From positions 469,259 through 533,258 of the forward strand of contig JAFCMP010000014.1 of NCBI GenBank assembly GCA_017506865.1: 64,000 nt of DNA, written 5' to 3'. Numbering within the stretch: position 1 is the stretch's first letter; each line of letters starts with the position of its first letter. A program made the position numbers and the translations under genes. The notes under the pieces were generated by a model. It did no database searches and had not been told where the DNA came from. It saw nothing but the letters and a program-made list of their open reading frames with translations. Source of the stretch: Tribonema minus. Lineage: Eukaryota > Sar > Xanthophyceae > Tribonematales > Tribonemataceae. Shown here piece by piece: positions 1 through 64,000 of this stretch.

Positions 1-159
1 GACCGCGCCCCATCAGGCAAGTTCCCGCTGAAGCCCTTCTACTGCCCGCCGGGCACCAAGATCGTCGCGCTGCGCGTGGCGGCGCGCTACGACCGGCTCG
101 CGCCGTCGCCCTTCATCTCTGGCTTCGGCGTCGTCTGCGGCGAGCCGGCGGCTGCGTGA
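1..159 (+). CDS. 3' end of an unidentified gene (partial)
   Basis: Frame 1 is open from the first base to a TGA at 157-159 and encodes 52 residues. The pattern is aromatic-Cys-Pro-Pro-Gly, then IVALRVAARYDRL, then ISGFGVVCGEP near the end. A Cys-x2-G followed by a hydrophobic V-L-R strand and a terminal G-x-G-VVCG resembles the last strands of small beta-rich extracellular modules that recognise carbohydrate or lipid, such as VMO-I-like or jacalin-like folds; this is a weak analogy. The upstream part, including any splice acceptor, lies outside the window. Codon use is GC-rich like the other genes here. Reality of the coding end is likely; the family is not established. Confidence 0.5.
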   Translation, partial: DRAPSGKFPLKPFYCPPGTKIVALRVAARYDRLAPSPFISGFGVVCGEPAAA

Positions 160-1481
160 TCATCGCGGCGCGCGTTCTTTGTTCGGAATGCGTCGCTCAT
201 CAGGGGGGGTGGGGTGTCGGTCAAGGGGGGGCTTGCTGCAAGCCTTGGCGCACAAGCCCCTTCTCTCCCCCCCTCTTGCCGCCTCGCCCCCGTGTGTGCG
301 CTACTAGAGGTTTTCGTCACGCACACGTGCGCCGCTACGCGCCGCAGCCGTCGCCCGCATGAACGCCCGCCCTGACTCGGCGGGGCCATGTGCAACCGTC
401 ACTAGATGCCCCCCCGCACGCACAAGTGTACTGTAGAACTGACCTTCAAGGAGTCGACCTTGTTTCACGGCCTGGCGGACGTGCGCCGTGCGCAAGCGGC
501 CGTGCAGCGTTAGCGATGCCTCGGGACGCTCGCTTCTGGGAGTCCTTGGTTTGCTACAACGGCAGAGGTTTTGCGCTCAACAGAGCAGGCGACGCCTGCG
601 CTATGCTTACTTGCTTGGGATTCATGATTTTGGCGATCATATGATCGTGCGCGCGCGCGCGTGGTAACGTGCGCGGAAGGCGCAGCTGCCGGGATACATG
701 TGGTTGACACACGTTCCAGTGCGAATACACGTAAAGCCGCCCTGTACTACTCTGGATGTGCTGCTGCAATCTGTCTGCTGTTGCATGCTTATTTCAGGCT
801 ACTGCTCATTTGTGCTGCAACTGCATGCCATTTTGACTGTCCGCTCCACTGCTGCCAAGACAACAGGTGTGCGCACCTTCTGATACTCGTGATGAAGATT
901 ACGTCTTCAAGTGCTTCAAGTAGTAAACTTCAACTACAATATTTGGGTGCACTCTCGCTGACAAACTGCGATGGCGGAGGGAAGCACATGCGGATCGCCA
1001 TGCAAGCCCGGTCCTGCAAAGTCCAGCAGCTGCAAAGCCATCGCGCATCGAGTAGTCCGATGCAAACTTGTTAAAAAATCACATAGGTACAAACATGACA
1101 TTCCCGGCAGCAGTGCTCGCACGCCAAAGACGCCCAAACGCAGGATCGAGAGCGTCACTAGGGGCGCGCGCGCGATTGCCCAGACCAGCTCGCATTGCGC
1201 ATCAAACCAGCGCTCAGGTGCGACAGCTACGTGCACTGCCACCAGTAGTAGCAATCATCAACGAGCAGCACCGCACCGAGAGAGGCCGCTGCAGCGGCGG
1301 CGCACAACTGGCAGCAACAAGAGCGCAGGAACCAAGAACAACAGAGCGCAAGACCCAAAAGCACCATAACACACGCGCACGTAGAGTAGGGCTTGTGTGT
1401 GTATTTGGGCGGAGTCGTCGCGGCGCCCCTGCTAAGGCGCGCGCGCGGCAGCGCTCGGCAGTTTCAGGGAACGAAACTGCC
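160..1481. other. gene-free stretch between convergent gene ends
   Basis: No exon is supported here. It should hold the 3' UTR of the gene ending at 159 and that of eS19, which runs the other way. A short alternating CG run lies at about 647-660. Several open frames of 100-180 codons exist on both strands, but they are compositionally driven, overlap one another and match nothing I recognise. Confidence 0.5.
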
Positions 1482-3914
1482 TTACTCGTCGCCGCGGCTG
1501 ACGGCGCCGGCGATGCGGTCCAGGTCCTGCTGCCCCTCGCGCGTGACCTTGCGCCCCCCCGTCTCTGTCTTCTCCACCACCTAAACGGAGCACAGAAAAC
1601 GATGAGCCAATAGGGGGGGGGGGGGGCATCAGTTAGTGAGCTGGCGCTGTTGCCGCAAAATGAGAGCTCAGGGGCGTAGTGTGCAGAGTTATCGCCGTCT
1701 CGCGGCACTCCACGCCGATAACAAATGTGAAGGCCCCGCAAGAGTTATCATTCAGACTTTGCCACACACCCAACGAGCCACCCCCCCCTACCCCCTCCCC
1801 CAGCGTAACTGCCTCCGTCACCAAAAGACAGCGCAAAGCGCGCGCTGGCACCGAGGGGCCCGCCTACCGCTCCGCCAATCATCACCAGACGCGGGTCCGG
1901 TCTCGCTCGCTGCGACGCTATACCGCAATGGCGCCAATCGCGCGCCCCCCCGCCCCCCCACTTTCCGGGTGGTCGCGCGCGTCGTCACCGCCAGCCGCAG
2001 GTCCGCACCGCAGCGCGACCCGTCAGCGGCCGCAGCATGCGGCCCTCCCGCATCGCAGCACAGTGTCGCACGCACGGCATAGCCCGCCGCTGACGCTGCA
2101 CCGCCTCGACACCGCGCGGCGCCGTCGCGATTTCGAGCTACTGCTGCCTGTACGCAAGTATGAAGGTGGCAGCGAAGGCGGTAATCGAGGAGATGCGCGC
2201 GCGCCGTCGCGGCCTGACGGAGGCCCTGCACGCGACGCGCCGCCGACGGCGTCGCGCGCGAGCCTGCTGCGCGCCAACGCTCAACATGGCGTCCCACTCT
2301 AGCAGAGCCCACGACTTGAATCTGAGGGAGATCGCCGCTGTCGACGCCGTCTGCGGCGCCGTGCCAGGGGCCGCGCCGCCGGTGCGCGCGGCGCTCCATG
2401 GCTTGACTTCCACGGCGCAACTTCAAAAGTGAGAAGATGCACAGCCGCGCACGCGAAAGAGACGATTGCGCTGCGCTAAAGCAACGCCGCGACTGCAACC
2501 AAAACAGCGGGCGCGGCGGCCATAGTGCGACCGCCCGCTCTCCCAACTGGACCACGCGCGCGCTGGTCTCATCGACTCCATCGGCTCAACTCCAAGCGAC
2601 AGGCGCGCGCGCGATTGACTGCGACCGAAACAGCGGCAAGAGACAGGCGAGCGCTGCCGTCACTCACGCTCATCGTCTCCAGCTGCTGCAGGATGTGGCG
2701 GATGAGGCCGCCGGATGCGCGCGCGTGGTGGTTGGTGCGCGTGCCCCTGCGCTCCACGCTGCCGAACGCCTTGGTGAGCCCGCCGACGCCGCGCCCGGGG
2801 CGCAGGTACACCTTGCGCGCCACCGCCGCTGCGAGTGCGCCGCCGTGAATTCCCCCCCCACAAGCCGCAGCGACAGACGCACACACATGCAATGAGAGAG
2901 AGCGGGCGCGCGCGCGAAGAGAAGCAGCAGAGGCGTCAGTCTCGGCGCGCCGCGGACGCAGGTTGTATGGGCGGGCGCTGCTGTGTGATTGGCGTCAGCT
3001 GCGGCGAGTCGTGTGCATGTCGGCGCAACCCTTTTGCTCCGGCTGAGGTGCCTTTCCCTCCCCCCTCCCCCCCTCCCCCTCCCTGGCTCCCCCCCTGCCC
3101 CCGCCTCTGCCCCTCATCGCCTGCGCGTGATGTGTTGTGCACTGCGACATTTGCAGCAGCGCGAAATGAGTGCCGTGCAGCACGCGGCACGCAGCAGGCA
3201 TTGCTGGCAAAGAGGGTCTGCGACCACTGCCGCGCCCTGGAGTGGTGCAGCGCAATGCAATGGCCAGCACCGCCCTCAGTGTACCTGTGTCAGCTGGCAT
3301 CAAGTATCAGCACAGTCCCTACTATTGCCTTGTGACTGAAGCATTGAACCTGGCCTCAACAGTGTCCAAGGCGATGCAAGGCAGAGCATCGCAACGCTTT
3401 CAGAAAAGCCTAGAGCATGCCGCACACAAAGCCGATTAGTTGTGCAGTGTCATACTCAGATACATCATGCAGACCAACACTCGTGACAAAGCATCACTGC
3501 AGCCTGCTGCACTGCAGCATGTAGGCACCAACACCTGCCATCAGGTCGCTACCGCTAAAGGTGCAATGTCACAGCAGATGGGTATTCTTCGAGGTTGCTG
3601 CTGCCTCTGTGTCGAGCCCCAGAGGTTGCACTGATCCCACAGCACAGAGCTGAAAAGCAGAGCCCTCGCAGAGCAAGTGAAATTGACGAGCCAATGCACC
3701 ATGTGTTTCAGCAAATGGGACACTCACCAGCGCGGACGTAGTACCAGTCGGGGTCGTAAGGGGCCAGCTCCTTCTGTGTGCCGGTCTTAACCAAGTCCAC
3801 CCAGGGTGGCAGCTCAAAGCGGCCTGTGTTCTTCAGGTGATCCGCATAGGCCTTGATGAACTTCGCGGGCGCGACATCGCGCACCGAGACGCCTTGCGGC
3901 TCGTAGGTGGCCAT
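1482..3914 (-). CDS. RPS19: 40S ribosomal protein eS19 (RPS19), three exons
   Basis: Exons on the minus strand are 3914-3728, 2828-2668 and 1580-1482; joined they give 148 aa, against 145 in human RPS19. Exon 1 holds the N-terminal signature [25 protein letters not shown], exon 2 the [14 protein letters not shown] and [13 protein letters not shown] region, and exon 3 the end [18 protein letters not shown]. Donors are GTGAGTG in both introns; acceptors are GCAG and TTTAG. Phases match (exon 1 leaves one base, exon 2 supplies two). Introns are 899 and 1087 nt, long for a ribosomal protein gene. The ATG at 3914 gives the usual eukaryotic start with no in-frame alternative that fits better. The product belongs to the small subunit head and is needed for 18S rRNA maturation. 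It is head to head with the BTB gene at 4267. Confidence 0.96.
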
Positions 3915-4266
3915 GACTACGGTAAGCCGGCAACTGCAGAACACATTACAATGGAGAACGCAGAAGCGCCGCGTTAGGTCAGCCGCGCCAGCCACAGTTG
4001 AGTTTTCAGGCACACCAGCAATTGTCTGCTGTCTGCTCCACCCATGGCACAGATGTGCAGTCCTGCTCAGTTTTGAACTGGAAACACCGGATACATCGCA
4101 CGAGCCTCTCCTTACGCCAGCCAGCCCTCCTACATAGCTCACCTCTCGCACCCAAAGCAGTGGACCACCGGCACCGACCCCCCAAAAGCCCCCGGAAATC
4201 ATGATCATGAACTTTCGACGAAACTTCAACTCTTGCAACTTTGTCTCCAGGATCTAGCGCCACGAC
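3915..4266. promoter_or_regulatory. 352-bp divergent intergenic region, eS19 / BTB gene
   Basis: The start codon of eS19 (minus) and the first ATG of the BTB copy (plus) are 352 bp apart, head to head, so both promoters must lie here or in 5' UTRs inside it. I see no clear TATA box. A bidirectional promoter is inference from geometry. Confidence 0.4.
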
Positions 4267-5678
4267 ATGAGCGGGTCTTCAGGCATAAGAGGTGTGGCGG
4301 GTTTGTGGGAGGATTCTCTCTTCTCAGACGTGCTGATGACGGTGGGGCCGGCCCCAGATCCGGATCTTCAGCTGTCAGGCAATGAGCGGAAAGCGCGGAG
4401 TAGCGAGAGCGAGGACGATGACGATGAAGTCGAGCCCCCTTTCCGCAAGCAGTTGCGACTTCACGCCGCCATCCTGGTCGCGGGGTCCTCCTACATGGAG
4501 ACGAAGCTGAGGAGGTGGGCCGGGAAGGAGATGCCTGCTCGTATTCACGTCCGTGCGGACAGGTAGCGGGCGTGGAGGACGTGCTGTGGGCGCTGTACCA
4601 CGACAACAAAGTCTCGGAGGGCATGACACTACCGAGGTGCATTGCAGTTCTCAAGGCCGCGGACGAGCTGGGGGCTATACGGGTCTTGGCGGCTGCACAG
4701 CTATGGCTGGGAAGGTACAAGTTTGCCGACCGAACTGCAGCCAGCTCCCTATACGCCCTCCCCAGCGGACTGCTGGACCACATACCAGAGGCGGTCAAGA
4801 CCAGAGCCCGTCATGTGCTCCTGGACGGCCTGTACGACCTCGAGGTGACCCTGGCGGACGCCGACGCGCGCAGGCGCACGCTAGAACTCCCCCAGGAGGT
4901 CTTTGCCGCCCTGCTCTGCGATGACAGGACGTCGGTGGCGCACGAGAGCACCGTGGCGTACGCGGCGATGCTCTACGCCGACGTGACGCTGCGCGCGGAC
5001 CACGTGCCCGACGCCCTGGCCCGCTGCGTGAGGCTCATGCGCCTGACCCCGGCGTACGCCGCGGGCGTCGCCGGCGCGTTCCCGCAGTGGACCGCCAGGG
5101 TAATGGCGACGGCGGCGGCGTGCTGCGAGAGCTCGGCCGTGTGTGAGGCGGTGCGCGCGGAGGGCGATGAGCGGCTGTTGGCGGCTCTGGGCAACATCAG
5201 CATCATCAGGGGGCTCTCGTCTGTCACTTACGTGTCGCTGCGCACGCACCTGCGGCTGGACGATAGCGTGGGCGCGGTCGCCGCGCGCGCGTTGCAGCTT
5301 CAGCGCACGTGCGAGATCTCAGCGACCGCTCCGGTCCCGCACTACGGCTTCGTCTGGTCGCTCGTTCTGGAGGCGGCAGTTGAGGGCGGCCGACTCTCGA
5401 TCGGCGTCTACATCAGGAGCCAGGCACACACTTGGACGGGCACAGGGCAATCGAACACCATGCCCGTTACCAAGCGCTCGTGCCGCATCGCCTGCCGGCC
5501 TCAGGCCAATGGCGTGCCCATGATCAACAGAGGCGAGACGGTGACGACGTTCTGCCGCGACTGGGGCTTCATTGACTTCTTCGACACGGCGATGAGCGCG
5601 TGGGATCCCGAGAGGCTGCGCAGGTGGGCGGACGCGTACGGGAAGATTGCCATCAAAGCCAAAATTCGGGTTCTGTGA
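4267..5678 (+). pseudogene. BTB-BACK-MATH-like gene, copy 1, frameshifted
   Basis: The ATG at 4267 opens a frame with a BTB/POZ core (GLWEDSLFSDVLMTVG, then LRLHAAILVAGSSYMETKLRRW) that stops at 4566. The rest, from GVEDVLWALYHDNK through a helical BACK-like part to the end at 5678, continues in another frame. Compared with copy 2 at 19132, about 10 nt are missing near 4560 just after the codons for IHVRA, which explains the shift. The C-terminal part (YGFVWSLVLEAAVEGGRLSIGVYI and DWGFIDFF...DPERLRRWAD) looks like a MATH/TRAF-type strand set. BTB-MATH proteins usually act as CUL3 substrate adaptors (family knowledge). No intron explains the shift, so a pseudogene or a sequence error is most likely; intact domain content argues for a recent break. 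Confidence 0.65.
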
Positions 5679-6916
5679 GGAGGGGGACATGAGGTGGGTT
5701 TGAAACAAGAATTCGGCCGAACATGCTGGGTTTCACTTTGCTGCTGTACATAGCATGGAGGAACCACGTGATGTACATTAGTAGTAGGAGATTGCTACTG
5801 GCAGAGAGGTTCGCGCAGGGGCGTTGCGCTTACGCGCATATACTTGGTGCGCGGTGTGCTCCGCAGTGCGTCGTCTTGCGGGCGCCGCGTAATCCGATCA
5901 GAGGCCGTGTCGCACGTTGGTGCATGGCCTCAGGCTGTTCGCATTGCGCCGGCTGGTCCGACGCGATTTTCAATCGAATCCGGAGTTCATGTACCAGTTG
6001 GTCTGTCCTGCATGCCAGATTGAATACATGCCATTGGGTGCTTCACAACACGCTGAATGGTCGGATGCGGTTGTTGCGCGCTGCCCTGTCACGTGATCCT
6101 CCAATGATTATAGCATTATGTAGTAATAATATGTTACAGTACTAGTAGTGCTGAGAGAGTCAAAGACATGCCATGGCACTGCAGAGTTGCGACATGCCGC
6201 ATGCATGCACAGGCGCTTGCTGCAGCTTTGAAACTTCATGAGAGAGAACTAGTTGTGGAATGTCACGTGCAGATCATTCATAATAAGGCTGTCTCCGCGC
6301 TTGCATTGGACGAGGCCATCATGATCAACTTCAATTTGAGATGCATGGCCATCGACACTATGTGGATAGTATTACATGAATGTGAAGATAGGTATGACCC
6401 TCGTTGCCATAGGTAATTGGTCTTAGAAAGAGGCTTACTATACTATAGCACAGCAACTTCGCAATGAATTTGAAATGTAATTTACGCAATGTGAGCTGTA
6501 CTGCATTTCTGTATTTGCATGTGCATATATGTATGCTGAGGATAACTGATGTCCAGCACATCTCATATTCGCAACTTGAATGCAGTTTTCTAGTCAAGTG
6601 GTGACCACCTGGTCCCAGCTTCACACTAACGTTGAACGGTACAGTACTACTAGGTTGATCTTCTATGTTTTTGCTTATTGCCCCGACGGATGCGTTGAGA
6701 GTGAGTACAGAAGTTATAATAACTTGGGGACCCGCTCCACACGCAAATTCTGATTCGAGCTGCCGGGCCACTGCCGCCGCACAGCAGCAGCCAGCCGACC
6801 TTCCTTTTCAAATTCAAAATTAGATACCTCACCACATCAGACATCAGCTATCAGCTGCTGTGTTGTTGAAAAGCTGCATTGATCACAACACGCTCAGAGT
6901 TAGAGCCCGGCTCAAG
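5679..6916 (+). other. gene-free stretch; 3' flank shared with BTB copy 2
   Basis: No coding exon is supported. From about 5815 to 6390 the sequence aligns by eye with 20573-20995 downstream of BTB copy 2 (shared stretches include TGCGCCGGCTGG and CATGCACAGGCGCTTGC). The duplication that made the two BTB copies therefore includes several hundred bases of 3' flank. The end of the region must hold the promoter of the secreted-protein gene. Confidence 0.55.
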
Positions 6917-9900
6917 ATGTTTCGGCACATTGTCAACCTGCTGTGGCTGCTGCAGTTTGTTTCAAATTCGATCTGGCAAGGGTTGGGCGAGCCGACGGAC
7001 TCACTGACAGGCTGCGACGGCCAATCTGGTGTAGCCAGCGCCGATGGGATCCTGTGCTGCCCTCGCAGGTAAGATGTGTAGTAGTAATTGACGTTCAGTC
7101 GCGGCTGATCGAAGTTCACAAGTCGCACTGCACTCCGAAGGTCAACGAAGTTCGACACCGACGCCGGGCCCTCCCTCGGCGGGCCCCTCGACTACTATGA
7201 CTATTACTAATAGTAAGCAACTTCTTGAAGTAGCTTCGATTTTTTATACTATTCAGATCTGCAGACTCTGAAGACACTCAGTCTTACACTACAGTAACTT
7301 TAGAAAACTGTTACAACTGTAATCATTATAGCAGTATACTTAGTCTACTAGTATAGCAGTATCCTCAGTTGATTTATTCTGTATCTGATTGGTCCAGGAC
7401 CACCATCATGGCATAATATACCATCATGGCATATGCCATCAGTGATCATCATGTTTATGGAATCAATGACGTATCATAATGACTACACTGCTGCTGCAGC
7501 ACAGTAAGTTGAATTACGAACTAGTATACTTTTGTTTTTAATCACGATGTTCAACGTAAGTTGCAGTTCAATGTACTACTAAGTTACTCTATTATCAGCG
7601 TAGTACTTAGTCTTGGACTAGTAGACTAGTAGTACTATTAGTCTAGTAGGTAGTACGCATAATACTGTCACATGGTACGAGTATATACTATTAGTAATAT
7701 ATCGTATACGTGGTCATGATGCCATCCACAATCATCATGGCATAATGATTCAAATTGAATTCACCAGCGCGCTACGTACGGAGGTTGCCCACAGAAAGTT
7801 ATATTCGTGATGACACAATGGACGGCCTTCTCGAGCGCGTGCCTGACAAGGGAAGCTAAGGCTGCAATTCATTTACAGCCTAGTGTAATCGTGAGGTGGG
7901 GTCCATGGTCAGCGTGGACTCCTTTTCGCTTTCCACACATCGAAAACAAACTTCAAGAACAACTTGAAGAACGCCGTAGGGGTAGGGTTAGGTTTTGTCC
8001 CAAATCGAACCGGTTATACACGACACTAGTATGAGATGACTGCACTATAGGGCAGCATGTGCTGACAGGCTCAATGACGTAACATACACACCTGTCAACA
8101 CAGTGTCATGCATGGTACTCAAAGCATCATTGTAGTGACATGGATAGAGCTTATGACAAAAACATCACGTGGCAAACGACCCCCGGGTCTTTTACCATGT
8201 AGGGGGGCTCAAGGTGGCAGTGACCCCCTGGTGCTATAAGACCCCCGGGTTTCTTACAGCGCAGGGGCTGTTTACCGCTAGGGGGGCTGTTTACCCGGTA
8301 CTTTACGGTACTATTAGTTATGAAAACGAATCAAAAGATCGTAGAGCTCTAGATGACAAGGGATAGTTACTAACTCAGCCGCAAGTGCCTTCCACCAATG
8401 ACCGTGGTCGCCGCTGCTGCAGCAATTGGCCACGAGTCAAACAGCCTGACTCAGAGTACCACCGTATCCACCAGTCAAAAAGGCTTCTGTGTGCAAACTA
8501 ATAAAAGTATGTAAAGATCAATTATTTAATGTTAACTTTGAAACTTTGTCAAATGTTATGTGGCACTGCGCTACCACCCACAACTGTCATAGTGCATCTG
8601 TCAGTGATTCAGTGATTGGCAATCATACTGATACTATTAGACTAAGTATCACCAACTTGAAGTCTTCCACTGGCAGGAGCTGCGCCGACACGGTGGCGCA
8701 ACTCCCGCCGGAGGGATTCCGAAGTAATATATTATAAACCTGTAAATCAGTTTTTCATGATGTCATCATATTATATTAATTCAATACTAAGTCTTCAAGT
8801 TGAAGTTTGTTGACAGCCTGAGGATCATCATGATGATCATGATGCCATCAGTGATGATCATCGATGACCACAGTCACTGTGTCAGTGTCTGTCAGTGACT
8901 GCCATGGCATGCAGCAGAGCTGGCACTGGCAGTCACCGTCACGGTGCTTCCAAGTTGTCAGAATCTATACAACATAATATGTCACTTGAAAACTTCAAAC
9001 TTTCAAGTTTGACGTACTACTAGTACTTGTATAATTATTCTACTAGTCTAAGACTACTGTAACAGTAACTTCCGAGTAATACTATTACAATAATTCCGAT
9101 AGTATCTGTATATATTACTTAGTCTAGTACCACTTGGCAATGCTTATTTTTAACATTATGTTGTTAAATTTAATGCTACTACTATCATTATAGTCAAGCT
9201 ACTAATAGACCGTCTAGTAGTATACCATACATTCAGTATTGAATTCTTTAGTTCATGTTCAGAATCTGATATCATAATGACTAGTAGTAACTACTAGTAG
9301 TAGTATCGTTGACAATAACTACAGTAGTTCAATGAAACTATATATGTATACTTCGAAGTATATATATAATGTATTTTTCTAAAAGATAAATTAAATGTAT
9401 TTTTCTAAAAGATAATTTAAATGTACTACATAGTATAAAATGAATGCCACTGGCAAGTGCATGCGCTGCAGACTCTGAGTCAGGTGCACTCAGCCTGGTA
9501 CATAAGTTCAACTTCAAATTGAACTTTACAAGTGCTCAGTACTCATCATGAAATCCTAACCAACTTCAACATTCTATTTGGTCCCTTCACCTGTTCACCT
9601 TAACATGATGATCGTGTTGAAACTCAGCAGCAAACGCTGGCAGGGTTCAATTGTTAACCAGTCTGCAGATCTGAGATTGAAGTTCGCCAACTTTGAAAGT
9701 GCCGGCGGCACTGTGGTTTGATGTTGGGTCCCCGCTTTCCCAATTCAGGTCCCGTCACAACGGTTGATGAACGGTTTATCTCAATTCAATTCTCTGAGTC
9801 TGCAGTCACTGTGCGTTTGGCGGGCCAGGGTGTCAACGACAACATGATGACGGCGTTCAAGTTGTTATGATTGAGGTACAGAAGACGTTCATCAAAGTCG

Positions 9901-12900
9901 AACTTCATGCATCCAATATACTAAGTCCGAGAGTCTCAAGTAACTTAATTAAAAAAAAACTCTTAGTCACTGCGGTACTACTCAATAATAGTACTAGTTG
10001 TGGTCGCCGACTGAGCCCAGCAAATTGAATTACTGTATCATGTTACCGTAACAGTGATTCATTGACAAGCTGACGCAACAACAGTTCAACAACTTGAAGT
10101 TGCTCACTGACAGGCTGTCTCACAATGCTGTACCATCATGCCATTGGTCCGTCCGCTCGCAGCTGTGGCACATCATGTGGTGGCACCGGCTGCAAAGCAC
10201 GCTTACCCGGGTCTGAAGACTCCTGTTGCGCTGCAAGCATCATTGCCGCCAACACTGCCTGCGGAACGGCGCCATGCTTGATCACCGCCGCGGCCACACC
10301 GCCGCGCACGGAGCACTGGCAGTCTGAGGCGTCAGGCCCTTGGGCTGGCCCAGGGGCCACCAAGTCCCTGCAAGGCTTGAAGGAGGGCTCCGAATTGGAT
10401 TCAACAGCTGCTGCTAGTGGACCAGACAATCACTGGCAGTCTGTTGATTCAGATGCGAGCCGTGAAGCGGTCCGTGGGCGTCAGCTGCCGGTGGCAAGCA
10501 ACTCGCAACGCAGGTGCCCCAACGGCAAACTCTGCGAAGGCGGCGGCAGGGAGATCAACAGCCAAATCACTTGCAATGAGAACAACGTGTGCAAGTGCCC
10601 GAGCGGCTACACGTGGCTGAGCGAGGGTGCCAATGCCACCAAAAAGTACGGGAAGTGCGCATGTGAGTCTCACTCGAGTCATGAAATGCTACTATGCATC
10701 TGATGAAACGCTGCTATGCATCTGATGATTCATCCTCCCTCTCCCGGACCGCCACTGGCAGTCGCTGCGCAATGTGCTCAGCAGTGATTGACATTAAGCT
10801 TCAAAATGAATTTCCGAGTCAGAGCTCAATGATGAGTCATTTCGCGGATCTTCCACTATACTTTGTTATAGCAGAGAAACTTGTCCAGTGTGTCACTTTC
10901 CGAGTCCTTCATTGCAACACAATGTAACACAATCATTGCAGGGGCAAAGTCGTCTCCATCATGCATGCAGCATACTTGTAAATAATCATTATGATAGTAT
11001 ATTTATGCTGGCGAGGCGGATGCGACCCCCATGGTCACAGTGACTAATAGTATACACTACGGTAACTGTGGTACTGAAGACAGTTGCTAGAGGCATATGC
11101 TACAGTAACTTCCAAGTGTAGCCTAACTTCAAGATGCAAATGTCACATCTGGCGTGCGTCGAGTTTCAGGCCGCTGTTGTGCGGGGCCCCCTTCCAGGAG
11201 TCGTCGTAGCGGCTGGCGCAGGCAACGATATATGATGCCCTTGGTAAGGGACTGCAGCACCTGTGCCCATCTGAGAGTCTCCGCTGTCGTGACTTGTGTT
11301 TATCACAATTTCGGCACGTGGTGGCCTCACTTGTAAGTCTTTTGACCTGGTTGTCGGACGAAATTGTAGTCTCTTGACTTTGTTGTCAGACCAAATTGTG
11401 TGTGGTGCATCATTGGAGTCATGCGGTCCCTCTTGAGCCATGCGCAGCGCGACCAGCAAGCGCTCAGGCCGCTTCAACTCCAACTTGTGTCATTACACTG
11501 TGACACGCCTATCGAGAACCATACGGTATGTTCGATTTGACAGCACGTGGCCGCCTTTTGCAACTACTACAGTAACTTTCGGGAAGGATGTACCCATGTT
11601 GCCTGTGCATCTGGCACTGTGACAGTCACTTGCGTTCACCGTCAGACTCTATCGGACAACATCGTGCAGTCTTGCCATGACAGTTGGTACACCGCTGTTG
11701 CTTCAGCAGCTGCTGTCCTCCCAGCACTTGGCAGACGCACCATATTATGGCAACTTCAAGTTGAAGGGAGCTCCTGTCCCTACTCGTGTGTCTGTTCAAC
11801 GGTCCATTCAAGGCTCCACCCATGGCAGGCACTTGCTCCTTCTGTTCATTGAATTTATGATCTGCATTAGCTGGTGATAATCTCCATTGCACTAGAAAAC
11901 TGGTCTTTGTTGGGCGGCTTTTAAGCGAGCATCAACAACAAGCACTGAAACCAGCCTTGGCTGGGGTGACACTGCACCCCACATGTAGTGACATTGCTCA
12001 TTGTGCACACGCGCATAAGCTCCTCAGCTCAGTGGCGGCAAGGCCCGAGTTACCGGATAGGCTTGCAGCCCCTCTGACTTCAACGTGAACTTCGTGCATG
12101 TCTACTGCCGCTGCTGTTGCCTTCCCCATGTCTTCTCAGTGTCGAGCACAGTGTGCCCCGACAAGATCCACTACTGCAAGCCGCACGGGGCCACCTGCAA
12201 CGCTCAGAATGAGTGCGTCTGCTCCAAGCGGTCCTTCTTCCACGCCCGCTTTGCAAGCGAGCCATTCGTCGGGTACTGCATATCAAATGGTAAGCGGCTG
12301 GCGGTAGTATGCTGTGAGACGCTAGTGCCGAGTTGAAAAATTCTCATGCGAGGTGCTGTTGCTCTGCCAAGTACACAGTTTCAGTATCAAGTGCAGGATT
12401 CGCGTTCGCGGTATGCCATGGCACCTTTACAGCGTGGGTTGGTATGGCAGTCTACGACGTGGGCAATGTGACACTTCTTCAGACCATGCGCACTGCACGG
12501 GACCGTGTGAGTGGTGCATTATCGTGCACCACATTGGGTTGGCTCTGAACACTCTGATGTACCGGTAGCTCGGCGTCTGGCACAGGGTGGGGTCGCCTGA
12601 ACCGAGAGTGTCAAATTGTAATGCAACATTTGATGCCTTCTTTTGCCGACGCGTACGCAACGAATCATTGAGCTGGTGTACAGACCAGTAGAGCAGACTG
12701 TGTGACTGACTGTGGTGAGCGAGCGCAGTGAGCCGACGACAGCAGCGAGCGCGCAGTGGGCGACCAATGCCGACTGTAAAGAGTACTTCTCAAGTATATT
12801 GTTGTCGCAGTGCGCACCGCGGCAATCAAGGTGCGAAATGGATGCACAACCGCGAAGAAAATGACCGAGCAGAACGTGTGTGCCAATCCCCACTTGCCCG

Positions 12901-15900
12901 CCCCAATCTCCTCATTTGTCACAACTGCTGTTGCTGCTTGTGACTACCCGTGGCGCGTCACCTTCATAGCAGCGTTCGGCAAAAGAGCTGAGCAGAGAGG
13001 CTTCTGTTGCTGAGCACTTGCTGTTGTCAAGCCGAATCGGAGCACCACTCTTGCTGCTGGCGCCATTGCTGACCGCCATCACAATGGAGCTGTAGTGCTG
13101 GATCGGAACTGCTGCCAGTGAGCTGCGCCCTGAAGCTCAAGTGGCACTTGCGGTTGCTGCTTGGGTGCTGCACAAATGCTGAACTCTGGTGCCGAGCGCG
13201 GCTGCCTTTGGTGCTATTAGTGAGTGCCTGCCCTCGGTGCTGCCCCCCCCCCCCCCCCCATCGCGCACCGCAGACAAGAGCCCCACGTGCGTGGACGGCG
13301 GCACCTGCATTTCTGAGGATCCGAACACGAAGGTCGCGTGCAGCCGCGGCAACACGTGAGTGTTCCTTTGTGCCTGTTCAACGACTGGAAGTTGTGAGTG
13401 CTCTGTCGTGCTTATTCAGCAAGTTGAAGTTGCCGGCTGCTGCCAGCAGTGTGGGCCGTTGGACCGGCATGTGGTTACACACGGCACCGTCAGCGGCAGT
13501 GTCCAAGCTCTTGGTGAGCGGTGCAGACTGCGAAGGTTGCTGCATAGGATTTCTATCCTTGGAACACGCATGATAACCGGCCGCCGTTGGGACCTTTATA
13601 ATTTAAGTCTATGCTTACTGTCGGCACTCACCTCAACCCTCTGCAGCACTGATCACTGATGGTGCATTTATTGGATCTGAAGAGTCCACTCGAACATTTG
13701 GCTACCTGTCGCAGTACTTGTACACTCCCACTTGAAGTTCATGCCTCGAGCCCGTTAAATTCAGTTTCAAACTGCATGACGTTCCAGCTTGCGGCAGCGT
13801 TTGCGCATTTTCTTCATCACAGGAGCTCTGTTGCCGCATATTGCGTACACCTCTTTGCAGTCTAGTTGATGACCTAGCATCCTTGCGCCGTAGCTCAATC
13901 ACAGGTGGGGAGCACGTGATGATGCATAGCACCAAGCGCGTCGAGAGATGGCACAGCTGCATGCATCAGGCCATGTATCATGCACGTCGATGTCATTCGC
14001 CCATTCAGCGTTTGCTCTAATCAGTGTGGCAATGCTCACTTGCCTTCTTGACCATTTGACCTGTGCCCAGAATCAACGGGCTTGTGCTGCCATGGTTCCT
14101 TCCGCGTGTGTTGAGCTTCTCACCGAATTGCTGTGCACTGCGCACGTGCGACTGCAACCAGCGGTAAATCGGCGACAGCGGCAGCAAACCAAACGTACTA
14201 CATGGCTTGAGCAGTATCACGCTTGGCTGCGGCATTTTACTTGCGTCTGCGGGCTCTGCGGTTCGCGCGTGCCCAAACCACCATGGCAATTGCGCGCTGG
14301 CTGTGTTGCGCCTGACGGCAATTAGACATGGTTTCAACTTTTGGAAATCTGTGCTATGCGGGCAGGCACAATGCTACCAGTGCAAAGCGGCAGAGGAAGC
14401 AGGGGGCGCTGGTGTGGTGCGAAAGTAGAGAAGCCAGTGATCATGACATCACACCATGCGAACACAATTGCTTTCCCTCAGGTGGGGTCACAAAATTCCT
14501 CAGAAAATGACAGAACCTGCCAGAACCCGCAAAGAAGCACTGAAGAGCAACTTGGTTTGAACCAGGGCTTCCTAGAGCAACCTGCGACAGATCCTCACTC
14601 TTCCTCAACCACCAGGAATGCTCCATACTCCAACACAAATGGAGACAGCACAGCCTCTGTTGCACATCTCCAAACACGCCTGCGCTGCACAGTCTAAGCA
14701 CGCACGCACCGTCCGCGCCGCACTGCGCCGCCGCGCGCGCAGCTGCGTCTGCCTCGGCGCCGGCCGCTACTGGCTCGGCGACGGCGACGACGTCAGGGCC
14801 AAGCCCGGCACGTGCGTCTGTCAGACGGGCACGCTGTGCGGCGAGGTGTGCTGCAACGACCTGCGCTACACGGAAAGCGGCGCCGGCCCTCGGGCGCGCG
14901 AGTGCACGACGGCGCTCAAGTGCGCGGCGGGGCGCGCGCCGTGCGGCCACTCCAGCAGGGACGGCGTGCCCAGCAAGTCCACGACGTGCTGCAAGAAGGG
15001 CGAGGTGAGCGCGGTACTCCGCTCGCTGAGCAGCTCAACTAGAGAAAACTGTGTTTTGTGTTTCATTTTGTGTCGACGATGTGCTGCGAGGAGAATGAGG
15101 CGAACACGGTGTGCCGCGGGCTAAGTGACTCAGCTGAGCAAGTTTGACATCTCCACTGCGGCTGCGGGATGATAGCGTGCGCTCGCCTTAGATGTACCAC
15201 CAGTTCAAGGGCTTGAGATTCAACAGTGCATTGCTGCAGGGGAGGCATCATGCCAGTGGTGCACTTCACTTCCCGCGAAAACATAGAGTCTGGCTGTGTA
15301 CGAGTCTGACTGCTGCGGCAATCTGCAAGCGCGGCGTCGAATGGCAGCAGCGCGCGCTATCGCATTGGTGTGCGGCACACAGATGCGCTTAGCAGCTCAA
15401 CAAACGCAACATCATGTGAAGAGGGCGGCATCGTCATGATTTAGGGTTAGGGTTAGGGTTCGGCAGCTTTTACGCAATGGCCAGCTTCAGATCGCTGCAC
15501 AGTGCCGCTCATTGCTGCCTAGTGGCACCTTCAAGTCCAAATCCAAGTGGCACCTTAAAGTCCAAATCCAAACTTGAAGACTTACACAGTGTACCCTAGG
15601 CATGGAAGACACCATGGTGTTGGACAGCTGCATATAAATATGTGTGTCCAGTGAGACGTCAAGCACTCTGCGCAGTGACTTGCAGTGCGAGTCAGGCTCA
15701 CCTGCGCTGAGCAGCTGCTTTGTGTGTTTGCGCGGGGGTGTAGACAGGGTTGCCTAGCGCGGCACGTCACCACCTGCTGCGCAATGCGTCAGTCCCCCCT
15801 GCCGCGTCGCCACCACAGCACATGCCGGAGAGTCGCTCACTTCAACACCAAACCTCGCCTGCAACGCCAGACTGCGACGCACCTGCACGCGACGTCTTAC

Positions 15901-17358
15901 AACGGCCGCCCGGTGCCAATACTGATAATGATGCTGGGTGCCGATCACACTCAGGCTGACCATGACTCAGACCCAGACTCACGTTACCGTGCCGCCCGCG
16001 AGAGTCTGCCGCAGGTGTGCGTGGCCGACGAGAACCACGTCACCAGCTGCGCTGCGGAGAAAACGTGCCCGGAGGGGCGCGCGCCGTGCGGCGGCACCGC
16101 GTTCAACGCGTTCTTCGACGCGGGCATCTACTCCATCTACTTTGAGTGCACGGCGCACGACAGGTGCTGCCCGCGCGGCACGGAGTGCGACTACATGCGC
16201 AGCGGCAAGAGCAGGTCAGTAGTGGCGCACCGCTGATGGGACGCAGAACGCTGACCCTAACTTCAACCCTAATGCAGACCGGACGTGCCAGTCGTCTCTG
16301 TCTGCAAGTGGCGGGACGCAGCAGACCGCTGACCGTAACCCTAGCGCAGACCGGACTTGCCGGTCGCTTCTGCAGCAGACCGCTGACCGTAACCCTAGCG
16401 CAGACCAGACGTGCCGGTCGCTTCTTCTGTTTATACTGTGAGGGACCGTGGCGCGGCGGTGCAGCGAAATGTGCGAGCAGGGCTGCGCGTGTTGTTTCTG
16501 GAGTACATGAACTTTTGTTGGACAACTCTCAAGGACCCGTGTACTGCGGCTATGCATCCACTGTGTACTGCGGGCTGAGCTCTGCTGCTTAAGACGTTTC
16601 CATGTTTCAATCATTGATGGTTATTACTCCCGGTTCTACAGTTTGCCTGACCTGTGTGTGATGCACCTGCGGTGATTGTTCCGGTTCTGAAAATGCTGTG
16701 AAGAAAACGCGTGCAAAAACGTGTTTTGGCTCATGTTTGCAAGGTGTCAGCAAATTGCTGCCCCACCAGCACCACCTGCGCCCGCTCGGCAACAGCAACA
16801 GCAAGGGTGCACCTCTGCCTTTTAATCGCGCCGTGCGTCAGTGCTAGCAGCATTTTGAAGTGCATTTCAGCTTAAAGTCTGGCCTGCAATGTGACATGGC
16901 AGCAAATGCTATGAAGTATGCAGCCGTTCACCCAAGAACTTCAACGCATGCTGTTTGCACACTTCTTGTTGTCATGCGCTCCATCTTGCACTGACGACGT
17001 CTGCACCACACCGCGACGCTCAGCACCGTTACACTTGACGTTAACATGCACTCCCCCCTCTTCCCCCCCCTCCCCCAAAAAAGGTGCAACATTAAACTTG
17101 AAGTGAACATGCACTCCCCCCTCCCCCCCCCCCCCCCAAAGGTGCACCAAACCCATCGAGTGCGGCACGGGCGAGACCGCGTGCGGGCGCTACTACCGGG
17201 AGATCTACTACCGCGAGTCGGAGCCTTCGTACTACCCCGCCTACGTGGAGCAGCACCCCGATAACATATGCTGCCCGGACGCGACGCGCGACTGCTTTGA
17301 CCCCACCTCCGGCAGCTCGCCCGTTTCGAAGACCGTCTGCGTCAAGAAGGAGCCGTAG
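6917..17358 (+). CDS. secreted cysteine-rich multi-module protein, 7 exons, 403 aa
   Basis: Exons are 6917-7068, 10514-10662, 12140-12289, 13274-13355, 14743-15004, 16015-16214 and 17142-17358. All six junctions are GT-AG and keep phase, giving 1212 nt with one stop. Residues 1-22 (MFRHIVNLLWLLQFVSNSIW) are a likely signal peptide. Exons 2-4 encode short EB/EGF-like Cys modules (RCPNGKLCEGGG, VCKCPSGYTW, HYCKPHGATC, CVDGGTC). Exons 5-7 each carry the same module: C-x4-8-C-x2-G-x3-C-G, a spacer of 13-30, then CC (AAGRAPCG...TTCCKKG; PEGRAPCG...DRCCPRGTEC; GTGETACG...NICCPDATRDC). An NAT sequon lies in exon 2. I know no family with this order; granulin and WAP-like domains share CC pairs only. 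An extracellular or wall/scale role is inference. Intron 1 is 3.4 kb and AT-rich. Most exons lack an ATG start and escape simple ORF calling. Confidence 0.85.
7069..10513 (+). other. AT-rich 3.4-kb intron 1 of the secreted-protein gene
   Basis: The intron runs from GTAAGA at 7069 to CGCAG at 10513. Its composition is strikingly AT-rich against the GC-rich surroundings, with many copies of short palindromic strings such as ACTAGTAGTAC and TCATCATGATGATC. No transposase or reverse-transcriptase frame is visible. A short pair of near-identical lines built on ACCCCCGGGT lies near 8179-8300. Confidence 0.7.
9369..9420. repeat. 26-bp tandem repeat, two units
   Basis: Two adjacent units starting ATGTATTTTTCTAAAAGATAA differ at one or two bases. 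They lie within the AT-rich intron 1 of the secreted-protein gene. Confidence 0.8.
15441..15460 (+). repeat. short TTAGGG tract (interstitial)
   Basis: Three TTAGGG units follow one another in intron 5 of the secreted-protein gene. The tract is too short for a telomere; it is one of several such tracts in the window. Confidence 0.75.
16249..16426 (+). repeat. 54-bp tandem repeat in intron 6
   Basis: Units starting CGCTGACCGTAACCCTAGCG lie at 16327 and 16381. A longer, diverged unit with an insertion lies at 16249. They lie within intron 6 of the secreted-protein gene and contain one telomere-like CCCTA motif each. Confidence 0.75.
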
Positions 17359-18091
17359 GGGCTCACGCGTGTTTGCGCCACTCAAGTGCGACGTGGTCTG
17401 AGCGTTCAGTCAAACGAACAGCACGCTCCTTGACGGCATTTTTTTGGGGCGGTATATAATTCAAGGCTTTCTCCTTCTTTTTCAGTTGGAGGAGTTTGGC
17501 CGTGTGTGCGTGCGCGGCGCAGGCGACGGTGTGCAGTGCGCTGGAGCTCTTTGTACCAGTACATGAGGAAGTATTGCGCAGGAATGGTTCAGATGGACCA
17601 GTATGGAAGAAGTGCGTGGGCCAGCAAGGAAGTAGGGCGCAGAAAACGCTTCAGATGGAGTGCAGCAAGGGGCGGTGGCAGGCTGTGCGAAATCACCCCC
17701 TGATTCTTTTTTTTAACGTGCATTCGTGCATACACGATGAAGAGTGCTAACGTGTACACTACTTTTGAGGTATACGCGGAGCTGGCAACAGCGTGGCTTT
17801 CATGTGGGCTACACGAGTGAACATGAGTACAGTATTGATATGTTGCAATGATACCCTGGTAACACCAACTGCAGCGGCGCTGCATGGGTTTTCCGCTGCT
17901 GTTCTTTGTGGCAGCAGGCTCATGTCAACGTTGAAGCTGCAAATGCGCGTACATGTGCTGTAGATCCTGCCTTCATCATCTTCCCCAGCAATTGCTGCAG
18001 CCCCTCATGGACAACAGCTGCTGCATTGCACGCAGTGCCAGCGTGTGCCCAAAGTATGCTGCGGCTGCACATATATGCGGTATTTACTGGT

Positions 18092-18142
18092 CTTTGATGT
18101 AAGACAACCTTTGATGTAAGACAACCTTTGATGTAAGACAAC
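18092..18142 (+). repeat. 17-bp tandem repeat, three perfect units
   Basis: The unit CTTTGATGTAAGACAAC occurs three times without a mismatch in intergenic DNA. Confidence 0.9.
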
Positions 18143-18910
18143 GAAGTTTGAGCGCATTCATACTTGTAATGCACATATATTCGACATGGATGAATGCGAA
18201 TCATGATGCGGCGCATTCTCCTGAGCGCTGCTGCCCTTGTGTCACTGTCAGTCACAAGCCCGCGCAGTGGCAGCGGCGCATGCGCTCTGTGGCGTGGCAT
18301 CCACTACATGTGGTATGCAGCCCTCGAGTATGGCACGAGTACATTGAATATGCGAGCGCAATTGACGTCAGCTAGCACTTTGGCTTCTTCTTTGGTACCT
18401 GTTGATATGCCAATGTCGGGCGCGCCTTCATGCAGGCCTTCTGTAGGTCCAACGGGCGTTGGACGTGGCACACACACATGCACCTAACCGAAGTTTCATT
18501 GATGGTCATGATGAGACCGTCATGAGGGGTGCCAGGGTCGTGCGCTGAGCAACATGTCCCACGATGGAGAACTGCTCATCAGCCCTCACGACCTGCAAGC
18601 TCAGGCAAAAGGCCAGAGGATGCCACTGAAACCAGCACCTAGACGCCTACTGTAGTCTACCTTCAAAAATTTGATGAAACACAAGAAAGTCCCTAGTCTT
18701 ACCTTCAAAAATGTGAAACTCAAGAAAGTCCCTCCCTCGATACCTCCGAAAGTAGGGGACGACCCCCCGACTGCATGTGGACGAACAGGTCTACTTTCCA
18801 TCTTAGAACACAATGTGAGTACATAACCTATGATAGACATCCCAACGTGATCTTATCAGTATATGCACGAAAGCTCAGCTCGTTTTGAAAGAATTCTACT
18901 CCCTGCACAG

Positions 18911-18968
18911 ATTAGGGTTAGGGTGAGGGTTAGGGTTAGGGTTAGGGTTAGGCTTAGGGTTAGGGTTA
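18911..18968 (+). repeat. interstitial TTAGGG tract upstream of BTB copy 2
   Basis: About nine TTAGGG or one-base variants (GTGAGGG, TTAGGC) run for 58 bp. The tract lies about 160 bp upstream of the first ATG of BTB copy 2, close to the edge of the duplicated segment. Confidence 0.85.
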
Positions 18969-19131
18969 CACCTGTATTGCCGAGGCGATCCTGGCACCAT
19001 GCGCTGGCGGTGTGAAACATTGACACTCCTCAGTTCGACACCTCTTGCCCCCGGCAACTCAGTATCGCTTCTTCCATGCCACCAAGCTTGAGCCTGCAGA
19101 GCCATTTGAAGCCCATCGATCGGTTTTTCAG

Positions 19132-20335
19132 ATGAGTGCGAGTGCGAGCTGCGTTCAGCACTTCAACTTCAAGGAAGTGGGCAAACCAACCATGCCCGAA
19201 CCCGTGGCAGTAAGAGGGTCGGCAGGTCTGTGGGAGGATCCCCTCTACTCAGATGTGGTCGTCACAGTGGGGCCTCCTGCTGATTTAGCAGTCCAACCGC
19301 TGTCAGGCAACAAGAGGAAAGCGCAGAGCGGCGGGAGCGAGGAGGATGAAGCGGAGCCGTTTTCCTGCAAGCAATTTCGACTGCACGCTGCCATCCTGGT
19401 CTCGGGCTCCTCCTACATGGAGACGATGCTGAGAAGGTGGGCCGCGAAGGAGATACCTGCTCGCATTCACGTGCGTGCAGGCAGCAGCGAGGAGGTAGCG
19501 GGCGTGGAGGACGTGTTTTGGGCGCTTTATCACGACAACAAGCTCCCGGACAGCACAACATTCTCAAAGTGCCTTGGAGCTCTCAAGACCGCAGACGAGC
19601 TGGGGGCTGCACGGGTCTTGACGGCTGCACAGGAGTGGCTGGGAACGTTCAAATTTTCCAACCGAAGTGCGGCCAATGCCCTGTACGCTCTCCCTAAAGG
19701 GCTCCTGGACTGCATTCCGGAGCCTGTCAAGGCTGGAGCTCAACAGGAGCTGCTGGAGGGCCTGCGCGACCTTGAAGTGACCCTGGCGGGTGACGGCACG
19801 AGCAAGCGCATGCTCGACCTCCCGGAGGAGGTCTTTGCAGCCCTGCTGAGCGACGACCAGACGCTGGTGGCGCACGAGAGCACCATAGCATACGCGGCAA
19901 TGCTCTACGCCGACAAGACGCTGCACGCCGATCACGTACCCGACTCTCTGGCGCACTGCGTGAGGCTCAAGCGCCTCAGCCCAGCATACGCCGGCGCCGT
20001 TGCCAGCGCGTTTCCGCAGTGGACCGCCAGGGTGATGGCGGTGGCGGCGGCGTGCCGCGAGACCCCGGACGCGTGCAAGGCAGTATGCGCGGAGGGCGAT
20101 GCGCTGCTGTTGGCGGCCCTGGGCAACATCAGCACCGACAGGCGGCCTTCGGCAAACCGATCCGTCATCCTGCGTACGAGTCAAGGGCGCAGAAACACAT
20201 GGACGTGTCGCCTGGGGTAGCTCGAACTTCTTCCGCACGACAATGAAGGAGTGGGACCCTGAGAGGCTGCGCGGGTGGGCGGACACGGATGGGAAGATCC
20301 TCATCGAAGCAGAAATCACGGTCCGGCCCGGGTGA
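19132..20335 (+). pseudogene. BTB-BACK gene, copy 2, with internal deletion and shifted 3' end
   Basis: An uninterrupted frame runs from ATG 19132 (or ATG 19192, which matches the start of copy 1) to a TAG at 20218-20220. It contains the BTB core (LYSDVVVTVG, FRLHAAILVSGSSYMETMLRRW), the intact junction RAGSSEEVAGVEDVFW that is broken in copy 1, and the BACK-like part to ALGNIS. After that, about 290 nt of the MATH-like region present in copy 1 are missing. The last strand (SSNFFRTTMKEWDPERLRGWAD) follows in another frame and ends at 20335. A truncated protein of 343-363 aa with BTB plus BACK could still be made, so a living shortened gene is the alternative. Confidence 0.65.
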
Positions 20336-22304
20336 GCAGAGGCAGATTGGATTTCTGAGCTTGAGGGGTTTGCTAGCATGCGGTAAGCCCGTCCTGCACC
20401 TTAGGGGGCTTAGAGCCTCTGCAGTAGGACTGGCACAGGGGCGGTGGCGGCGCAGCCCACAAGCACGTACGCTGCACCTGCATTGCGCACTCTGTATGCG
20501 GTTTCTGCTCAAGGCAGAAGGAAATGAGGTGTATGCTACTGTAATAGTCATGTGACGGGTGACCACCGCCTTCGCAAGGGCGCTGCGCTCGCACGCTTCC
20601 GCTGTGTGCGGTCCGCCCCATGGTGCTCCGCCCTGCTGGCGCTAGCGCCGAGTTCTTTGCATCGCATATTCACACTGCGCCGGCTGGTAGCATGCGATGT
20701 GCATGTGGCTGTTGCTCCAGAGCTGTGCTGCATGATAGTACAGGGGTCCTTCATAGCACACTGCCGTGTCGCACGACCCCCCAACGGCATGTACTGTACC
20801 GAAGTATAGTGCTGAGCGAGTCATGCCAGTGCCGCATGCGTGCACAGGCGCTTGCGCTGCTGTTCATGAGACTGTGTGAAGAAACATGTCGTGCGGATCA
20901 TAAGAAGGCTGTCGCTGCACTTGGATGAGGCCATGACCAGCTGCAGCTGTGATCCGCAGCCTATGCACGGCCATGTGTTCGTGAAGATACAATCGCCGCT
21001 GCCCTAAGTACGAGCAACAATGGGATGTACTGAATTACATACACTTGCCGCCACTGCTATTCATCTGCCCACTTGCTGATATATACTCATGACATGTTCT
21101 CCCAAATGGGTGCATGCTGAAGCCACAATGCGCAATGCTCGCTGACACCAATGTCCGCGGTGCTGCACATCTGCTACTGGTTTGGACCAGCAGTGCTGCC
21201 GTGCTGTCTCAGATACCGCTTGCAGGCTTGTTGAACTTGAACTTCGGGTGACTGCCATCATGTAGCAGATTGCGTTGACAAATTTCAGGGATCTTCAAAG
21301 GTCGTGCACTTCACTAGGCCGATGGGTTAGACCGTGGCAGAATGAGTCAACTGTGGCAGTGGTGGCTATCTGGGCAGTAACATGCACACATCACACAACC
21401 CATATCAGTATTTCAAGGTATTGTGAGTGCGCGCTGCTGCCGCAGCGCCCACTGGATAAGCACACTGGCGCGCGAACTGCAGCTGTTGTTGCCGCCATGC
21501 AATACTCGGCATTGCTGTTATCCAGTGTGCTGAAGCTGATGCATGTGCCACAAGCTGATGCATGTGCCAAAAGGCATGCGCATTGCAGGCGTCAAATGTG
21601 ATGCAGACTGACGCAACAAGCTGCTGCAGCGCTCTGCGCCAGCCACCGCTCGCGATTTCGCCACTGATATTACAGATTCCACAAGAGCAGCACGGTAACC
21701 GTAACGCCAGAAAGGACATACTCTGGCTCGCTGAACTGCGCGATGTGTACCACAACCCGCTGCGCCGGACACACACACACACCCCCTCAGATGCACAAAC
21801 CGTACATGCCCCTCACACAGACCCCCCCACGGCAGGCCGCGACAGCAACGCTCGACACCACTACAAACAAACCGCCGCGAGCTCCGCACCGGCGGCGGCG
21901 GCGGCGGGCGACCCACTCCAAAGCAACACTACTACCAGCACCTTGCGCAGAAGGCACTCAGCATGTCAGACGAAACCGTTCGTTCTACTTGAGCTACGTG
22001 ATCCGGGGCGGCGTCTGACGCCATAACACGCGGCGTGCGCTGCACCAGTTGAGCATTGCCGCGCATGCATTTGCCGATGTGCGTTGAGCGCTGCCGTGCG
22101 TGGAGCGCTGCCGTGCGCAGAGCCTGTGCCATTGCTCCGTCGCCGCTGCTACACGCACGCGCACGCACATCCCGCGGCGGCGCTGGTCCGCCGCAGAAGC
22201 TCGAGTTGAAGTCCGCACGCTACCAGAAGGGCTCGCGGCGTGCTCCGGCAGGGGGAAGCAGCCCCTCGCGCGCAGCCGGCCACGAGAGCGATGCGTGAGG
22301 CGCG
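20336..22304. other. gene-free stretch
   Basis: The first part (about 20573-20995) is the duplicated 3' flank shared with 5815-6390. The rest holds no supported exon; the 3' UTR of the ankyrin gene should lie near its right end. Confidence 0.5.
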
Positions 22305-24427
22305 TCACATGATGCTGCAGTTGCAACCCTGGCGGACGGCCTGCTGCTGCTGCTGCGGCGGCGGCGGCGGCGGCGTCTGCTGCTGCTGCTGCTGCTTGAG
22401 GTCCGCGTTGGCGTCGAGCAGCTGCCCCACCTGCTGCTCCAGCGCCGCGATGCGCTGCTGGAACTCCTGGACCTGCAGCGCGCGGGTGGCAAAACGGCGT
22501 TTGAGAACGCAGTTCAAAATGCCTCGAGCGGTGCTGACATGTGACAGTGGATGGAGGTAGAGCTCGGTCCGTACACTTTGCTGCTGAGGTGCGCTGTCCG
22601 CTATGGTGATGTGCAGCGCCGTGTGCGACGCCGTGACTTGTTGCGCTGATGCCTGAAGGCACGATTTCTGCTTCTGTGCTGGCGTGCATAGTACAGTCAA
22701 CCCTGAAGTGGTGGCAAACTTTAATAAACGACACAGGCCTCACGGCCTTCATTGTTGATAGAAGCCATGGGGGGCGTTGCACCCATCCTGCATTGCCCAG
22801 CCGCGATGCCCGCCTTCTGCATGCGAAGTGAGCTGTGCGACTGCGCTCCACGTCAGCGCAACCGTCCCCCCCCCCCCCCCCCCCTCACCACCCCCATTGC
22901 TGACCGCGCCCCCAACACCACACTTCAACACTTGAAGTTGCGGACAGCGGCGGCGGCGCGTCACCTGCACGTCCTTCTCGTCGAGGCGCTCGCGCGCGTT
23001 GCGCGACGCTTTGCGCAGCATGTCGAGCTCGCCGTCGAGCTCCTCGACGCGCGCGTGCACGGCGCGCGCCTCGCGCTCCCGTCCCAGCAGGTGCGCGCGC
23101 AGCTCGCCCACCTCGCCGGCGCTCGCGCGCGGGCTGCCGCCGTCCGCTGTCTGAGCGCTGTCGTCGGCGTCGGTGGTGGGGGCGGGGGCAGCGGCGGCGG
23201 CGGGCGCGCGCGTGGCGAGCTCCTGCGCGGGGGGGGGGGGGGGGGGGGGGGAGGGAGTATAAGAGATGGAGCGGCTTTGAAGGACGACGACGCCGGCGTG
23301 TGATGTGATGAGCGCTGGTGCGTTGCGGTGTCAGCTGCGCGTTCACCAACTCTGCGCATACCATCATCATATCGTCATGATTCATGGTGGCTACTTCAAG
23401 TGTACTGACCTGCAGCTCGATCTTGAGTTTGGCCATGCCGCGCTCGACCATGCCCGTGCGCGAAACGACGTCCATGAGCATGTCCTCATTCGCGCTCTGG
23501 TCCGTGCCGATGTTGTCCACCTTAGTCTCCAGGTCCTCCAGCGTGGCGATGACCTGGCGGCAGCGCTCAGAGACACAGGAGGACTGTTATTAGAGGGGTT
23601 CTGGCGGGATGACCTGGCGTCATCGCTCAGAGACGCAGCAAGGCTTTTATTATAGGGGCTTCCGGCAGGGTGATCTGACATCAGTGCTCAGCAGCACCTT
23701 GATCTCCGGGTCCTCCAGCTTGGCGATGAACTGGCGTCAGCGCTCAAGTATGCAGCACGGCTACTATACGGTTTTTCAATGCAGGACCTGAGATCAGTGC
23801 TCAGCAGCAAAAGAGGAACTTGTGAAAGGGGGCCTGGCTGCATAACCTGGCGTCAGTGCTCAGGGACAAGTAGGACTGTTATTTGAGGGGTTCTGGTGGA
23901 ATGACCTGACATCAGTGCTCCATAGCACCCGAGGCGTGCTTAATGCAGACATCTGACATCGCTGGTGTGGCGTCAGGAAGCACGGCGTCTTGCGTCCTTG
24001 CGTGACAACGCTCCTTAGGGTTAAATTCAGGCGCAGTTCATCTCACGCTACTCGCTTACTTCTACCTCACGCAAAGTCATGACCCCCAACACATCAACCA
24101 TCAACGCATGTCATACCTCCCCCCCACCCCCCCTCCCCCTGCCCCCCCCCCCCTCACCTGCTCCAGAGCCATGTCGTACGCGATCTCCACGTGCTCCTCG
24201 GACATGTCGTCGTCGGCCGCCGTCGTCACGCCCGAGCGCGAGCTCAGCGGGCCGCCCGACGCCATCATCGCAGCGCTGCGCTCTTCCGCCGCCGCCGCCG
24301 CCTCCTGCTCCAGCCGCTCTGCTGCCACCGCCGCCAGCGCCGCGCCTGTGCCGCTGCCAATGTCGCCGCTGCTGCCCGACTGACGGCGGCTGGCGGAGCG
24401 CGAGTGCGAGCGTGAGCGTGGAGCGCT

Positions 24428-24465
<38 letters not shown>

Positions 24466-27400
24466 TGCCGCTGCCGCCGCCGTTGCTGCCGAAGTCCCGG
24501 CGGGCGGGTGAGCGCGCAGCGGCGGCAGCAGCGACGGCGGCGGCGGTGGCGGCAGCAGTGGTGTCGGCCCCAGTGTTGCTCTGCACAGGGCGGCGGCGGC
24601 GGGAAGGGAGCGGAGCGCGGGTGGCATCATCAGAACGCGAACATTTCGATTCTGTGAGACAAAGACGGGACTGCGCCGTGTATCTGCGCTCGCCGATGGT
24701 ACTGCGGGCCAAAGTTCGTCATGCTGACTGGCGCAGTGCGCATACTTTGCGGCATGCGCGCCCATATCCTCCGTACTGCAGCGCGGCCCTCGTCGTCACG
24801 GCCGCGCTGTGCGCACCGCGCGGCGCGCACCGCGCACCGCAGCTCTGAGCCCGGCTCAACGACATGCGCGCTGCAATTCGTGCTCCATAGCTTTCTCGCA
24901 GTCGAGGTGAGTGGGGCGGCATGGAACTGTCATGGTCCATTGCGTCCTCTGGTGACCACGTCCGCAAAGTACAGAGCAAGGCAGCTGGCACGGTGCGCGG
25001 CGCCCGGCTGCAGCACGCGGCAGCTGCGCCCCGGCAGCCTTCAGGCGGCGGCGCCTCACATGCGCGGCGGCGGCAGGCGAGACGCTCTTCCCGAGCGCGT
25101 GTCACCACGCGACGCCGCGAGCGCATGCGCCAGCCGCCGTCCGCTGCTCAGTGCACCAACGCGCAAGCACCCCCGGCAGAGAAAATACACATGTACAGAG
25201 CGCACGAGCGCGGCGCGCCGCCGCTGCCGCCGCCGCCGCCGCAGCGGCACGCGCGAGCGCTGACGCACCTGCAGCGCGCCCGCGTCGCCGCGGCTCGCCA
25301 CGCGCGCGTGCGCCCCGCTGCCGCTCTCCAGCATGCTGAGCCGCAGGCGGCTCGAGCGCCGCCCGCTCATAGATGCCAGGCCCTGGTCCGGCGAGATCTC
25401 GATCGTCGTGCGCCGCGGCCGCCCCGGCGTCGTCACCGGCGTCGTGCTCTCCGCCGGCGCCGCCGCCACCGCCGCTGCCGCCGCCGCCATGATCTGCTCC
25501 GCGGCGGCGGCGACGGCGGCACGCGGCGCCTGCTCGAGGGCCTCCGCAGGCTCGGCCGCCATCGCTGCCGCCGCCGCTGCTGCCGGCGCCGCCGCCGATG
25601 CAGAGTCCCTGTCGCCGCCCGTGAAGAGCCCCAGCACCACGTCAAGAACGGTCTTGGTCTTGGTGGCAGCGTCGTCGCTGCCGTCTGCCGCCGCCTCTGC
25701 CGCTGCCTCCGCTGCTGCCGCCGGCTGCGGCGGTGACGACGGCAGCGTGCCCATGGGCGTATTAGCGGCCGTGCTGCCCGCCTCCGCCTCGCCCTTTGCC
25801 ACCTCCGCTTCGCCCTTCGCCGCGACGGTCAGGCCGTCGAGCGCGCCTGCCGCGGCGGCGGGCTTCGCGGCGGCGGCGGTGGCGGCGGCGGCAGCGGCGT
25901 GCGCGTCCGCGAAGATGGCGTCGTCCCACGCGGCGCGGCCGGGCGTCGGCGAGCGCTGCGCGGCGACGGGCGACGCCGCCGCCGCGGCGCGCGCCTCGTA
26001 CGGCACGGCAGCGCGCCCCTGCGCCGCGCACAGCAGCGCCATGACGGCGTCGTTGTGCGCCGCGTCGCGCATCGTCGCGCCCGTGCCAAGCAGGTTCTCC
26101 GCGGTCTTGCCCTTGGCATCGTGCGCGGCGACGTCGGCGCGCGCGTCGAGCAGCAGCTGCGCGCGCGGGGGTGTGTGTGTGAGGGGGGGCCGGGGCGGGG
26201 CGGGGGGGGGGGGGGGGGGCGTCAGCAGCTGTTGCGCAGGGTACGTAGTTGAGCGTTTTGGGACGAAGGAATGTCAAGCAGCAGCTGCGCGGCGCGCGGG
26301 GGGGGGGCACGGGGGGGGCGGGAGGACGCAGCGTCAGGAGCTGCTGTAGGCCGAGTAGTTGAATAGTTTAGGTTGAGGAGCTGCTGGAGATATTACAGCA
26401 GCTGCTGCGCAGGTTACGTAGTTGGACGTTTCGGGATGAAGAGACGTTGAGCAGCAGCTGTGCGGGGGGGGGGCGGCAGGGTGGGGTTGGGGGGTTGCGG
26501 ATGCAGCGTCAGCAGCTGCTGGGCAGGTCACATCAGTGGACGTTTCAAGTTGAAGATATGTTGAGGATATGGTGTGGAGCTCATCTAGGGGCGTGTGGGC
26601 CCACGCATCCGCCGTAGCGTTGCACGTGGACACACAAAAGACGCCGCACAGTCTCTCAAGGTCCAAAGCTTCGCCAACTCGCCACTTCCCAGGCACACAA
26701 CAGAACAGCCATCACACACACCTTCACCATATCCTTGTAGGTCTTGAGGCTGGCATAGTGCAGCGGCGCACGGCCCGCAGCGTCCGCGGCGGCGACGTCC
26801 GCGCCCCTGTCAAGCAGCAGCTGCGCGACGTCTAGCCTGTTGCTGCTTGCCGCCACTGCAGCGGCAGCGGCGGCGGCGGCGGCGGCAGCGGCAGCGATAG
26901 AAGCGGCAGCGACGGCGAGGCAGACACGTTTGCACGTCTCAGCAACAGTCAGGGTAAGGGTTGGGGTTAGGGTTAGGGGTACAATTGCGGCAGTGTAGGT
27001 CTCATGGCGTGGCCAGTTGACATGCACCCTGCTGCTGCAGCAGAAATCAGAGCTGCCAGCTCTCACGCTTATGCTGAAGGCCTCTGAGTCAGTACTGCTC
27101 TGCACACATCAGAAGCTATTGCTGAGCAGCCTTTGCAAGGTGATGTGAGCAGCTGATGATTGTCCATGTGCAGGGTCACCCGCCCCAGGGTGCCAACACA
27201 GCAGTTCAAGTGTGCATTGAAGACACAGTCCATCTCCTTGTTATTCATACTCATGACCACAAGTGAACACCGAGATGCTCAGGCCGCCTGCGCCGATTTG
27301 CAGTGCAGCGGAGCCCTCCCCAAACCGCTCCAAGCGCTTGCGTTCAGTGCGCGCGCAGACGTCCACGACTCGTGACTCCGACTGACTCACCGTGCAGGGG

Positions 27401-28027
27401 GGTCATCCCCCTGCTGTTCTTAGTGTCCACGGCGGCGCCCGCCTTCAGCAGCGCCTTTGCCAGCTCCAGAAAACCCTTCTTGGCGACGTAGTGCAGCGCG
27501 GCGCCCTCCTGGTTGTCCACCTTGTCGAGGGGCGTTTTGGCCTTGATGAGAGCCTTGGCGGCGCTGCCGTGCCCCCCCCAGCACGCCCAGTGGAGGGCGG
27601 TGGCGCCGGACTGGTTGACGAGCGCTGGGTCGGCTCCCGCCTCCAGCAACTTGTTGATGAGCTGCGATCAAGACCAGGTTGGCATGTAAGGTCAAACGCG
27701 GTCTGACTACAGCAGTGGTGCCAACGCCGCGGGTGGAGAGTCGCCGCCACGTGCATTGGCTGCACCTAAACGAGATCTCGTTTTCCGACAACAGGCTGGA
27801 TTGGTCGGCAGTGGCGACCGCATAAAGAGCAGTCAGCCGCCATTTCGGCGAGCGTGCATTGTGCTTGCCTGAGTGTGCCCTCCCCAGGAGGCCCACATGA
27901 GGCAGGTGCATCCCTCCTTGTCGGCTTCATTGACTTTCGAGCCTTTCGCCAGCCACTCTTCGACCTTGGCGATCTTGCCAGAGCGAGCAGAGGCGTACAC
28001 GCCTGTCAACACGAACGAGCTCGCCAT
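22305..28027 (-). CDS. ankyrin-repeat coiled-coil protein with C-terminal CaaX box, 8 exons, 814 aa
   Basis: Exons in order: 28027-27869, 27661-27391, 26855-26722, 26156-25269, 24580-24158, 23553-23410, 23222-22965, 22472-22305. Phases fit throughout. Residues about 1-215 are ankyrin repeats (SKVNEADKEGCTCLMWASWGGH, INKLLEAGADPALVNQSGATALHWA, DVAQLLLDRGADVAAADAAGRAPLHYA, LLLDARADVAAHDAKGKTA); the repeats are unbroken across introns, which confirms the joins. Residues about 216-625 are Ala/Pro- then Gly/Ser/Arg-rich and look disordered. Residues about 626-790 form a coiled coil (VIATLEDLETKVDNIG, LDGELDMLRKASRNARERLDEKD). The end is poly-Gln, poly-Pro, poly-Gln, then GCNCSIM: CSIM is a CaaX box, with a second Cys two residues before it. 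Prenylation would put the protein on a membrane (inference). Intron 1 has a GC donor (CAG/GCAAGC). It is head to head with the MORN gene. Confidence 0.88.
23540..23935 (-). repeat. tandem copies of the exon 6 acceptor edge of the ankyrin gene
   Basis: The junction around 23555 (plus strand GATGACCTGGCGGCAGCGCTC) recurs, diverged, at about 23608, 23669, 23735, 23788, 23848 and 23908, spaced roughly 60 bp. One copy near 23705 also includes the coding stretch GGTCCTCCAGC. The AG acceptor is kept in most copies. All extra copies lie in intron 5. Confidence 0.75.
26150..26545 (-). repeat. tandem copies of the exon 4 acceptor edge of the ankyrin gene
   Basis: The exon 4 start and acceptor (plus strand GAGCAGCAGCTGCGCGCG followed by a G run) recurs near 26276 and 26448. 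Related CAGCAGCTGCTGCGCAGG units lie between them, and the intronic G runs are copied too. All lie in intron 3. Confidence 0.65.
26951..26981 (+). repeat. short telomere-like tract in intron 3 of the ankyrin gene
   Basis: Degenerate GGGTTAGGGTTAG units occur over about 30 bp inside the intron between exons 3 and 4's upstream neighbour (upstream of 26855 on the minus strand). Confidence 0.6.
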
Positions 28028-28319
28028 GCCGCGTGAGCGCTCGCAGAAACTGCAGGCCTGTGCTGGCTGCTCTTACTGCCAGGCCTTGGTGAAGTTGCTG
28101 CCTGTACTGTTCAGCCGCTTTCTACGTGATGTTGCTGCGAAGGTCGGTCAGCACTGCTGTCGGTAGCTCAGCTCGCAGCTCTGCCTACTTTGTGTCTCCT
28201 GGGTCACATGTAACTGCTGAACGCTCTTTCAAAGTTCGCGACTCTTCAACTGCAACCACGCCTGACGACGCCGGCATCACAGCCGGACAGCGCCGGCAGC
28301 AAGCAGTGCATGCAGCGCT
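28028..28319. promoter_or_regulatory. 292-bp divergent intergenic region, ankyrin / MORN genes
   Basis: The two start codons lie head to head 292 bp apart. If the MORN gene has an upstream non-coding exon the space is smaller still. No core promoter element is clear. A shared bidirectional promoter is inference. Confidence 0.4.
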
Positions 28320-30857
28320 ATGGCCTCGGCATGTATAGGCGCTGCTCGGCCAATGCTGCCGACAATCGCCGACAGGCGTGCCGCATTTGCCGAGGCCAAG
28401 CTGTTGAGCGAGCAGAGGCTGCAGATCATCTGGGACAGACAGGAGGCCGAGAAAGAGGAGATAAGGCTAGTGAAAGAGGCTGAGGAGGCGCGAAGGCGGC
28501 AATTCAAGGATGAGGTGACGAAGCGGAGAAAGGAGCAGCAGGCGCAGGTCGATGGCCGGCTGTACAGGTTGACACCAACTCCGTTCTGATGCCCTTGCCT
28601 TCCACAAAGGCTTCATGTGGGTGTAATGCCGTTCAACAAGCAGCGACAATGATGCATCTAGTGATGCGTGCCTGATTGAGATGCTGAGGTGATTACGCTT
28701 ATGGCGCACCTGCTACTCTATGTGAAGCACACACGCATGAAGAATCATGGATAGCCCTGGTGCCAATATTGCCAACGATACGTCTTAATTCAGGCATGCG
28801 TGATTCTCGCCTCAGGTACTGGGTCAGGGACAAGGACAATGCAGTACATAATACTGGTACAGTGTACTGCGGGGAGTCCACCAATGTTGGGGCGGCGTGG
28901 GTGGCGCACGGCCGCGGCGAGTTGCAGAAGGAGGGCGTGGTGCAGTACAAGGGTACATTCAAGGTATAGCAGATCAGGGAGAGCTCACATCATTACAGCA
29001 CGATTACTGTCATTTGAGTTGACACGGCGTCATTGAGCACTTCTGAATTGCAGGCTGCCGCGCACGCGTCGTCGCCCGCCGACTCTCCAATCCCAACCCG
29101 CGCTTGCGCCGCATCTCAAATCGCGCTGCGCGCGCCGCTCTCCGGCGCAGGCGGGCACGCCCCACGGCGGCGGCGCGCTGCTGCTGCTGCCGGACGGCGA
29201 GAGCTGGGAGGGTCCCATGTGGAACGGCGCCATGCACGGCGTCGGCACATACGCCGCACGCGACGGCAGCCGCCGCGGCGCCGTCATGCGGCACGACCGC
29301 CGCGTGTGCTTTCTCGACGAGCTGACGTGCGGCGCCAGGCTGGCGCTGCTGTCGCCGCACTTTGCGTGGCACGGCGGCGGCGGCTGCGGCGGCAGCGGCG
29401 GCGACGGCGGCGGCGGTGGTAGCGGGGGGACGGCGGCGGTTGTGGTGCACGAGGGGCGGAAGCCGGGACTGTATTGCGTCAAGTTTGACGGCGACGGCCT
29501 GTGCAGGGTGAGTTGAATAGAACTAGTTGTCATGTAGCGTCACTGGAGGTTACTGGTGGCCGTGATGCTGTGAAATAGTGTCGATGGCATGTGTAACATG
29601 TGTCTGCAGCAGCTAACATGCAGGGGGGGGGGGGGGGGGGAGGGTGCAAGGGGTGCGCTGAGCAGGCGGGGCGGTGCAATGCGGCTGCAAGCGGTGGCAC
29701 CGGGGCGATGGCGAGAAGAGCACTGCAAAGCAGTAGTCACATCCCGCGGGGCAGAGCTTTGAGAGCCAAGTAGTCGCAGTTTGTCCCATGAGCCGACCTT
29801 ACACGCCTGTTTACAGCATGTCTTTCCGCAGCTCCTCACAGACGCTTCTGAGCGACAAATGCCACCTGCAGCTTACATGACATCGACGCCATGGTCCAGA
29901 CGCAGGGGGCTGGGCAGCCACTTCGATAGCCGCGCCGCCTGTGAGCCTGCTTTCACCCGCACAGTTCTACACGTCAGCCTTCCCCTCAGGTCAGGACTCA
30001 CTCAATGCCCGCTACCGCCGATGCAGGACATCAACCTGGCAGAGGAGCCCTTCCGCCTCCTGCGCAGCCTCCCCCACGCCATCCCCCTCGAGCTCGTCAC
30101 CGGCACTGGCGACCCCCCGCCGCGCTGCGCCACCGCCCTGAGCGCTGATGCCCCCGCACGCCCCACCACCGACTACGCCGAGAACATCTACCACGACGAC
30201 AGCGCGGCGCTGGCGGCGGCGGCGGCGGCGGCGGCGGAGGCGGAGGCGGCGGCGCGGCGGCGCGCGCTGCGCAAGGCGCGCGCCGCGGCGGCGGCGCAGC
30301 TGCGGGAGGTCGACGCGGCCGCCGTCATTGACCAGGTACGCGCAGCCGCCTGACACCATCATCTTTGTGGTCTTGACGCTGCAGAGTTGCTTGTTGTGAC
30401 GACATGCGCCCCGCCCTGGCGTGAGCGTGCGTGACCAGCGCAGAGGCGGGGCTTTGGCACAAGTTTCGGGTTTGCTGAGCGCTGTGCACGCGCTCAAGTT
30501 CAGCACCGCGTTCCCCCCTGAGGCCGGCGGTGGCGGCAGCGACGGAGCGCGGCAAACGTGCAATGCGCCGCCGCTGCCGCGCACTAGCGTAACTGCATCA
30601 GCACCCCACCCACCCACTGTTGCGTTTACGGGATCGCGCGGAGCAGCGCCTCGCCTGCGCCTCACGAGGACTGCTGCCGAAGCTCTGAGACGTGCTGCGC
30701 GTCTGGCTGTGCGCAGGCGATGGAGGAGGAGCGCGCGCGCAAGCTGCGCGCCGCCGCGGAGGAGGCGCGCATGGCGGGCGACGTCGCGGCCGCGCGCGCC
30801 ACCGCGCTCGCGGCGGAGGCGCAGCGGAAGCGGTGGCTGCGCGCCGTCAGCACGTGA
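28320..30857 (+). CDS. MORN-repeat protein with coiled-coil ends, 5 exons, 400 aa
   Basis: Exons are 28320-28567, 28816-28963, 29151-29507, 30027-30335 and 30717-30857, all GT-AG with matching phases. Residues about 20-80 are a charged helix (AEAKLLSEQRLQIIWDRQEA, EEARRRQFKDEVTKRRKEQQ). MORN repeats follow (GTVYCGES..HGRGELQKEG, VQYKGTFKAGTPHGGGALLLLPDG, ESWEGPMWNGAMHGVGTY). The second repeat is continuous only after joining exon 2 to exon 3, which supports that splice. A Gly-rich loop lies near residue 220; the last two exons give an Ala/Arg/Glu helix (EEERARKLRAAAEEARMAGD) ending AVST. MORN repeats usually bind lipids or scaffold membrane-linked and ciliary structures (family knowledge). 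The ATG at 28320 is the best in-frame start, but an upstream exon cannot be excluded. Confidence 0.82.
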
Positions 30858-31410
30858 AGAGCAGCGCGTCATGCGCGGTGTGTGTGTTGGTATGCGTCCA
30901 GGTATAGTCTGATGCACTTCATCTTGGTACCTGTACAATGCGTTGTAAGAAAATGTTGACAAACCTGGGCGCGCGGCCAGTGGCAGTAGGGTGCAGCAGG
31001 TTCTGATGCATGCTTCACATTGGCCTCGGGCGCATATGCGGCACGGCTTTTTGACACACTGCCAGGGCCCTAGCGGTTGCGGTCGAGGCTCAATGGAAGC
31101 GGAGCTGCATGCTGCGGCCAGTCAGGGCACACGGCTGACAGGACCTGGGATATGCCCGTGTTGTGAGGCACAAGAGGACAGGGCATCTTTGTTTGTGTGA
31201 TTGGTCAGGCGTACCTGCATATACTTCTACGTGATTATGCAATTGATCTGAGGTATTGCCCTGTACGCAGATGGGGGCCGCTCTCGTGCCCTACAACTTG
31301 AACGTACACAGATGCGGTGGCGGTCGCATGCCACGTGACACGCCCACATTGTGCTCCCCAGAGTGTCGTGCAACCGAGCAAGCATGTTGTGCAACCAAGC
31401 AAGCATCTGA

Positions 31411-31860
31411 TCGAAAGTACCTCATTGAGTCATAGTAGAGCCATGATTAGTCAAAGCACATGTCAGCAAACCAGTCCATGTCAATACATCAATGAAGTCA
31501 GCACATCAGCCACCTCAGCACCTCGGATACATCATAGGGTCCACTATTGTGATGCCTCAATCGAGTCAAACATATCAGCAATTCAGTCTGTGTCACATCA
31601 GTCATATCAGTCAGTCTTCAAATTGGTTGCTGTGGATGGGGGGCATGTCACGTCATAGACCTGGACTCTGACTCAATGAGTTGGTTATGATCAGACATTG
31701 ATCGTCTGATCAAAGGCAACTCATTGAGTAGTCCATGTCAATAGATCAATGAAGTCAGCGTGTCAGTGAGTTTTAAGCACATCAGCCACCTCAGCACCTC
31801 GGATACATCATAGAGTCCACTATTGCCATGCCTCAATCAACTCAAGCATGATACAGCTTG
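31411..31860. repeat. complex repeat block, copy A
   Basis: This block contains two internal versions of a unit built on CAATACATCAATGAAGTCAGC, GCCACCTCAGCACCTCGGAT and a motif ATCAGACATTGATCGTCTGATC, which is an imperfect palindrome. It is repeated about 597 bp downstream. Confidence 0.8.
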
Positions 31861-32167
31861 AGCATGTAAATAGTGCAGTTCAGGATAGAAGTCATTTGCC
31901 GCCAAAGGGTGGCTTCAAGGAATGACTATGCACAGTCTTGTTGTGCCTGAGGGAGCTCTGGCACGAGGTTAGGTGCTTGGCAAGGGCTAGGCTAGTCAAG
32001 GCTCAAGCTGTTCTCCCCACCAATGGGACTGATTACCCAGTTTGCAGCTTCTCCACATCCCTCAATGTAAGTTGCACTAGCTACAACCATAGGTAACCTC
32101 CTAGCGTGCTTGTTTTACTGCATGCCTTGTGTAGTCGTGCTGCTGGGACGTGTACCGCTGCATGAAG

Positions 32168-32462
32168 CATATCAGCAATTCAGTCTGTGTCACATCGGGC
32201 ATATCAGCCATTCTTATTCATATCTTCAAATTTGGTTGCGGTGGATGGAGGCACATCATAGACCTGGACTCTGACTCAACGAGTTGTTTATGATCAGACA
32301 TTAATCGTTTGATCAAAGGTAACTCATTGAGTAGTCCATGTCAATACATCAATGAAGTCAGCGCGTCAGTGTGTTTCAAGCACGTCAGCCGCCTCAGCAC
32401 CTCAAATACATCATAGGGTTTCTGACTCAACGAGTTGCTTATGATCAGACATTGATCTCAAA
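32168..32462. repeat. complex repeat block, copy C
   Basis: It aligns with 31571-31860 over nearly 300 bp (shared start CATATCAGCAATTCAGTCTG), with small indels. It ends with a further partial copy of the GAGTTGCTTATGATCAGACA unit. Confidence 0.8.
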
Positions 32463-33601
32463 GGACCTTGTCAAACGCTTACCTACGTGACTAGACCAAC
32501 GCACAGAGTTCGAGACCATGCATTGGGACAGTTCAGCATGCAGGGCAAAGGGTCCAATCATAGCAATGCTGTCAGGTGTGCTGGTGCTGCCAGAGCAGAT
32601 GCTGCATCTCGTAGTGGCAGCAGGACAGTAAGTGCATCACCATATGACAATCATGCCGTGTGTGATGTGAATAAAGCGGGCAGGCCACAAACCAGCAGCA
32701 TTGAAGGAGGCCTCAGCGGCAAGCGCATATTGCATACACGCAAATCCGTTTCCTTTTGTCACCTTGTCAAGCGCACCAAAACAATCCCAAATGCAGCTGT
32801 TCATCAAAGCTTTGTCGTGTTGCACACAGGGGGCACCGAGTGCGGCGGTCGCACAGCGGCGACAGCGCTCAGTGCCTGTCGCTTCTGCCTGGAGCAAAGC
32901 GATTGGTCCTAGCAATGTGCGCACTGGCAACTGTGTATCGCCTCCCATCTGTTCATCCAGTCACCTCTGATTCTGACCCCCACACTGCGCCTCTACCGTC
33001 CCTTGTTGCGCTGCAGAGACGTAATCTCATATGACTGCAGTATGTTGCCCTCATATAGTGACTTGCTGAGTGCCTCTGACCCCCTCTCCCCCCCCCAGGC
33101 ATCTCTCCGTATTGCCCAGCGCTTCTGATCCCCCCTCAAGCCCCAAACATCCCTTCAGCCAAGCACTAGGTTCATCGCATCATTTGCATAAGCAAGCTAG
33201 GCAGCGTGCCTCAGCTGCTGCCGCGCACATCGCCTGCCTCGATCAGCATTCACTCTCTGGCAGATCTTGCCCGCAGGCCTCTCGAGAGCTAAATGCGGGT
33301 TTGGTCGCGCAATCGCTGCAGAGAGCCTGCGCGTGCACCCGCACCTCCGCCAATCTCGCCCAACGGCAGCTTCAGCGATCGCGGTGCGCCACCGCCGCCG
33401 CTGCTGCCGCTGCACCGCCCCCTGCCACCGCTCTGTAACACTCATCTCGCAAGGGCAAGTGCGCTCCGGCCAATGGCGCTAGTGCCCATGAAGCAGCTGC
33501 AATCCCCGCACAAACCCCCATCTGCCCCAAATCCACAAAGCAAGGTCCTCCCCTGATTGAGCGAACCCGCTGCTGCACCCTCGCTCAGCAGACGCGCCAG
33601 C

Positions 33602-36600
33602 TCACATGTCGAAGATGACGTCGAAGTCCTGGACCCAGCCGCCCTGCACGCGCGCGGGGGCCGGCTTGCGCGACGACTTGTCTCCGATGCGCGAGCGCTG
33701 AGCCGAGACGGCGCGGCTGCTGCTGCTGCGCACGTGCGCGCCGCCGCCGCCGACGACGCTGCTGCTGCCGCCGATGCGTCCGCTGCCGCCCGCAGAGGAG
33801 CGCACGGGCTTGGCGATGGAGGCCTTGCGCGGTGCTGGCGCGGCGGCAGAAGGCTTCTCCGGCTTGCGGCGGTCGTCCAGGGCCCTCTTGCTACTGCCGC
33901 TGCCGGCGGCGCCGCCGGTCGCGCGCTTGCCGCCGCCGCTGCTGCCGGCAGACCGGTGCTTGAAGCCGGCGTCGCCGCTGCGCGCGCGGCGCACCGACTT
34001 GGGCGCTGCGAGCCTCTCCGCCTCGTCGTCATCGCTCGCCGAATCCGCTGCGGCAGCGACGCGCTTGGTGCCGAAGCGCTCGCCCGCGATGGCCTTGCTG
34101 CCGCCGGCTTTGCTGCCGCTGCGGCCACGCGGCGGCGGCACCGCAGCGGTGCGCACGCGAGACGGCGCCACAAACGCTCCGTCATCGTCGTCGTCGTTGT
34201 CGCTGGAAGAGTCATCGGCGGCGGCGGCGGCGGCGATCCTGCGCTTGCCGCTAGCGCCGGCGCGGCGCTCGCGCTTGGCGCCGCCCCCGCTGCGGCCGCT
34301 GCTGCGCTCGCGGCGCACGGGCGCCGGCGGCGCGACGAACGCGTCGTCATCCTCCGCGTCGCTGCCCGGCATGTCAGAGTCGACAGCAGGGGCTGCCGAG
34401 CGCTGACGCGGCGCGCCGCGGCGCGGCGCCCTGCGCTCCGCCGCCTCTCGCCCCCCCGACTCCGCCTGCTCCGCGGGCTTGTCGTCCTTGTACGGCGGGA
34501 TGCACACGGGGTGCGTGGCCGCGGGCGCGGGGTCTTCCTCACCCTCCGACTGCACGGCATCGCCGTCTTCCTCCTCCTCTTCCTGGGCCTCGTCGCGCAG
34601 CGGCGGCGGCGGCAGCGCAGGCGCGATCTTGCCGGCGACGACCGTCACCGCGGCGACGGCGGCGGCGGGGGCGGCGCTCTGCGCGACCGGCGGCACCGCG
34701 GCGTCCTCCGAGTCGCTGCACTCCTCCGCCTCCGCGAGCGCGGCGGCGGCGGCCTGCGCATCCGCCGCGGCCGCCTCCGCGGCGGCGCGCGCGCTGGCGG
34801 CGGCGGCGGCCTCCGCCTTCTCGCGCGCGAGCGCCGCCGCGGCGTCCGCGCGCTCGCGGCGCACGCGCGCCAGCTCCGCCGCGACGCCCTTGAGCTCGGC
34901 CTTGCGCGCCGCGAGCTCGGGGCGGCGCGCGTCGAGCCGCGCCTCCTGCTCCGCGCGCCACTCTGCGAGCTTGGCGGGCGCGACGGCGCGCATGGACGCG
35001 AGCTGCTCCGCGCGCGCGGCGAGGTTCGCGTCCAGCGCGGCGCGCAGCGGCTGGACCGCCTGGCGGTGGGGTGTTTGGCGGTGCGATGCGGGGGGCGAGT
35101 CAGATATGCGCACGGTGCAGAAGGTTGCACACGCGTTGTTTGGTGCTCGTGGGTGCTTGCGGGGGATCAGCCGCATGCTAAGGCAATGGACGGACAGTGG
35201 AACGCCTGCATGTAATTATCTCTTGATTGGTCGTGCGTGAGCAGGGACCAATGGCGATGATCATGGATAAATCTTGTATCTGGATGCTCAAAGCGCCATA
35301 CCTTGATGTCCTGTTGTGCAACGCAATGCGGTGAACAGGACTGCTACATATACGCGAAAATGTGCCCGCACACTGCCGAGAACTGAACCAATGACGTCAG
35401 CTCATATGAATTTCACTTTGACAATGTTGTTGCCTCGTATGACACCACGTGAAGTACTGCATGTGCAAATTTGCTGCAGTAATCACACACCGACTGTGTG
35501 TGCATTGGTGGTGCACACTGCATCTACTTCGTGTGAAAAGCACCAGCCAAAGCACCCCTGCACGCAGAGGTCACCATGCTCGGTACAATCCACATGCTGT
35601 CGACCTTCAACAAGGTTACACTCCCTAGTTGCCGTTGCTCAATGATAGCACCAACATGCACAGCACCAATGTCATTACATGCTTGCACACAACTGCCATG
35701 TGCACAAGCCTCTCACCTCCTGCTTGGCGAGTGTCAGCTCCGCCTCTGTCAGCGCAGCGACCTCGGGCGCGACCATCTCGTGCAGCGCCCTCTCCAGCCC
35801 CTGCAGCTCGCCCGCAGCAGTGCTCACGGCGCCCACCCTCTCCGCTTCGAGCCCCGTAGCCTCATCAAGTGCGGCCTGCGCCGCTGCCGCCGCCGCTGCG
35901 AGCTCCTCCTGCGCGCGCGCGGCGGCGGCGACCTCCTCCGCCGCCGCCGCGCGCTGCGCCGCTGCCTCCGCGGCCAGCCCTTCCAGCTCCTGCATCTTGG
36001 CCGCCGCGGCCTGGCGCAGCTCCGCGAGGCGCGCGTCAGCAGCGCTCGACGCCCGCGCCGCCGCCTCCAGCTCCGCGGCGGCGGCGGCGGCAGCGCGCGC
36101 GGCGGTGGCGCCGCGCTGCGCGAGCGCGTCCTGCGCGGCGCGCAGCGGCTGCAGCGCCGCCTCCGCCGCGGCGTTGCTCGTGAGCGCGTCGCCGAGCGCA
36201 GCCATGTCGGCGAGCATGCGCGAGAGCAGCTCGCTGCGAGCGGCGCGCGCGGTGTCCTGCAACGCGCGCAGCGACGCGCGCGTGGCCGCGGCGGCGGCGA
36301 GCTCGTCCTTGGCGGCGGCGACGCTTGCGCGCGCGGTCGCAGTGGCGGTTTCGCAGGCCGCGCTTGAGTCGCGCAGGGCCTCGTGCTCCTGAGAGTCGGG
36401 ATGCAGCGACAAATGATCAGTGCTTGAAGTGCACAATTTCTTCCTTTCATTTCGGAAACGGGCGCTGCTTGTTTGCCAAAGAATTCTGTCAGCATGCCTA
36501 CTCCAAAGAATGTGAGAGGAGAATCCAAGTCGGACGCAGAAGGAATAACATGTTTTGTGAACGTCAACTCACGTGGCATCAACATGCAGTGAGATGAGGT

Positions 36601-37905
36601 CCGCACTTCATGATCTGTGGACAGAACACTGTGGAAAAAAAAAAGCCTCTGACCTACTGCGCAGAGCACCACGGATGCTGGTGCAGACATTTCCGCAAGG
36701 ATGTGCAAGTCTGCCATTGCTCCTGGTGGCTGGCGGCACCATGCTCTTGCTTTTCTCGCACCGTGCTCTTCCCTTGACTGCTGAACATCCTGTACATTTC
36801 TTGACGCAATGAAGGCAAAAGGGCAGTTGAAACCAGCATGAAATCGTAGGTCCTACCCTCAGTTCCGCAAGAGCAGCAACGCATCCGCGCGCCCCCTCAC
36901 CTCTGTCGCTGAAGCGGCGGCGGCGTTTGCCTCTGCGAGCTGCTCATCGGCGTCCGTGAGAGCGCGCTGCGCCGCCGAAAGCTGATTCTTCTTGGCCTCG
37001 AGTGACTCGATGCGGCCCGCGAGGCTAGCGCGCGCGCCGTCGCGTGCGGCGCACGCGTCGTCGCGCCCCTTGACGGCGGCGTCGTACGCGATGCCGATGC
37101 TGCTCTTGGCCGCCGCAATGTCGTCGTTCTGCGCTTCGAGGGCGGCGCGTGCGTCGGCGAGCGCGTCGGCGGCGGCCGCGGTCTCGCTGCGCAGCGCGGC
37201 GCACTGGCCCTCGATGCGCGCCGCCTCGGCCTGCGCGCGCTCCGTCGCCGTCTGGAGCTCGCCCAGCTGGGCCATGTGGCTCTGGATCTTGGGCTCGCAG
37301 GTCTCGCACTCGGCGACGGCGTGCAGGGCTTTGTCCAGGGCGCCTCGAGAGTGGCCCATGGCCGCCAGCTCGCGGCGCGCCTGTCCCTCCAGCCTGCTTA
37401 CGTCACCCTGAACCACAGCTAGGTACCTGTGGTTGAACGCGTCGCCCTTGACCGTGTCTCGGATCCCCGCCTCGAGCTCCGTGAGGGAGGCGCGCGTCTC
37501 CTCGTTGCGGCGGGCGAAGGCATCCCTTCTGGCCTCCAGCAGACCGTTGGTCCCCAGCTGCTGCTCGAACTGCCTGTGCAGCTCCGACAGCTGGTCGTCT
37601 CGGTCCTGCAGGCACGCCCTCACCTCGACTGCACGGATCTGAGTCGCCTCATATTCGGCCTTCCAGGCGAACAGCTTGGCCTTGACGACCTCGCAGACAT
37701 CGGCGGCGACGCGGGCCTTCTTGAGCTGGGGCCCAGCCGGCGTGGTGACAACTCTGGAGGCCGCAGGAGCGGCGCGTGCCACCGTCTGGAGCCTGCCTGA
37801 AGGCGTGCTGCTGAATGGGGCTCTGTGGCTTGATTGAACCTGTCGGCGCTGGCTGCTGCCAGGTGACGCCTTGGCCTTGCGGAGAGCCGCAAAGATTTCG
37901 GACAT
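33602..37905 (-). CDS. large coiled-coil protein with disordered acidic/basic tail, 3 exons, 1044 aa
   Basis: Exons are 37905-36901, 36388-35717 and 35059-33602, all in phase 0 with GTGAGG, GTGAGA donors and AG acceptors. The start is MSEIFAALRKAKASPGSSQR. After a Ser/Pro/Arg-rich head of about 65 residues, long heptad-rich helix follows to about residue 660 (CEVVKAKLFAWKAEYEATQI, LSELHRQFEQQLGTNGLLEA, AELRQAAAAKMQELEGLAAE). The last 380 residues are low-complexity, with acidic blocks alternating with Ser/Gly/Arg and a repeated DDDxAFVAP motif (EDDDAFVAPPAP, DDDDGAFVAPSR). The terminus is VQGGWVQDFDVIFDM, aromatic and acidic, unlike the rest, so perhaps a docking peptide. No ATPase or motor domain is present, so it is not an SMC or kinesin. 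Function is unknown. It is head to head with PGAM. Confidence 0.82.
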
Positions 37906-38073
37906 GAGGGCCTCCTCTCTCTCTTTCTCGCACTCTGCCTCTGTTCCTGGTGCGTCTGTGTGTCGCGGATCTTTCGCTTGGGCGCCAAATAAAAATCTGA
38001 AAAAATCAAGGAGGAAGATCTGAGATCTTCAACAACAGGCTGAACAGCAACTTCTCGGGCAAGCTCTGGCGCC
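37906..38073. promoter_or_regulatory. 168-bp divergent intergenic region, coiled-coil / PGAM genes
   Basis: Two ATG codons lie head to head only 168 bp apart. An A-rich stretch (AAATAAAAATCTGAAAAAATC) lies at about 37987-38007. The shortness makes a shared promoter likely; this is inference. Confidence 0.45.
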
Positions 38074-41000
38074 ATGGGTGAGGAAGCGAAGTTCACACTC
38101 GTCCTCATCAGGCAAGCCCTTCCAGCTCGCCTGCGGCACCGGCACGATATCTGGTTTGCACCTTCCAAAGATTTGTTCCAGTTGGTGAATGTGATCCGAC
38201 AGATCCTGTGCCGCACTGTTCTGGCGCTGCACACATGGAGAGAGCGACTGGAACAACCAGGCGAGTCATTCAGGCACTCTGCAGGCGACAATTGCATTCA
38301 CCCGTCTGTGTCAAGCAACATTGGCTTGTCGATTCTCACCCGACAAAGTGTGTGAGAGCACTTGACAGAGGTTTCTGCATCCAGTCTTGCCGAAGTAACT
38401 GCCCACTGCTTGCGAGGATTTTGGTTTGCGCGGCCCATCAGTCTGCCTGCCACTGTGCAATGACTGCACATCAGCATGCCATAGTTGCCATGCTGGGCTT
38501 CAGGCACTGTGTTGAAGTTGCTGAATCATGACACACGACCAAGTTGCAGCAGACATCGGCTGTTGATTCACATCGGAAATCAGCAAAGCATCGGACGATC
38601 CCCAGCACATCTGCCCATGGCTTGTACGGTCAACAACGGTCTGGGTCCTGTGTTTCTCATGTTGGGGACCTCGCCGCTCTGCAGAATCGATTCCGCGGCT
38701 GGCACGACGCGCCGCTGTCTGCTGCTGGGGAAGAGGAAGCCCGCGAAGCAGGCAGGGCTCTGGCTCGAGAAGGGCTGGAATTTGATGCGGTGTACACCTC
38801 AGGTGACACGATCGATCTTCGAGCAATCGTTGTTGAATTCTATTTGATTATCTCCTCGAGCATTCACTTTGGTCATCGCTCACACAAACGTCTCTGGGAC
38901 ACGCTGCTGCCGGACTGCAATGCTGCTGCGATCAGCGCATACAAAATTGTGTGATAGAGCGCTACTTGTGTGCGCGACGCTGCTGTGCCTTGACCCCGCT
39001 TTGCAGTACCAGCGCTTGTTCGCTCTCATTCACAGCAAAGTGTTCCCTTGGCAGCTCAATGAATGACAGTCAGAACCTCATACTTCACAGTAATTGAAGT
39101 ACAGTGTACAGGTGCACGACATGCGCACCTCACACCCTCTGCGCCCACCATATCCAGACTCCTGATGCCCCCGCGTGCGCTGCTGCCCGGTCTTCGCGCA
39201 GTGCTCAAACGTGCCATAAAGACTCATGGCCCCGTGCGCTGCGCTGCCGCTCGGTCCTCGCGCAGTGCTCAAACGCGCCATAAAGACTCCTGGTGCCCGC
39301 GCGTTCTGCCGCCCGGTCTCCTGGCGCAGTGCTCAAACGCGCCATAAAGACGGCGTGGATCTGCATGGAGCAGCTGGATCAGATGTGGCTGCCGGTGGCC
39401 AACGCGTGGCAGCTCAATGAGCGCCACTACGGCGCGCTCACCGGGCTCGACAAGCAGGAGACGGTGGCGAAGGCGGGCGCGGAGCAGGTACCTCAACATG
39501 GAAATTCAGATGCAACTTTCGAAGTTCGTTGATTTTCACTGGTGCCTCGATGAGAACGCGCACAAGCACAGATGATTAGTGTACACTACAGGGTGTCCAT
39601 GGCTCGTCAACAGTTGCTCTATGCTCCGTCAGGTGAACGACACTGCTATCGACGTGTGAACACTCACTTCCAAGTTGCTTTGAATGGTCTGCTTGTCCAG
39701 GCGATGAGCAGTGCTGTAATCAGTAGAGCAAGATATTCATTGTTGAAGTAAGTGTGCTTGCTGTTGTCGCAGTGTAGCGTGGTGCCCAGAGCGCGGGGCG
39801 GGCTACAACAGGCGCCACCGCTGCAGCGCGCTGACGCCGCTTTTGGAGCAGCGCCGGCGAATGCAGGGTATGCGGGCATGTAGCAGTTACATGGCAGTTA
39901 CACACGAAGAATGCCGCAGGGGTGCCATGCCAGTGGGGCTCAAGACACACGACATCGCAGCAGGACAAGAGCGGCGAATTTGATGTGAGAGACACGCGGC
40001 GCAAGACACGCTGCTGCGCGCGTTGCTGGCGCCAAAATGACTCGAGGGATGCCCCCTGACACACGCGACTTCCTGTCGCCACCTCCCCCCCCCCCCCCCC
40101 CCCCCACCCCCCCCACCCGTGAGCAGAGCTCCTTGCGCGCTGCCGCCGCCAAGTTTACTTCAGAGATGCCCTCTGACACACGCGTCTCCTGTTCCCCACA
40201 CACAGGCCTGCGCATGCGACCAAGCCATGCACAGCTGCGCCGTACCAGGCTGGTTGTTGGCAGCGCTCAGACCGGCAAGCTGTCCTAGCGCTGTGAAACA
40301 GCAGAGTTTGGCTTTTTTTTCACTGGAGCAGCAGGGTTGGGGTTCGACCACGCCATATGTCATATCGCTACAGCGCCTCACTCGTCGCGGCAGCCTGGTC
40401 CACTCTCCCTTTTCCTTCCTTGTCTTCTCTGCCACATTGTTCCACTGCCTTTCAAGGGTACGTCACTGGAACACATCTGACAAAGTTACCCCCCCCACCC
40501 CCCCACCCCCGGGCCCCTCCCAGCACCTCCTGACCCCCCCCCCTGCATACGCCGCGACGCGCACAGCGAGCTCCTGCGCCGCAGCCACGCGCACAGCGCA
40601 AAGGGACGACTCGCCACAACGCTCATCACGTACGCCCTTTGCCCATCGCATATGTATGCATGGCGCCACTGCCCTCACAGGTCGCCATCTGGGGCCGCAG
40701 CTACGACAACCCCCCCCCGCCCGTGGACGTGGACAGCCCGTACTTCCCCGGCAACGACCGGCGCTACCGCGGCGTCGACCCGGCGCGGCTGCCGCGCACG
40801 GAGAGCCTCGAGCTGACGCTGCGGCGCGTGCTGCCGTACTGGGAGAGCGACATCCGGCCCGCCGTGCAGGCGGGCAGGCGCGTGTTGGTGAGCGCTGACG
40901 TGATGAACCGCATACTGTATGTATACTGCATGAGCTGATGCTTTGGCGCGTGCTGCCGCACTGGGAAAGCCACATCAGGCCTGCCGTGCAGGCGGGCAAA

Positions 41001-42681
41001 CGCCTTCTGGTGAGCGCTGCCATGCTATGCCGGTCTACCGCATACCCTATGTATGCTGCATCAGCTGACGCTGCAGCGCATGGCGCTGCTTTGGGAGAAT
41101 AAAGTGAGAGCCGCCATGCACGGCACCTCCTCGTGCGATGCCTGTCAGTGCGATGCTGATCCCACTTTACGCCCCTCCGCCTGATTGCCGCTTATAGCGA
41201 TCGTCTCATTGCAGTCGTGAGGCCATTGAATATGAGACATGCACTGTTGGTATCGTTGCACCATCGGCATGACCTCTGGCACAGCACTCGCGTGCGTGTC
41301 ACACACAGCCGCATTGCTCATCACCTGCCAGAGTGACACCACTTCTGCCATCCTCGGTCGGTGACCGATTTCGATTAGTCGAAATCTCCCTCGGGTGAAT
41401 TCCCATCAGGGGGTACTACAGAGCTCTGCATGTGAAGCCCCCCCCCCCCCCTTCCCCCCCAGATTGCTGCGCATGGCAACTCCCTGTGCGCTGTCGATCA
41501 GGTTGCTCCATAGAGTTGGTGTTGCAAGTGATCGCTGAATAAGTCACCCCTGAGTAAAGCACAGGGCACAACGCGCGCACGCGCGCGCACGTGAGGGCGG
41601 CCTACCAACACAAAGCCGACAATGCCCCCCCCCTGCCCCCCCCCCCCCCCCCCCCAGATTGCCGCGCACGGCAACTCCCTTCGCGCCCTCGTCAAGCACC
41701 TCGACAGCATCGCAGATGACGTCATCCCGACCGTCAACATACCTACGGGCGTGCCCCTGGTGTATCGGTTGCGCGCGGATTTCACCCCCGTGCCCAGCGC
41801 TCAGGCGATCGCGCCCCTCAGCGGGCGTCACCTGGGGGACCCCGAGGCAAGTTCAAGAAGTCGAGCGCTTGAAGTTGCTGAACGGCTGGCGGCGCGGGTG
41901 TTATACTTGATGACTTAGTATCATCAGTGGCGTCCCGAGTGGACAGCACGGCTGTGTATTTTCTTTTTAGTTTTTGTTTGCTCGGGTTCAGTTGTGTCCG
42001 TGTGCTTCCATATCTCGGGCAGCGATGGCCGTGATTGATGCCGCAGTTGCAGCGGCAGCAAGCAAACAGACAGCAACTCTTTTGCGGATGCGAGCTTGAA
42101 AATTTTTGTGCTGTAAGAATCGCTTTCTGACGTGGCAGGGTAGTCCGCATGCACTCGGCCACTCTGCGATACATCTGCTGCAACACGAAGTATGCTGCAA
42201 CACGACATGAGCGATCCCACTTGTCTCACAGCTTCTTTGGCCTGCTCCAGAGCGCGCCTCTCCCACTGCACTGTATCAATGATGAACTGGCGTGACAGAG
42301 CGTTGCTGCGCTCGCATGGTACCCTCACCCTCTTTGTTGCTGCTCTTCTTCCCCTCCATCGTGGCCATGCGCACAGTGTGTGCCCCTGCGATCACCTGCG
42401 CCCGCGGCATCGGAATCGCCCGAGATGGATGCTTCGAATTATTGCAGATTGGCCCAGTGGAAGTGTCTGCTGCACATCTGCTGACGCCCGTAACGATGAC
42501 AGCTTCCACTGCACACTACATGTTTAGTACCGTCAAGGGTGGGTCAGCAGCTCCGACTGATGCGAGTAGATCCATGACAGCACGTCTCATCCATTACTTG
42601 CGCATCGCTGCTGCGAGCGCGCAGGTGGTGAGGGCGCGCATCGCGGGCGCCGGCAGCACAACCGGCGCAGCTAAGAAGTGA
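38074..42681 (+). CDS. 2,3-bisphosphoglycerate-dependent phosphoglycerate mutase, 7 exons, 264 aa
   Basis: Exons are 38074-38111, 38233-38260, 38685-38802, 39330-39487, 40681-40887, 41658-41846 and 42625-42681. The product matches dPGAM over its length: [104 protein letters not shown]. His14 (RHGE) and His187 (AAHGNS) are the catalytic pair. The enzyme interconverts 3- and 2-phosphoglycerate in glycolysis. Oddities: His14 sits in a 28-nt microexon; introns 1, 2 and 6 have GC donors (AG/GCAAGC, CAG/GCGAGT, GAG/GCAAGT); the intron 1 acceptor reads TGCAC instead of TGCAG. No targeting peptide is evident, so it is probably cytosolic. Introns 3 and 5 carry decayed copies of exon edges. If the AC acceptor cannot be used this allele is inactive. 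Confidence 0.9.
39166..39357 (+). repeat. 64-bp tandem triplication of the PGAM exon 4 acceptor
   Basis: Three units spaced 64 bp each contain GCGCAG/TGCTCAAACG followed by CCATAAAGAC; their AG dinucleotides end at 39201, 39265 and 39329. Each could encode VLKRAIKT, but only the third continues into the exon (AW...DQMWLPVAN). The first two are pseudo-acceptors in intron 3. Confidence 0.92.
40811..41125 (+). repeat. tandem copies of the PGAM exon 5 donor edge
   Basis: The last 77 nt of exon 5 plus its donor recur at 40933-41021 and, more decayed, at 41063-41125. The first copy is still open and encodes [20 protein letters not shown] followed by GTGAGC. The second has lost most of the coding sense. 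Spacing is 122 and 130 bp. Confidence 0.9.
41442..41700 (+). repeat. duplicate of the PGAM exon 6 acceptor edge
   Basis: The C tract, AG and first 26 nt of exon 6 (CAGATTGCCGCGCACGGCAA) are copied about 197 bp upstream, where the copy reads CAGATTGCTGCGCATGGCAA. Both copies keep the C run and the AG. Confidence 0.85.
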
Positions 42682-44486
42682 ACGCACCAGAGCACGCTTG
42701 TGACAGTGCGGTCTTCAGGGTAGTACCTTACGAAAAAAATGCTTGCGTGGCAGTTGAAGTTGAAGTTGCAGAGCCATGGGAAGCCAAGGCTCCTGGGCAT
42801 CAACCTGAAGGAAACTGTTTGCGCAGCCACTCATATTGTATCGAAGGCGCAGTCAGGCTCAGTCCTTACATATATACCTCCTCCCAGAAAGTTCAAAGAG
42901 CGGATGTAATGAGCAATCGTACTTCAATTGAAGTACGCACGCTCCCTACAGGTCTCTTTGGCGGGCCCTGTTTGCGGTCCATCAAGACCCACACCAGATG
43001 CCCAGGGCCTTTGGTTTGCCCTCCTATGGAAGGGCAAGCTTCCCTCGTCCTGGCATTTGCTTCCACAGCTCAGCAGGGGCAGCGGCTGGGTCCCATTTGT
43101 AGTTGTGTCCATGCACTGTCCAGAAGCAAGGTCCGTACATAGAGGTGTGTACAGTATGAATGTAGTTGCTGCAGAGTCAGGGCTTAGTGCAGAGCATGAT
43201 AGGAGGGAGGTGCTCACAGCAGCTGTCCCCACGCCCTCCCCCTGTTCATAATGAAGACACTCTGGTATTTATCAACAGCTTTGATCATGCATGCGTCCAA
43301 GTTGTAGCGCCTGCGCATTGCGTGTTCTGTACAAATCCTCTGTGCTCATGTCTTTTCGCATGATTCAGCATGCTCATGCCAGTGCCATTGTACAAGGCAT
43401 TGCACAGGCAGCCATGGTGGCCATCCGAAGTTTGCTTAACAGCAACATCAGCCGTCGGCATCAGTCATTGCAACTTGGTTTGAGCTGACGTCTGCATGGC
43501 AACACTGACTCTGTGTTCTGGTGTTTGGCGACATGTGAATATTGCGACGCTGACTCTTTACATGTCGTGCAAGGGGACTGCCAGCGCCCAAGCCATTCAA
43601 CACAAAGCTGCAATCAGTAAAGGCGCTCTAGATTATTCGTGTGGGTAGCACAGTACGCAAGACCTCTCCAGCTGTGCCGACCTTTATAGCCGTCTTGACT
43701 GATCAGACACACCATGTATGCATACCGACAACGAGAAGTTGGCCAAGCACCATCAGTGAGCGAATTGACAGTCAGCTTTGCTGCAGCCACTCATCATCAT
43801 AGCAGCAGCCACAACGAAGTACACCAAAATGCCAGCAAATGCAGCTGTGTTACCACACACACTGGTAAATCTGTGACATGGGTCTCTCGAAATAATGTCT
43901 GTATATTTATCTCCAGAAGGGACAGAGTTGTTGATCAACACGCACATCATGCCCCGCAGCAGCTGATGAGGGGCTCTCTTGCGACGCTGCGGCAAAAGTG
44001 GAAAATGTGGCTTGCCCACCCAGCGCCGCAAATGCTAACCGTGGCCGCAAGCATGCCCCCCCTTTCTCTCTTGGTCCCAGTAACTGGGAGCTGTCAACAA
44101 ACTGATGAGGCTACTACACCGTGCACTGCACGAGGGCTAACAAGAATGTGGCACAGCCGATGGCGCGGAAGCGTGGACCAAAGTGGGGGGACTTCTCTCT
44201 CCACCCACCCCGCCGCCACTCCCCCCCCCCCGCGCGCCCTTTTCCCCTTGGAATGCCTCCCTTTCGCAACGGCTTTCGCCATGGCTTAAAATTGACCGGC
44301 AATGACCGTTACTTAGTCCTTGAATGGTGGGCCTCCCTCTCCCTCTCCCCCGCCCCCACCCTCACCCACCCGCCCAACCTGCATCCCCGCTGCCTGAAAC
44401 GGGCATCAGCCGACCCCCCCAACCCCCCCCCACTGACGGGGAGACTCACATCCCGCGTCAGCGAGCGCGCGTGCCGCCCCCCCTAC
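42682..44486. other. gene-free stretch between convergent genes
   Basis: It lies between the 3' ends of PGAM (plus) and the hydroxy-acid oxidase (minus). No exon is supported. A (TTGAAG)n-like string lies at about 42750-42770. Confidence 0.5.
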
Positions 44487-47400
44487 CTACAGCTTGGATG
44501 GCGTGTAGTACGCCGTCTGGTGCACGACCATGGACTTCTGGATCTCGTCGACGCTCGTGCAGCCCGCGAGCTGCAGCGCCATCGTCAGCTCCTCGTTCAT
44601 CAGCCGGAGCACTGCCGCGACGCCGTCCTCGCCCGAGTGCGCGAGGCCCCACAGCACGGGGCGCCCAATGAAGACCGCGCGCGCGCCCATCGCGAGTGCC
44701 TTGAACACGTCCGTCCCGCGCGTCACGCCACCGTCGAGGTAGACCTCGACCTTGCCGGCGACGGCCGCGACGACCTCCGGCAGTGCCTCGATGGTGGAAG
44801 ACACCGTGTCGAGCTGGCGCGCGCCGTGGTTCGAGACCCAGATGGCGTCCACGCCGTACCTGCGCGGAGGGGGGGCGGCCAGGGGATGGGGTGGGGGGGG
44901 GGGCTTTGGGGTTAATAAGGGGATCACATGTCCACATGCGTCGTGCGCGTGCAGTTTGTGTGCAACAAGATTCCTCGGCGTGGATCAGTAAGAACAACCG
45001 TGTGCTGAGAACAACCCTATGCGGCGTAAGTGTGATCTTGCGGTAGCGAGCGAACTGAGCAAGGGCCGTGACTCTTGCAGAGAGGCAAACATCCTCCAGA
45101 GATGCCCCCCCTCCCACCTCGCGCAGTAATACTTTTCATCGTGGGGAACCTGTCGCGGCCACTCACATGCCCTGCGACAGCAATGAACGAGCCATTTCAA
45201 ACGCAGAACTGGACCTTCACCATAGTACTGGCCTGCCCAATTGCAACTCAAAGCATAACTCTCTGCATCCCAGCTTCACTTTGCAATAATCAACTTCCCT
45301 TGGCAGAACCAGCTTCACTTTGCGCAACCAACTTCTCTTTGTGCAACCGACATTCATTTCACGCAACCAACTTCACTTTGCAGAGCATGCATGTCTCTCA
45401 GCGACTTCAACAGGGGAGCGCACCTGAGCGCCTCGCGCGCGTCCACAGAACCAACTTCACTTAGCGGAACTTCACGTTGCAGAACGAACATCTCTACAAA
45501 AACTTCAACAGGGGGAGCACACCTGAGCGCCTCGCGCGCGTCCTCCGCCGTCATGACGCCCTTCCCTTGACCACGATTGCGAGCTTGGTGATGCTGCGCA
45601 GCCGTCGGATCCCCCAACTTCAACTCCAACATAACTTGAACAATGGTAATAAAAAGGCTTTAACTTGAACCGCACCTGAGCGCCTCGCGCGCGTCCTCCG
45701 CCGTCATGACGCCCTTGACCACGATCGCGAGCTTGGTGATGCTGCGCAGCCACCGGATGTCGTCCCACGACAGCGTACGGTCGATCAGCGACGCCACGTA
45801 CGCGCTCAGGCCCGAGTCCTTGCCGCCGTCCTTGGTGCCCTCGGCGTGCGCGCCGCCGGCGCCGATGAAGTTGCCCTGCGGACGGGAGCGGACGCACGTG
45901 CGGTGGGGCAGGCGGGGTTGAGACGCTATGTGAGCACACGGAGGCTCTCCACAACTAAAGGAGGGGGTGCAAGAAGGGTGTTTGTGCGCGCCGCCGGCGC
46001 CGATGAAGTTGCCCTACGGCGCGAAGGGGACGCACAGTGCGCGCGCAGCACGGTGGGCGCGGGGCTGAGGCGCTGCGCGGATGCACCGCAAACCTTCAAG
46101 AGGGGATGCACAACTTCAAGAGGGGTGTTTGAGACACAAACAGGGAGGGAGTGGCTCCACTCGTGGTGCAGTGGGCTGAGACGGCGCGTGTGCGCTCCGC
46201 ACAGCTTGCACGCACGTCTCGTGGGAAGATGTATGTAAACATATGAGCGCTGCCATGTGCCCTGCTTCATGTGCCTAGCCACAGCAGGTGCCGCGCGTTG
46301 GACCAGAGAGCTACCACAAGCTTGAACGTGCCATGCATCACCGCCACATTGCAGTTGTGCATTAGTGCCAACTCATCTAACTTAATAAAACAAACACCGT
46401 CCTTGCAAATTCGTGAAAACTCATTTTCCTGGTGTCGAGGACTAGATTGTGAAAACTCAATGTTTCTTGTTTCAAGGAATTGGGTGTCGAGTGCAGGCGG
46501 TCCAATATGCCCAGATGTGGAGGGATTTTATCAATCGTGATGCTGGTGCTGCTACCAGCGAAATGCGGGTGCCACAGCATCAGCTACAAGCGTGCGCCAT
46601 TTTCAGTGCGCGCCTTTCTTGGTCTTTTTTTTACAGATGAGGGCACTCGCGCCTGCCATCTGCACTTGCAAGTTTGCTCACAAGCAACCCTGCATGTGCC
46701 GCAGCTGGCTGTTGCCCCCCCCGCCCCCACCCCCCCCCCCCACCCCCCTCGTTTCCTGGACAGCCGTCCAGCAGGCTCCATTGATGCTTCGCAAAGTGCC
46801 GCATCGGGGTGACGCTCCGCTGGCGCTCCCAAGCGCTAAACCATGCAGCCACTGGGTACGCACAGCACCGAGGGCACATCGCCCTCGCACGTTGCGGACT
46901 CACACGTGCACGCCGTCGCACCTCACACGTTCCCACCGTCGCACCCTTACCGACTCACGCGTGCGCAGAAAAAACTCATGGCATATGCCCCCCTCCCCCC
47001 CCCCCCTAATAGTCGCCAGCCTGGCGCGTTACTCGCCCGGTGTGGGCTGCACAAGCTGTTGTCGCGATGAGAACTGAGCGGCAGCACGTAGATCTGACAG
47101 TTGCGCGCTCGCACCACTCAGTACTGCAACTCAACTGTTCAAAGCGCCGCTGACAGGTCGTTTCAAAAACGTGATTGCATGAAGTCGAGTGACGTTAGCC
47201 ATGGCGCGGCGGCAGAGCTCACCGTGAGGTGGACCGACAGCTTGCAGCGGTCACGCACGTCGGCCTCACGAAAACTCAATCACGCAGGTAATAATTAAGT
47301 CATGAAGTGAATCAAATCATGAAGTGAATGCCTGTGACCACTCACCATGGTGAGGTGGACCGGCAGCTTGAAGCGGTTGCGCACGTCGGCCTTGCAACGA

Positions 47401-48690
47401 TGAATTCATGAAGCGCACGTTGTCGCAGGAAAATGTATTCATGAAGTTAATTCAATTCCTCCAACCACACTCACCATGGTGAAGTGGACCAGCAGCTTGA
47501 AGCGGTTGCGCACATCGGCCTCGCGCCGTGTGAAACAACCTTGTGAATCTATAAAGTCAAAGTTTGGAAGTCAATTCAAGGCGGCAGTGCTCACCATGGT
47601 GAGGTGGACCGGCAGCTTGAAGCGGTTGCGCACGTCGGCCTCGCGCCGCCCCAGCACGGGCGTGTCCACCGTGACCGCCAGCGCCGTGTAGCCCGACGCC
47701 TCCGCGCGCTTCACGAGCTCCGCCGTCAGCTTCCTGTCCTTGTACACGTACAGCTGGAACCAGCGGGGGCCCCCGGGGTACGCCGCCGCGACCTCCTCCA
47801 GGGGCGTGGTGGACCACGAGGACAGGGTCATGAGGGTGTTAGACTTGCCGGCGGCGGCGGAGGTCGCCTTCTCGCCGTCGTCGTGCGCCATTCGCTGCAT
47901 GGCGGAGGGGGCGATGCAGATGGGGGAGTTGACGGGGATGCCCAGCACCGTCGTCTTGTTGCTGGTGGAGGACACGTCGCGCATGATGCGGGGGCGGATG
48001 CGCAGCCTGGTTCACGGCAGGCGAGGCAGGGAGAGCGGGTGAGCGTAGAGGTCGGATATAGCGGAGAGAGGTACGTGTCGGTGGTGGTCGGTGATTCGAT
48101 TAGCACGCTTCCAGGCCGGTGATTATCGAGTGCTGGTATTCAGAAACCAGGCCCTAATTCACAAAGTGCCAGATGGTCCGGGGTTTCAGCACGGCGTAGG
48201 CGTGATCCCAGCAAGAATGAGCCGCTTAGACGAGCCGAGTACGTGCGTAGCAAGCTTAGGTGTTTCTGATTGTTGAGGTTACGCTCGTGACCGACTGCCA
48301 AGGGGGAGCCAGAGGCCCGCTTTCGCACCTGCTGAATGCTGCCCTGTTCTCGCGCAGCGTGATCATGTCGTTGGCGCCGCTGGCATAGTAGTCGAAGGCG
48401 TTCTTGGGGAGCATCATCTCGGCGGCCTTCTCATACTCGCGCACGCTCACGGGCTCCCACCCTGGCACCAGCGCAGCAAGTGCAGCAGACAACGTGAGAT
48501 GGCGATTTAGAGTACCTGTCAATCGTCAAGCCACCATGTGAACCGCTCAGGCTGTCCTGTGCATGCTCTCGCTGACTGCAACCGAACCAAGCCGGCCAGC
48601 ACAGCCAGACTCACCAGCCATCTGGGGCGCCATGGGCGCCTGGGTGCTGGGGCCCACGGGCAGAACCATAGCATCGTGCCCGTCCGCCAT
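44487..48690 (-). CDS. peroxisomal (S)-2-hydroxy-acid oxidase (glycolate/lactate oxidase type), 5 exons, 397 aa
   Basis: Exons are 48690-48615, 48461-48329, 48006-47595, 45875-45676 and 44859-44487; all joins keep phase. The FMN-dependent alpha-hydroxy-acid oxidase fold is clear: [147 protein letters not shown]. His285 and Arg288 of the SNHGARQ motif are the catalytic base and substrate ligand; Lys261 contacts flavin. The last residues SKL are a PTS1 signal, so it acts in the peroxisome, oxidising glycolate or L-lactate with O2 and releasing H2O2 (photorespiration if the cell is photosynthetic). The start at 48690 is the simplest; an in-frame ATG further upstream would lengthen it. Introns 3 and 4 hold copies of exon edges. 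Confidence 0.93.
45418..45770 (-). repeat. tandem copies of the oxidase exon 4 donor edge
   Basis: The exon 4 end and donor (plus CACCTGAGCGCCTCGCGCGCG) occur at the true site (45675) and again at 45523 and 45423. The middle copy extends about 85 bp into coding sequence (GTCATGACGCCCTT, CGAGCTTGGTGATGCTGCGC) with a small insertion; the last keeps only about 27 bp of edge. Confidence 0.9.
45846..46040 (-). repeat. duplicate of the oxidase exon 4 acceptor edge
   Basis: The first 30 nt of exon 4 and the adjoining intron (plus GCGCCGATGAAGTTGCCCTG) recur about 140 bp away as GCGCCGATGAAGTTGCCCTA inside intron 3. The AG is kept. Confidence 0.9.
47218..47650 (-). repeat. four tandem copies of the oxidase exon 3 donor edge
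   Basis: CTCACCATGGTGAGGTGGAC plus about 40 nt of coding edge occurs at the true junction (47591) and at about 47473, 47342 and 47221, spaced 116-132 bp. The GT donor is kept in all copies while coding substitutions increase. The extra copies lie in intron 3. Confidence 0.92.
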
Positions 48691-50126
48691 TGCTGCAAGC
48701 TGCCTCGGTGTGGTGGCTGTGCTCGAGCTGGCTGCGGTGGCAATGATGTTTTGGGCAAACTGTTTGCCTTTGAGGGGGAAAACACACGTCATGCCCCCCC
48801 CTCCCAATGTATTTTTTATTCGCAGAGGTTCGTGCATTTTCACTCTTCGCCACCTCATGAATTCAGCTCAACGCTGCATTGCAAAGTGGAAGTGCAGAGA
48901 GTGCACTTCACTTCATTTGATGTCAGCATTGGCAGATGGGAGTCGCGGGTAGCGAGCACCTTCGTCAAGCACGTTGACACGTGGTGGCCACAGTGTTCTG
49001 ACTGCACATGCCTGTCAACATGTCAATTGAGCTAATGTCAGTTGCAGATCCACCAGCACTTTGCCCTGCTTCTTCGTCCGCAGGCCTTGCGCACGTGCAT
49101 TTCACCACGCGCGTTAGCACTGCTCAGTGCAGCATATATGATGAAGTCTTCAAGAAGTTCCTTCCCGCTTGACTGGTGCTTCTTCGTTGTGGTTGCTCCT
49201 GATAAATGGCGGCAATTGTGAGCGTTCAACACCTGTGCACAAGCCCAATACACAATGTATCAAATAAGCACAAGCGCATGAACCACAGAACGTTGAGACA
49301 TGGTCAGATTGGTGCGCGTGGTAAGTGAGATGATGGCGGTGATTCTGATGCAGCCACGCACACAGTGGCAGCATCGCCTGTAAGCAAGGGTAATATATGT
49401 AGACCTGTTTGCAGAGGACAGATGCAGCCAAGTGAGGCCTTGGCTCAAGGCTTCAATGCCTGCACACCACCATGCCAAATCATAGCTTCAGCATGACGCC
49501 ACATCTGTCATTCATGAAGGTGACATGCATGCATCATTCATGCCCAGCCCGCAATGTCAGGACATAGCCAGCAAACTATGCCATGTACTGTAGGTATGCT
49601 TCTTTGACCATCATGCAAGAGATGATGTTGTTCTTGTGCGCACTTGGCATGGCCACGAAGGTCCAATACGGCATACACTGGCATTGGCATGAGCATGCTG
49701 AACCATGTGGAGGGACATGTGTACAGAGAATTAATAAAAAGTACAGAGAACTATTCTGGTCATTATGATCAGACTTGCTACAAACTTGCCACTTTGGCAA
49801 TAGGGTCATTTGGCAGCATCGGGGAGCAGGGGCGGAAGCTGCTGGAGGCTGTGGCGACGGAGTATGCCAGCAGGATGTCAGTGCCCGGAGGAGCGCGCCC
49901 TAAATCTCAAGGGCATCGCCCTGGCGCACTTACGCTCGGCACTGTCGGCAGCGCTCCACATGGCGTACTCTGGCCGTGTCATGACACACATGGCAGAATC
50001 CAGGGGGGGGGGGCACATGGAGGAGGACGTAGGGGAGGACCCCGAGATGCCATTTGGCGGCGGCGGCGTTTGAGTGGTTGTCGTTGCGACACTTTCAGAC
50101 TGTCATACGACATTTAGATTCCTTAC

Positions 50127-50172
50127 AGCTAGATGCCAATCATCTGGGCTTTTTCGCGCCCTGAGCGAGAAT
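50127..50172 (+). repeat. interspersed short element, copy 1 (partial)
   Basis: It contains the core CATCTGGGCTTTTTCGCGCC followed by CTGAGCGAGA, shared with elements at 57034, 57985 and 58341. The left part is shorter than in the other copies. Confidence 0.7.
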
Positions 50173-50426
50173 CAATAAAAAGTACAGAGAACTTCGTTGA
50201 CCTCGTACAAAACACGAACCTTCGTACCTACAAGTGCAAAGTGAAGAGATGCAGCCGCATCGTCACATGTGTTGCATGTCGGAAACAGACAAGAAGAAAA
50301 GAGGAATGCGCAGAGTTGTCGTGAGCAGAAGTGCAATAAACGTCACATTGTATGGCACAGCGCTAACCTCTAGGCACCAAATGCTCCTCTCCGCGTACAA
50401 CCCTCAATCAACAAATAAAGGGAAGC

Positions 50427-50663
50427 GTGTGTGTGTGTGTGTCTGTGTGATAATGATGCCCATGAGGGGGAACCGCAGCTGATACAACAACAGAAGCCTT
50501 GCAAAGTGCGCATGTGTGCGTGTGTACGCCAAAAAAGGGGGGGGGCGGGGCGCGCCCCCCCCTTTATCGACCACGCCAGACCGACCGCGAACGACGCAGT
50601 ATTTACAGCAGCACACTCTGGCGGGGGGCTCAAAAGTAGCGTGTGTGTGTGTGTGTGTGTGTG
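50427..50663. repeat. two GT dinucleotide runs
   Basis: Runs of alternating GT occupy about 50427-50448 and 50641-50663, separated by unrelated sequence. They lie downstream of the Kelch gene's stop. Confidence 0.85.
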
Positions 50664-51099
50664 CGTGTGCCAGGCGCATGCGTGCGTGCGGGCCCCGTCA
50701 GCCTCCCGGATACAGAACCGAAGGTGTACATACAAAACGAGTTGCGCGCGCGCGCCTGTGCAGCAGCCCCACACGCAAGGGGAGCGTGCGTGGGGGGCGG
50801 GGGGCGGCAGGGGCGCTGGAGGGGGGGGAGGGGGGAGCGGGGGAGCACTGACACATCGTACCAGGGCGGGGCAGCAAGCCACGAAAGCCACTCGCGAAGC
50901 CGGGTCGAGCCATCTAGGGTCAGGTCTAAGTACGCTGACGGTAGGCCCGACCGCCCCCCCCCCCTTGATTACCAAATCCCCCCTCCATGCTGAGCGGTGT
51001 GCCCCTGCTGTGTTGAGCACCCGAGGCCAGCTTGCAGCGGGAGCGGCAGCGCGGCGCAGCGGCACGTGCTCGGCACACGCCGCCACCGCCGCCGCGGCC

Positions 51100-51100
<1 letters not shown>

Positions 51101-51130
<30 letters not shown>
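51101..51130. repeat. (CAG)10 trinucleotide repeat
   Basis: Ten perfect CAG units follow the Kelch gene stop codon, so they would lie in its 3' UTR as CTG on the sense strand. Confidence 0.9.
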
Positions 51131-51132
<2 letters not shown>

Positions 51133-51157
51133 CTCACCGTGCATGTTGCAGCACCGC

Positions 51158-53086
51158 TCAGCACAGCCGCCCTGCGCTCTCGTTCATGTTGAGCACGCCG
51201 TCGAGGACCTCCTGCGGCACGAACGTCTCGAGGCACATCATGTGCTGGACGCCGGAGCGCGTGTGCAGCAGCGCGCGCGCGGCGAGGACGCCCAGCGCCG
51301 GCGGCGTGCTGCGCACCTGTTACGACAGGGTACGACAGGGGGGGGGGGGGGGGGGGGGGGGGTGAGTTACTGACAGGGGGAGTGGTGATGATTGCCTGTG
51401 AGAAGTGGCACTTGAAAGACAAGGTGAGCGCTGCGGCGTGGCGTCCTGCGTGCTCAGCGCTCGGCCTGAAGGCGCGGCGCAGCTGCGTGCACACACGCAG
51501 GAACGCATGCGCGCATATAACAGGCGCACAGCGATGGCAGTGCCATACGGCACCAGCGGCAGCAGCGGCAGCAGCAGCACCAGCAGCATCAGCACCAGCG
51601 CCAGCAGCAGCAGCAGCAGCGCCGGCTCCGGTGCGCACCTTGAAGCGCCAGACGTCGTTGTAGCGCACGTCGCCGTTGGCGCCGCTGAAGACGTACAGCG
51701 CGCCGTCGTGGAACACGGCGCTGTGGAACGCGCGCGCGTACGGAGCCGCCGCCGCCGCCGCCGCCGCGGCGCCTGCGCTGGGCGCCGCAGCGTCGGCCGG
51801 CGGCGTCTTGATCTCCGCCCACTCGGCGCGCGCCGTATCGTACGCGAAGAAGTCCTGGAGCCTGCTGAGCTCGCCGGTGAAGCCGCCCCATAGGTAGATG
51901 GTGGAGGTGGCGGGGTCGAAGGAGCACGAGTGCGCGACGCGCGCGCGCGGCACCTCGCCGCCCATCGCCGGCGTGTCCCAGACGAGCGTGCGCAGGTCGA
52001 GCCGGTACAGGTCGATCGCCGCCTGCTCGGGCTTGAAGCAGCCGCCGCCGATGACGTACATGGCGTCGCCCACGACGACCGCCTGAGCGATGGAGGGGGG
52101 GGGCAGGGGAGGCGGGGGGGTCAGCGGTACTGCGAGAAACAGCACGCAATTGTAGTGGCATGGACATGGCCAAGGGATGAAAAGAGCTACATACTTGGAA
52201 ACAGATACTTTGCATAAGCGGCAGCTGCGCCGGCGATTACGCGCTCGGCGTCGCCCGCCACCACACGCCGTCGCGCGGCAGTCAGCGCACACGAGCACAA
52301 GCGCAAGTGGCGCGTGGCAGCAGCGCGTGGCAGCGGCGCAATGTGCGATGACCGCATTGGCTGGCGGTATGATCAGTGCTGGCGCCGCAGCACTCGTGCA
52401 GACGCGGCGTGGACGGCTGCCTCAACTTCTGTGCACTTCAACTCGCGACGACGCACCTGGTGCTTGTAGCGCGGGCTCGGCCGCTTGCCGGTGGTCGCCA
52501 GCTTGCGCCAGCAGTTGGTCGTCATGTTGTACTCGAACAGGTCGTTGGTGTAGTGCAGCCCCGTGGAGCCGCCGAACAGCAGCAGCACGCTGCCGTAGCG
52601 GCACACCGTCTGGCCGTAGAAGCGGCTCGGCGCGTCCTCCCCGTCGCCCGTGATTTTGGACCACAGCTTCGTCCGCGTGTCGAACTCCAGCACGTCCGAC
52701 CGCAGGCTGTCCATCTCCACGCCCGTGCCGCCCGCGACGATGATGGTGTTGGCGGCGGGCCCCGCGCACATGCCGAAGCTCGCCCGCGCGCTGGGCACGC
52801 TGTCCCCCTTGGCCGTCACGGTTTCCCACCGGTGGGAGTCGAGGTCGAAGGTGTACATATCGTTGAGGCAGTTGATGGCGTCGTTCTCGCCTCCGCAGCC
52901 TCCAAACAGGTACACTTTGCTGCCCACGACGGCCACATCGTGTCCGGACCGCGGCGAGGGCACTGTGCCTGAGGTCTGCAGCTTCACCCACTGCTGGTGC
53001 TCCTGCCGCCGCGGAAGGCTCGCCTTCGCCACCGCCTTTTTTGATTTACACTTGGGACTCAGGCCCTGGTGATTCATGACGCCCAT
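51158..53086 (-). CDS. Kelch-repeat beta-propeller protein, 3 exons, 410 aa
   Basis: Exons are 53086-52457, 52082-51639 and 51316-51158, all in phase 0. After a basic N-terminal segment (SPKCKSKKAVAKASLPRRQE) six Kelch blades follow: VYLFGGCGGENDAINCLNDM, TIIVAGGTGVEMDSLRSDVL, SVLLLFGGSTGLHYTNDLFE, AMYVIGGGCFKPEQAAIDLY, TIYLWGGFTGELSRLQDFFA and ALYVFSGANGDVRYNDVWRF. Each has the GG pair and the later W (HRWETV, KLWSKI, NCWRKL, LVWDTP, AEWAEI). An Ala-rich insert interrupts blade 6. The short last exon (QHMMCLETFVPQEVLDGVLN) looks like a separate helical tail. The propeller is a protein-binding platform; partner unknown. A long C tract forms the polypyrimidine tract before exon 3. The gene is tandem with the oxidase downstream. 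Confidence 0.9.
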
Positions 53087-54852
53087 GGCGCCGCTAAGCC
53101 GCTCGAACAGAGTAATTTTTAGGGTGGAAGCGTGTGTCCTAGGTATGGACCCACAGCGCGGCTATACGCTCTGTATTCTGTGTGCGTGCTGTCCTGTCGC
53201 GAGCTGTCGCTACAATTGCAGCTGCTACGAAACAAATTGTGTTCTCTGTAGGCTCCGTCGTCGCTGCGGTTCACTGCGCCTCCCTCGTCGCTGCGTCTGT
53301 CGCCTCCTGTCAATCAGTGCGCTGAGGTGCTTGCTGGAGTCGTGATGCCTGTCAGCCACCAGCATATGTGTGCCAGTGCACCGCTCGTTGTAGCGACGGG
53401 TTTTGGTGAGCGGTCTGCTGCAGCCGGCCGAGCCTGGTCGTGCATCGCAGGGCTTTATTGCTGCAGAGCGAGCGCAAACATGTTTCATTTCACCGTGTGG
53501 GGGTTACTGTCCCTTCGAAACCACACATCGTTGAAGTTGAGTTTTGGTAGCCTTTTCAACACACACATGCACCTGTGCGCAGAGGACACTGACGCCACAG
53601 GCATCGACGCCGAATGTCTGCACATCAAGAGCCTGCGCTGTGTAGGACGCTGCGCTCCTGCCAATTCACCATTCGTCTCTCTCAGTTCGTGATTGTCTTG
53701 TCATTTGCGTTTGACCTCTCACCGATGTTTGGGGCGCTCCCTCTCGCCCGCCCCGCTACTGTCATGTTGCTGCCCGCGTCACTTGCACGTGTGAAACAGC
53801 CTATATGCATTGCTGTTGCTGCCAGACCTGGTTGGTGGTGCAGTTACTGCTGCCGTCCTCATCCTTTCTAGGATGAACAAAACCACTGCGCGCTTACTCC
53901 GCAGCGCACGTGCAACAACTCTTGGTAGCGCTGTTGCTGCCGGACACAGCCTGCTTGGTTGTTGCTGCCGTTTCCATGTCATTTCTAGAACAAAAGTCCG
54001 CTGAACTTTGTCCCATCCTGTACAGCTGTACTGCCGGACCTGCACGTCTTCACACGTGCCTTGGCGTACACGACCGACTGCACGAGCAGCCCAACCAATG
54101 CACATCGCATCTCGTGCATACAGACTATGCAAGTGCCACCACAGCAGCACATCTACACACACCAGGACAGATGATCATGCGTCGCTGCAAGTTGTCAGGC
54201 AACCAGTGACTTTGATTTGTCTTGTTCAACGATTGTCTAGTTGAACAAGCACACTGCGAGCAATGTGCAACACCAGCAGACACATTTCGCTGCGTGCTGC
54301 TGTGCGCACTCTACGTCATCTCAAGCTCGCCGTGTCAAAGAGTCAAGGCGCGCATTGCAGCTGACATCAGATCTTCACATTCATCCGCATAAAGCAGCTT
54401 GCGTCCCGGCCGCTCGCGCCGGCTGAGAGCGAACACCACTGCAAATGACCCCCAAAAAACACGACACACTACGACAACAAAGGCAAGACACACATGCGCC
54501 GACGATTCTACGTTTGGAGCAGCGCTATCACGCTGAGCCCGCACGCACTTGAGCTTGTCGCCACAGGCAGACCTGCACAACGCCTGTGCGGCGCGCACTG
54601 CTGGTGCGCTCGCTCCGCTTGCAGAAGCAGTGCGTGCCATGGACGCCCCGGTACCGCTGGCCTGCATACTCTCTTGGCACAGCCACGCTGAGCTTGGCGC
54701 ATGTCAACAGCACTCAGTGCGCCCATCACCGCCCTCTTGCTCGCTGACCGGCGCATCTATCCCAGCTAGCAACCACGCGTCACCGCCGCCAACACTCAAT
54801 GAAGACTAGGCTGCGATAATGCTGCGCAGCGCAACATACTTCGAAGTATGCG
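53087..54852. other. gene-free stretch between Kelch and SEL1L-like genes
   Basis: It should contain the Kelch promoter and the 3' UTR of the SEL1L-like gene, both on the minus strand. No exon is supported. Confidence 0.5.
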
Positions 54853-57800
54853 TCATCTCGCCGGCGCAGCGCCGAGGTGCCGCTGCCGCCGCCGCCGCGC
54901 CGCCCGCAGCTCCAGCGCGATCGGCACGAGCACAAGCACGGCGACTGTCAGCGCCAGCGGCGCAGCAAGCTCACGCAGCAGACGCCACAGCAGCGCCAGC
55001 GCACAAGCGTCGCTTGTGCTGGTCCCGCTTGTCGTGTCGCTGCCGTCACTGTCATTGCCGCAGCGCTTGGTGCCAGCATTCGCAGCGCTGCCGGCATTGG
55101 TGCTGCAGCTGCTGCTGCTGCTGTAGGGTGCATTGCCGCTGCCACCGCTGCTGGCGTCGTCATCAAGGCTGCCATCGCCAGTGCCTCGTGCTGCCCACAG
55201 TCGCTGCCACAGTGCGCCGGCGCTGCTGCTGAACGGCATCTCAAAACGCGGCAGCACAAGCTTCAGCCACACACGCGCCTGCGTACAGAAGCAGCAGAAA
55301 AAGCGCAGATGTGTGATGAGCATGAGCGGCTTCTGTTGGCACCAATGCAGCCACCGGTTGGAACGGCTGGCCCCCTTGAGGTACAAACACACGCATACTA
55401 ACACGCACACTGCATACTCATATGCCTGCTGCAGGCGTGCTCAGCTCTACACGCAGCGTAGGCAGAATTGAGATAACACATGCTGGTACGCAGCGTCCCT
55501 GGCAGGGCTCCCTGCGCAGTGGTTCTTCAACGTTGAGGCGCGTGCACCTTGGGGCGGCGGCGTGCCGCGCATGACTCTGTGCGGCAATTCTGCCGAGACG
55601 AAGAGCATCGAGATGCATCGCGGCAGCCTTGATCGGTCGCCAGCAGCACGCACACGGCGGCTGCGCACCTTACACGCCCGCAAGCGATTCCGTGAACGCG
55701 CTGCACGTGCAGCAGCGGGGGCGCGCTGAGCCGTGCTGCAGCATCAGCGCTCAACGCATCACACCACAGCTGCGCGCGGGCATCCCCCGAGGCAGTGCTC
55801 GCAGTTCCACGCGCAGCGGCAGACACGCAACACATATGACGTAGTGCACGCAGCCGCAAGGGAAGGGGTGAATTCGGCGCACGTGGGCAAGCGACATCGG
55901 CTGGGGGCGCCGGCGGGCGCGACGCCCCATGACATTTGATATCTGCCGCTGAACTTCAACTTTAATGACTTGACTCGCGCCGGCGCAAACTTCTCTCACA
56001 GCCCCCGACGTTCTTCACGGTGCACGGCGCACGTGACGATTTGTGTTTTTCAATCTTCAAGAACCGTCCTCGCACGCACTTTGCCATGGCGCCTGGCGCC
56101 CCGCTCAGCGGCGTGCGCGTTCGGCGGACAGCGCATGTAAGCGGCGTGTCATCATGTACCTGAGCGACCAGCGCGAGGGCGCGCAGCAGCAGGCCGCAGG
56201 CCGCGCGCGCGCCGCCGCTGCCGCGCCAGCTCCCCGATCTCTGCCCCTAAATTTCAACTTCTGACGCTGCGTCTGGCGCACGGCATTTCAGCCCTGTAGG
56301 CAGCCCGACTGCCCGCGATGCAGCGCATGCGTGCCCGGTACGTCGTCCCACCTACCTGAGCGAGCAGCGCGAGGGCGCGCAGCGGCAGGCCGCGCGCGTC
56401 GCCGGGCGGGCCTCGCGCGCCGCCATGCGCGCCGCGCGCGCGTACAGCGCCAGCGCCCTTTGGAGGTCGCCGCCGCGCTCGTGCAGCGCGCCGAGCGCCA
56501 CCACGCCTCGCGCGAACCCTGCCGGCAAGGGGTACCGGGGGGGGGGGGGGAAGTTCAGCAGATGAGGGGGGGGGGGGGTGGTTCAGCAGATGAAGGTGGG
56601 GGTGGGTTGTAGTGGTGTAGCGGATGAAGGTGGGAGAGGGTAGGGGAGGGCTGAGCGGTATGAGCTGTCGCATGCTGCCACGAGAGTTGGCGTTTCAGGG
56701 ACGCACGCGGCACTGCGCACGACGCCACGCGGACGACGCGCTGACAGGCGCGTGCATGCACACGCACGCCGCGCGTGTCACCGCGGCCGCGCAGCACTCT
56801 TCAGCTTCTGTCGCCAGCGCTCAGCACAGAGAGAGTTATGCTCTGAAAGTGGGTCTATACCACGGCGAGCCGTGAGTGGACACAATGCGAGAGCGGTCAG
56901 CGCGGCGCACCGCCAACCCGCGCGTCTGTCGACCAGATCCCCGGCACCAGCAGACAGCGCTTCCGTGCTATGACCGCTCGTGGATCGAGCACGCTGACAC
57001 TGTGACCCCCCCCACCCCCTGTACTTCCTATCGGTTCTCGCTCAGGGCGCAAAAAGGCCCAGGTAGATGCACATGTCAAGACCTGCTACCAGAGTCTACA
57101 TGTGCCCTTGCAGTGACTATGTGTCTCAGAGCTCATTGGCAATCAGCCCAGATCACATTCCGCACACTTAGAAACTGTAGTTTTTTGTACATTCTACATG
57201 CATACATACTGCGGTGCTGGCCCGCCCGTACCACCACAGCGCGCGGCCGGCGTCGCGCGGGTTCCCCCCTGCCCCCTGCGCGAAGGCTCTACACATGCCC
57301 CCCCTTACGGCGACCAAGTTCCTCACAGCTCATATACGATCGCTCTACTTAAGTGACATCCCACACGCATACATACTGTAGTACATACCTGCGGTGCTGG
57401 CCCGCCCATACCACCACAGCGCGCGGCCGGCGTCGCGCGGGTACCCCCCTGCCCCCTGCGCGAACGCGTCGCCCAGCGCCATGAACGCCTCCGCGTCGCC
57501 GGCGGCGGCAGCCATGAGGTGCAGCCGCAGCGCCGCGGCGCGCCGCAGATCCTGTCGACAGAGGATGGTGCGCCAGCAGCGCATCATGATTGGTTGTGGA
57601 TATGATTGGTTGTGAAAACATATTTCAAGTTCTCTGAAGACCGTGGCTCTAAATATGTTCAACAATGATTTAGAGAACTTCGTGAGGTGCAGCCGCAGCG
57701 CCGCAGCGCGCCGCAGGTCCTGGCGAAAGAAGGTGTTGCAGCAGCAGCGCATCATGATTGATTGTGAATACATATTTCAAGTACTTCAAAGACCGTGGCT

Positions 57801-60800
57801 TTGACTGTGTTTATTATGATTTATAGTACTTCATGAGGTGCAGCCGCAGCGCCGCGGCGCGCCGTAGGTCCTGGCGACAGGCGGTGTGTTGCGTCAGCAG
57901 TCAGGATGGTGGGTAGCGTATCGTGTATGCGCCATCAAGCACATACAGCGTTGCGCATCGAGACACTCTCGATGTGCTCACAAGATGCATGTAGATTCTG
58001 GTAGCAGGGCTGGACATCCACCATCTGGACTTTTTCGCGCCCCACGCGAGTTTTCATGAGAAGCACACATCCTTGACGCTGACAGGAGAAGGGCAAGATC
58101 GCGTTAGCATCAGCGTAGCTGGTTCCGCCACAGCCGCGCGAGCGCTGCCGCCGCGCCATGCGAAGCGCTCAGCACTACATACACCGCGTTTGCGGCGGCG
58201 GCGGCGCCGAGCTCCGCCGAGCTCCGCCGCCCACCACTGTACAGTACACTGCCAAATACAACCTGCACGCTGCCGTGAGAAAGGCGCCTTCGCGTCAGCG
58301 CGCACCTCATTCGGCCACAGCCGCGCGAGCGCCGCTGCAAGATTCTGGTGGCAAGCTGGACATGCACCATCCCGGGCGTTTTTGCGCCCCTCAGCGAGAC
58401 TGAAGAAGAAGCACATCATCCGTCACGCTGCCGTGGCTAGGCCAAGTTCGCGCCAGAATCGCGTACCTCATTCGCCCACAGCCGCGTGAGCGCTGCCGCC
58501 GCGTCACTCGGCACGCCTAGCACGTATGCCGCATTGCAGCGGCCACGTCGTAGCCGCGCTCCGCCACCCACACCCACCAAACCCTGTACGATACACTCTC
58601 AGATACATCCTGCACCCTGCCATAAGAGTGCGCGTTCGCGTCAGCACGTACCTCATTCGGCCACAGCCGGCGCGAGCGTTGCTGCGTCACGCGGCGCACC
58701 CAGCACGTACGCCGCATTCGCCGCGGCGATGTCATAGCCGAGCCCCGCTGCCCGCCAAGTACATGTAGTCTTCGCGCTGACGTGAGATGGGCGACTTCGC
58801 GTCAGCGTCAGCGTACCTGGTTCGGCCACAGCTGCGCGAGCATTGCTGCATCGCGCGGCGCGCCCAGCACATACGCCGCATTTGCCGCGGCGACGTCGAA
58901 GCCGAGCTCCGCCGCCTCCGCGTACGCCATAAAGGCGCACGCGGCGTCGCGCGCCAGGTGGCAGTCAAAGCCGGTGCGCACGCGGTCGCCCCAGGCGCCA
59001 GCCTGCGATCAGGAGGGGGGGGGGGCAGTCAGGAAGAAGTGTGGGGGGGGGGGGGTGCCTTTGTCAGGTTTTCGCTGGTTTCGAGGAGGTGCGCTAAGTG
59101 AGAGACGTGCTGGTGAGCGATGGGCGTGGAATTGTGGTGGCGGCGATGTCGACTGACCCCCACGCATCGTCGACCGTCATGCCGTCTTGCTTGATGGCGC
59201 GCATGCCGCGCATGGGGGGCATGGGGGGGGGGGGGGGGGGGCGGGGCGCAGCGCCCGGCCGCCTCCGGGGCAACTGTAGCCGTAACCCTAACCACTAACT
59301 CCAGCTCTCAGCACTGGCAGCCGTGCACTCCGCACGCGTAAGCACGTCGGCCGCAGCGACACACCCCACGGCCCTCTACAGGGACACCCGTCCGCGCGTC
59401 AGTCGGCATCACATCGCACGCAGAACGCGGCGTGGCTGCGTGCAACAAAAGCAACGATTCCACAGCGACTGTGGTGATGCTCATCCGTGGCAGCAGCGAG
59501 CAGGCGTGAGCAGTGCGCGATCGGCCCGCCGACGCGGCGTGCGCGCTGCGGCGTCCGAGTCAGTGACAACGATCCTCGCAGCACTGGGCGGCTGTCGACA
59601 ACAGGCGGTGTCGCACGTGTACTGAGCCCTGACACCTTTGGGGTTAGGGTTGGGGTTAGCCACAGCAACGACCCGGCCGTACACTGATAATGCAGCACCA
59701 GCGCAGCATCGCGAAACCCACGAGGAAAACAGGAGGTGCCGTGGACCACGAAAAGCAGGCCCGCCCCGCGGCACGGAGCCTGTGTGAGCTGCACTGCGCA
59801 CACTGGCACCTTCGGCTCTCAACGGTCCGCAGCATGCAATCAGGACCACCTCTTCAACTTCAACTTCAACACCCCTGGCGATGTCCTTCTAAGAAGACAG
59901 CGTGCGCGGTCAGCAGGTGCTCCGTGGCGCGCAGTCGCGGCGGCGCTTGCAACTTCAACAACCCCCTGCTGCTGGGCGCCCCTCAAGACAACACAGCGCG
60001 CGCGCTGCCGCACCTCGGCGGCGGTCAGTGGGTGCTCCACGGCGCGGCGCGCGCTGCGCGCGGCGCCTCCTGCTCTGAACAATTCCGCAGCAAGCAGACG
60101 TCATGAACACCAACTTCAACTTCAGAAGTTTCAACTTCAACGACCCTGCCGGCAGCGCGCCTCCATAAGACAGAGCACGCAGCGCGTTCGTGCGCGTCAC
60201 CACGCACCTCGGCAGCTGCCAGCAAATGCTCCGCGGCGTGCTGAGCGCTGCGCGCGCCGCCCTCGCCGCGCAGCAGCATGTGTAGCAGTCATGACCACCA
60301 ACTTCAACTTTAACTTCAACAACCCTGCCGGCACACCGCAACGAGACTGCGCGCCCAGGCATTCGAGCACTCGTGCGCGACGCCGCTCACACCTTGGCAG
60401 CGATCAGCAGGAGCTCCGCGGCGTGCTGAGCGCTGCGCGCGCCGCCGCCCTCGCCGCGCAGCAGCATGGCGGCGGCGGCGCGCGCGGAGTCAAAATGGCC
60501 GAACTGCGTCGCGCCAAGGCGAAAGAGGCGCAGCGCGCGCTGCGCATCGCGACGCGTGCCGTCGCCCGCACGAAGCATGTGCGCCGCGTTGTAGAGGGAG
60601 TCGCCATCGGCGGCGGCAGCGGCGGCGCGCTCGAAGAGGAGGAAGGCCTGCGCGGTGATTGGTAGGCGGAGGGGGGGGGGGGGGGGGGGGATGGGTGCGC
60701 AGATGATGGTGGTGGGGGTAGGCAGGCGGGGGCGACGGCGGGTAGATATACAAAGTGTGTACATGTACGTAGGCTGCGGCGCGCTTAAAGAGGAGGAAGG

Positions 60801-60836
<36 letters not shown>

Positions 60837-62804
60837 GAGTGCGCATAGATGACGGTGGTGGGGGCAAGGCAGGCGGGGGCGACGCCGGGTAGGTATACCG
60901 AGTGTGCCGGATATGTATACGGAGTGTCTACAAAGGGCGTAGAGAGGGGTCGTGGATTGGGCGGGTAGGCTAGGGGGCGCATACGCGGGTGGGTTATGGA
61001 GGGCAGGTATGCGGGGGGGGGTATGGGCAGAGTAGGCAGGCGTACGGGCGTGCAAACCACAGGAATCCGGAAGGGGTCAGGTGTGTACAAGGGGGGTATG
61101 CACGCGCAGGCGTGCAAGCGACAAGAAGCGCAGTGGATACGTGTGCGCAGGGAAGCAGCCCGCAGGCGCAGGGAAGGAGCGCACTCATATCATCGCCGCT
61201 GCTGTGAAATGCTTGCGCATGCAGCAGATTGCGGCCTGGCGCCGACGTCATGCCGATGCCTATGTGTGGCACTCGTTTCCATGAGCACTGACACCGAACC
61301 GACCACTTCAACAGTTGTCTGCGAATGGTGACGCACGAAGAACACGCTTCTGTAAGTCAGATGCAAAAACTGCCCACTGACTTCTGATGATAATTTTGAA
61401 GTATATACTTTCTTCAAAGTGAGCCAGTTTCCAAGCCCTACCTGCGTCCTGTTCTGCGGCAGCGTGTGCCCGAAGTAGTGCTCAAACCCCAGACCTGCAG
61501 GCACGCAGAAGCAGACGTGCACAGAAAATAATGCATGTCATGAACATCTGTACTTCTAAACTTCGCATATACAGATCAGAACAAATTTGAGCCAAGGTGC
61601 GAAAGCACCGTGTTCTGCACACGCGCATACACGTCTGCACATTTCTATCTATAAGCCAGACGTGACACTACAGGAACCTCGCTCCATATGAAAAGCGCGC
61701 GACAGCCTCCATGTCCGCTGGTGAGCACGAGGACAGTGCTAGCCTCAGCCTCAACCCTAGCCCTGACGCCTATGCTACCCTTACCCCTGCCTCTGCAGTG
61801 CAATGGGGCTCCGCCGATCATAGATGCACTTTACTCAACTCGAGAACTTTCACATCGCTCAGTAGCACCTGCGCTTTTGTGCTGCCATTACATATTGACA
61901 TGTGCCGCAATCTCCACTTTGAATCACAATCATTTTCTTCATGCCATCAAGCGTGCACTCTTGGACGCTGAGCGCTGCCTCCTCGCACAGGCAAGTACAC
62001 TATTTCAGGTATGCATTTAGGAGATTCAGTGCATGCACGTGGCCGCTGATCGCGGCCTTTTGTACGGGTATGTACACTTTTTCTCTCTATACATGCCTAC
62101 CATTCAGCGCGTGCACGTGGCCGCCGAGCGCTGCCTCCTCATACAGGCATGTGCGCTTTTCTCGCGATACATGCCTACCATTCAGCATGCACACGTGACC
62201 CTGTGCGCTGCCTCCCCGTACAGGTACGTACGCTTTTCTCGCTATACATGCCTACCATTCAGCGCGCACAAGTGGCCGCTGAGCGCTGCCTCCTTGTACA
62301 GGTATGTATGCTTTCCTCACTGTACACGCTTACCATTCAGCACACAGGTATGTACACTCTTCTCGCCACACATGCTTACCATTCAGCGCGTGCACGTGGC
62401 CACTGAGCGCTGCCTCCTCACACAGGTATGTACACTTTTTCTCGCTATACACGCCTATGTCATACAGGTATGAAGGTACGGCTTTCTCAGTACGCATGCC
62501 TACCATTGAGCGCGCGCACGTGGCCGCTGAGCGCTGCCTCCTCGTACAGGCATGTACACTTTTCTCGCTATACATGCCTACCATTTGAGCTGTTCGCAGT
62601 GTCCATGCCTAGTCGTCTTATATTGCCTACCATTGAGAGCCTAGTAGTATTATTATACCTACCATTGAGAGCGCGCACGTGGCCGCTGAGCGCTGCCTCC
62701 TCGTACAACGCCACGGCGCGCGCGTGGTCCGCCGCCGCGCCCTCGCCGCGGATGTACATGCCGGCGGCGGCGGCGCGCGCGTCGTCGCTGCCGAGCGCCG
62801 CTGC
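54853..62804 (-). CDS. SEL1L/HRD3-like ER-associated degradation protein (5' end unresolved)
   Basis: Supported exons: 62804-62663, 61494-61442, 60647-60393, 59002-58817, 57551-57389, 56518-56356, 55278-54853. Sel1 repeats run across the joins, for example SGHVRALNGLGFEHYFGHTLPQN over two exons and WYGRASTAGFARGVVALGAL over two more. The segment AELGFDVAAANAAYVLGA matches the SEL1L landmark AEQGYEVAQSNAAFIL, and the spacing to the following repeats is the same. The last exon ends with a Ser/Asp-rich linker, a hydrophobic span (LAAPLALTVAVLVLVPIALE) and a basic tail (RAARRRRQRHLGAAPAR), the topology of SEL1L. The family scaffolds the HRD1 ubiquitin ligase in the ER membrane. Exon 56518-56356 seems to contain a one-base shift: its start reads GVVALGALHERGGDLQRALA but its end fits the next exon only in another frame (LPLRALALLAQ). 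Five junctions carry tandem copies in introns. Further 5' exons lie beyond 63.4 kb. Confidence 0.85.
56158..56215 (-). repeat. copy of the SEL1L-like exon 56518-56356 donor edge
   Basis: About 55 bp repeat the exon end and donor (plus ACCTGAGCGACCAGCGCGAG against ACCTGAGCGAGCAGCGCGAG). The copy keeps the frame LLLRALALVAQ, which supports LPLRALALLAQ as the true frame at this exon end. Confidence 0.8.
57034..57102 (-). repeat. interspersed short element, copy 2 (reverse)
   Basis: On the minus strand it reads CTGGTAGCAGGTCTTGACAT, then GGGCCTTTTTGCGCCCTGAG and CGAGA. It matches the elements at 57985 and 58341 in the opposite orientation. Confidence 0.8.
57213..57290 (-). repeat. copy of the donor edge of SEL1L-like exon 57551-57389
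   Basis: About 75 bp of exon end (plus GCGGTGCTGGCCCGCCCGTA) recur about 172 bp downstream in the gene. Here the donor has lost one G (CAG/TATG), so the copy would not work as a splice site. Confidence 0.88.
57522..57880 (-). repeat. three copies of the acceptor edge of SEL1L-like exon 57551-57389
   Basis: ATGAGGTGCAGCCGCAGCGC with the following CGCGCCGCAG and acceptor occurs at 57515-57565 (true), 57681-57725 and 57836-57880. Intervening intron sequence (TGATTGTGAATACATATTTC) is shared as well, so whole units of about 155-165 bp were duplicated. Confidence 0.9.
57985..58055 (+). repeat. interspersed short element, copy 3
   Basis: It contains TTCTGGTAGCAGGGCTGGAC, ATCCACCATCTGGAC and the core TTTTTCGCGCCCCACGCGAG. 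It lies inside an intron of the SEL1L-like gene, antisense to it. Confidence 0.8.
58110..58935 (-). repeat. five copies of the donor edge of SEL1L-like exon 59002-58817
   Basis: The true exon end (plus GTACCTGGTTCGGCCACAGC) is followed by diverged copies starting near 58647, 58464, 58302 and 58110. Up to about 100 nt of coding edge are kept (CGCATT, GCCGCGGCGA, GAGCTCCGCC). In the copy at 58110 the donor is lost (TAGCTGG); in the other three GT is kept. Confidence 0.9.
58341..58400 (+). repeat. interspersed short element, copy 4
   Basis: It reads GATTCTGGTGGCAAGCTGGA, CATGCACCATC and GGGCGTTTTTGCGCCCCTCAGCGAGA (split here by a few bases). It lies between two of the duplicated exon edges. Confidence 0.8.
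59905..60470 (-). repeat. four copies of the donor edge of SEL1L-like exon 60647-60393
   Basis: The true edge (60390-60470; GGAGCTCCGCGGCGTGCTGA) recurs at about 60204-60282, 60011-60070 and 59905-59945. Each is preceded by strings of CAACTTCAACTTCAA, which belong to the duplicated unit. Confidence 0.88.
60778..60802 (-). repeat. partial copy of the acceptor edge of exon 60647-60393
   Basis: GGCGCGCTTAAAGAGGAGGA followed by AGGCC and a long G run repeats the exon start at 60622-60650. Here the AG is not preserved. Confidence 0.7.
61943..62711 (-). repeat. eight copies of the donor edge of SEL1L-like exon 62804-62663
   Basis: The last 45 nt of the exon plus its donor (plus TACCATTGAGAGCGCGCACG, then GTGGCCGCTGAGCGCTGCCT) recur at 62501, 62376, 62251, 62175, 62097, 62024 and 61943, with a shortened copy at 62331. 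Spacing is about 75-125 bp. The intronic neighbour (TCTCGCTATACATGCC) is copied with it. Nearly all copies keep ATG/GTAG, that is, a plausible 5' splice site. Confidence 0.95.
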
Positions 62805-63480
62805 CTGCACGACCGAAGAGCGCACGCACGCGCACATGCGCATCCTCAGCTGATGATGCCCCTGCCTCTGTATTGGGCGGTGGCGGCGATCATTTCTTTG
62901 ATGACTGAGGCAGGGGCGACGGGGGCGGGCACTGCTCAAGGACAGTGGCAGCGCCCGCACGACGGTGTCGCTGCTGTTGAACTGGGGGGGGGACCGGCAT
63001 GACTCACTGTCACAGAGAGGCGTTCCGCACCAGACATTAAGGCTGGAAGGGCGTCGATATTCGGCGAGCGCTGCTGCCTGCGGCGCGCTCGCATTGGGAG
63101 GTCGGGGGGGGGGGGGGTGGTCGAGAGGGGGGCATCGGCGTTCCACAAGTGCCGGTGCCGGGCCGCGTGCAAGTGCGTGTGCGCCGTGCATTGAAGGCCC
63201 AGACGACCCTTTTGGCGGCAAAAGCCAGGGCACACGGCTGTTGCCCCACGCAGTTGAGCCGCGGCAGTGCGCAGTGCGGCGCCAGCAGCGGCGCCGGGAC
63301 AGACAGAGATGGAACACGCGGTGTGGAAGCGCGCGATGGTAGCAATGGTGATGGACCCGTGTTCATGCAGAGCCCTCTCAGAAGATGCTGAGCCCTGCCG
63401 TCCCCAAGTCGCAGAGCGCTGTTACTGGCGCATCGTCACCTCGCGCAGCGGCGCCTGCGCACAGAGAGCGCAGCAGCAGC

Positions 63481-63483
<3 letters not shown>

Positions 63484-63523
<40 letters not shown>
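63484..63523. repeat. (GGC)12-13 trinucleotide run
   Basis: About 40 bp of perfect GGC units. On the minus strand they could encode poly-Ala in a possible 5' exon of the SEL1L-like gene, or lie in an intron. Confidence 0.85.
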
Positions 63524-63629
63524 CCTCTGTGGCCGCTCGCAATGCGCGCCGAGCAGCACGCGCGACGCGAGTGCGGACGCATGAACGCTCTTCAAACGTC
63601 ATCGTGTCAATGAGCAGTGCGCTGCTGCT

Positions 63630-63691
63630 TACCCTAGCCCTGACCCTTATCCTAACCCTGACCCTGACCCTAACCCTAACCCTGACTCTGA
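63630..63691 (-). repeat. interstitial CCCTAA/CCCTGA tract
   Basis: About ten degenerate CCCTAA-type units run over 62 bp, in the presumed 5' part of the SEL1L-like gene. Confidence 0.8.
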
Positions 63692-63700
63692 CCGGTACAC

Positions 63701-63770
63701 CTGAGCGCCACCGCCTCCTCACGCGCCAGGGCCTCGCCCACTCCAGCTCCGGCGGCCCGCTGCGCCTTTT
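63701..63770 (-). CDS. tentative upstream exon of the SEL1L-like gene
   Basis: Between an AG acceptor at 63772-63771 and a GTGTAC donor after 63701 the minus strand encodes KAQRAAGAGVGEALAREEAVAL, which has the Ala/Glu helix character of Sel1 repeats. A second candidate edge (APLRE before GTGACG at 63440) would join the exon at 62804 in phase. I could not make a unique in-phase chain through the poly-Ala run, so the 5' end remains open. Confidence 0.3.
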
Positions 63771-64000
63771 CTGTTTGTGTGTGATTAGAGTTAGTTTGGA
63801 GCAGTGCCTCAACGACTTTGCATGCGCGCTGTAACTGAGGTAACGCCGTGCGCTTCAGCACTATTACCTTCACGGCTGCATTAAGGGTTGGGTTTATCGT
63901 GGCGTCAGCAAGAGGCGCTGTGACGGCCCTCTGAGGAGCGCTGCTGCCGAGCGCTGCGCCCCACGTCATCGCGCGTGAGCAAGAGCGAGCGCAGCGCGGC

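Follow-up and report, generated by a model that had tools for sequence, protein, structure and literature searches.

Tandem copies of exon edges beside splice junctions of Tribonema minus introns and their possible growth by junction-crossing duplication

Why should introns carry decayed copies of the very exon edges that border them? The question is raised by the window analysed here, a 64-kb stretch of a Tribonema minus assembly (158 Mb, 554 contigs), in which a first-pass annotation described such copies at 12 or more splice junctions and took them for a general way of intron growth. Several routes of intron gain are documented, and the lengthening of introns is usually ascribed to transposons and random insertions.

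The PGAM gene (forward strand) and the glycolate-oxidase-like gene (reverse strand, below the oxidase) of the window were modelled by spliced protein alignment. Three SEL1-like introns (reverse strand) were placed from coding peaks, with splice sites picked by eye from the sequence. A Pfam search with ten window peptides gave good matches for the oxidase, ankyrin (two) and kelch (one). Three peptides matched Sel1 below the Pfam cut-off, and there was no Pfam match for two PGAM peptides and one other; the identity of PGAM is based on a weak Pfam match and the spliced alignment. A fourth oxidase intron (44528-43608) looked spurious and was excluded from the count. Rfam search of the 64-kb window gave no match at gathering scores. 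Ten introns were modelled in these three genes, and at 11 of their 20 junctions the intron contains copies of its own exon edge. One ankyrin acceptor also has an own-edge copy. The junctions and repeats concerned are as follows.

38803-39329, forward strand: PGAM-like intron (spliced model), acceptor with two copies, 39202-39223 and 39266-39287
40888-41657, forward strand: PGAM-like intron (spliced model), donor with one copy of the upstream exon edge, 40932-40998, GT kept at 41010
40888-41657, forward strand: the same intron, acceptor with one copy, 41463-41491, matching the initial 29 nt of the exon at 41658, AG present
47594-45876, reverse strand: oxidase intron (spliced model), donor with three copies, 47475-47528, 47346-47395 (GT present in these two) and 47224-47270
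47594-45876, reverse strand: the same intron, acceptor with one copy, 45984-46013, identity 1.0 over 30 nt, AG kept
45675-44860, reverse strand: oxidase intron (spliced model), donor with two copies within 45424-45603, both with GT
62662-60648, reverse strand: SEL1-like intron, donor with seven copies within 61950-62548, GT in five; the nearest has identity 0.98, the others 0.83-0.90
62662-60648, reverse strand: the same intron, acceptor with one copy, 60773-60801, AG lost
60392-59003, reverse strand: SEL1-like intron, donor with two copies within 60014-60280, both with GT
58816-57552, reverse strand: SEL1-like intron, donor with four copies within 58119-58732, GT in three
58816-57552, reverse strand: the same intron, acceptor with two copies within 57683-57870, both with AG
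26789-26820, reverse strand: ankyrin gene, single copy of the edge of the exon after the acceptor at 26157, AG present; the 900 nt upstream of this acceptor were taken as intron, the donor position being unmodelled
23518-23929, reverse strand: ankyrin gene, local direct repeats beside the coding peak 23407-23568, junction unmodelled
26178-26565: ankyrin gene, further repeats, unlinked to any modelled junction

The first PGAM acceptor is a simple example: both copies correspond to the first 22 nt of the exon starting at 39330, each is preceded by AG, and a 64-nt tandem array covers 39167-39351. The junction copies are real, and the earlier figure of at least 12 junctions in SEL1L-like, PGAM, oxidase and ankyrin genes is reproduced by the 11 junctions and the ankyrin acceptor. 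As to the ankyrin junctions themselves, one acceptor was borne out; the other two groups of repeats are unlinked to modelled junctions.

Some other features of the window can be mentioned here. Interstitial telomere-like arrays (TTAGGG and CCCTAA/CCCTGA) are located at 18912-18968 and 63631-63693. Two long similar coding peaks (4566-5654 and 19306-20139), BTB-like by eye, apparently represent a duplicated gene. GC content falls to 0.47 at 8001-12000 within a window of 60% GC.

Outside the window, 19 modelled genes in 20 regions (153 kb in total) were sampled: all ten CCT/Cpn60 chaperonin clusters among 56 Pfam matches and nine kinesin loci out of many. This sample is partly non-blind, repeated exon matches in some chaperonins and in kinesins C246 and C511 having been noticed before selection; the chaperonins were all included regardless of repeats noticed beforehand. 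The recognised chaperonins are CCT1, 2, 3, 4, 5, 7 and 8 and three GroEL-like ones, and none of the ten clusters is left for CCT6, in a search that gives a lower bound and with no CCT6 reference aligned. A small purpose-written spliced protein-to-DNA aligner produced 124 introns, of which 16 short or non-canonical ones were removed, leaving 108 introns and 216 junctions positioned by protein similarity, without RNA. The consensus splice sites of these introns are CAG/GTGAGT for donors and a pyrimidine-rich GCAG/G for acceptors.

Alignment of each exon edge (up to 80 nt) with its own intron found a copy at 60 of the 216 junctions at a score of at least 40. In the same test, inverted sequences gave 0, other genes' introns 0.2, the same gene's other introns 0.4 and dinucleotide-shuffled sequences 0 junctions of 216, so the self-alignment against shuffled controls proposed in the first-pass annotation, run here on 19 genes, came out in favour of its observation. 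At a score of at least 44, copies were found in 12 of the 19 genes, and donors had them more often than acceptors (37/108 vs 21/108, Fisher p=0.02). At score 36, they were present at 50 of 164 chaperonin junctions and 11 of 52 kinesin junctions. The number of copies per array ranges from 1 to 8, as described before, and the median exon content per array (53 nt at donors, 51 nt at acceptors) agrees with the 20-100 nt of exon edge previously given for a copy. The copies are also same-sense, as was claimed: direct and inverted local repeat pairs number 63 vs 3 in the window and 270 vs 3 in the 20 regions, where pairs inside one array are non-independent. Another word size gave 60 direct and 7 inverted pairs in the window, some of the 7 being self-overlapping palindromes.

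Repetitive introns are typical of introner-like transposons and of assembly artefacts alike, but here either origin has practically no probability. The arrays do not look like an assembly artefact: most copies are diverged, and among the 59 best ones the aligned stretch matches the exon edge perfectly in just 4. Three array segments were used for a whole-genome DNA search, including the oxidase donor array 47224-47528 and the SEL1-like donor array 61950-62548, both of which proved locus-specific. The matches were the segments themselves, their own exons, and one paralogue's exons together with that paralogue's own intronic copies; no dispersed copies of the three segments were found anywhere in the genome. 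Introners are dispersed mobile copies (PMC9860276). Target-site duplications or terminal inverted repeats are a further mark of introners; among local repeats in general, inverted pairs are rare in the sampled regions (3 against 270 direct). The arrays resemble them in that many introns of one genome are affected, but the three units searched are private to one locus, and similar copies in the introns of many genes, by which introners are recognised, amounted to just the 0.2 of 216 junctions already given for score 40.

Repeats in the 19 genes group into 111 arrays: 42 across a donor, 24 across an acceptor, 23 purely intronic, six overlapping exons and of unclear class, and 16 outside the models. 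The first three classes (89 arrays) were taken for a placement test, in which 66 arrays lie on a junction, compared with 30±4 (maximum 46 in 2000 runs) for random placement under a null that assumes ancestral intron length to equal present length minus the array excess. As conserved exons ease the detection of old junction arrays, the test was repeated with exons masked. The excess persisted: 53 of 81 arrays were linked to a copied junction (null 21±3.7), or 46 of 74 when collapsed to one per junction (null 19), although the masked test is still partly exon-ascertained, as its link criterion reuses the exon-edge score. For young arrays, containing a pair of at least 88% identity, the masked result was 18 of 21 at a junction vs 4.9±1.8. 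Junction-anchored intron growth is partly supported by this excess, but the 23 purely intronic arrays of 89 contradict the earlier statement that copies are always next to the true junction.

These intronic arrays could also be expected if tandem duplication occurred evenly throughout the genome, with no junction preference, and exonic duplications were purged by selection. Repeat coverage drops into the exon about as random units would and is flat within introns, which is consistent with such a filter. With exons masked, array-poor genes have no junction excess either (3/14 vs null 3.5, compared with 50/67 vs null 17.6 in array-rich genes), although this split is partly circular, since the rich genes were selected by their junction copies. 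However, the placement permutations show the junction excess both with and without exons, and the array density of 1.06 per kb in introns compared with 0.31 in the flanks (which may hold unmodelled genes) falls to 0.20 per kb for clearly interior arrays. We regard the selection filter as improbable; as a sole cause it is disfavoured by the permutations.

The main rival explanation is that junctions are mutational hotspots for duplication, owing to breaks, replication stalling, chromatin or R-loops at transcribed junctions, with no regrowth from a conserved seed. The junction seems to lie near the middle of the duplicated units, with exon making up 0.3-0.6 of the unit in 39 of 66 junction arrays by a plain count with no formal test, and genes differ strongly from one another, both of which a hotspot could explain. 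Single-copy arrays are informative in this respect. They are found at junctions in 23 of 44 cases (null 13±3, maximum 25 in 1000 runs), and in 28 of 51 with exons masked (null 13.7±3). As the single-copy arrays exceed the null with exons masked, a hotspot may act at the founding of arrays. Multi-copy arrays show a much larger excess, however (43/45 at a junction vs null 17 to 21; 25/30 vs 7.4 with exons masked), and this would not be expected from a founding hotspot by itself. Overall, we consider the hotspot explanation unlikely.

Multi-copy arrays also have an internal order. In 38 arrays the nearest copy is more exon-like than the farthest one in 26 and less so in 11 (p=0.0004), and the rho between distance and identity is negative in 16 of 20, so the copies nearest the exon are the freshest. 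The period at junction arrays has a median of 129 (5-95% range 84-186). Spacings resemble each other more inside one array than across arrays (147 of 5000 permutations, unfiltered); a filtered version of this test (0 of 5000) was discarded because it was biased by its own filter. Some copies are parted from the exon by an unrelated spacer and do not lie strictly head to tail.

Introns with copied edges are longer. Median length is 457 nt for introns with no copied edge, 797 nt with one and 1045 nt with two (n=61, 33 and 14). Two plastid-type Cpn60 paralogues with six intron positions in common provide a direct comparison: in one of them these introns are 141-772 nt long and one of six has repeats, in the other they are 343-2382 nt long and five of six have repeats. 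The spliced models take the outer junction, in accordance with the earlier suggestion that only one edge stays in use.

Classical intron gain by tandem duplication of an AGGT-bearing exon segment involves the same kind of mutation. In the Rogers model, a duplicated exonic AGGT segment reportedly places the start of the downstream exon at the 5' end of the new intron and the end of the upstream exon at its 3' end. The copies described here are located the other way round: 52 of 59 (33 of 38 donor and 19 of 21 acceptor copies) are in the intron half adjoining their own edge. The model also implies a new intron position, whereas in the one pair compared six positions are common to both Cpn60 paralogues, of which one is nearly array-free. 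Classical gain thus has hardly any probability as the source of these arrays. A junction-crossing relative of it is nevertheless known. In potato RdRp, an intron was gained through tandem duplication crossing the intron-exon boundary (PMC4974935), with splice signals carried along as in our arrays. That was one event which made a new intron, while here many junctions are involved, arrays reach eight copies, and it is an existing intron that becomes longer. Novel intron positions in Drosophila were attributed to partial tandem duplication of a coding sequence that contains a proto-splice site (PMC2891723). In that case, too, local tandem duplication supplies intron sequence, but its source is exon-internal and makes an intron, whereas the source here straddles an existing junction.

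Taken together, the best reading is tandem duplication across the junction with regrowth from the conserved exon, and we hold it to be somewhat more probable than all the others combined. Segments of about 75-200 bp straddling the exon-intron junction would duplicate in tandem, presumably at the DNA level by replication slippage or unequal exchange. The outermost junction (the first donor or the last acceptor) would stay in use and the protein would remain intact, while the extra exon-edge copy would land in the intron and decay. The conserved exon could then serve as an ever-fresh partner for more unit-sized duplications, so that new units would keep being added at the junction, older copies would be displaced towards the interior and the intron would lengthen. 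The growth pattern fits such extension from the junction inward with the exon as a lasting partner. The unrelated spacers between copy and exon count against it, as simple tandem duplication does not give them. So do the seven genes that lack copies in the exon-edge test and, subject to the circularity mentioned, the missing junction excess of array-poor genes.

GT is kept in 32 of 38 best donor copies and AG in 18 of 21 best acceptor copies (one case short of the junction was dropped); for all copies reaching the junction the numbers are 63/78 and 39/44. The earlier remark that copies usually keep GT or AG is correct in this sense, but there is no sign of special upkeep, since retention is about what the mean exon-part identity (0.92) predicts. 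Among copies found via their intron part, 14 of 33 keep the splice dinucleotide, a figure taken as unreliable because indels shift the mapped junction.

GT-keeping donor copies score 9.3, the same as the average of all real donors (9.3), against 10.2 for the real donors of copied junctions (paired p=0.08); in 40 of 63 the score equals or exceeds that of the copy's own real donor. AG-keeping acceptor copies are weaker (7.6 vs 9.3, p=0.0005), and 7 of 39 reach the score of their own site, partly owing to drift of the longer acceptor signal. Selection might retain copies as alternative exon ends, or as splice sites with a spare, decoy or regulatory role, which the donor scores would fit. Copies found by exon similarity seem to agree with this: in 51 of 55 copy pairs the exon part has changed less than the intron part, changes show third-position bias, and stops are absent from changed codons of the 60 best copies, with 6 in 2224 codons of all copies. 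However, when ascertainment was reversed and copies were found by their intron part, the exon part was not significantly better kept (0.91 vs 0.89, 19/33, p=0.14). Most of the apparent constraint can therefore be put down to ascertainment, and synonymous exon change can explain the third-position bias, so we do not claim coding constraint on the copies. Moreover, gaps that are not a multiple of three occur in 10 of 60 best copies, the distance to the copy is a multiple of three in 26 of 78 cases, and extension of the exon to a donor copy meets an in-frame stop in 65 of 78. The copies do not resemble mutually exclusive exons either, which would be whole coding exons with both splice sites: most are partial edges of the median lengths given above, and the same gaps and stops speak against such exons. 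Retention by selection is very improbable, and the predicted donor and acceptor copies are probably inert.

Donor arrays are commoner than acceptor arrays (42/108 vs 24/108), copied donors are nearly undiminished in score, and acceptor copies are rarer and weaker. This may be because the first-transcribed donor commits first, whereas acceptor copies precede the real acceptor. We tentatively extend this to a bolder picture, which is possible but falls short of even confidence: the junction would be a self-renewing growth point with the exon edge as a permanent template, an array would preserve as many as eight past states of the junction in approximate age order, and the spliceosome would have to pick among near-identical sites by a rule in which the first transcribed wins. 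Visible end-growth would give a layered record of how introns grow, the near-identical sites would be a natural test bed for splice-site choice, and the donor-acceptor asymmetry leads to a direct prediction for co-transcriptional splicing. For annotation, the consequence is that gene finders will face many false exon ends.

The arrays are very unevenly distributed. The rate of copied junctions differs by gene among the 19 (chi-square 77.6, 18 df, 0 of 5000 shuffles), and seven of the 19 lack any copy in the exon-edge test, although such genes can still hold a few weaker or shorter repeats in a looser listing. At score 36, 14 of 26 junctions are copied in CCT5, 0 of 24 in CCT2 and 0 of 16 in CCT1. 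All three subunits belong to the same complex, which makes it improbable that expression level causes the unevenness. Duplication across junctions is widespread, as the first-pass annotation supposed, but to call it a general habit is too strong, because copies are so unequally shared between genes. CCT2 (L045) has 12 introns with no local direct repeat at the threshold used, in sharp contrast to the other CCT genes. Beside CCT5, in a 7-kb region (L063, C51:34000-41000), a gene-like stretch at 4051-6743 has arrays around its coding peaks; the first 4 kb of the region, which contain the CCT5 end and a further coding peak, have none.

Among known repeat systems, intronic minisatellites consist of head-to-tail units with a fairly regular period and vary in copy number between individuals. 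Our arrays may share this arrangement and period in part, with moderately regular spacing within an array and some unrelated spacers, but differ in that a conserved exon edge anchors each unit, which includes a splice site. In the accessible parts of the literature, new introns are traced to duplications, in one case across a junction. Arrays anchored at junctions are not reported there as a frequent way for introns to grow; as that material covers few subscription journals, this is weak evidence of novelty.

Several observations concern the assembly as a whole. Contig C489 (11.8 kb) was compared over 1.2 kb and is identical in reverse to part of C70, so redundant contigs exist; this sole duplicate pair compared, within one assembly, showed no difference. 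Light-harvesting proteins gave 92 matches in the genome, and those on C296 and C490 have identical scores. The best single-domain structure matches bear names of cryptophyte type, and a search for phycoerythrin alpha, with an uninformative control, had no match; the genome was judged to be that of a photosynthetic eukaryote, probably of the red lineage. Short fragments of PsaA/PsaB, several with stops, occur at 11 places over the contigs and are probably nuclear inserts of plastid DNA.
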